Origin: Arctopsyche grandis
Taxonomy: Eukaryota; Arthropoda; Insecta; Trichoptera; Hydropsychidae
Reading direction: 5' to 3'
Assembly (NCBI RefSeq): GCF_051622035.1
Contig: NC_135366.1
Span: 8,401,001 to 8,465,000, forward strand
DNA: 64,000 nt
Translations under genes and position numbers: made by a program
The notes under the pieces: generated by a model
Told to the model about the DNA's origin: nothing
Database searches by the model: none
Seen by the model: only the letters and a program-made list of their open reading frames with translations
Part shown: positions 1 through 64,000 of the stretch, piece after piece
How the letters are laid out: each line of letters begins with the position of its first letter
Numbering within the stretch: the stretch's first letter is position 1

Positions 1-234
1 TATAAAATAAAATAATTTTAATATTACAAATCAAAATAGTGTGAAGAAAATTTGAAAATGTGAATTGTATCCAAAGGTATGTATGCATCAAAATTATTTT
101 AGTAAAATATGCAATAATTACATATGTACATACATTAATTTTTCATTTGAAACAGAACGAACAATAACGTAGGAACTATTTTAATAATTTAGGATTTCGA
201 ATAGAGCGTGTTAAGTTTTACGTTTAGTTTTACT
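1..234. other. AT-rich 5' flank of first GMC gene
   Basis: No coding region is visible. The stretch is AT-rich and probably holds the promoter and leader of the GMC gene that starts at 235. I found no TATA box or initiator that I would commit to. Confidence 0.4.
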
Positions 235-3200
235 ATGTGTACAATGAAATTAATTATCATTTTCTTTTGTGTACACAACGGCGTGTTTGGTAGTAAAGAA
301 AATCGATATGAAACATCGGTCGTTCGGAAAATGCCAGACAAAATAGAAATATATGAGAATCCTTATAACGATATCATGGACGAAGAAGAGGAAAAATTCT
401 CACAAACGCGGAAAAGCAAACTGTTCAGATCGTTCAGAAACTCTGAACTATTTTCGTTATTTAAGCAAAATCCAGCAGACAACTATAGACCTATCGACGC
501 AGCAGATCCTTTTGACTTCCTCATAGATAATTATCCATTGCCAAAAGGTAAATGAACTAGATAGTAAAATGGAATATACTATACATGTGTATTATTACAA
601 GGATTTCATGCACCGTTGGATGAATATGATTTCATCGTTATTAGAGCTGGATCAGCAGGATATGCTCTGCCCAGCAGATTAAGTGAAAAGCTTGATTGGA
701 CTGTTTTGCTTCTGGAAGCAGGTGGAGCAGAATCCATATTGACAGATATACCATTGTTGGCGGCAACCTTCCAAAGTACTGACTATAATTGGGGTTATAA
801 AATGGAAAAAATGGATGGCATATGCTTAGGTATTTATATTCGTTTTCTTTAATTCTTCTACTTTGAAATGTAGGACAGAATCGTAGAAATTTTGATTCGG
901 ATGTAGGGACGTTAAAAAATGATAATGTACAAAAATGCAAAAAAGTTATTTTAATGCATTTACTTTCGATTTTTGTTGATTACGCTTCAATTCCTTGCGA
1001 TTTTCCTTTAAACGATAATAAAAGCGAAAACACACTGAGTGGGTCGTGGTACGTGTGTTTTTAGATACTTTTAAACATGCGAAAAAACGCAGCGCCCCTA
1101 GCCCATATATGAACATGGTACACAGTTCTAGAAATCACCCCCTGGAGTGTTTTCGGTGATATTTTATCCTTGTAATTAGCGTTGCTTGACAATGATCCAC
1201 AACGGTGAATCCCATATTTGAAAAAAATTAGGAGAAACTTGTCGTGCGACTTCCCAAACATATGCATTCTGCACGCGCAAGTAACATCCAATGTCTACGG
1301 TCACAGCGAGAAAACAAGGAAACATGACGTCCCATACCACACAGTGTGTTTTAGCCCTAATAGTTAAAATCAATATTTATCAATTACATAAGCATTTAAT
1401 AAGTAATATCGTATAAAAATAATTTTTAATTCATTTCTCCTCTCTCGACAGTTGAAAAACATGGGATATTCACACACTATAATATAGGCACTGAACGTTA
1501 ATTAATTTCACCCAAGTACTAAACAAATACCATTTTCCAACATAGTTTCTGCGACTTTAGCTAACGATTCAAAAATATTGTAAATAAGTTTTTTGAGATG
1601 GGATGGGGTCAATTTAAATTTTGTTAGAATTGGCATTGTCACCAAAACATTTATATTTCCAAAATTTCAAGAAAATTTACTCAATTGTTGTCCACATACA
1701 ACATCTTTAAGTGAAATAAAAACATGTAAATAATAATTTAAAATATTATAAATACATTCAAGGTGATCAAAGATGCAATTGGCCGAGAGGTAAAGCGATA
1801 GGTGGTACAAGCGTCATAAATTACATGATATACACGAGAGGACGAAAATTAGATTGGGATAGAATATCTGAAGCGGGGAACCCTGGCTGGTAGGTAATCT
1901 CTACGCCATTAAGCAATATTTAACGACAGCTATGTACATACATAATATGTTATAACCGAACATCATTAGCCTATCAGACAAAATTGTAATAATGCAAAAA
2001 TACGATTATTAAATACATATATTTATTGAAACATTCGAACACTTCAGGTCATACGATGAAGTATTACCATACTTTTTGAAATCTGAACGAGCAAATTTGA
2101 AGCAGTTAAGAGATTCCCCTTATCACAACACACGTGGTCTATTAAGTATTGAAGATATTCCGTGAAGGTGAGAAAATTCATTTGTCAAATTTTATTTATT
2201 CTTGTGTGAATTTCATACATTTTCATATGAATTTTGTAGAACTAAGCTATTAAACGCATTTCTCGAGGCTGGCGAGGAGCTTGGTCATAAAATTTTGGAC
2301 TATAATGGACCCAGCGGAATGGGATTTTCTCCCGTCCAATCTAACCTTTATAACGGTAAAAGGTTTAGCGCAGCGAAAGCCTTCTTTGGTCCGTTCAAAT
2401 CAAGAAGTAATCACGACATCCTCCCCTACAGTCGAGTCACCAAAATAAATATAGACGAAAATACTAAAACTGCAAAATCCGTAGAGTACATTCGCAACAG
2501 GCTACGACACATCGTCAAGGCAAATAAAGAAATTATTTTATCGGCCGGAGCTTTTGCATCACCTCAATTGTTGATGCTATCCGGGATCGGACCCAGAAAT
2601 CATCTAGACGAATTAGACATTCCCGTCATTCACGATTTACAAGTGGGCCAAACAATGTACGATCATGTTTGTTTTCCGGGATTAATTTTTCTTTTGAATA
2701 CAACAGGTGTGGGTCTCGTAGAAAGTAATATCATATCGTTGAGACATATATTGGACTATATAAAATATGGTGAGGGTCCTCTCACAATCACTGGAGGCGT
2801 CGAAGGTCTCGGATACACAAAGACAAAGATATCTGAAGAAGCAACCGAACACCCTGATGTAGAATTTATATTTACGGCTGGTGGTATTACTTCTGATGCT
2901 AGCAATTCAATTCGAAAAGGTATGAAAATTTCAGATCAATTTTTCAGAACCGTCTATGAAGATATCGTTGAAAAGGAATGTTGGTCTATATTACCAATGT
3001 TGATCACACCCAAATCTGAAGGATACATCAGACTAAAAGACAAGAATCCATTCCACTGGCCTAAGTTCTACCAAGATCACTTCTCTGATGAGAGAGATCT
3101 GTACACGCTTATAGAGGGCATCAAGTACGTAATAAAACTATCAACAACTAAAGCTTTCCAAAAATTTGGTTCAAAACTGCACGATAAACATTTTCCAACG

Positions 3201-3482
3201 TGTTACGATCATGCTTTCGGTACTGATGAATATTGGATTTGCGCGGCGAGAACTTTATCAACGACGTTGCATCACCAGATTGGGACGTGTAAAATGGGAC
3301 CGGCTTCGGATCCAGAAGCAGTCGTGGACAGTGAACTCAAAGTACACGGAATAGACAGGTTGAGGGTTGCCGACACCAGTGTGATCCCGAAACCAGTTAC
3401 AGCCCACACCAACGCACCAGCCATCATGGTGGGTGAAAAACTATCAGACATCTTGAAAAAATCTTGGAAGGGATCGTTTTAA
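235..3482 (+). pseudogene. GMC oxidoreductase with FAD-motif change and in-frame stop (probable pseudogene)
   Basis: Five exons can be read by splice sites and by matching the paralogue that follows: 235-547, 602-829, 1763-1889, 2048-2167 and 2240-3482. Exon 1 codes a signal peptide (MCTMKLIIIFFCVHNGVFGS). Exon 2 is the FAD-binding start of a glucose-methanol-choline oxidoreductase, but the family GxGxxG is RAGSAG here: codon 643-645 is AGA where Gly is expected. Exon 3 keeps the [15 protein letters not shown] block. Exon 4 ends IEDIP-stop-R: TGA at 2163-2165, just before the donor at 2168. Exon 5 is open and holds the C-terminal catalytic region HHQIGTCKMGP and AHTNAPAIM. Exon lengths match the next gene closely (exon 2 is 228 bp in both). 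The two lesions together suggest a decaying copy; a sequencing error or stop readthrough cannot be excluded. Insect relatives are secreted or membrane-linked enzymes of cuticle, immune or reproductive tissue. Confidence 0.8.
830..1762. other. Intron 2 of first GMC gene
   Basis: A 933-bp intron between the donor at 830 and the acceptor ending at 1762. I saw no gene in it; the stretch 1030-1340 is less AT-rich than its surroundings and could be an old repeat, but no terminal repeats were recognised. Confidence 0.5.
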
Positions 3483-3875
3483 AAAATATTATTAGTCTCA
3501 TCAAGTATAATATTATATTGGTATGCAATTCTAGCCTGTAAGCTAAAATACGGCACGTACAATAATAAATCACACGAACCAGCAAATGGCTATTTTATTG
3601 ATCTTATTTAAAAATAGACTTCACATTGTGCACAATGACTTGATTATAACATAATAAAAAATAAACTACTACGAAAGTTTTACAAGCCGTGAAAAAATTA
3701 TTTACATAATCATATGTATGTATGTACACAAGCATCTGTGCACATAGGTAAAAAAAAATGTTAAGAAATAAATGAAACAGTCAGAAAACCTTCTATGTAG
3801 TTTAGTTCGATTTCTATTTCGTTGGGTAAGACACGTGCGATGGTTTGGCGGTGTTAAAAACGACTAGTGTTCTAA
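3483..3875. other. Intergenic space between two GMC genes
   Basis: This holds the 3' flank of the first GMC gene (an AATAAA-like motif in 'acaataataaatcac' near 3560, AATAAA-rich sequence near 3650) and the 5' flank of the second. No coding region was seen. Confidence 0.4.
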
Positions 3876-6800
3876 ATGCATAAAATGAATTGTATTTGTA
3901 TAACATATTTTTTGGTGCAAATTTTTAACGCGCAAGTTAATGCTATAAAAAGCGAAAATATATTTACTTCAAATATATTCAAAAATTATAAACAATTCCC
4001 AAATCAATTCGATCTCTTCCATAACAAATACAGTTTACCAGGTAACGTATACGGTTGACATTATTATTTGAATATATAAAATTTACTAATATTCTTTTCA
4101 AATCACTTTCAAATTCATATATTATTTATTTTGACAGTTGGAATGATTTATTTTATACAATATATAAAATAAAATCCATAAAACTTAATGACGCAGTGTG
4201 TATTCTAGCTGAAGTTTTCCGCTATTAACAAAAACTCAAACATGAAGACGATTGTGAAATTAATAGAATTCGTCTTTCAATCAAAAATTTAGAAATAATA
4301 TACAAAACTGTTTTAATTCTTTATTGTAAAATGTTAAAACTTGTTTTATTCAATTGCATTTTGACTCTATGCAGGGAAAAAAGAGCAACTGAAAAGCAGT
4401 AACAAAATCTGCAAATAACAAAAATCTAGGAATTCACTATTGACGTTAACTACATATGTAAATACGTATAATACATATTGTATATCTTTATATAAAAAAC
4501 TCTTAAATGAAACTGCAATTTAAGAATAAAGCATTAATTTAAATACAAATACTTTCACATATAGATATGTAAATATTTTCATGTCCATGATTGACAAAAT
4601 GGCAATGATTTAATTCCAACACTCATAAATTTAAATCATTGACATGAAAAATGTCTTATAAACATAAAAATTACACGTAAATATTTACGCAATAAAATCT
4701 ACGCAAATGCCCTCTGTAGAAATTGCCACAAAGTTTTTCCAGTATGTAATACATTTAATAAATGAATTCAATAATATTTAGCATTTAAAAATTTACATGT
4801 ATTAATATAATTTATTATAATTAATTTCCAATTAAAAAATTTAATCCAGAAAGTATAATCAAATAAACCCCAATTTACATTTAATATAATTTGAATTGTT
4901 GAAAGTTAATAGCACTAATCCATATAGGTACATATTTATTTTAACTAGCATAAAAATTTGAATTAGCACATCCGTAAATTAAATCAAATTTGACTTCACA
5001 GAAGCAAAGCATATACTCGATGAGTACGATTTCATAGTGATCGGAGCGGGTTCTTCAGGTTCCATCTTAGCAAACCGACTAAGTGAAAACCCAAAATGGA
5101 CTGTTCTGTTGCTAGAAGCAGGCGACACAGAATCCACCATCACGGATATTCCAATTTTAGCAGGAATATTGGAAGCGAGCGGATACGCTTGGCAATATAA
5201 AATGGAAACGGAACCAAACACATGCTTGGGTATATTTTACAATAATTAATCAACAGGACACAAATTAAACTCGAATATAAACACATATGTAATCGAATAT
5301 TTTTTTAGCTTTTGAAAATCACGTGTGTCCGATGACAGTCGGAAAGGCGATAGGAGGTTCGAGTGTCATAAATTATATGATTTATACGAGAGGAACAAAG
5401 CGAGATTGGGACACGATAGCAGAAGCCGGCAATAAAGGATGGTTAATGAAGGTGTCATATTGTAAATTAGCATCAATATGAAAGCACACTATTTATGGAT
5501 ACGATATTTACAATTCAGGTCGTACGAAGAAATTTTACCATATTTTATAAAGACAGAAAGGACGGACATACAAAGTGCAAATTCGTCTCTGAGAGGCAGA
5601 AACGGACCCATGAACGTCGAATACATAAATTATAGGTAATAAATACAAAATTATACGTATAACGAAATACACGGTTGACTACTTTGATCCAAAAGGTTAT
5701 CAAACAAAAAATCGCATTCTTCATTCTTATATTCGTTTTTCCAGACAATCTATATATAATACATAAAATTGAATGTCTGTTTGTCTGTCTGTCTGTCTCG
5801 TATAGGCTCCTAAACCAGGTTTTGTTGTATACATGTCCGGGAAGATTACTGTGAAAAAAAAACGGGAAAAAACCTAATAATAATATTCGTAATTACGATT
5901 TTACCGACGCGAAAGTATGAAGCGCTATTGTGTAGTCAAGGAAATGTATTTGTTGGCAACCACGTTAACAGGTTGGTTTATGACGACACGGAGTCGAAGA
6001 GACGTTACTCCACGGCGTTGAGCTCCAACAATCACTTGAAACGGGAATGGGAACGGGAAAATCGAGAATGAGTGGTATTGCAACGCAATAATTTCAAATG
6101 TTTTCGCATCAGAACTTAAGTTGTTAGACGTAAAATAAACAAACAATTGAATAATTTCAAATGTGTTCGCAGCCTGCATTTTCCCGACAAATTGGGAACG
6201 AGAACGAGAACGGGAACGGGAATTGCATGCATTATTGTGGCATTGCAACGCATGCCGGGTTCAGCTGGTTTTAAATAAATTATTAAAGTCAAATACCTAC
6301 GTAAAAGTAAATATGAATTACAATTCTCATTTTTTATTTAAATTCAGCGCTACTAGAATTTTGCCCTAAATGCACATTACGACAAAAGCATAAAGCACGT
6401 ACACCAAACAATATCGATTAAAAAAACAAACAAACCGGAAGTCGCCAGTAGACAGATACATTCCGCGAAATTGATATTGGCATCAAACAATTAGAGCCCA
6501 AATTTGGTAAACGAGTAACGGACGAGTGTAGCCCCCGACCAAAATTTTACGCATACTTTCGATTAAAATCGCCATCGAAAAGCATCATCAATAAATTCAA
6601 ACCGATCGCTATTGAAAAACACCATGTACAGGTAGTCCTCGACTTACGATGGTTCGCACTTACGACCGAAAAAAAAAATATTTTTTTTTAATTATTTTTC
6701 AAAAATTGATTGATAAATCTCAAGCGGATATGAGTTATGAAAACGGGGAATTCTCTTTCGGAAGAAATGAAACATCGCAATAGTTTTAAAAATTAAGTTA

Positions 6801-9635
6801 TGACTCATTCCTTTGGGATTCGTCACCAGTCGCACGACGGTAAAAAACTCATACGGTCGTTACTGTTTGTTACATAACTGTTCGTTGTTGTTTTAGGATG
6901 TTTATTTTCTCAATTTCGTGTTGATTAGTGCTCAAATTTTTATTTATAAGAACATTTATAATGTTTGATAAAGAAACGGGATAATGACTGATAAAGAAAC
7001 TCTTGTTAAAAAAAAGATAAAGGTGATAGACTTAGAAATGAAATTTGAAGTGATAAAACAATATGATAGTGGTAAAAAAGTGATGGAATGGCAAATAATT
7101 TGAAATTGTCACATTCAACGGTCTCCACTATTTTAAAGGATAAAGAAAAAATTCGTAAAGCCGTTAAAGGGTCCTTGTTGATCAAATCTAAAATAATAAA
7201 TAAAAAAAGACACGGACCCATTCAACAAATGGAAAAATTACTAGTGATTTGGATCGATGACAACATTACATTTGCACAAGGCATTGAAGCAATAGAAGAA
7301 GGAAAAACTTTTCAAGAATTTTGGAAAAATTATAATATCCTTCATGCTATAAGAAATATAGATAAGGGATGGACCCTTTAAAGGCTTAAGAAGTACTTCA
7401 GCATGTATGTACGGAATATTGAAAAAAACTCACCAATCGATTTGAACCCGTTTCTCTTTCCATATACGAAAAAGAAAAAAATATCGAGGATATTACTAAC
7501 CTAATCGTACAATTTAGTGAACGTCTACAATTTGACGTAGATAACGAAGACATCAACCAACTTCTTGAGAATGATTCAGAAGATCTAACCAATGCAGAAT
7601 TATTAGATCTTGAAACTCAAATGGTTGCAGAAGAGGATATTGATGAAAATGAATCAATCACATATGTGGAACCCCTGAAAAAATTTGTATTGAAAGAAAT
7701 GGCTGCTACTTTTAATTTAATTAATCAAGGAATACAAAAGTTTGAAATGATGGACCCAGACAGTGAAAGATTTTCAAATGTGAACCGCAGGATTCACGAA
7801 AATCTCGCATGCTACCAAGAAATATGTATATAGAGAAAAAAAACAGGATACTGTTCAAACAAAATTAGACACATTTTTCAAAAAAACTCATACGACTGTA
7901 TCTCAAACTGAAGATGAAGAAATGCATTGTACTTATGTGATAAATGATGAGGATGTATAATTTATAATTAATAAGTACGGATGATGTAGATGTTTAATTT
8001 TTTTTTAATTTAAATATGAATTCATTTGAATTACTGTATTAATAAAAGTAAGTAAAATCACCGAAAAAAATATATAAATATATTCCTCGACTTACGACCT
8101 AGGTTCAGGAACGTATCTCCGTCGTAAGTCGAGGAATACCTGTACATATATCCTCGAAATATATACGCAATTAGGATATGTATCTCCTCACCAGGTTATT
8201 GCAAGTATTTTAATCTCGAGAGCGTTTCCAGGTAGCGCAACTGCACCATTGACTGATTGGCAATGGTTTAATTTTATATTAAAATATAGACATTTATGTA
8301 ATTACCAAAAAAAATAAAAAATATATCTTTCATTCGAACCAATTATTTACATACTATATTTATAAGTAATACTTATTTTATATTTGTATTCATTTCAGAA
8401 CCGATTATGCGAAAATGTTTTTAGATGCATCAAAAGAATTAGGCAACAGTATAGTCGATTACAATAGTGGAGAAATTGGCTTCAATTACCTTCAATCAAA
8501 CACATTGAACGGGAGTCGTGTCAGCACTTCAAAAGCCTTCCTTTATCCATTCAAATATCGTAAAAACCTTCACATCCTACCTAAAAGCAAAGTGACAAAA
8601 ATCAACGTTGACCAGTTGTCGAAGATTGCAACCACCGTTGAATTCGCACGCAACAAAATATTGCACAGAACAAAAGCGAAAAAAGAAATAATAGTAGCAG
8701 CAGGAGCATTGTCCACTCCGCAAATTCTGATGCTATCAGGAATTGGACCAAAAGAGCATCTGAAAGAAATGGGCATACCCCTGGTTCAAGACTTGAGCGT
8801 GGGAGAAAATCTCAGAGACCACTTAGCATTCGGAGGAATGACAATAGTAACAGACGAACCGGAGACAAATCAAATATACACAAACGTGAAAAATTTCGGC
8901 GACCTTCTGCAATGGATCAAAAATGGACAAGGCATGTTTACAATTCCGGGGGGGATCGAAGCGATAGGATTTATCAACACAAATGTCACGACACACGATA
9001 AAAACTACGCAGATGTCGAATTGGCTCTGTTTTCGCTACCGGTGAACTTTGCCGACGACATCGTCAAATCGGTATTGAAAATATCCGACGAATTCTACAG
9101 TGCAGTGTATAAAGGACTGGGCAACAGAAGAAGTTTCGCCATAATACCAATTATCCTGAACACGGAGGCCCGAGGACGGGTCAAATTGAAGGATACGAAT
9201 CCTTTTCACTGGCCTAAATTTATCGTCAATTTGTATTCTGCGGAAAGGGACCTCGACACGTTCGTAGCCGCCGTCAGATACGTACAAAAATTCGTATCTG
9301 CGAAATCTTTCAACGAGAAAATCCGCACGGATCTCTATCGATCCCACTACCCAACGTGCAGAAGGCACTTATACGACACGGACGATTACTGGAAGTGTGC
9401 CATTAGGTCTTTGTCGTTCAGTCTACACCACCACGTGGGTACTTGTAAGATGGGGCCCGATTCTGACTCTTCAGCGGTTGTTGATTCAGAGTTGAGAGTC
9501 AGGGGGGTGAAACATTTGAGGGTGGCTGATGCTAGCGTCATACCCTTTCCCCTGACCGCTCACCCGGCCGCTCCGGTTATGATGGTGGCGGAAAAAGCCT
9601 CAGATTTAATCAAAAAATATTGGAACAATAATTAA
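3876..9635 (+). CDS. GMC oxidoreductase (glucose dehydrogenase-like), intact
   Basis: Exons 3876-4041, 5002-5229, 5309-5441, 5519-5635 and 8399-9635 join to 1881 nt, a 626-aa protein, the usual family size. Residues 1 to about 25 form a signal peptide. The FAD-binding motif GAGSSG lies near residues 70-75, followed by LLLEAGD. Exon 3 gives [19 protein letters not shown], the second GMC block. Exon 5 carries [10 protein letters not shown] (GMC signature 2) and [11 protein letters not shown] with the probable catalytic His. The last motif reads [10 protein letters not shown] where many relatives, including the paralogue upstream, have HTNAP, so substrate handling may differ. The family oxidises alcohols or sugars with FAD; the substrate here is unknown. 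The gene follows a damaged paralogue in the same orientation. Intron 4 (2.8 kb) was enlarged by a Tigger-like element. Confidence 0.92.
4042..5001. other. Intron 1 of intact GMC gene
   Basis: A 960-bp AT-rich intron. Nothing coding or clearly repetitive was seen apart from short TACATATG runs. Confidence 0.5.
5775..5798. repeat. (TGTC)n microsatellite
   Basis: A short run of TGTC/TCTG units lies inside intron 4 of the intact GMC gene. Downstream (6030-6240) are GGGAAC/GAGAAC tandem blocks in two places, flanked by similar text, which looks like an old dispersed repeat. Confidence 0.7.
6629..8142 (+). mobile_element. Tigger/pogo-like DNA transposon, internally deleted
   Basis: Terminal inverted repeats start CAGGTAKTCCTCGACTTACG (one mismatch over about 21 bp) and are flanked by TA on both sides (6627-6628 and 8143-8144), the Tc1/mariner-pogo target. 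The interior holds transposase pieces: an N-terminal helix-turn-helix stretch from about 6984 ([20 protein letters not shown]) that continues after a frameshift near 7080 in [20 protein letters not shown]; then directly [21 protein letters not shown], which in Tigger proteins follows the DDE domain; then an acidic tail to about 7833. The catalytic core is missing, so the copy is dead. It sits inside intron 4 of the GMC gene, in the same orientation. Confidence 0.85.
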
Positions 9636-10322
9636 TTTGTAATATAAACCAGCAGCATGGACTACTTGTTAGCATATCTTGCTATGGTCAGTGTGGTTAT
9701 GAGTAGAGGTAGGACCGGAAGCGCGCCGTCTATTGTTCCATTATTAAAAATGCTTTGTAAGAAAGGTTCGGCAAGCCTTTAACAATGCATTTACAACATG
9801 TGAACAATGAACAGCGCGCTCTGGGTCCGCTCTTTAGTTATGAGTCACACTGGTTGCTGCTGAGCAGACCTTGGTTTATAACCAGGTCGGTCGTATCCTT
9901 TCAGATTTGTCCAATTTTTCTGATTTTCATTGTAACGATTCCTGCAGAATTGGCATTTCCCTCCCCATTTCTCTCGCAAAATCTTGAGTTATTATGTTAT
10001 ATCTTAAAGTTCACCGGGTTTCTCTCCATAGGTATCTCTGTGGATGATTGTTGTATAAAAATTCGTATTGTTATATAAATGTTTGCAATGCACTTTGCCA
10101 TGTTTGACCATAGATGTAATGTATAATTTCGAATTACGTATGTAATAATTTGTATTTTGTGTACATAGATTGATTAATTGATTGAATAAAATAAAATATT
10201 TAAATAAGATATAAAGCCCGTTTCATTTATCCAATTATCATTTAAGCCAATTTTCGTTTGATCATATTTTTGTTGTTTCAGAAAATTTTCTGGTGTTAAG
10301 CGACATTTAGATATATTTTAAT
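9636..10322. repeat. 3' flank of GMC gene with a dispersed inverted-repeat element
   Basis: The sequence 9688-9860 has imperfect inverted ends (CAGTGTGGTTATGAG at left; CTCATAACT... when the right end is read in reverse) and shares a block around AACAATGCATTTACAAC with 41430-41540 and, reversed, with 19860-19940. It is therefore a three-copy dispersed element. The rest is AT-rich with AATAAA-type sites near 10185. Confidence 0.5.
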
Positions 10323-10481
10323 CAGTAGCGTGCGGTTAAATTCCCTCTGTTTTTGTCACACAGCGTTACTTATGTACGTGTGCGCGAGCAGGATACATGA
10401 GGAACAGGCGTTTCCCCTTGTACCCTGCTCGCAAACACGTAAATAAGACAAAAACAGGGAGAATTTCACGGCACGCCACTG
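10323..10481. mobile_element. hAT-like foldback MITE (159 bp)
   Basis: Ends CAGTAGCGTGCGG and CGGCACGCCACTG are inverted repeats, and the whole unit folds back on itself. Flanks ATTTTAAT (10315-10322) and ATTTCAAT (10482-10489) are a 7-of-8 target duplication, the hAT size. The interior motif GCGCGAGCAGGATACA recurs in other foldbacks of this window. Confidence 0.7.
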
Positions 10482-10503
10482 ATTTCAATTGTATATATGT
10501 ATG

Positions 10504-10566
10504 TTGTGGCGCATTAGGTTCTTCCTGAAATGCCACAATGGTCCAAAACTAACTAAATATATTGAA
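10504..10566 (+). mobile_element. 3' end of non-LTR retrotransposon (truncated)
   Basis: About 60 bp matching the 3' hairpin of the longer element at 47.1-47.9 kb: GTGGCGCATTAGGTTCTTCC followed by GCCACAATGGTCCAAAACT. Only the tail is present, as expected for a 5'-truncated insertion. Confidence 0.65.
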
Positions 10567-10880
10567 ATTATACCACATACGTATGTACATAGATACTAAG
10601 GAGCCCATTACAGGTAAACCGGTTTACCAGTAAATGGTCCGAAAAGTAGTTCGGTAATCTATCGCTAAATTATTAGTTTTGCCGATAAATCAACAAAACA
10701 TAAAAAATTACGTCGATTTGGGAAAGGAACCGACCCAGAAGAAAATGAAAAAAAGAAATTGCGAGAAAGAAAATGACTTTTGATGAAATGATATAAAACC
10801 GAAAAATCTTTTGGTCCTTTATAAAATATCAATTTAAAAATAATTCACCACTCATACTTTTTTTGGCGATATATCTTCTA

Positions 10881-12502
10881 CAGTGAGCGACAAAAATAGG
10901 TACGCAGTAGCAAAATTTCATTTTATTCGTATATATCGCAATATTTTTCATTTAAAAGTTTCTGAAATCATGACTAGGATCATTAAGATAATAAAACAAG
11001 ACAAATTATTAATTATATTGATGTATTTATTGAGATATTGGAATTATTTACGAAATGGACAAAGTTGGGAAAAAAGTATTGGCAGTTCTTCGGGAGTTTT
11101 TAATTTAATTTAAAGCGCTTTTCACGGTATACATTTTTTAAATGTTTCCTATTAATAATATATACATAAAACAATAATATATAAATAAAATAAAGCTTAA
11201 TATTTAGTAATTCCCCCTTTGTTTTTGATTACTGCCTCAATTCTTCTGGGCATAGAATAAAACAATTTTTTTATAACATTTGGGGAAATATCCTTTTCCC
11301 ATGCCTCCGTTATTATGTTTTCCAGCTCTTGAAGCGTTTTTGGATTGCAGGCTTTTACTTTCCTCTTCAAAATCGCCCATAAATTTTCGATAATGTTCAG
11401 GTCTGGACTGTTCCCGGGCCAGGTAAGGGATTTAATTCCCAAACTTTCTTTATAATTGGTTATCTAAAACAAGTTGATGATATTTACCACATAAAAAAAC
11501 AAATTAAAGATAGAAAAACGGTTTGATAACTTACAGAACGAGCTCGATATCAAGGTGCAGATTCGTCCTGAAATATTGGTTCAGCGACGAATTCTGTGAG
11601 TGCTTCGATGGTGGGTAAAACACGTTCCCGTATCGTGTTTTCGTATTGGATGGCATTCATGGACCTTCGGACGAACTCTAGCGCCCTTATTCCATATCCT
11701 GTAATGCACCCCCATATCATGACATACGGGGAATGCTTCGCGGTCGCGAAACACAACTTGCGTGAAAACATACTCCACTTCTACGGCGAACTGTGGTCTT
11801 CCCATCTGATCCAATAAGATTCCAATTAGATTCATCTGAAAAAACCACCCTGTACCAATCCTCTGATATCCAATTCTTCTTGTCCTTGGCCCATTTCAAC
11901 TGCTTTTTCTTCATTGAAACCGCCAGAAGTGGCTTTTTCGCGAATTTGATCGCTCTAAACCCTAATTTATTCAGCTTCCTTTGGATCATACGGGTATGTA
12001 CTGCTGTGGATGATGAAGTGTAAACCTCATCCCTGATTTTAGAAGCAGTAATAAATTGATCTTGAAGAGCAGCACGTTTTATGACACGATTTTCACGTAC
12101 CATCAATTTTTACTTCCTTCCAGATCCTGGAGCCCTTGTTAATAAACCTGTATCACTGTATTTTTTGATGAATTTTCTCACAGAACCTTCACTGAACCCC
12201 ACCCGACGAGCAATCTCTCGATACGCGATTCGCTCTTTCGTAAGAGCCAAAATTACCGCTTTTTCATCGGTCGACATTTGGCGTGCGGATGACATTTTTC
12301 CGATGCGATGCTATTGCAACCAAAGTTAACGCGAAACTAAATAGGGAATTGACCATCAGCTTTGTAAATCTTTGAACCAACGGTTACATAGAGTTGTGTA
12401 GAAAAAAAAAGGTTGAGGTCTCATTGTTTACGGCAGGTAGAGAGGTTTGTTTCGCGCTGTTTGTCCGAAATCTATGTGCGTACCTATTTTTGTCGCTCAC
12501 TG
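10881..12502 (-). mobile_element. Tc1-like transposon, complete ends, broken transposase with intron
   Basis: Perfect 26-bp inverted ends (starting CAGTGAGCGACAAAAATAGG) flanked by TA at 10879-10880 and 12503-12504. The minus-strand transposase reads in pieces: HTH segment MSSARQMSTDEKAVILALTK (12295-12110), in-frame TAA, then a second HTH and the first catalytic Asp in VVFSDESNWNL (12106-11717), a frameshift, WGCITGYG and FQDESAP with the second Asp (11771-11550), then PGNSPDLNIIENLW with the Asp/Glu of a DD34E triad (11442-11197). A 71-bp GT-AG intron is inferred at 11534-11464, where TAG/TGA codons would otherwise interrupt. At least one stop and one frameshift make it inactive. Confidence 0.88.
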
Positions 12503-12739
12503 TATATAATAAGTAATGCTTATTATCGTTTGGTTAAATATATTAACCAAACGATACATTTATATACATATATACATAGGTACATACGTTTTTTGTATAC
12601 ATATGGTTAAATGTATACAAAAAACTGGAGTTTATTTTTGAGTTTGAGAAAACCGGTAATTTACCTGTAAGCCGGTAATTAGGTAAAAAAATCAGATTAC
12701 CGGTAAACGGAAATAGCGGTAAATTGAACTCCCTAAACA

Positions 12740-13045
12740 TACATACATCATCATCATCATTTACAGTCGTTCACCATCTACTTCTGGGTGAAGACCTTTC
12801 CAACAGACTTCCATTTGTCTCTGTTTTGAGCAAAACTCATCCATCTAATCCTACAAATATTTCTAATATCTTCCACCCATCCCCTTTGTGTTCTTCTTTG
12901 CACCCTTATGCATTCTATCGAGTACCACTCGAGCACTTATTTTGTCCATTTATAGTCCACTCTTGTAAATACATGACCCGCCCATTGCCAACTCAATCTC
13001 TTAACTCTCTCCACCATATCAACTTCTTTCGTCAAACTTTTGGGT
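12740..13045 (-). mobile_element. 3' end of RTE-clade non-LTR retrotransposon (degenerate)
   Basis: Read on the minus strand, this codes the typical RTE C-terminus: VKRLSWQWAGHV, then VLEWY, WVEDIRNIC and FAQNRDKWKS, with several stops, ending in the (ATG)n tail seen on plus as CATCATCATCATC near 12746. It is a 5'-truncated dead copy. The open frame on the plus strand here is only its antisense. Confidence 0.7.
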
Positions 13046-13049
13046 GCCG

Positions 13050-13567
13050 CTTTAGTATGCGGTCTACATTCACATATCTAATTAAGTATGCGATCTACCT
13101 TAACGTTTTTACTCTAATATGCGGTCTCACTGTCTCAGTTCTCGCGTGTGACAGTGAGACTGAATAATACGGACACTACCAACCTAATATTAAATGAATA
13201 AGGCCAAGTCCAACTTAATCTAACCTAACCTGACCCTTCAATAAATAGGTGTTGGCTGCTAAAATATGTTTTTTTTGTGAAAATATTGATGAAATAAAAC
13301 TTAAAAAAAAAACATATCTTAGCAGCCAACACCTATTTATTTATCAGGTCAGGTTAAGTTAGGGTTGGCCCTATTCATTTAAGGTTAGGATGTTAGGGTC
13401 GGTATTTTCTTCGCTGTTGACGATATTTTGATAGAAATGCTTCGACAACATTATGGGGCGGCAGGAAATTATAATAAACAGGTCATTGCTACGATACAAA
13501 TAAAAAAAAATAGTCGACTGCGATTCAAAGGTAGATCGCATGCTAAGGTAGACCGCATACTAAAGTA
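13050..13567. mobile_element. Foldback element with TTTAGTATGCGGTCTAC ends
   Basis: The left end GTGCCGCTTTAGTATGCGG and the right end CCGCATACTAAAGTAGCAC are inverted. Inside, a second, near-perfect inverted repeat (13210-13250 and 13315-13350, containing TAGGTGTTGGCTGCTA) flanks an A/T-rich loop. No coding content. Confidence 0.65.
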
Positions 13568-15639
13568 GCACCAACTTTTCACTATTTCCTATCTCTTCTC
13601 GTTATTCCAAGCATACATACAGCGTTTCACACTTCATTTAGTGCATTGGACTTTATGCTACATACATATGTGGAATATTTTCAGAGGGTGAACTGTGAAA
13701 AAGGCTAACGTTCAACTATTCTACTTGTTGTTGAGAAAAATCGTATAATAAATATGTAGCGTGAGAAATATGTAAATACATACCACAAGATACGATACGT
13801 ATATAAGTACATATGTATGTATGTAAGTATATAAGATTGTTAGTATGCAAGAAGTAAATATTTGTAATAAATTCTTTGTAGATTTTTTCACAGTGGATTC
13901 GATCTAACATCTGGCCTTATATATTTTTGGAACAAGACCGCCGAACGTATGTAATACTATATTTTCAAATTAATTTGAGCCATTTAGACTAATGGAATTA
14001 TGTCGAATTCGACAATTGAACGAGTTAACAATGTTTGATAAATGCGCAAATATTTAATACACATACATATGTATAATAATATTCGAATTGAAATTCATAA
14101 TAGGTTTTTGAGCTCTTTTTCCTATTATGCTGTACATTAACATTAGAATAGTATATTATATTATGATTACTATACAAATTAAATTAAATTGTAAAATAGA
14201 AAATGATCGGTAGATCAGCAGCTATTAAAATAGATATAAGATGTATTGTGAACATACTTTCGTAATAATAAAAAGCATTTAAAAATCAAAATCAATTGAA
14301 ATTCGTCAAAGAACGAAGTTTCGATTTTAATCAATCAATGATGAATTTCAACCCCACAGATATCACAATCCGGTGACAAAATGAGAAAAAAAATCACTAC
14401 ATTTTCTAGAGAAACGTGAGACGTCTAGCGGCCTCATCCATTACGTTTACGTGTAAACATACATACATATGTATGTACACGGAAATTCATACATATATGT
14501 AGATGTATACAATGAAATGATAAATCAATACATTTTTGGCATTGAAACTGAGACAATCTATTTGGCAAAGGTCCAGTGTTGAATAGTTATTCATATAAAC
14601 TTAACTTTTATTTTAATTTTGGATTACATACGAACGAATGTATTATTAGTCGACGAATTATATGTGTAAAATTGTATTTTATTTCAAAACGTGCTGATGA
14701 CGTTATATGGATATGGGGGGGTACACCTCGTAAAGCACACATTAGTAGTAAGGTACGAAAGTAAACAAGTCACACCCAAATGTTTAGCCAGATCACTGGT
14801 TCACTTAATTTTAAATTTGACCGAACGGACCCGAACTAAATTAGCGCCAAGGAAAAATGTTTCGACCAATTAGGTAATTGGGTTACTAGAAATTTTACTA
14901 CAACGAAAAAAGTAATGTTCATTTTATTATACGATACTTATATTACGTACCTACATACATACATAAATGACACATTGATAAGTTTTTTTTTTTACTGATT
15001 CGTATATGTACATATATGTATGTATTTACGTAGTGTGTACATAAATTTGTTTTCAAAATGAGTATTGATCATACAGGGGATTTTAAGCAATAGTTGTAAA
15101 TCAAAAATAGTATAAATATATGTATGTACGTACATAAATCGATATCGAACTAAACCTAAACCTATTATTATCAGCATTCTCAGCCCTGTGCCCGCGGATG
15201 ACCGTTATAGAAGTCACGTGTAAAATTCCAGTAGCGAGAATATCAATTGACATATTTGGTCACTTGGATAAATCTTACAATATATTATATATAAGCCGTT
15301 ATATTTTAATGTGGCGTAAGTCCACTTTCCATCATTTCGAGAAGTATTTCGCAAAATATTAAATATAATGAAAACATTAGTACGTAAAAACGTACAACAA
15401 TATTTAAAAATACTGGTGGCCTGAAATAAGTTTATTCTGCTTATCCGAGATTCTGGATATATCGAAGTGATAATAATGTGTGAATTATGTAAGTCAAAGA
15501 GAAAAAGTTTTTTTAGAACTGAAAATTGGACTTCCGCCACATTCAAATATAGCGGCTCATATATTTAGGGTCAAAAACTCGATTTACAAATTCGATTAAA
15601 AGTACCGCGAAGTTTGCAGCGGGCAAAGGGTTAAAACAA
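13568..15639. other. AT-rich intergenic/intronic DNA
   Basis: About 2 kb with many CATACATATGTATG runs, and no gene or clear transposon that I could recognise. If the flotillin-2 exon at 18 kb belongs to a gene running leftward, this is part of its first intron. Confidence 0.5.
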
Positions 15640-16612
15640 TTCACCTTATGGTGCGTATGCACCAAGCCAACGAACGGCCCACAGGCCAACTTTAAAAACC
15701 AGTAGTGTACAAAATATCGAAATAAAAATTAAATTTAAAAATTGAAATTAAATATCAAAATTAAAACTATTATTATTATATTGAAATTAAATTCAAGTAT
15801 CAAAATAAAATTATAATCATTATATTAAAATTAAAATTAAATATTGAAAGTTAAAACAGAACATGCACAATTTAAATAAATTTTCGAGATTGACCTAAAA
15901 TTAGATCATCAACAATCACATACAGGTAATCCTCGACTTTTTTTTGTCGAAGATGTTTTGACTTACGAAGATACGCACTAAGATCGAAAAAAAATCAAAG
16001 AATTATTATTTTTACTTCCCCGTAATGCGCAGTTACTGAGAATATATCATGTATTAGTATGGGTGATCCAACGATTTTTGCTAACCCGGGGTGTTGTCGG
16101 TCACATCAAACGGATTTTTTTATTCTTCAATTGTTTCTCTCGTCGAAATAAATCAAGTAATTAAATCATTTCAGAGGTAAAATTTATCGGATAATGTGTG
16201 ATTATTAATTTTATTTCGACGAAAGAAAAAAAACCCTTTGACAAATCACCGACATCCGACACCGCGTTTTTTATGAATTGTTTTTTTTTATCGATCATCC
16301 ACGTGGAAATACAGTAACATCTCGTGACGACTTTAACAATATTTTTTTTCGCTCGTACGCAGAGAAATTATAATATTTCTCTGGTTTTAAATGCGGTATC
16401 GTCGTAATTCAAAACATTGTTGAAATTCAAAACATCAACGATGATCTAATTTTAGCTCAATCTCGCTCTTTAGCTTGATTTTGATATTTAATTTCAATTT
16501 TAAAATTTAATTTTTATTTCGATATTTTGTACGCTACTGCTGGTTAAAAAGTTGGCCCAAAATCGTCGTTGGTTTAGACCGTAAGCACCATTAGTGAGAA
16601 TAAGTAATTCAA
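15640..16612. repeat. Large inverted repeat with internal Tigger-end fragment
   Basis: Arms of roughly 150-200 bp: 15650-15780 and, inverted, 16450-16590 (shared text GTACAAAATATCGAAATAAA, GGCCAACTT). The spacer holds a copy of the Tigger-type end (ACAGGTAATCCTCGACTT near 15922). It looks like a foldback element. Confidence 0.55.
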
Positions 16613-18008
16613 GGTATGGACACAGAAACGTAAACATTTCTGCGACTTCAGAAACGTATGTACACATTTAAACGTAAACGTTTCAGTAATATAGGAGAAA
16701 CTTCTCGAAAACTATTTCGATCGTACAATTTAACAATGACCCGAAGAAACGCCTTTACCAACTGGAAATCACGAGCTCGTGCAGTTCAGTGTGTGTCCGC
16801 CTTTAGTAAGATGAATAAGGGACGGATACACATTGGGGTAAAATACTTTTGGGGAGTTATGCCTGGTTTTCTTTTGCTTTTAACACTGTTGGAACGTGTA
16901 TTATTATTTGGGATTGCCCTAATGACTAAAAGGCGGCGTTGGGACGACGCTATATGCACAAAAAATGTTTCATTATTGTCAATAACTATGTATTGTCAAC
17001 CATGTTTTTTTGCTCTCTTACTTTGTACGGTAGTGGTGAAGTATATTGTTATTTGATGAGCAACAAGATAACGCCGAAGTCTGCTAATGACTATCTGCAG
17101 CCTAATGATGGCCAATTTTAAAAACCGATTTGTGCAATAAGAGTTTATTTTTTTTCATTTTTAGTTTAATGTTGCGAATATAACTTTTGATTGTATTACG
17201 AAGAATTTATTACGCGAGATTGTTTTCGAAATGATAAGAATAAAAAAAAACAATTCACTAAAATTGTAACGAAATTTTCTCAAGGTCACCAATAATAACT
17301 AACCTATACGTTTTATTATACATTGAAACTTTACAATAAGCGATGTAGTACAATACAGGGAAAACTGCTGGAAATTTCACCGCATACAATCGACAAATGG
17401 ACACCGATTAGTGTGTAAAGAGGCTAAGTATGATATGGAACACATACACGAGTTGAATTGCAATTGAAGCGCATGACGTCAACGAGAGCGTGATAAATCA
17501 ACACGAGTCATCTCAAAACATGCGTAAATACATGTGTATTATCAGATACAACATGAATCACATGTAATGTAAGATAATCATCAAAATTGGCGAAGTGAAA
17601 CATAAAAAATCCTTGTAAAAATCATGCAAATTCGGAAACATCTGAAAGCGTCTGAAAATCGTATACATAATTTGTCGCACTCGGTAAACACGTCACGCAC
17701 AATTATACTAGCGTATACAACTCGTGACAGTACCACGTCAAAGGCTTCCATCACACGACACACGAGTACATACACTCAAATCAATCACAATTATTACCAT
17801 GGGGGAAATCGATTATCATTGAATAGTATATAGCCCTTCATCACAGAGCGAGGGGACGGGGGGGGGAGCATTTCAGTGTTTGCACAAACGTCAACCCGGC
17901 ATCAAAGGGGAGAGGAGGGGGGGTGTAAATTTCGCGCATTTTTCCTTTGTTCTAATTGGGCGAAGGGTGAGGCGAGGTAATGTGGATGAAGGTGGGGAGG
18001 AGGGTTAC
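16613..18008. other. Probable flotillin-2 intron 1
   Basis: No supported gene. There is an open frame at 16658-17056 of 132 codons with no recognisable domain, which I regard as chance. G-rich runs appear at 17850-18000 next to the GC-rich first exon of flotillin-2. Confidence 0.4.
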
Positions 18009-18057
18009 CTGAAACGATGAGCGCCTCGTTGGGTCCCACGGTGTGTATGTTGCCCAT
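18009..18057 (-). CDS. Flo2: Flotillin-2, first coding exon only
   Basis: The minus-strand exon codes MGNIHTVGPNEALIVS and ends TCAG before the donor GTAACC (18008-18003). This is the invariant N-terminus of flotillin-2, a membrane-raft scaffold protein of the SPFH family; Gly2 follows the start Met as expected for the N-myristoylated form. The reading frame is open further upstream (to about 18159), but family conservation favours this Met. The next exon would start GGCCGSD-like and go on to GWAWAWW; I could not find it in the minus strand down to base 1. The exon sits in a GC-rich, CpG-rich island (18000-18400), the likely promoter and leader. Intron 1 is thus at least 8 kb and perhaps over 18 kb. 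Confidence 0.75.
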
Positions 18058-18420
18058 GTCGATGATGGGGCGGCTGCGGATGACGGGGGCGAAGGCGGAC
18101 GACGGGGGCGTCAGACGATGGGGGCGGCGGGGCGGCGGCGCGTCACCAGACCTGACCACTCACTTTGACAGTTGACATGTTTGAGAGGCGCCGGCTTTCG
18201 CGAAAAAAACGCCGCACAGGGCTACCACCTGTCACTCGTACGAGTTCTCGCGCTCGCTCGCTCACTTTGGAAACTGAAACGGCGTCGGGTGTCGGCGCGC
18301 TTTGCAGCCTTGTGCTCGTTCTGCGCGTGCGCCCGCTATTGCATTTTAAATACGCTCTGTTGCAATTGCCGTGCATTAAATATGCATTCGGACGATGCTC
18401 CCTGAACGCGGCTGTTTATT
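18058..18420 (-). promoter_or_regulatory. CpG-rich putative promoter/5'UTR of flotillin-2
   Basis: GC- and CpG-rich sequence in an AT-rich setting, directly upstream of the flotillin-2 start on the minus strand. No TATA box is apparent. The open frames on both strands here are side effects of base composition. Confidence 0.5.
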
Positions 18421-18735
18421 TGAGTGAAAGATATGCTGCGGTTGTTGGCAATTGTATACTTATTAGCCACTAATCGTGTATTTTAATTGATACAAAATTA
18501 AAAGTATATTGGCAGGTATTCAACACAAAAGCTATTCATAGTATCACGTGGTTCTTTCTATTTACTTTAAAACACAAATGACTACCTTAAATATATATAT
18601 AGTCATGATTGATTGAAATTTTAAATTAATTTTCCTATGAAAGAGTATTACCAGAGCTTTTTTTTAAAAAAAAAAAAGGTGACAGAACTCACTTATCAAG
18701 TTTTTTAGAAAAGATTATATTATATAGTATAATAT

Positions 18736-19004
18736 GGTTCGGTGATTACTAGTCAAATGTGAACCGGTCACAAGACAACCGGTCGCTCTAGATCGGTCAC
18801 ACGTGATCACCCGTCACACTAAAACTGGTCACGAGAAAACTGGTCACACCCTAAAATCAATCAACTAGTTTTCTCGTGACTGATTTTAGGGTGTGACCAG
18901 TTTTCTCGTGACCAGTTTTAGTGTGACGGGTGATCACATGTGACCGATCTAGAGTGACCGGTTGTCCTGTGACTGGTTCACATATGACTAGTAGTCCGTT
19001 TACC
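18736..19004. mobile_element. Palindromic MITE with repeated CTGGTCAC motif
   Basis: The 269-bp unit begins GGTTCGGTGATTACTAGTC and ends GACTAGTAGTCCGTTTACC. It is flanked by a perfect 8-bp duplication TATAATAT (18728-18735, 19005-19012). Both arms are near-perfect inverted copies built of short units such as CTGGTCAC / CCGGTCAC repeated every 15-20 bp. Confidence 0.8.
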
Positions 19005-19239
19005 TATAATATATAGAATATTCGTGTGAAACATAAAAAATGCCGAGAAAAAAGGTGCCGGAACGCTGTTCCACCGCGTTACATGTGAAAAAAATACCAT
19101 TACTTATGTTAACGATTACACGTGTTTGATTAAATTACAATGACGCCAACTAATAAAATTGAAAACAAAAATAATTACTTAAATTTTTCAGTATAGTAAT
19201 ATAATTGTAATAAAATATTACAATACCATAATATGTTAA

Positions 19240-19410
19240 AGTTTGTGGCGGCTCGCTTATACGACATGGTCGAGTTTGGTTGCCTTCCTGCGAGTGGGGA
19301 CCAACCCGGCTGGGTTCGGAGAGCCGCTACTCACTCTGTCTTCAGCTGTCATATAATAAACACGTGCATTAACATGCCAGTCGTCTCATTCGTTCATCCT
19401 CCATAAGGTT
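19240..19410. repeat. Unclassified GC-richer repeat fragment
   Basis: The block containing GACCAACCCGGCTGGGTTCGG and CACGTGCATTAACATG resembles part of the sequence near 32480 (GAGACCAACCCGGCCGGC). It may be a fragment of an LTR or other dispersed element; no ends were defined. Confidence 0.35.
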
Positions 19411-19701
19411 AAATGTAATATGTCGTGATTAATATAACTTATTATCTCTATGAAAAATGTATGCAATAACTAACCTTTATAAAAATGTGATAAGGAAACA
19501 AATAAGAATTTTCGAGAATATAAAATTTTAGCTATGAAAATATAATACAAACATATGTACGTACATATTTGTAACATAAATTTTAGAATTCACAAATTAA
19601 AAATATATTTTTTTGTTATTTCTTATCTTATTTTTTGCTTTTGTTTTTTGTTCCATCTATTATTTTTTTTTTGTTTTCTCCCTCTATTATTTTCTTATGT
19701 A

Positions 19702-19770
19702 GGCCATTGTTGCGCATTAGGTTATTCATGTAATGCCACAATGGTCCAAAACTTGTAAATAAATAAATAA
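19702..19770 (+). mobile_element. 3' end of non-LTR retrotransposon with AAAT tail
   Basis: The hairpin block AGGCCATTGTTGCGCATTAG ... GCCACAATGGTCCAAAACT followed by (AAAT)n. It is the same 3' terminus as at 10.5 and 47.8 kb. Confidence 0.65.
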
Positions 19771-19859
19771 ACAACTTACCTTGAATTGCCCGAAACGATT
19801 TTCATTATCCTGATAGCGATTCACTTTTGCGATGCAATCACGAAAGGCCGGATAACCAA

Positions 19860-20110
19860 GGTGCCGTCTTGAAAAAAACGGACCCAGAGGGTGCTGTGTA
19901 TTGTTCATTGCATTGTTAAAGGTTCACCGAACGTTTTTTTTCTGGACTCTAGCTTTGTAAATAGAACTAAACCGCCCCGATTCTTAGAAAAACCACTGTG
20001 ACTATCCGGTGTTTGGTAATCACTGAACCTTTCCCCTTGCATCCTGCTCGAGCACACGTAAGTAAGACTGTGAAATAGAAACAGAGATTTCCACGGCAAG
20101 TGTTTTGCTT
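19860..20110. repeat. Fragments of two dispersed foldback elements
   Basis: 19860-19940 is an inverted relative of the block at 9740-9840. 20030-20095 (CCTTGCATCCTGCTCGAGCA, then AGTAAGAC and TTTCCACGGCA) matches the right half of the MITE at 10323-10481. Confidence 0.5.
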
Positions 20111-20199
20111 ATGTAGTTTTAAGCAGTCACATAAGTTTTACTTTGAATGCAAGGGATGCAAGTTCTACTTTGAATGTACATAGAACGCGGGAATGCGTG

Positions 20200-20370
20200 A
20201 GCGAGGAAGTGAAGTGAGGGGTGTGCAGGCATGGACGGAAAGCGCAGTGCGTAGGCCGAGAGCGGCACCGCAGCCGACAAGTGGGGACGCTGCGGGCTGC
20301 GGGCTGCGGGCTGCGAGCGCGACTTGGGGTCTGCTCAAGGGCCAGTGCTGAGATCACTCCACCTTCGGTT

Positions 20371-20405
<35 letters not shown>

Positions 20406-20700
20406 CCAACCTCTGCCTCATCCTCACGGCCAGCCAGCTCTCCCACCTTTGCGGTGAGAGCACCCCCTCCCCCAACCCCCCTCTCGCTCTCTCTCTTAGC
20501 CGCCAATACAACCGTTGTGCGAAAATTCCCATGGCGCGTTCCACACTTCAAACCTTCATCGAAGCAACTCACTTCGCTATCAATCTCCACGTTTTCCGAA
20601 TCTGTGCTCTTCATTTCCCCATTGAAATTCCTAATTGTGTGTTCTCTGTACGTGTTTAAAAACGTGCTTCGACTTTTTCCTCTTGAAAATTCGTTACCTC
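20200..20700 (+). promoter_or_regulatory. GC-rich island, likely promoter/5'UTR exon of PP4C
   Basis: A GC- and CpG-rich block with a (TCTGCG)5 hexamer array at about 20371-20405. PP4C's coding exon at 22096 is preceded by an acceptor-like TTGTTTTCAG ending near 22034, so a non-coding first exon upstream is expected; this island is the obvious place. Inference only. Confidence 0.45.
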
Positions 20701-22033
20701 GTACGACATTGACGTATTGATTCATTGCTAAAGTCATTGCCGTCGATCACGATCCACACTTGTGTAGATTCTGCTATTCTAATCGACCTTCTATTTAGTG
20801 TTCGTTTACATCTAATTTCACCACAATTGCCTCGTACATTATACTATATACTATAGATAAGCAAATTCACTTTTTGATCGTGTATAATGTGCATACCATC
20901 ACTGCAATATAAACTCGTCATAATAATCATACATTACGTAGCTTCAAATGTGTCATTCGACTATTCGTAAGCCTGAAATAAACCTCATTTTATATGATTA
21001 TTAACCATTTGAATGCTAACCAACGCCGATCGGAGTTTTGCCAACAAGACCATGGACCTGGAAAACGCCGATAGTCGTTGTATTTTGTGTATATACAAAG
21101 TAAACAAGAATACTACCTGCTAAGCCTTTTCAGATAGCATTGAAAATAAATGCATTAAACATGGTTCATGTAATCCATGTCATTCATTTGTCAACATTTA
21201 TAAAGACTGATTTACACCAGAATTTCTGAATTTATAACCATAGCAGAATTTCCCGATTCCCTAACTGCGTATTTAGATTGTGACCTTAGATTAAATTTTA
21301 TCAACAATGAAGATGATGGAACTAATTTTGAAAAAATACATTCATTAATAGACTTCTTTTATTTATTTTATATTGTTGCAAAATATATTAGAGAGTCTAA
21401 ATACACCTTTACAAAACTCGAAATCTTCCGCGGTAGTTATCTAGGGTTTGTTTGGATTAGCTACAATATTTAAACCTGCTTTCTATTAGATTTCTAAATA
21501 ATTCTAATTAGAAATGTTGGCGAAATTTTCAGCGTGGTGGGCTTTCAACAGAAATACGTCAGCACTCAAAGGTTTAAACGGTAAACACCGAGAATAAGAT
21601 CGTCTAGCATTTACTATGTATGTAATTCACTATCATTTGGATCCACAACGTTGTCTTGGTGAATCACAAACGAATGCATTTCTATTCCATTGTGGATGCA
21701 AGCAAAACGGAAGCTGAAACGTCAATTCGGTATAAGTCGCGGATTATTTACCACATATTTGCAAGAATTTGTTTTTAGAGATTCATTTCACACCTCCTCC
21801 AATGTGTTTAGAGTATTTCTGATGGTAATTGCAGAGAATTACCATGTTGGATCTTACGTCAAATGCCAGGCGACGCTATTCTTGGTTTTTACCTGTTAAA
21901 CTGTAATAAAATTTCAGAACGTTTGAATTGTACCGAAGATGTAATTCTGACAAATATTTACTTAATCGTTTTAAAATACATACATATATATTGAATTGAA
22001 TTGAATGTAATATTCCTTGTATCTTGTTTTCAG
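20701..22033. other. Probable 5'UTR intron of PP4C
   Basis: AT-rich, no coding region or clear repeat recognised. The polypyrimidine-AG near 22034 would end the intron. Confidence 0.4.
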
Positions 22034-22095
22034 ATCTCTGATCATCTTCACAATAACCTCTATTACCACTACATGTTGTTTTTTATCATAAAACC

Positions 22096-23446
22096 ATGAC
22101 AATGTCTCCAAATAGTGATTTGGATCGCCAAATTGAGCAGCTCAAACGATGCGAAATAATCAAAGAAGCCGAAGTGAAAGCTTTGTGCACGAAAGCTAGG
22201 GAAATATTAGTAGAAGAAAGCAACGTGCAAAGAGTTGACTCACCCGTTACAGTGTGTATTTTGTATATTATATTATGCACGAATGATGTATATGTTTTGT
22301 AAAATGTACTCAATGACTTGTTTGATTTTTTTACACAATAGGTCTGTGGTGATATTCACGGACAATTTTATGATCTCAAAGAATTGTTTAAAGTAGGCGG
22401 CGATGTACCGGAAACAAATTACTTATTCATGGGTGACTTTGTGGATCGAGGATTCTATTCTGTCGAAACATTTTTATTACTTTTAGCACTTAAGGTAAAA
22501 AATTAAATACTTTTATGATGTTCAGTAATTAACTAATTGAGTATTGGATATGATCGTATATTTTACACCCCATAGGTTCGTTACCCTGATCGTATTACAC
22601 TTATTCGTGGAAACCATGAATCGCGCCAAATAACACAAGTATACGGTTTCTATGATGAATGTTTAAGAAAGTATGGTTCTATTACTGTGTGGAGGTAAGA
22701 ATTGTTCATACATCACTTTGAATTACTTATATTATTATACTCTTAAAACGTATTGATTAATAATGTATTTTCTTTTTTAGATATTGTACTGAAATATTCG
22801 ACTATTTATCATTATCAGCCATAATAGATGGCAAAATATTTTGTGTACACGGAGGTCTCAGTCCTTCAATACAAACATTAGACCAAATACGGACCATTGA
22901 CAGAAAACAGGAAGTTCCCCACGATGGTCCGATGTGTGATTTATTATGGAGTGATCCTGAAGGTATAATAATATTTAACATTTAACGATATATAAAAGTC
23001 ATTATGTATTATTTTCATGATATTAATGAAAGGCTATTCGCAATCTTACAGATACCTTAGGTTGGGGTGTTTCGCCACGTGGAGCTGGATTTTTATTCGG
23101 TTCAGACGTAGTTTCACAGTTTAACACAGCCAACGATATTGATATGATTTGTCGTGCTCACCAGTTAGTTATGGAGGGGTATAAATGGCATTTTAAAGAA
23201 ACTGTTTTGACTGTGTGGTCTGCCCCCAATTACTGCTACAGGTTAGATTTACTTCGTACTAACAAAATTGAAGAACGTGTTGTAACATTTGCTCTATATT
23301 TTTACTTTATTTTTAGATGCGGAAACGTAGCAGCAATATTAGAATTAAAGGAAAACTTGCAGAGAAATTTCACTATATTTGAGGCAGCACCGCAAGAATC
23401 TAGAAACATTCCATCTAAAAAACCCCAAGCAGATTACTTTTTATAA
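22096..23446 (+). CDS. Pp4-19C: Serine/threonine protein phosphatase 4 catalytic subunit
   Basis: Six exons, 22096-22251, 22342-22494, 22576-22694, 22781-22962, 23052-23241 and 23317-23446, join to 930 nt, 309 aa (family about 307). The PPP-family metal-binding motifs are present: GDIHGQF, GDFVDRG and GNHESR, plus the HGGLSP loop. The segments [18 protein letters not shown] and the C-terminal KKPQADYFL identify PP4 rather than PP2A or PP6; the terminal Leu is the carboxymethylation site in this family. It acts with R2/R3 regulatory subunits in centrosome, DNA-damage and signalling control. A second Met follows two codons after the chosen start. The gene converges with Sirt4; an AATAAA-type signal lies near 23531. 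Confidence 0.97.
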
Positions 23447-23871
23447 TATTGCAATAATTAGTAACTGTCAGGATTTTACCTTTAAGTATTTTTGTAATGA
23501 GTGGTTCAACGCATTATTTTCAATTGGTGAAATAAAATACTTTAATTTACAACTAAATATTCTATTGATAAAGTAGTGACATGGTAGTAGAGCAGGAAGG
23601 AATACATAACCATGTTTATTTACTTGTCAATTTTAATTTATTATTAGTATCAAAATGCATTAATTCTCAAAGATTATTTTTTACGTATGTTTATCATTTC
23701 ATTTAATAAATAATTAAATATAATCATTTCATTATTAATTAAGTTACAATCGTTAAAATATACGAGCGAATACTGATTAACGAAATCATATGTTGCTGTG
23801 TGTATGGAAAGTAAAATGTTTGAATAAACAATTATTTCCATTCAATATATTTGTAATCAATGACTCAATAT
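23447..23871. other. Shared 3' space between PP4C and Sirt4
   Basis: About 425 bp of AT-rich sequence between two convergent stop codons. Plus-strand AATAAAATAC near 23531 could serve PP4C; several TTTATT motifs (AATAAA on minus) near 23702 and 23824 could serve Sirt4. The 3'UTRs may overlap. Confidence 0.5.
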
Positions 23872-25428
23872 TTACAATTTAATTAGATCGTTTGTAACTT
23901 TGGGTATAATATCTCCACATTTAGTGGAAATTTTGAAGTTAATTTCACCGTCTGCCCTGGTAGGACCTATATTTATTACAAATATTTCCTTATTTTCCTC
24001 TTTAGCTTGAAGTATAATTCTGTATGCGGAAAAAGTTGAAAGACTAGTACCAAGAACAAGTAAAGCGTTTGATGATGTTATTTCTTTTTTCACACTTTCT
24101 ACTTGTTGTTTTGGAACATTGTCTCCAAAGAAAATTACATCGGGCTTTAATATTCCTCCACATTTATGGCATCCTGGAACTTTGAAGTCCTTAACAAAAT
24201 CCTTAAATAGAAAAATAAGCATTAGTTTGTAAACACTATTTAAGACAGAACGAAGTTTTAAGATGTAACCTTTGATCGACGTAGACTAAATATATGTACG
24301 TACATAACATATGTGAAGATTGAAGTCTATCTGTTTACAGCAGACAAAATTGTTTGAATAACTTATTTATTGAAGACCAATTTATCTATTTTTTTTGTTA
24401 AATTCTGCGTTGATCAACAGTTACTGCACTTTACATTATACATACATCGGTAATTTCAACATCTCCATCGGGCCGGATTACTGCGGTAGGAGTCAGTGTG
24501 TTAGGATTGGTTTTGGATAAAATATTCTGAAAGTCGTGTCTTGAAAAATAGTCCTTACAACTGAGACACATTACTCTGTGTGCAGTCCCATGAAGTTCTA
24601 ACACATTTTTTGATCCAGCTTTATAATGTAAATTATCAACATTCTGGGTTATGATAGTAGACGCCTTTCCCAACTATGTATGTACATGAAAAAAATGTGA
24701 ATATTCAGTATTACTATAATTGCGTTCATTTGAAAATATTTCGTTTATAACTAATTGGATATAAATTGACTGAAATAATAATAGGACAATAGAAAATTAA
24801 AAGGTACCATTTCAAGGTTTTTTAGTGAATAATGCACAGAGTTAGGTTGAATTTGAGAAAATCTAGGCCAGCCGGTGAAATTTCTCGCCCAATATCTCTG
24901 TCTTGCATATTCTGATTTCAAAAATTCTTGATATTGTATCGGTTTGTGATTACTTCTTGCATATAGACCTACGCCTTCGGACCTATAGTCAGGTATACCT
25001 AAAAACTTTTGGAGTATCAAAAAAATAAAGTAGATATATGCAGTAATATTAGCAAGTCGATGCAAAACGATTTTATGTATTAATGATTTTTTTTTACTAT
25101 GCGAAATAAACGAAATGTCAAACAATCCGTTTGTTTTCTATTAATTGCAATCCACACCTGATTCTGTTGAAATTCCGGCACCTGTGATTATGGCAATTTT
25201 TTCATGTCTTAAAAGAAAACTTCGAAATGCGTCTATATCTTGTTTCGCAACTGGATTAAATTTAGGCACATAGGTTATGTTGCACAACCTATTTACAAAT
25301 ACTGTAAATCCGCATTTTACATTATACATTCTACAATTCCATTTAAAAAACATTTTCTTATAAATCATTACATCACAATTACGATAAACAAAGATACTGA
25401 AGCTCTTCCATGGACTGTCAAACTTCAA
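23872..25428 (-). CDS. Sirt4: NAD-dependent protein lipoamidase/ADP-ribosyltransferase sirtuin-4, mitochondrial
   Basis: Four exons on the minus strand, 25428-25158, 24998-24808, 24673-24446 and 24201-23872, join to 1020 nt, 339 aa. The Rossmann-fold motif GAGISTESG runs into [27 protein letters not shown] is typical of SIRT4. [13 protein letters not shown] and ELHG carry the catalytic His. Two CxxC pairs (CLSC, CHKC) bind zinc. [13 protein letters not shown] and NIGPTRAD complete the NAD pocket. The basic, Cys-rich N-terminus fits a mitochondrial import signal; the exact start is uncertain, since several Mets occur in the first 40 residues. It acts in the matrix on metabolic enzymes. Confidence 0.95.
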
Positions 25429-25988
25429 AACCTAGCAAGCTTCCCATAATTGATTATTATGGCCATTGTGTATAATTTTACATCCATTGCCAATCGATTG
25501 ACAGAAATAATTCAACCTCGGATTTTATGGGCCCTCATGACGCTGGAGCAAACAGAGAAATGTTACAATAAATATTATTATAACATTTCTCTGGGGCGAA
25601 CTCCATAACAACAACTTTGTTTATAAAGATATACATTGCCTACAAGTTTCGGATGGCGATCTTTCATTGGAACTCAACCAACGTCAAATGCTCCTTTTTA
25701 CATACCGCCTTCACTTTTTTTGACTGGTTTTTAAAGTTTTTCTAATGGGTCATTAGAGGAGAAAATTAGTGGCGACTCGTGATAATTCAAGGGGGGGGGG
25801 GGATTAATTGGGCTGTAGTACCGGTGATCAAATACAGACAAAAATAGCATGCATATGTACTATACTGGGAGGCTGCAACCCATATGGACGCCAAAAATAG
25901 CATGCATTTGTACCAAACGAGGAGGGCTGTAGCTCCGCAGCCCATATAGACGACCCACCACCACCGGTCATAGTTTTTGGCCGGTGTC
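25429..25988. other. 5' flank of Sirt4
   Basis: Contains a strong small hairpin at 25551-25594 (CAGAGAAATGTTA ... TAACATTTCTCTG), a poly-G run at 25791-25801 and a duplicated phrase ('aaaatagcatgcatatgtac' and a similar line at 25895-25915). No gene. Confidence 0.45.
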
Positions 25989-26204
25989 CAGTGCCGGTTT
26001 TAGGGGGGGGGGCTGGGTCGGGCGGCGCCCGTAGGCGCCAAATAAGTTAGGGCGCCACTCGATGCGTCAAAGGCACTTTAAATTTTAAAATTAGAGCAAG
26101 AAAAGCCATACAAAATTTTAGATTAGAGCGCCAAAGGCAAAATTTTTTTCTAATGGTGCTTAGAAAAAATTGCCCGAGGGCGCCATTAGGTGTAAGGCCA
26201 GCAC
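25989..26204. mobile_element. Small hAT-like element (tentative)
   Basis: Ends CAGTGCCGGTTTTAG and, at right, AAGGCCAGCACTG are imperfect inverted repeats, and the interior has repeated GGGCGCCA blocks in both orientations. No convincing 8-bp duplication was found. Confidence 0.45.
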
Positions 26205-26368
26205 TGTTATTGTCCACAACTGAAGCAATTCACTTTTGTCAATTGATGGCAAGACCTGATTTCAAAAGGGTTTGGGAGATTATGGAAATGTCAATGAGAA
26301 GATATCAGAGAAAGACGAGAACGGTTGCTTCTGTGCAATGTGAAATCAGCTTTCGGTAAGTTGCGATT

Positions 26369-26560
26369 GGTTCGGTGATTATTCCGCAAAAAGCAATCTT
26401 GCGCAAGTTACTAAAATCTCGATCACGGAACATCTGGCACCCAAAAACTCCATCAATCGAAAGCAACGCATGTGAAATATTGTACTAACGAGAACTCGAG
26501 TGTCAGATGTTCCACCATCAAGATATTATTGATCACTTTTTGCGGAATAATCCGTTTACC
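26369..26560. mobile_element. MITE sharing ends with the 18.7-kb palindromic element
   Basis: Begins GGTTCGGTGATTATTCCGC and ends GCGGAATAATCCGTTTACC. Flanks GTTGCGATT and GTTGTGATT form an 8-9 bp target duplication with one mismatch. Terminal bases are the same as in 18736-19004, while the interior is unrelated. Confidence 0.65.
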
Positions 26561-26826
26561 GTTGTGATTCATGGGGTCATTAAAATGGGTAAGCGTACTA
26601 CCATTACACAAAAAAAATAACTAACAATTAAGCTAAACCTTTTTTTTTTGAAGTTGGTAAATTCGTGTGCGTCTTGTAACTTTTCAATCGGGACTTGGGT
26701 ACGAATATGATTGTTAAGGCGTACATTTTGTGTTCGCGGCTGACCTTAGTAATTTTGAAGGTTGTTGGTGTCAGTCTAAGTTCGAGTTGTCGTTTGAGAG
26801 GACGTGTCTGTCAACGATTAGCAATT

Positions 26827-30486
<3,660 letters not shown>

Positions 30487-30692
30487 ATTATACAATGAAA
30501 TCTGCAATACAATGTAGGAAGTACTTTTTAAATAAATAATATATTATTCAATAAATAATTGACAACTAAAAGAATGATTATTTTATTGGTGCAAGTAATA
30601 ATATATAATATGTGGATATATTCATTATTTTCATTCATTAATCTACAATCTAATTCTAATATAATAATTGAATGAGGAATGTGATATATTTT

Positions 30693-31499
30693 TTATTGTA
30701 TTTTCACGTTTTTTTTTAGTATTAATGGTATCGTTTCACCGAGGATACGACTGCAATAAGACATTTCTTTTTCAGAAAAAAATGCAAACATCAACTCTAT
30801 CTGTCGATACAAAAATAAGGTTCCTAGTACTTTGCGTGCATAAAAGTCCAAATTTATGTCTGCTATTTTATATTCACCCTATCGAAACATTGAATATTAA
30901 GACAGTGTTAAAATATATGTAATGATATGTACATAGTAAAGTCTACCTTTTTAACTAAACAGTCCATCTTTACATGATATACTTGACGTAATACGGGTCC
31001 CAGGATAATGTCAGCGCAGGGGTTTGTCGTTGTCCTATTGAAAATAGGATTGATTTTTCCATCGTGTATTATGGTAGTAAGATACATTCCCTGAAATTTG
31101 TTTAGTGTGTGAGAACTTTGATGAAACAGAATAAAACATCAAACATTGACAACATATAAAAACATTTTTACATACCTTTCTCACGTAGTGATCTCTTTTT
31201 ATAATAATATGTCCACCCAATATGTTTTGCTTATTTTCGTTTACTGTATTATGCAATTCATATTCAGTAAAAGAAATGTTTACCGGTGTTGATAAGTTAC
31301 AGTTTTCAACTACATTAATATGTATAGCATACGGGCCCTAAAAATTTTACCATCATATATATTTAGACAGAGACTAAATTCAATATAACGCCATATGTTT
31401 ATATGCTATTTCAAAAATTATTACATAATCTCGCGATTTGCAATTAACTGACGAATAAAACATCGACCACACCATAAAATAAATAATACAACAGCACAT
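30693..31499 (-). CDS. Secreted MD-2/DUF1091-like family protein, copy A
   Basis: Four exons on the minus strand: 31499-31425, 31337-31176, 31090-30947 and 30878-30693, of 75, 162, 144 and 186 bp, all phase 0, giving 188 aa. Exon 1 is a signal peptide (MCCCIIYFMVWSMFYSSVNC). The mature part keeps Cys38, Cys104, Cys123 and Cys169. Blocks are GPYAIHIN, EYELHNTVNENKQNILGG, GKINPIF, NPCADIILGPVL, CLVKKGEYKIADINLDFYARK, then YRQIELMFAFF and SYC. The order C...C..GxYxI...LxF...YRxxLxFF...C resembles insect MD-2-like and DUF1091 secreted proteins, which I infer rather than see proved; the ligand is unknown. This copy is the most diverged and lies 207 bp after the Pgk stop, in opposite orientation. 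It has its own conserved upstream motif at 31567-31581. Confidence 0.82.
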
Positions 31500-31566
31500 T
31501 TTTGATGGTGACTGTAATGAAATCTAAATATGAATCCGATGAGAGCAATAAAATAAATTGATCGTT

Positions 31567-31581
31567 TTATCAGTAATCTGC
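31567..31581 (-). promoter_or_regulatory. Conserved upstream motif of copy A
   Basis: TTATCAGTAATCTGC, 68 bp upstream of the copy A ATG. On the gene strand it reads GCAGATTACTGATAA, which contains a GATA-factor-like TGATAA. It is identical in all six promoters of the family seen here. Confidence 0.55.
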
Positions 31582-31639
31582 TGGTTAACTATGCGAAACC
31601 ACTCGATTTAAATCAAAATTAATTTATTGTGCTTCAGGT

Positions 31640-33300
31640 TGGTTAAAAAAACTTGGGGATCATCCATTTATGTACATGTGTACAATATAAATTAAAAAAA
31701 ATCGGATGTGACCAACCCACAACTTTATCTATGTATGTAAGTATTTAAGGAATATGAAAAGTATAAAAAACAAAATTCGGTAATGAAACATACATACACG
31801 TTCACACATGCCGGCTATGAGAGCATTTTCGATACAAATTGAGCGCAATTGTAGGGAAACTTATATAGGCCAAATTTTTACTTTTGGTTGTTAGATTCTG
31901 TTCGAATTTTTTTATTACTTAAAATCATTATATTGAAGAGTATTCAGAGGTAAGGGGAGTCAAGTCGAGGTATAAGAAAATAATCATGTAGGTTTCAGAT
32001 ATTTAATAGATGCTCTTCTGGTGGTAGCCAGGTTCCCAATGAATCCTGAGTAGTAGTTTTTCTGATAGTTCTTTGGAGCAAGCTCCCACGCCTATCTATC
32101 TGTCGTGTTGTATGCGATCGGGCTCACGTTGCCCGTTTTATGATGGGTTCAGGTGGCTAGAGCACTCAGCAAATGCTAGTGCATTAACTGTGGGATGTTG
32201 TTAAGTGTTAGTATGGTCTGTTACAGTTTTAATTATAATTTTATGTCAGTAGTTGGATAGGGTTTATGATAAGTATTTACAACTTAATTTTATCTATCCT
32301 AGTTTAGCCTATACCCACCATCCGGACGTCGACGGGCCTTTGATTAGAGGCCCTCAGTGAGACTAAAAGGAGTTTGGTCTCACTGAGGATATTTAGAAGG
32401 GGATAGGCAATCTTGCCGAGAGACTTGAAGTAGTTTACGGCAAGTTTGTTTACGTGTTTGTCAATGTTTAGGTCATTGGAATCCTGAGACCAACCCGGCC
32501 GGCTTTTATACATGTTTTGTAAGCCGCGCGGGTTTGGTCGCTTAGTTGAGCTCGCTCACTGGTCGGTGAGCCGAGCCCTCCGATTGGTCGGTGAGTCGGG
32601 CTCTCCGACAAGACGATGAGTGCTGCGCGCTAATTGGACGGCGTGCACTGATTATGCTATCTTTACGCAACAAAATCAAGAAAATAGAAATAATATAAAA
32701 GGTCAAAATAAAATAATGAAATATCGTTTTTAAAAAATTACTACTTTCGGTTTACAAACTTTAGCCAAACCTTGTTTTCCCGCATAGATAATCTGTAAAC
32801 CGTATAATTAAGATTATACTGTATATTTGTACATATGTATATATTACATACATTACAAAATTATGTAGAGGATGTAATTATATTTAATGATTTTTAAAAA
32901 TTATAAATTCGTGTCATTAGCCAAAAAGGCATATTTAATTAAAGTTGTTTTTTTTTATTCTGCATGAAAATTATGATGAACTATTCTCGACGATAAGTTC
33001 CACTATACGTTCGATGAAATATGGATATGGTTTTTTGGGTTTTCTAAACTTATTGTATTCCAAATCTTTTTTGTGAATAAGAATATAATACAGGTATTAG
33101 ATACACCGAAATGTTATCGAAAACGATATGAATATAAAGAAAATCAAACAAGTTGCAATATAATTTTTGTCTTACCGAAATTCTATAATGAATGGAAATT
33201 TATGTTTGTCATGTATTGGAAGGTATTTTTTTTTACTTTATCTATGTACATAGAAACAATAGATGAAGTTTCGTGATCATGCAAAAATTCGAATTCGAGG
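31640..33300. repeat. Dispersed repeat (minus copy), interrupted by an unclassified 0.7-kb block
   Basis: 31660-31930 and 32660-33290 match the long spacer repeat also found at 42.8, 46.4 and 49.7-52.7 kb (TGTGACCAACCCAC, GATACAAATTGAGCGCAA, TTATCTATGTACATAG). Between them, about 31950-32660 is different: it holds GGTTCAGGTGGCTAGAGC, an inverted CTCAGTGAGACTAAAAGGAG repeat near 32350-32395 and GC-richer GGTCGGTGAGCCGAGCCC. I could not classify this insert. Confidence 0.5.
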
Positions 33301-33318
33301 TTTCGATTGATTCGAACT

Positions 33319-34894
33319 AGGGGTTCCAAAAAACCGCCCGAAAGAAAAAGCCGGTTTTCGGTTTTTTACAAATAAAAAGCCGGTTGATTGGCTTTCACTG
33401 ATTTTAGAAAATTAATATTTTTTTTAAGTTTAAAATTATAATATATGAAAAAAAATGTAAATATATTATATATTATATAATGCAAAAAAAATTAAATTAT
33501 AAATTAAATTGAATTATAAACATTATGAACTTTCATAAGATCATTATTATATATTATTATTACAAATAATACAATTTGTATTATATATAACAGCCGTAAA
33601 ATGGCAGATCCTAAATACGCACAAATAATTAAATGATTTACATAAGTTACTATCAAGAATATATGATTAAAAAAATAATGTGTAACCTCGCAGAAAAACT
33701 ATATGTAATTGTGGAATTGTGAATAGATATTAACAGTGAGCGGCGCTAGGATGCGCTAGCTCGAAATAAAGGGGTTTCTTTTGTCAATTTCTATTGTTAG
33801 GAACCCGTTTTAGCGCATTTTAGCGCCTATCTCTGGATATTAAGAACTGCTGAGATTCGCCCTGAGGTGCGCTCAATATTTAAGTATTTCCATCTTTCAA
33901 AAGTTGTATTTACGCATCTGTTTTAGCTTAAAAATCCAAAAGCTTAACAAATCGTTGCAAATTTCGAAAACAAATTCATTAAACGGCATATCACAAACAT
34001 TTTAAAACCATAATAAAAGTAGGTATGTGGCCTCAATATTTAAAGGGCTTCCAATTCCTTCGAAGAAAAATAAATTATATGTATTATCCGGAAATTCCCA
34101 CGCATTTTGTATAAATATTTGAGTTTACGAATACTTTTTTGTTATTGTCAAGTAAAAGGTTTTGCGATGTTTTATATACCTGAAGTTGGGTAGGTCATTG
34201 AAAATACATACTTTCAATAATATTGTTACGTACGCCGTGGATTGAGCGAATTGTACTTAGACCAACGGATATCTGTTATCGGATTAACTAAATGCATGCA
34301 CTTACTTCCAAAGATTATATCTGGACTCTAAGTGCATTTAGGCTAAACAATTACCGATATTAGTTATTTCTCAGAATCGGTACGGGGAGACCCAATATCG
34401 GGGAAATACATATCCGAATACGTGACTATACAACAGGTAAACAGATTAGGCGTCCTGAGAGATCTACCCTTTATAAGGCGGTACGTAGGCGATATAATGC
34501 ATTCTGGACTTAGCAGTGACACTGCGTGTATCTCCTTAATCATCAATAAATGCTGTGAAACGACTGTTGGCCTTTTACTTGGATCCTCCACCCACCCCTA
34601 CGCAACAATATGTTATTGGTTTATGAACTGTAACATTAATAAATCTCAAAGAAACCGCTAAGTGCTCTAACTTTTTTTTTTGTTCAAAGAAATATACGCC
34701 TATTACCTAAGAGAATTTAGATATACACATTTATTTTGATCTTTCATAGAAATTTGAAATTCATAATTGTTAATGTTGAGGAAAAAACATTAATTAAGCG
34801 GGTTTATCGAGCCAATAAGTCGGTTTTCGGTTTATTGAAAAATGGTCAAAAAGCCGGCTTTTCGGTTTCGCTTTAAACCGACTTGGAAGCCCTG
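33319..34894. mobile_element. hAT-like element with nested LTR-like block
   Basis: Left end AGGGGTTCCAAAAAACCGCC and right end (reversed) AGGGCTTCCAAGTCGGTTT are inverted and rich in AAGCCGGTTTTCGG units. A related fragment is at 54745-54790. Inside, 34229-34632 starts TGTTACGTACGCCG and ends CTGTAACA, with a possible poly-A signal AATAAA, and could be a solo LTR; no clear target duplication was found for either. Confidence 0.5.
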
Positions 34895-35345
34895 TACTCG
34901 ACCTCAAAGACGATCACTCATCACGTTTTCATGATTGTTTGTTGTTTCACGTTTTCATGATTTCAAAAATGTGTCTATTATTGTGTGGGATTTTTTGAAC
35001 ACCGTCAGTTCTATCGAACTGAAACTTGGTATCGGTTACTGAAATGCTTATCGATACGAAACGATAGTTGACCGGAAATGGTACCTCGCCTTATAGGTCT
35101 CCTCCTTTTTTTTGGATTCAATTATCTCTCAAACCGCTCAACGGATCAGACTGAAATTTCAAACATGTAATAGAAATTATACATTTTATATATTCATATT
35201 TTAAAAATATTTTACCTCAACCGGAAGTAGTACTTTAACTCTTGAGCAGCGATTCCCAAGGCAGGGTAGACGCAATGGATTTGTTTTGTTAATAAATTTT
35301 GTAGAAAAAAAGTTATTTGCGGAGTCACAATTATAATATGCTTAA
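34895..35345 (+). repeat. Dispersed spacer repeat with ACCGGAAGT
   Basis: A partial plus copy of the long spacer repeat: GATCACTCATCACGTTTTCA, GAACTGAAACTTGGTATCGG, then CTCAACCGGAAGTAGTACTT with an exact ACCGGAAGT at 35220-35228. Confidence 0.6.
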
Positions 35346-35473
35346 AGTTTAATATATTTATCTACTATTTCATCGTACTTCTATTACTGATAAATGGTTT
35401 TACTATGCAATATCATTATCATTATTCTAAAATATTATATAATTCTAGGTTGATTGAATGAAGATCAGAAATT

Positions 35474-37888
35474 TTATTGGTGTTTCACTTTTTTTTTGGA
35501 TATTAATGGTACCGTTTCACCAAGGAAACGATTGCAATAAGTCAATCCCTTGTCTGAAAAAAATGCTAATATTAATTCCATCTGACGATAGAAAAAAGAG
35601 CCCCCAAGTACTTTGCGTGCAAAGAAGTCCAAATTTAAGTCTGCTATTTTGTATTCACCCTAAAAAAACACAAAAATGTTTTAATGAAGTTAAAATATTA
35701 TACAGTGTGTATGTAATACAATTTACCTTTTTGATGAAGCAATCAACGCTAATGCGATATACTTGCTTTAGTACAGGTCCTAGAACAATGTCAGTACAAG
35801 GGTTTGATGTTGTCTTATTGAAAATACGATTGATTTTACCATCGTGAATCATATTAGTAACATACATTCCCTGAAATTTGTTTAGTATACGAGAACTTTG
35901 ATTAAACAGAATATTGTCATGTATGGTTCATAAATACACATACAACTACACCAGCAGTCACATAAAACGGAACGCTTGTGAATTTTACGACTTCGAGGCC
36001 ATTAAAGGATTATCCCTTTATGTGTAGGGTTTTTAACGACCAAATATTCTAAATATGATTGTTTTCTAAGATTTGAGTTGAGTTTAGTGTGGGTTTTCGA
36101 GGAGAAAGCATCAAATTCGAATTTTAACACGTCAACATGAAAAAACGAGCTCAGTTATCATTGCAGAAGAGTGTAAAAATCGCGACATTGGCGAGTTCAG
36201 GATTTTCCTTTCGGTCAATTTCCAAGAAAATGGGATGTTCTATATCAACTGTTTCGAGAATACTGGAAAAAAAAAAAAGAATCTGGAAGTTTTGATCGTA
36301 AGAAGGGGACCGGACTGAAAAGATGCACATCGGAGAGGCAAGACCGTGTAATAACCAGATTATCTTTACAGCAGTGATTCAAAACTGCTGTAGAAATAAG
36401 AACAGATGTATCTTCACAATTTTCCATGGAAATCAGCGACTCAACAGTAAGAAGGCGACTCAGAGAAGCTGGACTGCACGGTCGGAAAGCTGCAAAAAAA
36501 CCACTACTAACCAAGAGAATGAAAAACAATCGATTGGAATGGGCGAAAGCACATGAAAATTGGAGTCCATCAGATTGGCAACGAGTGATACTTTCCGACG
36601 AATCAAAGTTTAACCTCTATAGTCCTGATGGTTTTCCGTATGTCCGAAGGAAAGTTGGCGAAAGGTATAATGAAAATTGTACCCTTAAAACTTTTACGCA
36701 TCCTCCAAGTCAAATGGTCTGGGGATGCTTTTCGTACCATAACATTGTACAATTGGAGTTTCTACAAGGTGCCATCGATGGAAAAAAATATTAAAAAATT
36801 TTAGAAGAAAGCTTTGTCCCATCGATGGAAAACCACCTTTCATATTCCGATGATATAATTTTTCAAGATGACTCTGCCCCTTGTCATCGAGCTAAATTGG
36901 TGAGTATTCATTTTATTTGATAGCATTGAATATAAATTATAAAATTTCAATCAAAAAACTGAATTTTTTTTTTACTTTTTTTTAGGTTCGGGACTATTTA
37001 CAAGAAATGGGTGTAAAGACACTACCATGGCCTGGCAATAATCCCGATTTAAATCCAATCGAAAATTTATGGATGGGTATCAAGTACAGGATAAGGAAGA
37101 ACAATGTTACTACTCTTAAATCGTTGAAAGAAATAATAGAAAATATATGGTACGAAGACTTCCCAATCGAAAATTTAAAAACTTTAGTAGATTCCATGCC
37201 AAACCGAATAAAAGAAGTTATAAAATCGAAAGGAGCCGCTACAAAATATTAATTTCTTTTTTATAAGTTGTAAATAATAATATGTGACTGTAATAAAATT
37301 AAAAATGTATATGTATAGTGTTATTTTCATTTCAAATTTCATTTAACCGTGAAGTCAACGCACGGTCGTAAAATCTGCCCTCCATTAAATTTCTCCCCAA
37401 CTCATTTTTGTCACCTTTTTTTTCACGTTTGGTATTACACGAATGCACTATGGTACAACCTATCATTTAAATGACTTTCGGTTTTGGTTTTATATAAGAT
37501 TACCGAAATTTCACGCAAAAACATGTTTCGCTTAAGCGTTCCGTTTTATGTGACTGCTGCTGTATATTTCCAAACCTTTTTTGAGTATTGACCTCTTTTT
37601 ACAATAACTTTACCACCGAATATGTTTTGGTTGTTTTCATTAATCGTATTGTGCAATTCATATTCAAAAAGGTTGTTTTCGGGTAATGATAAGTTACATT
37701 TTTCAATTTTAGTAATATGTATAGCATACGGACCCTGAAAATTTTACCATAATATATTACGACACAGATCACTACGTTTAAAAAAGCACTATATATTTAA
37801 TTATAATTATTACATAATCTCGCGACTTGCAACTAATTGGCGAATACAATATCGACCATACAATCAAATAAATAATACAACAGGACAT
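35474..37888 (-). CDS. Secreted MD-2/DUF1091-like family protein, copy B
   Basis: Exons 37888-37814, 37734-37576, 35870-35727 and 35659-35474 (75, 159, 144, 186 bp) give an uninterrupted 187-aa protein. The signal peptide is MSCCIIYLIVWSILYSPISC. The mature chain keeps the four Cys, GPYAIHITK, GGKVIVKRGQYSKK, GKINRIFN, NPCTDIVLGPVLKQVYRIS, CFIKKGEYKIADLNLDFFAR and YRQMELILAFF. Exon 2 lacks two codons compared with copies D, F and G. Intron 2 swelled from about 90 bp to 1.7 kb by a Tc1-like insertion on the opposite strand, which splicing could remove. Intron 2's donor is GTTTGG, shared with most copies (GTATGT in A). Function is inferred only at family level. Confidence 0.82.
35949..37562 (+). 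mobile_element. Tc1-like transposon in intron 2 of copy B
   Basis: Inverted ends of about 29 bp with one mismatch (inner part CAGTCACATAAAACGGAACG), flanked by TA at 35947-35948 and 37563-37564. The plus-strand transposase starts at 36137 (MKKRAQLSLQKSVKIA), then a frameshift in an A-run near 36264-36275, an in-frame TGA near 36376 and a TAA near 36791 break it. Catalytic parts remain: ILSDESKFNL, FQDDSAPCH and PGNNPDLNPIENLW (DD34E). A GT-AG intron of 86 bp lies at 36900-36985, at the same codon as in the Tc1-like element at 10.9 kb. Copy D preserves the empty site. Confidence 0.9.
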
Positions 37889-37960
37889 CTTTAAAAGCTG
37901 TGTATAATGAAATCCAAATATGTATCCGATGGGAGCAATGAAATAAATTGGAAGTTAGGT

Positions 37961-37975
37961 TTATCAGTAATCTGC
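37961..37975 (-). promoter_or_regulatory. Conserved upstream motif of copy B
   Basis: TTATCAGTAATCTGC, 73 bp upstream of the copy B ATG, in a larger conserved flank (ATCCGATGGGAGCAAT on plus). Confidence 0.55.
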
Positions 37976-38299
37976 CAGATAGCTATGCAAAACCATTTGA
38001 TTTAATTGATATAAATCAAAATTAAATTATAGTGATTAGGAATAGATCAGTGGTTGCATAATTGATCCTATAAAAAATTACCATGGCTGCACCATTTTTA
38101 CTTTATTTTCTTTCTTGTGAAATAATACTTATATTTATTACTCAAAAAATTGGGTCAATCACTTCAATCAAGGGGTTAAGTTTTACAATTTCGGAAACAA
38201 AATATTCCTCTTATTCAATATGTTTAGTAATAATGGAAGAATTTATTTTTTTATGTTTATATTTGATAAGTTTTCCGCTATATTTACTTTATCAATGTA

Positions 38300-38585
38300 C
38301 GTAGTAACAATAGATGAAGTTTTATGATAATGCGAAAATTCGATCTCAAGATTTTGACTGCTTCGAAGTCAGAATCGATTACTGATCACGATTTCATGAT
38401 CTTGGATAAATGTGTGTGTCTGTGTTTTTTAGGGATTTTTTGAACACCATTAGTCCTGTCGAACTAAAACTTAGTAACGGTTACTAAAATACTTATCGAT
38501 ATAACGTATTATTTTTTCAAATTTTTAAGTTGACTGGAAATGGTACCTCCCCTTATGGGTGTCCTTAATACCAAATAATTGAAGG
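38300..38585 (+). repeat. Dispersed spacer repeat, partial
   Basis: GTAGTAACAATAGATGAAGT through AATGGTACCTCCCCTTATGG, a partial copy of the long spacer repeat, running directly into the remnant of exon 4 of copy C. Confidence 0.55.
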
Positions 38586-38782
38586 AAGATCAGGACTTTT
38601 ATTGGTGTTGCTTTTTTATATTAATGGTACCCGTTTCACCAAGTATACGATTGAAATAAGGCCATCCCTTTTCTGAAAAAAATGTGAATCATAGTAGTAA
38701 CGTACAATGTACATATGTACATTCCCTGAAATTTGCTTAGTATATGAGAACTTTGATTAAATATAATGTTGACGGGTATGGA

Positions 38783-40142
38783 TAGTGTTGTAAAATTCTC
38801 GGTAAAAATCTTTTGGAGATTTTTCGAGAATATTCTTTTTTAGAGCATCTGGAGGGCTTTTATACTATTCAGTTGCGATTTAAAAAAAATGGATAAATTC
38901 ATGTGAACAGTAAGATGACGGAAGACACGAATAAAATTAATTAACTAATGCAAAACCCTAATTAATAATAATTTTTAACCTTTTGCATTTCATATGTATA
39001 GAGAGAGGGTAAGCAAATGTGACTTTTGTTACAAATGTGACTACAAAATTTGTGTTAAAAAATTTCGTCGAAAAGTATGAAAGTAAATTGATTAATTCAT
39101 GTGAACGGTAAAGATGAGGGTAGTAGTAGTCTTCCTTGTAGGAAGAGCGATGGTAACTCTGACGATGTGAGGATTATTGAAGTGTTTTTATATTCTGTAA
39201 ATGCTAACAGGAGGGGAATTTTCAGAGGTTGTTGAGTTCAGGGAGTGATGATTTTAACAAAGGTCAAATTCTTTCTCGAAACTTAACGGCTTTGCCGCCT
39301 CCCCCAAGTATATTAAATTTAATGGAGCGTGAATACGGGAAAATTTTTATGATCGTGTGTGTCAAGTTTAAAAGAATGATTAAATCAGTAAGTTGGAACA
39401 ATTTCATTGGAATATATTCACCAAAGCAATAAAAATATGTATAATTTATTGCTTCCAGAGTTAATAAGCATTGTAATCCTGTGAGAAGTAGTGAGCGTAT
39501 GTTAAAATGGGGTTTGGTGCATCCGCTCTAAAATCGCCAGATTAACAGAACGGCAGCTTTAAACGTAATTCTCGTTTTCTCGAATGATAGATTGCACATC
39601 AGATGACGAGTAACCTTTCGATTTGCACAGATGCAATTATTAAAATTGAGTTGGATCTTTCTGGCGAGTTTAATAAGGCAAGATTCGGAATTTATCGAAT
39701 CTTCCCTTATTAAACTCGCCTGAAAGATCCAACTCAATTTTAATAATTACCATTTTAATAATTGCATCTGTGCACATCGAAAGGTTAACCGTCATCTGAT
39801 GTGCAATCTATCATTCGAGAAGAGGAGAATTGCATTTAAAGCAGCCGTCCGTCAATCTGTCGTTCAATTTGTCTGGCGATTTTAGAGCGGATGCACCGCA
39901 TCCGTTTAAATGACGAAATGACACATTCAGTGTCGTCAGAATGAAAAAATGTCATTCAAAATGCTCTCAGACATTCTAGAAAGTGCTATTACTCCTATAA
40001 AGTTCTGAAAATATCCTAGAATCATCTCAAAAGCTAATAAACTATCTAGAGATGTTTTATAACCAAGAAAATTATCAAAATTTCTCGGCGAATAATCTTT
40101 TGGAGAATATTCTCTCGATAATATTCTCGACTTACAACACTA
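38783..40142. mobile_element. hAT-like element in copy C
   Basis: Ends TAGTGTTGTAA and TTACAACACTA are inverted; flanks GGTATGGA (38775-38782) and GGTATGGT (40143-40150) are a 7-of-8 duplication of a sequence found once in sister copies. TTCTCG/CGAGAA-rich subterminal repeats continue inward. No transposase. A second palindromic element is nested inside. Confidence 0.72.
39516..39897. mobile_element. Nested 382-bp palindrome
   Basis: Two arms of about 190 bp, from GGTGCATCCGCTCTAAAATC to its reverse complement, with few mismatches and almost no loop (turn near 39690-39700). The text is shared with the interior of the Pgk-intron element (29153-29527). Confidence 0.75.
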
Positions 40143-40639
40143 GGTATGGTACAGAACTACACACTCAAATATTTTTCAAACCTTTTTCGCGTATTGATAT
40201 CTTTTTATAACAGTTTTACCACCAAATATAATATGTTTTGGTTATTTTCGTTAATCGTATTGTGCAATTCATATTCATTAAAAGAAAGGTTGTTTTCGGG
40301 TAATGATAAGTTACATTTTTCAATTTTATTAATATGTATAGCATACGGATACTGAAAAGTTTACCATTATATATTACGACACCGATCACTACGTATAAAA
40401 TAGCACTATATGTTTATTTATAAACATATAATGCTATTAAATTCAATATAATACTTAATTCAATACAACGCCATATGTTTATATGCTATTTTAAAATTAT
40501 TACATAATTTCGCGACTTGCAACTAATTGGCGAATATAACATCGACCATACAAGCAAATAAATAATCACATTTTTAAAATCTATGTATATTGAAATCCAA
40601 ATATGTATACGATGGAAGCAATAAAATAAAGTGATCGTT

Positions 40640-40654
40640 TTATCAGTAATCTGC
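40640..40654 (-). promoter_or_regulatory. Conserved upstream motif of pseudogene copy C
   Basis: TTATCAGTAATCTGC, 69 bp upstream of the old start of copy C. Confidence 0.45.
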
Positions 40655-40974
40655 TGGTAAATAATGCGGAACTACTCGATTTAAAAAAAAAATTAATTCA
40701 TTGTGCTTCAGGTTGATAAAATAAATTTGGTGCTCATCCATTTATGTACATGTATACAATATAAATTAAATGAAACATAGAATAGACTTGTAAAAAAAAA
40801 TCGTATGTGACCAACACACGACTTTACTTATGTATGTATTTAAGGAATAGGAAAAGTATAAAAAACAAAGTTCGATAATGAAACATACATACACGTTCAC
40901 ACATACCGGCTATGAGCGCATTTTCGATACAAATTGAGCGCAATTGTAGGGAAACTTATATACCTAAGACAAAA

Positions 40975-42600
40975 GTTGACGGGCTGAAAACCAGACTGGT
41001 ACAAGTGACATTTAAAAAAAAGCTGGTTTAAAGACATGTCTAGCATGACGACCTCGGTAGGGAACTTCTCCTGTAAAAGGGTGGCCCGCTGCGAGCCATT
41101 CATTCTATGAATGATTTCCTTGGATCTACATAAGTAGAGTGACGCTACCTGATCGTTCCAACCAGGAACCACCTTAGATCTCTTGCCATTATTTGGATGC
41201 GAAGAAAACGATGTCGAAGCAGCATTTCTCAAAACACCTACAATTGAATGATAGAGGTCCTATGCTCAGTATCTTTGCATTTTCTGAAATTGCAGTTTTG
41301 AAAAGGTTTATCAAAGACAATACGATCCAAAAAGTTGATTATTTCTAGCGAATATGTAATTATGTCAGAAGGGTTGCGTGACGATAATTATGAGATGGTC
41401 TCGAACGATTCAGACCATTCCCAGCAGTTATAACTAGAGGTAGGATAGTCACAGTGCTATCCATTGTTCGGCAAACCTTTAACAATGCATTTACAACCTT
41501 TGAACAATACACGGCCCCCTCAGGCTCCGGTGACTAGTTATAACAAAAAGCGGGCGATGATCTGACCATCCTTAAAATCTTGAATGGATCCTAAAATTCC
41601 TTCAGATGTGATACAGTGATCCAACCAGCGTGAGGAGCCGTGTGCGTCACGTCAACATATGTAAATGTATTAGATGGAAGACACGCATAATTTTGAATCC
41701 TCAAATGATTTTCTTCACAAAATGATAGTAGTTCGTTCCAAACTAAAGAACCAGAATGAGCGTTAAAATCACCCACGACAATAAAATTCGAGCGACTATG
41801 TTCTTCAATAGCGGCGTTAAGAGGGCTGTACACCCGAAACCTTAATTTTGTTACCGTTCCTTTCTTCGATATATATATTGAGTGTATGAATATATTGAGT
41901 GAATGCGACAATATATATCAATATTGAGTGAATGCGATAGTTGCGCTTCGACCAGATAAAACGTATTTTAAATTGACAAAATCGAGGTTTCGTATTCTAC
42001 TATTTTCTCCTCCAAAACTGGACCAATTTTTAAAAAAATTTCATCATCGGTATGAGAAAGATACTTTCTGTGCATCTATCGGCGTATTTTTTTAAAAACC
42101 GACCGTTAAATAAGCACGCTGGACTCGTTTCGTGGGTGTAAAAAAGAGGCGATTTTATAGATTTTTGGCGGCTCCTAGCTCCTTTAAAAAATAATTAATC
42201 AAAAAAATAAAACGATAGATGCACCCCAATGGTGGATATCCATAACATATTAAAAAATAATTTCTCTAGTGGCATAATTGAGGAAGGGAGAAGTATAGTA
42301 CGTTTGTATGGACAAGGTGCAGCTGTCCAGCCCTCTTAACAATGCCCAAGAAAGTAGTAAAATCTTCAAAATTGTCTAGTTTCGCCGTCGGCATATAGAA
42401 TAAATAATTAACAACTCAATATCACCTTGCTAAAGTTTGATGCAAAGTAATCTCGGATTATGAAAGTCAATTTGGGAGGCTGCTAAAGATTTTTTATATA
42501 ACACCACTTCCAACTACAGTTCCATAACCGCTGTCAACTGCAGACTTAACAGTACCTTCAAATGATGGATGGAATCTACTCAAGTAAACAGTTACACATT
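40975..42600 (-). mobile_element. Non-LTR retrotransposon fragment with endonuclease domain
   Basis: Minus-strand pieces of a CR1/Jockey-like ORF2: from 42600 down, a degraded stretch; then (across a later MITE) NAAIEEHSRSNFIVVGDFNAHSG, the apurinic-type endonuclease GDFNAH core at 41911-41591; and, further down, VVPGWNDQVASL at 41232-41000, normally lying between endonuclease and reverse transcriptase. The frame is broken and the reverse transcriptase is absent. A block at 41430-41540 is the dispersed element also seen at 9.7 kb, inserted here. Confidence 0.65.
41821..42335. mobile_element. piggyBac-type MITE (TTAA target)
   Basis: Ends GAGGGCTGTACA and, reversed, GAGGGCTGGACA are inverted, flanked on both sides by TTAA (41817-41820, 42336-42339). 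Removing the unit with one TTAA rejoins the retrotransposon endonuclease frame (VNAAIEEH). No coding content. Confidence 0.7.
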
Positions 42601-42849
42601 CTATGATGAATGGAAATTTGAAAATCCGGCCTACACCCTTGACCCATTTTAGTAAAAAAATTCAAAATATGTAAAAAAAAAAAGAATGTGATGTGGGTAT
42701 TTCAATTAAAATCGTTGTTAATTAATAAAGATATATTTCATATTAATTTATATACATAAATATAATACAGTGAAACAAATGAAATTAATTAAATAGAACA
42801 ATAAACATTAACACATAAAATGAAAAATTAAATAATTAAAAGATATGTA

Positions 42850-43270
42850 TACACACGTTAAAAAATTCGGATGTGACCAACCCATGACTGTATCTATGTA
42901 TTTGAGGAATATAAGAAGGTCACAAAACAAAATTCGATAATTAAACATACACGTTCAAAAACGCCGGTTATGGGAGCGTTTTCGATACAAATTGAGTGCA
43001 AATGTGTGGAAAATTGCATAAGACAAAAGTTCCACTTCCGGTTGTCGGATTTTGTTCAATTCTTTTCAGTATTGTACACAATAAAATTCAAGAAGATTAA
43101 AATAATTTAAAAGGTCAAAATAAAATAATGGTTTTTATTTAAAAAAAAAAAATACTACTTCCGGTTTACGAATTCTGACCAAATCCTTATCAGCTCTAAT
43201 TTAGTTTGTACATAAAGAATACGAATATAAATTTTCAATATTTATGGTTTTACCATACAATATCATTATC
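42850..43270 (-). repeat. Dispersed spacer repeat with two ACTTCCGGT sites
   Basis: ATTCGGATGTGACCAACCCA, GATACAAATTGAGTGCAA, then exact ACTTCCGGT at 43034-43042 and 43157-43165. It is nearly the same as 46370-46820 and sits just downstream of copy D exon 4. Confidence 0.7.
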
Positions 43271-43326
43271 ATTATTCTAAAATATTATATAATTCTAGGT
43301 TAATTGAATGAAGATCAGAACTTTTA

Positions 43327-44124
43327 TTAGTGTTTCACTTTTTTTTTTAATTTCAATGGTACCATTTCACCAAGCATACGGCTGCAATAAGACAATCCCT
43401 TTTCCGAAAAAAATGCCAATATTAATTCCATCTTACGATAGAAAAAAGTACCCCCAAGAACTTTGCGTGCAAATAAGTCCAAATTTATGTCTGCTATTTT
43501 GTATTCACCCTAACAAAACAAAAATATATTTTAATGAAGTTAAAATATTATAGAGTGTTTAATACAATTTACCTTCGTGATAAAGCAATCTATGCTAATG
43601 CGAAATATTTTCTTTAGTACAGCTCCTAGAACAATGTCAGCACAAGGGTTTGATGTTGTCTTATTGAAAATAGGATTGATTTTACCATCGTGAATCATAT
43701 TAGTAACATACATTCCCTGAAATTTGTTTAGTATACGAGAACTTTGATTAAACAGAATATTGTCATGTATGGTTCATAAATACACATACAACTATATTTC
43801 CAAACCTTTTTTGAGTATTGACCTCTTTTTACAATAACTTTACCACCCAATATGTTTTGGTTGTTTTCATTAATCGTATTGTACAATTCATATTCATTAA
43901 GAAAAATGCTATTTTCGGGTAATGATAAGTTACATTTTTCAATTTTATTAATATGTATAGCATACGGACCCTGAAAATTTTACCATAATATATTACGACA
44001 CAGATCACTACGTTTAAAATAGCACTATATGTTTAATTATAATTATTACATAATCTCGCGGCTTGCAACTAATTGGCGAATATATCATCGACCATACAAT
44101 AAAATAAATAATATAACAGCACAT
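43327..44124 (-). CDS. Secreted MD-2/DUF1091-like family protein, copy D
   Basis: Exons 44124-44050, 43970-43806, 43716-43573 and 43509-43327 (75, 165, 144, 183 bp) give 188 aa without interruption. The signal peptide is MCCYIIYFIVWSMIYSPISC. The chain has GPYAIHINK, NEYELYNTINENNQNILGG, GKINPIFN, NPCADIVLGAVLKK, CFITKGEYKIADINLDLFAR and YRKMELILAFF with SYC. The last codon pair changed from CAA-TAA to a single TAA, so the protein is one residue shorter at the C-terminus than its sisters. All introns are short (72-90 bp apart from small differences), so this is the least disturbed member. Its intron 2 keeps the empty target site of the Tc1 insertion seen in copy B. Confidence 0.83.
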
Positions 44125-44196
44125 CTTTAAAAGTTGTGTATAATGAAATCCAAATATGTATCCGATGGGAGCAATAAAATAAATTGGAAGTTAGGT

Positions 44197-44211
44197 TTAT
44201 CAGTAATCTGC
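44197..44211 (-). promoter_or_regulatory. Conserved upstream motif of copy D
   Basis: TTATCAGTAATCTGC, 73 bp upstream of the copy D ATG. Confidence 0.55.
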
Positions 44212-44514
44212 CATGAAACTAGGCAAAACCATTTGATTTAATTGATATAAATCAAAATTAAATTATAGTGATTAAGAATAGATCAGTGGTTGCATAATTG
44301 ATCCTATAAAAAATTACCACGGCTGCACCATTTTTACTTTATTTTCTTTCTTGTGAAATAATACTTATATTTATTACACAAAAAATTGGGTCAATCGCTT
44401 CAATCAAGGGGCTAAATTTTACAATTTCAGAAACAAAATATTCCTCTTATTCAATATGTTTAGTAATAATGGAAGAATTTATTTTTTTTTATGTTTATGT
44501 TTGATAAGTTTTCC

Positions 44515-44810
44515 GCTATATTTACTTTATCTATGTACGTAGTAACAATAGATGAAGTTTTGTGATTATGCGAAAATTCGGACTCCAGATTTTGACTGTT
44601 TTGAACTCAGAATCGATCACTGATCACGATTTCATGATCTTGAATAAATGTGTGTGAGTCTTGTGTATTTTGGGGATTTTTTGAACACCGTTAGTCCTAT
44701 CGAACTGAAACTTTGTATCGGTAACTGATATTCTTATCAATATAACGTAATAAAGTTAACTGGAAATGGTTCCTCTCTTTATAGGTGTCCTTAATACCAA
44801 ATAATTGAAG
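44515..44810 (+). repeat. Dispersed spacer repeat, partial
   Basis: GTAGTAACAATAGATGAAGT through CTGGAAATGGTTCC, running directly into the exon 4 remnant of copy E, the same arrangement as at 38300-38590. Confidence 0.55.
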
Positions 44811-44819
44811 GGAGATCAG

Positions 44820-44968
44820 AACGTTTATTGGTGTTGCACTTTTTTTTATATTAATGTTACCGTTTCACCAAGGATACGATTGCAATAAGGCAATCCCTTC
44901 TCTGAAAAAAATGCGAATATTAATTCCATCTGACGATAGAAAAAAGAGCCCCTAAGTACTTTGCGTGC
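44820..44968 (-). pseudogene. Secreted MD-2/DUF1091-like family, copy E (exon 4 fragment)
   Basis: Only the last two thirds of exon 4 remain: minus-strand GSFFYRQMELIFAFFSEKGL, PYCNRILGETVTLI, then a premature TAA. The fragment is cut off exactly where a palindrome with TTTTCCGGGAACCG begins. No exon 1-3 is nearby. Confidence 0.75.
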
Positions 44969-44982
44969 TTTTCCGGGAACCG

Positions 44983-45084
44983 TTCTAGCCACCTGAAACG
45001 ACTTACATATGTGCTAGCCTCCTGAACCCATCATTTATGATGTGTTCAGGAGGCTAGAACATAAGTCGTTTCAGGTGGCTAGAA
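44983..45084. repeat. Perfect-stem palindrome
   Basis: TTCTAGCCACCTGAAACGAC ... GTCGTTTCAGGTGGCTAGAA, with an inner second stem CTAGCCTCCTGAA / TTCAGGAGGCTAG. A short relative (GGTTCAGGTGGCTAGAGC) is in the unclassified block near 32148. Confidence 0.7.
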
Positions 45085-45169
45085 CATATAATAAGTTCCA
45101 CTATATGTACATTCAAATATGGATATGATTTTTAGAATTTCTAAACTTAATGTATTTAAAATCTTTTTT

Positions 45170-45425
45170 ATGAATAACGCTACCTGATCGTTCCAATCAG
45201 GAACCACCTTAAACCTCCTGCCATTATTTTGATGCGATGGTGACGAAAACGATGTCGAAGCAGCATTTCTCAAAACACCTACAATTGAATGATAGAGGTA
45301 ATTAATGGAAGCTCATTATCTGTGCATTTTCTGAAATTGCAGTTTTGAAGAGTTTTATCAAAGACAATACGATCCAAAGAGTTAATTATTTCTAGCGAAT
45401 ATGTAATTATGTCAGAAGGGAATTT
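45170..45425 (-). mobile_element. Second copy of non-LTR retrotransposon fragment
   Basis: The minus strand reads VVPDWNDQVAL after MRNAASTSFSSPSHQNNGRR, closely like 41000-41232; downstream text through TAATTATGTCAGAAGG is shared. Truncated and dead. Confidence 0.6.
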
Positions 45426-45429
45426 TCAG

Positions 45430-46820
45430 CTTGATACGCTCAGGGGTGTGGACAGAGTAGTGGGCACAACATTTTTGACCTTTCTAAGAGGAAAAAATTC
45501 CACTTCCGATTTATAATTATTTTTTTTATTTTCATCTCATTGATACAAGAATTAAATTTGAATTTTTCGTGACGAGCGCACAGGTTTAAGGGGTCGAAAA
45601 AAATAGTGGAAGAAAAATCAAACAAGAGTAAACTGCCACTTTCCGTTGACGGATGCTTACCAAATTTTACAAATAACTTACATAGTATTAAGCTTAAACC
45701 TCTAGATATGAAATTTCAGTTCAATAAACCAAAAGGTTTCTCATGAAAACATAAACCTCGATTCTCTAGAGTAAAAGTACTACTTCCGGTTCAGATAAAA
45801 ATATTTAAAAAATATAAGGTTATAAAAAATATTATTTCTATTACATGTAAAAAATTTTCAGTCCGATTCAGTAGACGGTTTGGGAGATAATTGAATTCAA
45901 AAACTTAAAAAAAGAGGATACCTATAAGGGGAGGTACCATTTCCGGTCAACTTAAAAATTTACGTCGTGTCGATTAAAATTTCAGTATCCGATACTAAGT
46001 TTCAGTTCGATAGGACTAACGGTGTTTAAAAAATCCCCAAAATACACAGACACACACACACATACACATTTTTTATATATCATGAAAACGTGACCAGTGA
46101 TCGATTCTGAGTTCGAATCATTCAAAATATCGAGTTCGAATTTTCGCACGATCACAAAACTTTATCAATTGTTACTACGTACATAGATAAAGTAAAAAAA
46201 TAAAGTGATGTGGGTATTTCAATTAAAATCGTTGCTAATTAATAAAGATATATTTCATATTAATTTATATACATAAATACAATACAGTGAAACAAATGAA
46301 ATTAATTAAATACAACAATAAACAATAACACATAAAATGAAAAATTAAATAAATAAAAGATATGTATACACACGTTGAAAAATTCGGATGTGACCAACCC
46401 ATGACTTTATCTATGTATTTGAGGAATATAAGAAGGTCACAAAAAAAATTCAATAATTAAACATACAAGTTCAAAAACGCGTTATGGGAGCGTTTTCGAT
46501 ACAAATTGAGCGCAAATGTATGGAAAATTGCACAAGACAAAAGTTCCACTTCCGGTTGTCAGATTTTGTTCAATTCTTTTCAGTATTGTACACAATAAAA
46601 TTAGAGAAGATTAAAATAATTTAAAAGGTCAACATAAAATAATGAAATATTGTTTAAAAAAAAAAATACTACTTCCGGTTTACGAATTCTGGTCAAAAAA
46701 TTATCAGCTCTATCTAAGTTACTACATAAAGAATACAAATATAAATTTTCAATATTTATCTACTATTTCGTTATACTTCTATTACTGATAAATGGTTTTA
46801 TTATACAATATCATTATCAT
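45430..46820 (-). repeat. Long dispersed spacer repeat, two minus units
   Basis: 45430-46200 and 46370-46820 carry the repeat in reverse orientation: phrases such as GGTACCATTTCCGGTCAACT, CGATTCTCTAGAGTAAAAGT and exact ACTTCCGGT at 45782-45790, 46548-46556 and 46671-46679. Several other near matches (ACTTCCGAT, CTTTCCGTTG) stand at comparable places. No coding frame. Confidence 0.7.
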
Positions 46821-46868
46821 TATTCTAAAATATTACATAATAGGTTGATTGAATGAAGATCAGAACTT

Positions 46869-47818
46869 TTATTGGTGTTTTACTTTTTTTTTTAATATCA
46901 ATGGTACCGATTCACTTAGGATACGGTTGCAATAACACAATCCGTTTTCCGAAAAAAAAGCTAATATTAAATCCGTCTGACGATAGAAAAAAGAGCCTCC
47001 AAGTACTTTGCGTGCAAAGAAGTCCAAATTTATGTCTGTTATTTTGTATTCACCCTTACAAAACAAAAATATATTTTAATGAAGTTTAAATACTATAGTG
47101 TTTAATATAATTTCGTTTCGTTTTCGTTCTCCAGCTATTGCGTGGTAATACGTCATGCCCGTTGTTGCTGGAACAGTTGGGACTTTATGTCCCTAATAAT
47201 TATGTGCGTGGTAGACATCATCATTTAATGGTTGTACCTGCTGCTCGCACAGTTCTTTTTCGAATGGCTCCTATTCCAAGAGCTATTCGACTTCTCAATG
47301 AAATCGTTGCTGCTGTCCCTGAATGTGATATTTTCCACCTTGGGGAGCGTAGATTGTCGGATATTATCTTAACATATTTATCTGGTAACCTGCGCTCATC
47401 ATTACTTTCTTAATTTGAATGTGATGAATGAGTGGAATCTTAATCTACTCTCTTCCATTTGGGCCTCGCTGTGATTTTATTTTTTATTCATATTTTGTTT
47501 TATTTTATTTTATTTTTTCTTTCTCTTTTGTACATTTTTATATACTATTTTAATTTTGATCAGTGTAAACAAAGAATGGGATTTATGGATTTTATTTTTA
47601 ATTTTTACACTTTTGTTATTTTTTTTTTCTCTCTGAATGATGTATTATTTTCCTTTTGTTACTTTTTTTGTAATTTTATTTTACCATGTTTTCTGCTTTT
47701 GCTTTTTTCCTTTATTTACAGTTTACTTGTTTTTATATCATGTTTTTATATATTTTTCAAATGTAGGCCATTGTGGCGCATTAGGTTCTTCCTGTAATGC
47801 CACAATGGTCCAAAACTA

Positions 47819-47858
<40 letters not shown>

Positions 47859-48813
47859 ATTTACCTTCTTGATAAAGCATTCTTTGCTAATGCGAAATAC
47901 TTGCTTTAGTATAGCTCCTAGAACAATGTCAGCACAAGGATTTGTTGTTGTCTTATTGAAAATAGGATTGATTTTACCATTGTGAATCATAGTAGTAACA
48001 TACATTCCCTGAAATTTATTTAGTATACGAGAACTTTAATAGAACAGAATGTTTTCGGGTATGGTACATAGCTACACACACATATATTTTTCCAAACCTT
48101 TTTCACGTATTGATCTCTTTTTACAATAACTTTACCACCGAATATGTTTTGGTTGTTTTCGTTAATCGTATTGTGCAATTCATATTCATTAAAATCAAGG
48201 TTGTTTGCGGGCAATGATAAGTTACATTTTTCAATTTTATTAATATGTATAGCATACGGACCCTGAAAATTTTACCATAATATATTACGACATCGATCAC
48301 TCAGTTTAAATAACACTATATGTTTAAACGGGTCTACGTGACGAGCCGGAATGTTAAATTACCGAAAACGCAAATACCGGAAGGCAAAGATCGAAAATCG
48401 AAAGATCTTAAGTGGAAAGATCAAAAAGAAAGGGTGCATGGTAAACGGTACATACTCACTTAATTTGCGCGAGCGGGATACAACAGGAACAAGAGGAACA
48501 AGCTTTTCCTCCCGTATTCTGCGCGCGCACATTAATACGGGTGGAAAAGCCTGTTCCTCTTGTTCCTGTTGTATCCTGCTCGCGCAAATTAAGTGAGTAT
48601 GTACCGTTTAAAATGCACCCTTTTTTTATCTTTCGACTTAAGATCTTTCGATTTTCGATATTTGCCTTCCGATATTTGCGTTTTCGCTAATTTAACATTC
48701 CGGCTCGTCGCGGAGACCGGTTTAAACATAATTATTACGTAATTTTGGGATTTGCAACTAATTGGCGAATATAATATCGACCATACAATCAAATAAATAA
48801 TACAACAGGACAT
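46869..48813 (-). CDS. Secreted MD-2/DUF1091-like family protein, copy F
   Basis: Exons 48813-48739, 48262-48098, 48008-47865 and 47054-46869 (75, 165, 144, 186 bp) give an uninterrupted 189-aa protein. The signal peptide is MSCCIIYLIVWSILYSPISC. The chain has GPYAIHINK, NEYELHNTINENNQNIFGG, VKRDQYVKK, GKINPIFNK, NPCADIVLGAILKQVFRIS, CFIKKGEYKITDINLDFFAR, YRQTDLILAFF and CYC. Two transposable insertions enlarged its introns: a foldback in intron 1 and a truncated non-LTR element in intron 3, right next to the donor of exon 3. The exons remain open in spite of these. Confidence 0.82.
47114..47860 (+). mobile_element. 5'-truncated non-LTR retrotransposon (Jockey/CR1-like) in intron 3 of copy F
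   Basis: Codes the last part of an ORF2: LLEQLGLYVPNNYVRGRHHH, then LMVVPAARTVLFRMAPIPRA and IRLLNEI, to a stop at 47411-47413. A T-rich 3'UTR follows, then a hairpin (CCATTGTGGC ... GCCACAATGG) at about 47768-47810 and an (AAAT)n tail. The same 3' end occurs at 10.5 and 19.7 kb. Flanks show a short AT-rich duplication (ATAATTT / ATAAATTT). Confidence 0.75.
48328..48721. mobile_element. 394-bp foldback element (TTAA-flanked) in intron 1 of copy F
   Basis: A near-perfect palindrome: ends ACGGGTCTACGTGACGAGCC and (reversed) ACCGGTCTCCGCGACGAGCC, with TTAA on both sides (48324-48327, 48722-48725). The centre holds GCGCGAGCGGGATACA in inverted pairs, the same motif as in the 10.3-kb MITE. Confidence 0.72.
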
Positions 48814-48885
48814 CTTTGAAAGCTGTGTATAATGAAATCCAAATATGTATCCGATGGGAGCAATAACATAAATTGGAAGGTAGGT

Positions 48886-48900
48886 TTATCAGTAATCTGC
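48886..48900 (-). promoter_or_regulatory. Conserved upstream motif of copy F
   Basis: TTATCAGTAATCTGC, 73 bp upstream of the copy F ATG. Confidence 0.55.
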
Positions 48901-49099
48901 CAGATAACTATGCAAACCAATTTGATTTAATTTATATAAATCAAAATTAAACTATAGTGATTAAGAATAGATCAGTTGTTGCAATATTGGCGTCAATCAA
49001 GTATGTATGTATATGTACTATAGAAATTTACCATGGCTGTACCAAATTTTTCTTCATTGTGAAATACCACTAACATATTTTTTTTTTTATTTTACATAC

Positions 49100-49526
49100 A
49101 TATATACCAGGAAGGCCTTACAGGTAAATCCCAATGCGCCTTCCTGGCCAATTACAATTACAAAATGCAGCATTTTTATTACAAGTCGTTGAATTACGAG
49201 ACACCGAAAAACTCGCAAATTAACGAGACATCTATGAATTGTACATAAATTTTATTGTACATTAATCATACATCAAATAGTGGTGACATAGTAGGTAGGA
49301 AGGATTTTTAGTCAGTTTTTTTTCCGGGAACCGTTTCAACAATGAAATCAGAGAAAATTGGCAAACTCTGATAGGAAACGATCAACCTGGAGTCACAAAT
49401 CCAGGTCTGACCAACAGCATACTCTGAAAAATACATTTTTTTCATTCGAAGCCCGGGCCAGGTATCGAACCCCGGTGCCTCTCGACGCTAAGCAGAAGCT
49501 TAACGATCGAGCTATGCTGCTGGTTA
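49100..49526 (-). mobile_element. tRNA-derived SINE
   Basis: On the minus strand the head, from about 49525, reads AACCAGCAGCATAGCTCGAT and later GGGGTTCGATACC, i.e. an A-box-like and a good B-box (GGTTCGANNCC) of an RNA polymerase III promoter. The body continues for about 400 bp past CCAGGTTGATCGTTTCC and GGTTCCCGGAAAAAAAAC. The head is not a clean tRNA cloverleaf, so it is a SINE rather than a gene. Confidence 0.55.
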
Positions 49527-49709
49527 TATATATATTACACAAAAAATTGTTTATTACACAAAAAATTGGGGTCAATCACTTCAATCAAGGGGTTAAGTTT
49601 TACAATTTCAGAAAGAAAATATTCCTCTTATTCAATATGTTTAGTAATAATGGAAGAATTTTTTTTATGTTTATATTTGATAAGTTTTCCGCTATATTTT
49701 TACTTTATC

Positions 49710-52700
49710 CATGTACATACGTAGTAACAATAGATGAAGTTTTGTGATCATGCAAAAATTCGAACTCGAGATTTTGACTGTTTCGAACTCAGAATCGATC
49801 ACTGATCATGTTTTCATCTTGAATAAGTGTGTGTTTCTGTGTATTTTGGGGATTTTTTGAACACCGTTAGTCCTATCAGACTGAAACTTAGTATCATTTG
49901 CCGACATTCTTATCGATACGTTATTTTTTTCAATTTTTTAAGTTTACTGGAAATGGTACCTCCCTTTACAGGTGTCCTCTCTTTTTACTAAGGCTTCCAG
50001 TGCCGTGAATCCCAGTGCTGAAACCAGCCTGAATACCGGGATTACGGTGCTGGCAGAAATTTCTTTAAAAACATTATTTTTACAAAAATAATATGGAAAA
50101 CAACATTATATAATGAACAATGGTGGGATGAGCAATGACAGTCATACTCCATTTGTTTGCCACCCTTTTCGGCGCCGGCTTGCCGTTTCCACGAAATGGT
50201 ATGAACGGCCTGTATTGTGTCGCAGATATTGTGCTCAACCGCAATGATATTTCAAGCATATTTTAACTGATTCGAATTCAGTATCGACCACTGATCACGT
50301 TTTCATGATCTAGAAAAAAACTGTCTGTTTCTGTGTGAGTGTCTGTATGTTTATTGTTAGTCAGTGTCTTTTGGGGATTTTTTGAACACTGTTCGTCCTA
50401 TTGAACTGAAACTTAGTATTGGTTTCTGAAATTTTTATCGATACACCGTAATTTTTTTCAAATTATTAAGTTGACCGGAAATGGTACCTCCCCTTATAGG
50501 TGTCCTCTTTCTTTTTAAGTTTTTGAATTAAATTATCTCCCAAACCACTCATCAAATCGGACTGAAATTTCTTACTTGTAATAGAAATTATTAATATTAT
50601 ACCCCAATATTTTTTCCTAAATCGAAAGTAGTACTTTTAATTTAGAGAATCAAGGTTTTTTATGTGTTTCTAAGAATTATTTTAATTTATTGAACTGAAA
50701 TTTTACCAAGCTATGTATAAAAATTGGTAAGAATCCGTCGGCCAGAAGTGGCAGTGTACCCTTGTTCAATTTTTTCTTCCACTATTTTTTTCGACCCCTT
50801 TAACATGTGTGTGCTCTTCACGTAAAAATTCAAGTATAATTGTTGTATAAATGTGATGAAAAAAAAAATCACTAAATATAATAAACCGAAAGCGGGATTT
50901 TTCCTCTTAGAAAATAAAAATGTTGTGACAACGATTATTTCCAGGCCCTGAACATATTTAGCTGAAATTTTATATTTGTATTATTTTTGTACTAACATAG
51001 AGTTGATAAGGTTTTGGTCGGAATTCGTTAGCCGGAAGTAGAACTTTAGTCTTCTGTAAGTTTTCCTACATTTGTGTTCAATTTGTATTGAAAATGCTCA
51101 TTGCCGGTATGTGCGAACGTGTATGTACATACATACATATGTTCGATTATCGAATTTTGTTTTTTTATCTCCCTTATATTCCTCAAATACATAGATAAAG
51201 TCGTAGGTTGGTCACATCCGAATTTTTTATATTAGGTGGATTTTTTCGATGAATAATTTCTACACGGTACAAACTATTTGTAAAAAACGAATCAATGAAT
51301 CAAAGCGATGTTTTTTACTTTATTTAATTACATTTTCGAATGAGTTTTATTTAATCTTAGAAATTTATGGATGCGAACCTAAAATTTAAAGAATGTAGCC
51401 AAACTTCCAAAATTAGTACGCCAATAATGGGAGTATTTTTTGCGTGAAACATCGTAAGAGTTTGCAAAATGCAATTGAACGTTTTTGAAATATGAAAACA
51501 TGCAATTGAACATTTTTTTCATATATATTTGAAATCCCGGTGCTAGCACCGGGATCCCGGGATCGGAAATTCCCAGCACCGCAATCCCGGTGCTGAAGTA
51601 ACCTTCCGGAATTGGAAGCACTATTTTTTACTAACCTCTTTTACGTTTCACTTACGATTATTAAGTTTTTGAATCCAATTATCTCCCAAACCGCTAATTG
51701 AATCAGACTGAAATTTTTTTACATGTAATAGAAATTATAAATTTTATACCCTAATATTTTTTGAATACATACACCTCAACCGGATTTAGTACTTTTAACC
51801 TAGAGAATCGAGGTTTTTTATTTTTTATTACAGAAACTTTTTGATTTATTCAATTGGAATTACATATCTAGAAGTTCAAGCTTAATACCAAGATATGTAT
51901 AAAATTTAGTAAGCATCCGTCAACCGGAAGTGGCAGTTTACTTTTTTTCGATTTTTCTTCCACTATTTTTTTCAACCCTTTAAACATGTGTGTTCTTCAT
52001 GAAAAAATTAAAGTATAATTCGTTTATCAATGTGATGAAAATAAAAAAAATCACTGCACATGCGATGTTTTCCTCAGAAAGTTTAAAAATGTTGTGACCA
52101 CGATTCTGTCCACACCCCTGAACATAACAAGTCGAAAATTTATATTTGTATTCTTTATGTACAAACTTACGTAAATCTGATAAGGTTTTGATCAGAATTG
52201 TAAACCGGAAGTAGTATTTTTTTTTAAACATATTTCATTATTTTATTTTGACCTTTTATATATTTTTATTTTCTTGATATGTATATAATATTTATAGTGA
52301 TTTTAAGTAATAAAAAAATTTCAAACAAAATCAGACAACCAGAAGTAGAACTTGCCTTGTGTAAGTTTCCCTACATTTGCGCTCAATTTGTATCGAAAAT
52401 GCTTTCATAACCAGTATTTTTTTTATTTTTAAATGCTTTTTATTATTACAAAATTATGTTCACAATACATCTTATATATATATTTTAATAGCTACTGATG
52501 TACTGATCATTTTCTATTTTTCAATTTAATTTAATTTGGTTAGTAATCAGAGTATTATATTATTCTAATGTTAATCTACAGCATAATAGGAAAAGAGCTC
52601 AAAAACCTATTTCATAACCGGTATGTGTGAACGTGTATGTATGTTTAATTATCGAATTTTGTTTTGTGACCTTCTTATATTCCTCAAATACATAATTAAG

Positions 52701-52720
52701 TCGACTAGGTCTAACATGGG
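49710..52720 (+). repeat. Long dispersed spacer repeat, two plus units with nested insertion
   Basis: 49710-49985 continues at about 51625-52720; the material between (49990-51622) has hAT-like ends (AGGCTTCCAGTGCCG at left, and reversed AGTGCTTCCAATTCCGG at right) and itself contains a further copy (50290-51240). Within each unit the motif CCGGAAGT/CCGGAAATG recurs every 100-250 bp, exact ACCGGAAGT being at 51922-51930 and 52204-52212. No open frame of note. Confidence 0.6.
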
Positions 52721-53475
52721 TTGAAAAATACCTATATTTGGTTAATATCTATATGTTGGTTGCTATTTTTTTAAATAATTGAATAAGAAAGTATAGTACA
52801 ACAGTTCGATGATTTCACATGGACACAAATAATGCGTGGATCGAAAAATAATAGACATTTAGAATTAAATAAATATATGTATTTTTAAGTAGAATAAAAT
52901 TAAATATCAATATCAGTTAGCCGGACGTCCTGACGCGAGGCCCCTCTTGTAGTCCGGGCCCTGGAACTTTACTTCAGTCCCCGCCTCTCTCTACGGCCTT
53001 GGGTACTACCACTAATATCTTCATACTAGTGTTGGGCCCGTTGATTTCAACGGGTGGTTTCGAAAATAAATTGAAACTCGACTAAAAATAAAGTTAAAGA
53101 TATTGAATCGACTGGTTTCGGAAAGAAATTGATGCACGAATTAGAAATTTCGAAGTGAATACGAATTACGAATTACGTTTTGTGCATCGCCGACGCCCCG
53201 ACGCCTTTGCCCCGAGCGCCCCCGATGCCTTCGGCACCCCGGGGCCGGTGTAAAAAATAAATAAATAATTAAAAAAAAAATCTTGGTAATGCATCAGTAA
53301 TCTACAGCATCAAAATCTTGGTAATGCCTTTGAAACAGATATTTAAAAAAAAAATCTTATATGTACATACGTCATTCTGACTTTATTTAACTGGAGTATT
53401 ATTATACAATATAATTATCATTATTCTTCAATATTATATAATTCTAGGACGGTGATTGAAGGAAGATCATAAATT
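52721..53475. other. Mixed intergenic sequence before copy G
   Basis: AT-rich, with a GC-rich patch at 52918-53010 (GCCGGACGTCCTGACGCGAG) and another at 53165-53245 (GCCCCGACGCCTTTGCCCCG) followed by (AAAT)n. The second looks like the 3' end of an unidentified retroelement. No gene. Confidence 0.4.
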
Positions 53476-54341
53476 TTATTGGTGTTTTACTTCTTTTTTT
53501 GATATTTTTGGTATTGTTTCAAAAATAACATGAGTGCAATAAGACAATCCGTGTTCCGAAAAAAATGCTAATATTAATTCCATCTGACGATAGAAAAAAG
53601 AGCCCCCAAGTACTTTGTGTGCATAGAAGTCCAAATTCATGTCTGCTATTTTGTATTCACCCTAATAAAACAAAAAAATGTTTTAATGAAGTTAAAATAT
53701 TATAGAATGTGTATGTAATACAATTTACCTTTTTGATAAAGCAATCATCGCTAATGCGATATACTTGCTTTAGTACAGGTCCTAGAACAATGTCAGCACA
53801 AGGATTTGTTGTTGTCTTATTGAAAATAGGATTGATTTTACCATTGTGAATCATAGAAGTAACGTACATTCCCTGAAATTTGTTTAGTATACGAAAACAT
53901 TAATAAAGCAGAATGTTGTTGGGTATGGTATATAACTACACACACAAATATTTTTCCAAACCCTTTTCACGTATTGGTCTTTTTTTATAATAATTTTACC
54001 ACCTAATATGTTTTGGTTTTTTTCATTAATCGGATTGTGCAATTCATATTCATTAAGAGAAAGGTTATTTTCGGGTAACGATAAGTTACATTTTTCAATT
54101 TTATTAATATGTATAGCATACGGACCCTGAAAATTTTACCATAATATTATATATTACAACACCGATCACTAAGTTTAAAATAGCACTATATGTTTATTTC
54201 TAAACATATAGTGCTATTAAATTCAATATAACACCATATGTTTATATGCTATTTTAAAATTATTACATAATTTCGCGACTTGCAACTAATTGGCGAATAT
54301 AACATCGACCATACAATCAAACAAATAATACAACAGCACAT
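53476..54341 (-). CDS. Secreted MD-2/DUF1091-like family protein, copy G
   Basis: Exons 54341-54267, 54126-53962, 53872-53729 and 53661-53476 (75, 165, 144, 186 bp) give an uninterrupted 189-aa protein. The signal peptide is MCCCIICLIVWSMLYSPISC. The chain has GPYAIHINK, NEYELHNPINEKNQNILGG, GKINPIFNK, NPCADIVLGPVLKQVYRIS, CFIKKGEYKIADMNLDFYAH, YRQMELILAFF and SYC, ending FETIPKISKKEVKHQ; this tail differs clearly from sister copies. Intron 1 has a short inverted repeat (CACTATATGTTTA / TAAACATATAGTG near 54185-54212). No transposon interrupts it. It is the last family member seen before the repeat-rich region. Confidence 0.83.
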
Positions 54342-54413
54342 TTCTAAAATCTATGTATAATGAAATCCAAATATGTATCTGATGGAAGCAATAAAATAAA
54401 CTGGAAGTTGGGT

Positions 54414-54428
54414 TTATCAGTAATCTGC
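54414..54428 (-). promoter_or_regulatory. Conserved upstream motif of copy G
   Basis: TTATCAGTAATCTGC, 73 bp upstream of the copy G ATG. Confidence 0.55.
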
Positions 54429-55354
54429 CAGATAACTATGCAAAATCATTTATCAAAATTAATTTATAGTGATTAAGAATAGATCAGTTGTTGCAATGTT
54501 GGCGTCAATCAACTATGTATATGTACTATAGAAATTTACCATGGCTGCACCAAATTTTTCTTCATTGTGAAATACCACTAACATATATTTATTAACACAC
54601 AAAATTCGGTCAATCGCTTCAATCAAGAGGTTGATTTTTACTGAAGTTCAGAAACAAAATAAATTTTCCGCTATATTTTTACTTTATCTATGTATGTAGT
54701 AACAACAGATAAAGTTTTGCGATATAAAGTGATATAGGGCTTTTTGACCATTTTTCAAAAAACCGAAAACCTGATTTTTTAACGAAACTATCATATAGAT
54801 TTTAGTGTGACGAAAATGTGTATATTTTTTAATTCTTACCGCTAGTTTTTGATATACCTTAACGCATTATAACATTATGGACTCGTTATTGAATAATTAT
54901 TTCAAAAGCACAATTTCAACAATAACTATAGAACGGGAGATGTTAATGTGGTTACCTTTAAAATTGCTTTAAAAAACTTTATTTTATTTTATTTAAGAAC
55001 TGCCTTTGTGAATCGTAAACGATATAACAATTAAATTCGGCGATCAAGTTATTTTATATATGTGAACGAAATGGCTGTGAACGACAGGCCTGTGTAGCAA
55101 CGGTCGTGAACGAACTATCGTAGAAGTTACAAAATAATACATATTATATTTCAAATCATGGAACAATTGTTATAATTCGTATATTTGAAATGGGGTAAGC
55201 GTGAATATGAAGACAGAATATTAAGTAGTATGAACAGCAATTGCATTTTTTTTCAATTGGTTGAAATGCATGATATAATCACCCATTGAAATGCACGATA
55301 ATTTAAATCAATGGTCGATAAATACGTGAATACATACATACATACATATACGCA
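54429..55354. other. Intergenic DNA with repeat fragments
   Basis: Contains a short spacer-repeat piece (54670-54725) and a fragment of the 33.3-kb hAT-like end (AAAAAACCGAAAACC near 54757). Otherwise AT-rich and without genes. Confidence 0.45.
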
Positions 55355-56733
55355 CAGTGGCGGACTGGCCATACAAGCGTACATGCCCGATGGCATGTGG
55401 GCCCCACTATCCGTTAGAAAATATGGGCCCTCAGTAAAATTAAATAACTTTTTAACTATTTCACGTATGTAAAATTTATAGGATATTACACTTTGGGACC
55501 TAGAGTCTGGGTATTTCAATAAAACAAATTTCTTACGATATACACAAACAACTAATACCTGCTTTAACAGCCCAAGGATCGGTTAACTTTTTTTACAAGG
55601 CTCGAAATGTAAGTTTCAACATTTGCATAGGACTATTCATCATCAACCAGCGATTTAAATTTACTTCATACATACTTTCAAAATAGCATTTTATTATACT
55701 TCGACGATATAGTAAGATTTAAATACACAATTTTAAACAGTTTCCGAATATAAAATCTATTCCTAATCTAGACACATCCATGTATATAGAAACATAGGAT
55801 AGGGGCCCCCTCCCCAAAATCCCGATTTTTGATTAACATTAATTGAAAATATGCATTTTTTGATTTCAGGGACGTAATTTAGGGGGGGGGGGCATAGGGG
55901 GCACTCGCCCCCCTAAATTAAGGAATTGTGTGAATTTAGAAAATATTATGAATTTAATGATTAATGAGATACTATGGATCTATGACTGCTGCGTTTATTT
56001 CTTATGTATGTTACTTTTGGGTAACTAATAAAATAATCGCAGCTATGTGCTTTGAAAAAAAAGATTTTATTATTTTGAAGCAAGTATATTTTGGTTTTTA
56101 AGTGGTATGCTTTGGGTAACATTCTTAGAAATTGTTCATCCCATGGAGCGAATCGTTAGAAAGGTCCCCTTTACTTTTTTTTCTCAAAAACAGATGTATA
56201 TCGTTTATTTTTCCGAAAGTTCGTATATTTTTTGATATAGTGATAAATTTTGTTGGTCGATTTTTATTAATCATGTGAAGATTTTTGGAAAAAAATTTTC
56301 GCCTGCGGCCCTTTTTTCGCTTTTTACATAATATTTTTTTATAATTCTTTTTCCAAAAATAAACTTATTTTTTCAAATTCAATTTGACCAATCTTTGCCT
56401 GCCCCCCCAAGAAAAAGCTGAAATGACGTCCCTGATTGTTTTCTACCGAAAGTAAAAGCCGCTTTTATGTCGCATTTTTTTATGATGCATTCTATTTACC
56501 TAGGAAAAGGGTTAAAACGAAATATACAATATAATTTATGGATCTATTTTGCTTTTGCCTAAATTTGTTTATTCCCATTTTTGAAAATTTTATTTATTTT
56601 TTGCTCTTGATTTTTAGCGTGATGGAAAGAAGAAAATTTTGTTATATGGGGGGGGGGGGACAAATTTTTTTAACCCTGGGTGGGCCCCCTTTGACTCCTG
56701 GCATGCACTGATTTCAGTCCCAGTCCGCCACTG
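55355..56733. mobile_element. hAT-like element with perfect 8-bp target duplication
   Basis: Ends CAGTGGCGGACTGG and CCAGTCCGCCACTG-like (CCCAGTCCGCCACTG) are inverted; TATACGCA stands on both sides (55347-55354 and 56734-56741). A second element is nested inside at about 55869-56434 with ends CAGGGACGTAATTTAG and (reversed) CAGGGACGTCATTTC and several poly-G/poly-C runs. No transposase frame. Confidence 0.8.
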
Positions 56734-57884
56734 TATACGCATACATGTTTGATATGAATAGCAGAACCCACGAAGACAGGTTTGCGAACCTTGATCTAGA
56801 ATCCCTTCATACGTAAGATTTATTGCTGTCTATCCCGGTGTGGAAACTTCTTAAGAAATATTTTTTGCGGAACTCAGTTGAGATACCCTGCATACTTTAG
56901 ATTTTGGATAGCTAAAAGGCAAAAGGTAAAAAACTATTTAAAAAAAAAAATTTTGCTGCCAGGTTTTGCGGCCTTAGTTAAGAAACCCTGCTGGCTAATA
57001 TTTCGTGGACCCCGGTGAAAAAATCACTTATTCGCATTTGATGAAATTATTATGTAGATATGGCCATATGTCAATAGAGTAATTATTTTCGGAAACGCAT
57101 TTAAAACTTATTGAAAAAAAATTGATTTTGCGCTGAAATGTCGGTGCGCTGAATTATCATCCGCTGAGTTGTTGTGCCACCAGTCTTTTATAAATATATG
57201 TATATCATTTGGATCATTTGATTGAAAGATTCAATTTAAGTATGTATGCTACGCGAGAAGAAACCAATGAATTTCGATATCCAAGGATTTAAAATCTTGT
57301 GTGAATTTTGGAATATTATTTATTATAAACTGTTCGAAAGAAAAAGTCAAGTTTTATTTTTTACACCATAGAAATATAAGAATATATTTTTTAAATTTAT
57401 TTATCGATATTTTGACTAAAGCAATGCCGGTATGATATCTATTATTGGAAGTTTCAAACTAAATCATTTAAATAATATTTTTTTAATATTAAATTTGAAG
57501 GATTTTAAAACACACGCTGTGTTGACGGCATTGAATAATGTTTTATTAAATACACAACATATTTCCGGTCCATAGTGAGCTAATATATTACATATGTGCG
57601 TAATAACAATAGATAAAGTTTTGTGATCATGCGAAAATTTAAACTCAGAATCGATCACTGATCACGTTTACTGTATTTGTATGTTATGTGTATTCTTTAT
57701 GTACTAAATTTGATAAAGTTTTGGTCAGAAAGCAATTTTATTAAATAACTCAAACTTTTTTTGGACCGAATTCGTTACACATGAAGTTAAAATCCATCTC
57801 ATTCGTTGTTTTGTGAGAGAATGGACGTCTGCAAATAAAATAAAAATACGAGAAATAAAACCATTTGTGATTGAACCGATTCAG

Positions 57885-58930
57885 TAAAATAATTATTTAA
57901 AACCTTTCTTGAAAACAAAAAATATACGAACTTTCGGAAAAATAAATGTTATACATCTGTTTTTGAGACAAAATAAAGTAAAGGGGACCTTTCTAACGAT
58001 TCGCTCCATAGGATGAACAATTTCTAAGAATTTTACCCAAGGCTTAAAAACCAAAATATACTTGTTTCGAAATAATAAAATCTTTTTTTTTTCAAAGCAC
58101 AGCAGCGATTATTTTATTAGTTACCCAAAAGTAACATACATAAGAAATAAACGTAGCATTCATAGATCCATAGTATCTCATTAATCATTAAATTCATAAT
58201 ATTTTCTAAATTCACACTATTCCTTAATTTAGGGGGGCGAGTGCCCCCTATGCCCCCCCCCTAAATTACGTCCCTGAAAAAAATGCATAATATTTTCAAT
58301 TAATGTTAATTGAAAATCGGGATTTTGGGGAGGGGGCCCCTATCCTATATTTCTATATACATAGATGTGTCTAGATTAGGAATAGATTTTATATTCGGAA
58401 ACTGTTTAAAATTGTGTATTTAAATCTTACTAGATCGTCGAAACATAATCAAATGTTATTTTGAAAGTATGAAGTAAATTTAAATCGCTGGTTGATGATG
58501 AATCGTCCTATCAAAATTGTCCTAAGCAATTCAGTTTATATTATTCACGGAAATTTGTTTATTCCCATTTTTATTTTAGTAGGAAGTTGTTACATAGGTA
58601 TTGGTATATACATAATATTGAGGTTGGAAATGGGCCCGACAAAAGGGTCCACGCAAATGTTGAAACTTACATTTCGAGCCTAATAAAAAAAGTTAACCGA
58701 TCCTTGGGCTGTTAAAGCAGGTATTAGTTGTTTGTGTAAATCGTAAGAAATATAAATTGTTTTGTTGAAATACCCAAACTTTAGGTCCCCAAGTGCAATA
58801 TCCTATAAATTTTTACACACGTTGAAAAGTTAACAAGTTATTTAGATTTACTGAGGGCCCATATTTTCTAACAGATAGTGGGGCCTACATGCCATTGGAC
58901 ATGTTCGCTTGTATGGCCAGTCCGCCACTG
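57885..58930. mobile_element. Inverted partial copy of the 55.4-kb hAT-like element
   Basis: In reverse orientation this repeats about the first 880-1050 bp of 55355-56240, including the nested element's left end and the terminal CAGTCCGCCACTG at 58918-58930. The inner end (near 57885-57910) stops inside the nested element. The two copies form inverted arms about 1.65 kb apart. Confidence 0.7.
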
Positions 58931-60521
58931 AATATACATATATATATTATCTGCTCAGGGTTGTAAATGAAAGTTTATATAAATATAGGTATACATTTAT
59001 TTTTCTCTAACAAACATTTTTTACATATGATATATTGGCAGGATAAAAAATATTGAGATGTTAATCATAAATAAAATGTGAAACAGATATCTTTCAAAGG
59101 ATATTGTTCTCAATAGAATATAATTTAAATAATATTGAACATGGAATTCATGAATGAAAATGCTTCCACGGAGGCATATTTATTTCTTTTGAAATTATCT
59201 ATGATAAACAAAAAAAAAACAATTTTTTTGTTTAGTATTTGAAGAATTGAAATTCTAAACATGCAATTTATTAATTTTATTAAATACAATACACTAACAT
59301 ATTGTATTAAATACTATTGATTTCGATTACAAGCGTGAAAATATTCAATAAACTACTTTTATTTGATTTAAATTTATTTTTTTACTTTATTTGACATGCA
59401 ATGATGGGTGCTCGTAACAAACTCATTAACATCACAATGATATTATTAACTAGTGACTTATTCAAGTAACAAATTCGAAGACATGCGTAACGCATACATT
59501 AGCTTAATCAATCTGCTAAGCATAAACATATCCATAGTTGATCGATACAAGTTTTGATTAAATTATGTAAATTTTTGGTCGAACAATGGTTATATTTTTC
59601 AAACATTGACTTAAAATACTTTAAATATTCAGAATTTCGAAACACACTCATAAGAAATTTGTATTGACTAGATGAGATATATACAAAATACGACGATTCT
59701 CACATTTGGAACAACTTTATAGAATAGGTTTACATTTGTCATCATAAATTAGTACAATATTGTAAAATAACAGTGGGTAGACTAATATATTTGCACATTT
59801 GGTCGAATGAATTCATGGAAAATAACTATAAACTAAAAATTTACCAAATTACAAACATATTCTGTTGCCCACCACTGGTCTAAGTATACACAAAGCATGA
59901 AAATATATATAAAAACATAGAATAGCCTTATAAAAATGAAATAATGTAAGTTATACATCTATATATGTATATGTATGTAGATATTTAGTAATAAATTACA
60001 CATATTTATATAATAACAGTTATATTTTAAATGTTACCAATGGGTTCTTTAAAATGTGAACAATGTGAATGCGTTATCTCATCTATGCAAAACTATTTTT
60101 TTTTTTTTTATACAACATCGAACAAACGTAATAAAAATATTTAACAATTACAAGCGTAATTAACATTTTTCAAAACTTTATATTTGCTTAAATAACACTT
60201 TTAGACTTTACATCTAATAAATCAACAGTTTTTTTTAGCAATATTTTAATTGCAACATTTTCATGGTCATATTTCAATGATAGACTTAATTGAATTTACA
60301 TTTATGTTATAGTGAACATACATACGTTCATAAAATGAAAAAGAAGAATCGCACATTATGTATATTTAAAGCAATAGATATATTACTGACCATAACGATA
60401 ATATATATATGTATAATAAAAAGTAACTAATTTTTGTGAAATAAATCAGAAAAAAAGGAACTAAGGAAGTTAAAAAATAGTATCACATGTGAATATAAAA
60501 ATAAACCGAAGCTTAAGAGAT
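58931..60521. other. AT-rich 3' flank of synaptojanin
   Basis: About 1.6 kb of AT-rich sequence after the minus-strand synaptojanin stop, probably including its 3'UTR (TTTATT, i.e. AATAAA on minus, at several points such as 60503). No other gene seen. Confidence 0.45.
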
Positions 60522-63500
60522 TTAACTCGGACGAGGTGGTAAAGGTGGAGGTTGCGTTTGACGGGAAGGTACAGGTGGAGGAGGCGGAGGACCCGTCGGT
60601 GGAGCGGCTGGAGGGGGAGCTGGTCTAGGAGGCGGTGCTCGAGCCGGCGAAGGTGGCGCTCGAATTGGCAACGGTGGAGCCTTTCTCAATGGAATGTTCA
60701 GGCCTAATTCAGCGCACAGGGGTATCGTATTATTAGTGCAAAGATCTATCTCCTTCTGGGTAATGCTCCACCATTCCGGCGACTTGAGCGAAATGTTTAA
60801 CTGCTCCGAGCACACCGTCAGACATTCATTTTTGGCCGCTTGCAAAGCACTCTGACCCTCTCGGAACGTTATCCACAACGTATTATCATCGGCGAATCTG
60901 ACGAGGGTAACTTCACCGAAGGAAGACAACTCTTGCAACAAAGCTGCCATCAAGGTGTCATTGAATGGTCCGGTCTCGTCGTATTCGCCGTCTTCGGATG
61001 GTGTGATAATTATCGTAGCATCCGGTGGGCCCAAGTCTTTGACTACTTCGTTGAATACCTTCTGGCGTAGTTCCGTGTCGATTTGGCTGGCCTCTACGTC
61101 GATTATAGCAATCACGGGACGGTGATCGCTTTGTTTGAGCTCTGCACGACTGTAATGGATCAATTTGCCGATTCCGATTTCGGTGACAGTGTCTGGCTCC
61201 GATACAGACTTGCGGCTCTTCCATAGGATGCGATCTGTCCAAGCTGGAGCCCTGCACTTTTCACTGGTGTCATAATCCTCGCTGAATAGATCGTATTTGT
61301 AAGTTGGTGGGAATGTTATGTCGCCTTCGAAACAATTTTTAAACACGTTGCCTAAATTTTTCTGTTTGTTTAATTGATCGTGTTCTAGAATAGCTTGCAG
61401 GTTGCCATCTCTAACCAATTCCTTAATTTCATCCTTGTCCATGTCGATTCTGTAATTGAAGTCTCCACACCAGAATACATAATCGTGTGAATTCAACGTG
61501 CGTCCCATAGGAAATGCAATTTTCCTTGTTATTTCAGAATAGTCGGCGTTTCTTTCGCTAACTTGAGATTGACCAGCAGCGAAATGTGCACAAACGAAGC
61601 ACATCGAAGTTCCGTGTAAGACCATACGTATGGCAGTGCCTCCTTTATTACCGGTAGCCCCACCTAATCCTGTCTTGACGGAATCCACCGCCACATCTCT
61701 AATATGCTGAGATAATTCAGGGCGGACAAAGACATACAAGCATACCCCCACCAACTGCTGACTGCTAAGCAAAACGTACGGACGATCCCGAGATAATACT
61801 TTTTCTAGCTCTTCGGCCCAAGCCTTCGCATTGTCTGAACTCGCAGCCATTATATTACTAGCATTCAAATCAACTATCTCCTCAAAACCAATCGCATATA
61901 TGTCAGTAATGAGATCTTTATTATCAGCAGTAGCGACGAGAGATGATTCAGTAGAATCTAAGAGCCAATCTGACAGTGATAAGTCTTTATAAACGAGGCT
62001 TCTAAATTGTTTGCCTCCATTCACATTATATGTTCCGATGCCAAGGCGAATTCTCATCGGTGTTACATACTCGTTGTACCTTCGGCACATCTCCCTCAAC
62101 ACTGGTGTTGATATATGTAGCATATTTCCAGGCAGGAGGATTCTAGTCCGATCGGCGAGTTCCGAATTCAAAGTAGAACCTAAAAGTAGTATATCTATAG
62201 CCTCTTGTTTGGAATTGTCCAAAAGATTGTTTTGGATTGTTCTCGCTGCCGATCTGGCACCGTCGATTATTTTCGAGCCACCTTGAATGGCACCGGTACC
62301 CGCGTATATCTTACTTATTTCGTTGCCATTGTTGACCCACATTTGACGGAATACTTCTTCAAAGCGAGAAACATTTTGCTTCTTATCGCCGATTTCCAAT
62401 AAAGTCAGTTGTTCGTTCAGTATTTCTAATCCGATAAATAGTTGTACACAATTCGTCCTATCTAAGCAATCTAAGCAGTTTGTCCGAATAGTACCTTTCT
62501 GTTTGTACCTGACACTGCCGTTCTGGTAACAGAACAATGAGATACATTCGTAGAACGGCTCTACAATACTCTTCAATTTGGTCAACGCTGCCGGAGCGCC
62601 TCCTCTTACTTCTTGGTGATAGTCGAAGATTATTTGTTCTATATCTTTGTGACAGGATTCATATAAATGTTTTTGGAAGGCGTTGCTCAACATCGCCTCA
62701 CCTTCGCTGCCACCGATTAAACTGGATCCCAACAGATTCAGTATCATTACAGAACCGTAGTTTCTTTTCATCTGTGAGAAATGTCTTTCGAAGCCCGTTT
62801 GCGAAGCGCCAAAGCTGCGAGACATTTTGACTTTATGTGAGCCGACTTGAACCCCCGGTTGTTCCCAAAAGAGAGGTACGGATCCTCTAGTTTGAACGTA
62901 CGACACGACATCGCTATCTAAAAAGATAGCCTGCTCCGTCTCAACAAAATTGGCAACATTACCCTCATCGTTACACCCTCTCACGTTGAACCTAGTCCCA
63001 GCCCTTTCGCAGCTGAGCCGAGATACGAGGACGGCTCTGGCCTGCCTGGCGCCTACGTAAACGGTACGTATTTCAACGGAGCCGCACATGACCTTTAACA
63101 GCCAGCGTTCGCATTCTATGCCGAATCTGAGCAGGTGTACGAAGAGAGCTCGGTTCCAAAAGAATCTGTTATCGGTGTTGCCGGTGTGGTGTCGTCTTTG
63201 GGCGCATAGAGTCAAGTCGAAGAGAGGGTGTAGTTGTCCGGCGCCGCCCCACGAGAAGTAGAACGTGCCCGAGTTGAGGAGTTTGCGCACCTCGGAGACG
63301 CGATCTTCACCCTGCGGTTGGTAGAAGAGTGGGAACAGTTGGGTCTGAGTGACTCGGAACACTTCCAAGTCGGCGACTTTGCCAATGGAGCAGCAGCCGG
63401 TGACCGCGGCCAAGTAGAGTAGAGTGGAGTCGCCGGCGGCCAGGGGCAGCACTCCCAGGAGGCCGTACGCGTCTGCGGCGCGCTTGTATTGGCGGCGCAC

Positions 63501-63662
63501 GGCTTCCGCCTCCGACCCCGACAGGGAGACGGCGGCTCCGGACTCCAGCAGGAGGGCGCCCCCCGCGACTCCGCCCCCGCCCCCCCGCGCCTCCACCAGC
63601 AGGCTGTGCGGCTGCGGCGGCGCGCTCTTCTCCAAGATGCGGAATCCCTTTGACATGGCCAT
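60522..63662 (-). CDS. Synj: Synaptojanin (polyphosphoinositide phosphatase)
   Basis: A single open frame of 1046 codons starting MAMSKGFRILEK, as in insect synaptojanins. Residues about 50-540 are the SAC1 phosphatase domain with the CX5R catalytic motif at Cys396-Arg402 (RTNCLDCLDRTN). Residues about 540-860 are the inositol 5-phosphatase domain: GTYNVNGG, GNKGGTAIRM, WCGDFNYRID, PAWTDRILWK and SDHRPV. Residues about 865-990 are the RRM-like DUF1866 domain, and 990-1046 a Pro-rich tail with PxxP sites for SH3 partners such as endophilin or amphiphysin. The enzyme removes phosphates from PI(4,5)P2 during clathrin uncoating at synapses. The coding region has no intron, in contrast to other genes here. 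Its 5' end is very GC-rich. The tail is short compared with vertebrate forms. Confidence 0.95.
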   Translation of the reverse strand: MAMSKGFRILEKSAPPQPHSLLVEARGGGGGVAGGALLLESGAAVSLSGSEAEAVRRQYKRAADAYGLLGVLPLAAGDSTLLYLAAVTGCCSIGKVADLEVFRVTQTQLFPLFYQPQGEDRVSEVRKLLNSGTFYFSWGGAGQLHPLFDLTLCAQRRHHTGNTDNRFFWNRALFVHLLRFGIECERWLLKVMCGSVEIRTVYVGARQARAVLVSRLSCERAGTRFNVRGCNDEGNVANFVETEQAIFLDSDVVSYVQTRGSVPLFWEQPGVQVGSHKVKMSRSFGASQTGFERHFSQMKRNYGSVMILNLLGSSLIGGSEGEAMLSNAFQKHLYESCHKDIEQIIFDYHQEVRGGAPAALTKLKSIVEPFYECISLFCYQNGSVRYKQKGTIRTNCLDCLDRTNCVQLFIGLEILNEQLTLLEIGDKKQNVSRFEEVFRQMWVNNGNEISKIYAGTGAIQGGSKIIDGARSAARTIQNNLLDNSKQEAIDILLLGSTLNSELADRTRILLPGNMLHISTPVLREMCRRYNEYVTPMRIRLGIGTYNVNGGKQFRSLVYKDLSLSDWLLDSTESSLVATADNKDLITDIYAIGFEEIVDLNASNIMAASSDNAKAWAEELEKVLSRDRPYVLLSSQQLVGVCLYVFVRPELSQHIRDVAVDSVKTGLGGATGNKGGTAIRMVLHGTSMCFVCAHFAAGQSQVSERNADYSEITRKIAFPMGRTLNSHDYVFWCGDFNYRIDMDKDEIKELVRDGNLQAILEHDQLNKQKNLGNVFKNCFEGDITFPPTYKYDLFSEDYDTSEKCRAPAWTDRILWKSRKSVSEPDTVTEIGIGKLIHYSRAELKQSDHRPVIAIIDVEASQIDTELRQKVFNEVVKDLGPPDATIIITPSEDGEYDETGPFNDTLMAALLQELSSFGEVTLVRFADDNTLWITFREGQSALQAAKNECLTVCSEQLNISLKSPEWWSITQKEIDLCTNNTIPLCAELGLNIPLRKAPPLPIRAPPSPARAPPPRPAPPPAAPPTGPPPPPPVPSRQTQPPPLPPRPS

Positions 63663-64000
63663 GGCGGCGCTCCGCCCCTCAGCCCCGCCTCACCTCTTTT
63701 CCCCGCACCCGCGCCCCCGCCGCCTCGCCCGCTGATATTGACAAGTGAAACGGCTGCTCCTGCTCCTGTACCTGCTGTTGGCTCCGATGCAGGCTTGCCA
63801 CCACCACCACCACCTCCTCTCGCTGCAGCTAACGTCAAACTGATTTGCGCAATTCACCGTGGTTTCGTTTGGCTAGTACTAGTTCAACTAAAACAGTACA
63901 CAAAAGCCAATCGCCTATTACTAATTGATTCAAAAACGTTTTCTTAGGTATGTATCATTAAAATTTAATATCTTCTTCTTGTTAATGCCTTGTCCGCATC
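63663..64000 (-). promoter_or_regulatory. GC-rich 5' flank/leader of synaptojanin
   Basis: A GC- and CpG-rich stretch up to about 63840, then AT-richer sequence to the window end. It probably holds the 5'UTR and promoter. Open frames on either strand here are composition effects. Confidence 0.45.

Follow-up and report, generated by a model that had tools for sequence, protein, structure and literature searches.

The 64,000-nt window of the Arctopsyche grandis genome analyzed here (C12:8401001-8465000) contains an array in which a four-exon gene is repeated seven times, always on the minus strand; five of the copies are intact, two are broken, and the array spans window positions 30693 to 54341. 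On balance we favor reading the array as a young tandem branch of a probably secreted family that is sister to DUF1091, with products that would be ML-like carriers or cofactors for hydrophobic ligands and with evolution by birth and death. This reading is based on the anatomy of the genes, constraint on their older branch, the extent of the family in the genome, and homology to DUF1091.

Gene models in the array

The seven copies were rebuilt from raw sequence (Table 1). The first-pass annotation had described the exon layout, the minus-strand orientation, the split into five intact and two broken copies, and proteins of 187–189 aa; on rebuilding, its coordinates proved exact to the base. It had also stated that ORF callers miss these genes, and indeed the ORF listing, with its 150-aa minimum, has no frame in the region. 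Exon 1 (75 bp) and exon 3 (144 bp) have the same length in A, B, D, F and G; for these copies in that order, exon 2 measures 162, 159, 165, 165 and 165 bp, and exon 4 measures 186, 186, 183, 186 and 186 bp. All of these lengths are multiples of three and all exons of the five intact copies are in phase 0. Each of the 15 introns, three per intact gene, begins with GT and ends with AG. As the donor following exon 2, only A has the canonical GTATGT; a weaker, non-consensus GTTTGG is shared by B, D, F and G, whereas copy H, a sixth close copy found on another contig (see below), has GTTTTT. Exon 2 therefore has the least certain border.

Table 1. Features of the window, in window coordinates; array genes are listed in transcriptional direction, with exons 1 to 4 in order.
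Feature	Position	Strand	Exons	GTTTGG exon 2 donor	Description
Copy A	31499..30693	-	31499-31425, 31337-31176, 31090-30947, 30878-30693		intact, 188 aa
Copy B	37888..35474	-	37888-37814, 37734-37576, 35870-35727, 35659-35474	37576	intact, 187 aa
Copy C	about 40570..38605	-			broken: second codon of exon 1 is a stop, exon 2 damaged, exons 3-4 in fragments; bounds approximate
Copy D	44124..43327	-	44124-44050, 43970-43806, 43716-43573, 43509-43327	43806	intact, 188 aa
Copy E	about 44970..44820	-			broken: exon 4 remnant; bounds approximate
Copy F	48813..46869	-	48813-48739, 48262-48098, 48008-47865, 47054-46869	48098	intact, 189 aa
Copy G	54341..53476	-	54341-54267, 54126-53962, 53872-53729, 53661-53476	53962	intact, 189 aa
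Insert in copy B intron 2	35947-37564				~1.6 kb, between inverted repeats
Insert in copy F intron 1	48319-48730				foldback
D9/D18 segment	34968-35111				no recognized exons
D9/D18 segment	38413-38573				no recognized exons
D9/D18 segment	44654-44799				no recognized exons
D9/D18 segment	49830-49986				no recognized exons
D9/D18 segment	50355-50514				no recognized exons
Open reading frame	41594-41917	-			between copies C and D
GMC oxidoreductase gene	2202-3482	+			Pfam GMC_oxred_N and _C
GMC oxidoreductase gene	8415-9635	+			Pfam GMC_oxred_N and _C
Synaptojanin-like gene	60522-63662	-			one long open frame (Syja_N, Exo_endo_phos2, DUF1866)

The neighborhood of the array includes a plus-strand cluster of GMC oxidoreductase genes (C12:8.277-8.411 Mb) that ends about 21 kb before it. 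Relatives of these oxidoreductases form a second cluster at C8:26.90-26.92 Mb, and others occur singly elsewhere.

Growth and decay of the array

Broken copy C lies upstream of B, and broken copy E upstream of D. Both pairs are joined through the same sequence, which suggests that the duplicated unit was a pseudogene plus a gene (C+B, E+D). B matches D at 94.8% over 706 bp, from upstream through exon 2. Insertions have occurred within genes. Intron 2 of copy B is 1705 bp long, and its insert, flanked by 31-nt inverted repeats that are 97% complementary, looks like a terminal-inverted-repeat element. Copy F has two enlarged introns, intron 1 of 476 bp and intron 3 of 810 bp; the foldback insert in the former has inverted repeats of 109 and 94 nt, 93–94% complementary. 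A segment belonging to families D9 and D18 is present five times. The open reading frame between C and D resembles, by its reading, the endonuclease part of a non-LTR retrotransposon.

Copies in this family would arise by tandem duplication, including that of pseudogene-plus-gene units, with one close copy placed elsewhere, and would decay by mutation and insertion. The array would then be a young tandem branch of a large family with fast turnover, evolving by birth and death.

Coding constraint

Among the five intact copies and copy H, the sites variable at codon positions 1, 2 and 3 number 52, 42 and 78 (chi-square p = 0.0024 versus equal). Copy A is the most divergent, with 67–72% protein identity to the other five (B, D, F, G, H). 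Ka/Ks was 0.38–0.44 for A versus those five, 0.51–0.64 for H versus B, D, F and G, and 0.48–1.00 among B, D, F and G. The introns of A were 20–41% different from those of the copies compared, and Ka to A was 0.16–0.19. The bias toward synonymous change that the first-pass annotation had expected between copies was present in all comparisons except that of D with G, where Ka/Ks was 1.00. Judged from these substitution ratios, constraint is clear on the oldest branch, where A is one of the pair compared. It is weaker among B, D, F and G, the youngest copies, whose ratios would suit either drift or diversification.

These data bear on two alternatives. The first is that the exons are not genes at all, and that the likeness among copies is that of a duplicated non-coding segment. 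The flanks and introns were indeed duplicated too, and D versus G lacks synonymous bias. We nonetheless consider this extremely improbable: variable sites are biased by codon position, five copies retain intact phase-0 exons with GT-AG introns, and relatives with only 21–25% identity to A have the same layout (see below). The second alternative is that the array is mostly a graveyard, with one or two working copies and the rest drifting duplicates. The two broken copies of seven, the intron inserts in B and F and the Ka/Ks values among B, D, F and G all point in this direction, but five of the seven copies keep full frames and all splice sites, and Ka/Ks is lower in comparisons with A; we rate a graveyard as unlikely.

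A dispersed copy and a larger family

We searched the 475.7-Mb, 189-contig assembly from which the window comes. (TTAGG-type repeats were noted at the start of three of the four contigs looked at.) Querying with copy A yielded copy H, an intact gene at C1:25937245-25938047 with the same four exons and a 189-aa product. Its protein is 84% identical to B and to F and 72% identical to A, so that H was probably derived from the array after A had split off. Homology between H and the window starts abruptly about 590 bp upstream of the H ATG, inside the exonless D9/D18 segment, and ends about 23 bp past the H stop. No target-site repeat of 6–10 bases was found around H in the short stretches searched.

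Querying with copy A also produced weak matches on C8, C1, C3, C10 and elsewhere. Relatives that are 21–25% identical to A share its exon layout. Distant relatives with this layout and four cysteines are found on many contigs. With one of them as query, at least 112 exons matched with E no higher than 0.5. At least 76 of the 112 matches reached the terminal exon (query residue 153 or beyond; one of these is window copy G), 47 of the 76 with E up to 0.01, in 16 groups; one group belongs to the window itself and another is the small contig C166. Such match counts are lower bounds, yet some of the genes counted are broken and some matches may be due to chance. Half of the terminal-exon matches, 38 of 76, fall within C8:29.17-29.34 Mb, and 19 of those have E up to 0.01. 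Three matches on C166 mirror rows on C8, two with equal E-values and one with 0.0144 versus 0.0154, suggesting that part of the large array on C8 (C8:29.21-29.22 Mb) has an alternate copy in C166; both sets are counted in the 76. Exons of the window array were themselves matched by the distant relative (E 0.0055–0.26), so the link holds in both directions, albeit weakly. Among viral contigs, 55 pattern matches were found and none was confirmed as a relative.

The array had been proposed as a possible lineage-specific expansion. For the array together with H, recent local expansion fits well, but on the sequence comparisons the array is one small branch of a much larger family in the A. grandis genome.

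Conserved anatomy of the proteins

An exon finder was run on 23 loci chosen from those fetched, representing 20 distinct genes since each of the pairs L038/L057, L060/L063 and L066/L073 is one gene. It accepts phase-0 exons only, and only where open frame, splice sites and similarity coincide; its references included exons of L030, L031, L033 and L038, which had first been found with the window exons. The chain of exons 2, 3 and 4 was recovered in 14 of the 20 genes and the pair of exons 3 and 4 in 19, while a convincing exon 1 was obtained for few of these relatives.

We aligned 14 members (alignment A3), leaving out L034 (near L030), L070 (uncertain exon 2 end), relatives lacking a full exon 2–4 chain, and copies B, D, G and H. 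Six positions are invariant in A3: four cysteines and two glycines. Nearly invariant are a lysine, the asparagine of a sequon, and the proline preceding the second cysteine; the NxT/S sequon itself is present in 12 of the 14.

The first-pass annotation had described a signal peptide and four conserved mature cysteines. Four cysteines past residue 22 do align in all five intact copies and H (F has a fifth), and might form two disulfides. A further cysteine at residue 20 may fall within or just past the putative signal peptide. In each of the six close copies hydrophobicity peaks at the N-terminus, which is consistent with a signal peptide, and the mature part is basic (pI 9.0–9.5). The products are probably secreted.

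Database searches

Profile searches against the Pfam ML and DUF1091 models had been suggested as a check; no member tested gave a convincing match to either. The PF06477 (DUF1091) model, at E up to 10, matched none of the five window proteins, three relatives including H, 11 members of an earlier alignment (A1) or 14 members of A3; these sets overlap, and HMMER filters drop most matches above about 0.1. The ML domain (PF02221) gave matches below cut-off in two of 14 members, the better at E 0.069 (13.9 bits versus a cut-off of 22.7, residues 38–175). Sequence search of the PDB found no relative (best E 0.48), and NCBIfam, a bacterial and archaeal library, nothing convincing. The family is thus Pfam-dark, that is, not recognized by the protein-family libraries searched.

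Three other models turned up and were deemed chance matches. DUF2860, a model of 294 positions, matched three of 11 members (best E 0.0093, 15.6 bits versus a cut-off of 22.9) over about 52 residues. Lectin_C_term and RE_MamI each gave a single match, at E 0.088 and E 0.14 respectively.

Relation to DUF1091

Elsewhere in the same genome there are 14 exon-wise matches to DUF1091. Six of these served as a comparison set, L039 and L040 having passed the cut-off in the exon-wise search. With their exons joined, all six match DUF1091 (best E 7.1e-9). The exons found in these genes lie between AG and GT; their lengths are 75 bp (two genes), 153–165 bp (four genes) and, for the exon preceding the last, 153 bp.

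Profile comparison of A3 with the DUF1091 set read from DNA covered 180 columns and scored 94.6% (54.3 bits, P 6.9e-8); when the set was restricted to its exons 3 and 4, the score was 93.5% (P 2.3e-7). Every row of A1 and of A3 was traced, piece by piece, to the DNA. The 11-member A1 scored 56.4% (P 1.1e-4) against the same set. In 100 column shuffles of the DNA-read set the score was at most 17.1 bits, versus 54.3. A first DUF1091 set, with one residue differing, had given similar values: 93.8% for A3 (P 1.7e-7, 51.8 bits), where 200 shuffles never exceeded 19.7 bits and the reversed set scored 14.0, and 49.8% for A1 (P 1.7e-4, 34.0 bits), versus at most 19.5 bits in 200 shuffles. Because the DUF1091 exons had been picked by their likeness to the family, we ran a selection control in which the same exon picking was applied to 20 unrelated sequences, both strands of eight GMC and two ML loci; 60 random sets of six such pseudo-exon sequences gave at most 22.4 bits versus 54.3.

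Intron positions were compared as well. Between the family and the DUF1091 genes, borders 1/2 and 2/3 are in exact register and border 3/4 is one codon off, where border 1/2 rests on two DUF1091 genes and the DUF1091 exons came from the phase-0-only finder followed by an AG/GT check. Taken together, the profile match, its controls and the intron register indicate a distant sister family of DUF1091, without membership in PF06477. The DUF1091 link raised in the first-pass annotation therefore survives as kinship, through profile comparison, controls and shared intron positions, but not as membership, since no member matches the DUF1091 model itself.

DUF1091 is itself poorly understood. Drosophila has 91 genes with this domain, the most frequent one in a class of uncharacterized genes, according to the relevant passage of PMC8664486. 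In the papers that our literature search returned, passages mentioning DUF1091 report no experimental function for it; the search found nothing on DUF1091 as an insect gene family and no title on the array family. One study with a bearing on function is an AlphaFold2 screen, which in its cited part predicted that CG33703 and three paralogs pair with Piwi through the DUF1091 domain (PMC12014135). The paralogs are said there to be generally unexpressed under normal conditions (PMC12014135), which, like the predicted pairing, counts against a carrier role. By analogy, array proteins could act inside germ-line or stressed cells via Piwi rather than as secreted carriers. The prediction is in silico, however, and concerns DUF1091 and not the array family, and a hydrophobic N-terminus with conserved cysteines suits secretion; we regard a Piwi role as very improbable.

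Proposed function

We return to the reading of the array genes as secreted carriers or cofactors. Exon 1 of each gene supplies a hydrophobic N-terminus. The remaining exons, separated by two further phase-0 introns, encode a domain of roughly 165 aa that has four conserved cysteines and, in most cases, an NxT/S sequon that may be glycosylated. The product would be secreted and would fold as an ML/GM2-activator-like beta sandwich binding a hydrophobic ligand. Its role would be that of a carrier or receptor cofactor; contact chemosensation, as suggested for CheB, is the most plausible setting, and another secreted fluid the alternative. For these genes we infer transcription, secretion, glycosylation, fold, ligand, tissue and role from such features and from analogy.

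The MD-2/ML-type fold proposed in the first-pass annotation draws weak support from the two ML matches below cut-off, but when profiles were compared with those of two ML genes from this genome, nothing was found (11 columns aligned, P 0.28). We treat the ML link as a weakly supported lead only.

A carrier or receptor cofactor for hydrophobic ligands is proposed by analogy with CheB42a, NPC2 and the CheA/CheB genes. In the cited passages, CheB42a is capable of being secreted and associates with a DEG/ENaC channel, and it has been likened to the GM2 activator (PMC2827562). The same passages report that its secreted form left channel current unchanged, that the effect on current was ascribed to the membrane-bound form, and that the authors' own data did not support the GM2-activator hypothesis (PMC2827562). 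Arthropod NPC2 proteins are proposed, in the part cited, to be semiochemical carriers (PMC5810286). CheA/CheB genes are reported from the sensory tissues of mosquitoes and triatomine bugs (PMC5637092, PMC9801554, PMC5216343), and their number varies among tsetse species in a passage of a further study (PMC6721284).

The same family might instead act in a secreted fluid other than sensillum lymph, such as saliva, venom, or seminal or egg fluid. A hydrophobic N-terminus, a basic mature part and fast-changing tandem copies would all suit such a fluid, and no feature of the sequence fixes the tissue. The analogues named here, CheB and NPC2, are mostly discussed as chemosensory in the passages cited, and we consider another fluid a serious alternative of lower probability.

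A broader proposal, which we put forward as speculative and rather unlikely, is that the array belongs to a large insect superfamily of secreted ligand-binding proteins, whose numbers in this genome would equal those usual for odorant-binding proteins in insects and which would add a further class of soluble semiochemical or lipid carriers. Short exons and sequences that escape Pfam would explain why such a superfamily has gone unrecognized. If true, this would give a function to DUF1091, among the commonest Drosophila domains of unknown function. A Pfam-dark sister of DUF1091 with dozens of copies in another insect genome already widens the DUF1091 puzzle. Members of the family are clear candidates for tests of expression and ligand binding, and their fixed exon layout is a practical key to further members missed by ORF callers and profile searches.

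Comparison with known systems

The Drosophila CheB proteins resemble the array family in forming a small insect multigene family whose products can be secreted, according to the passages cited (PMC2827562); this likeness is by description only. ML-domain proteins such as NPC2 (PF02221) are of similar length and, by eye, share a Cys-x(3-4)-Gly-x-Tyr stretch and a late cysteine, whereas direct comparison with the two ML genes found nothing. DUF1091 differs in having a Cys-Pro at the end of exon 3 and an E-W-K block, both absent from the array family, while most members of the latter have an NxT/S...Pro-Cys block. DUF1091 genes and the array family are nonetheless alike in their signal-like first exon and phase-0 exons of near-equal length, in a cysteine in exon 3 and another near its end, in a profile match that is full-length, and in the strong multiplication of their genes.
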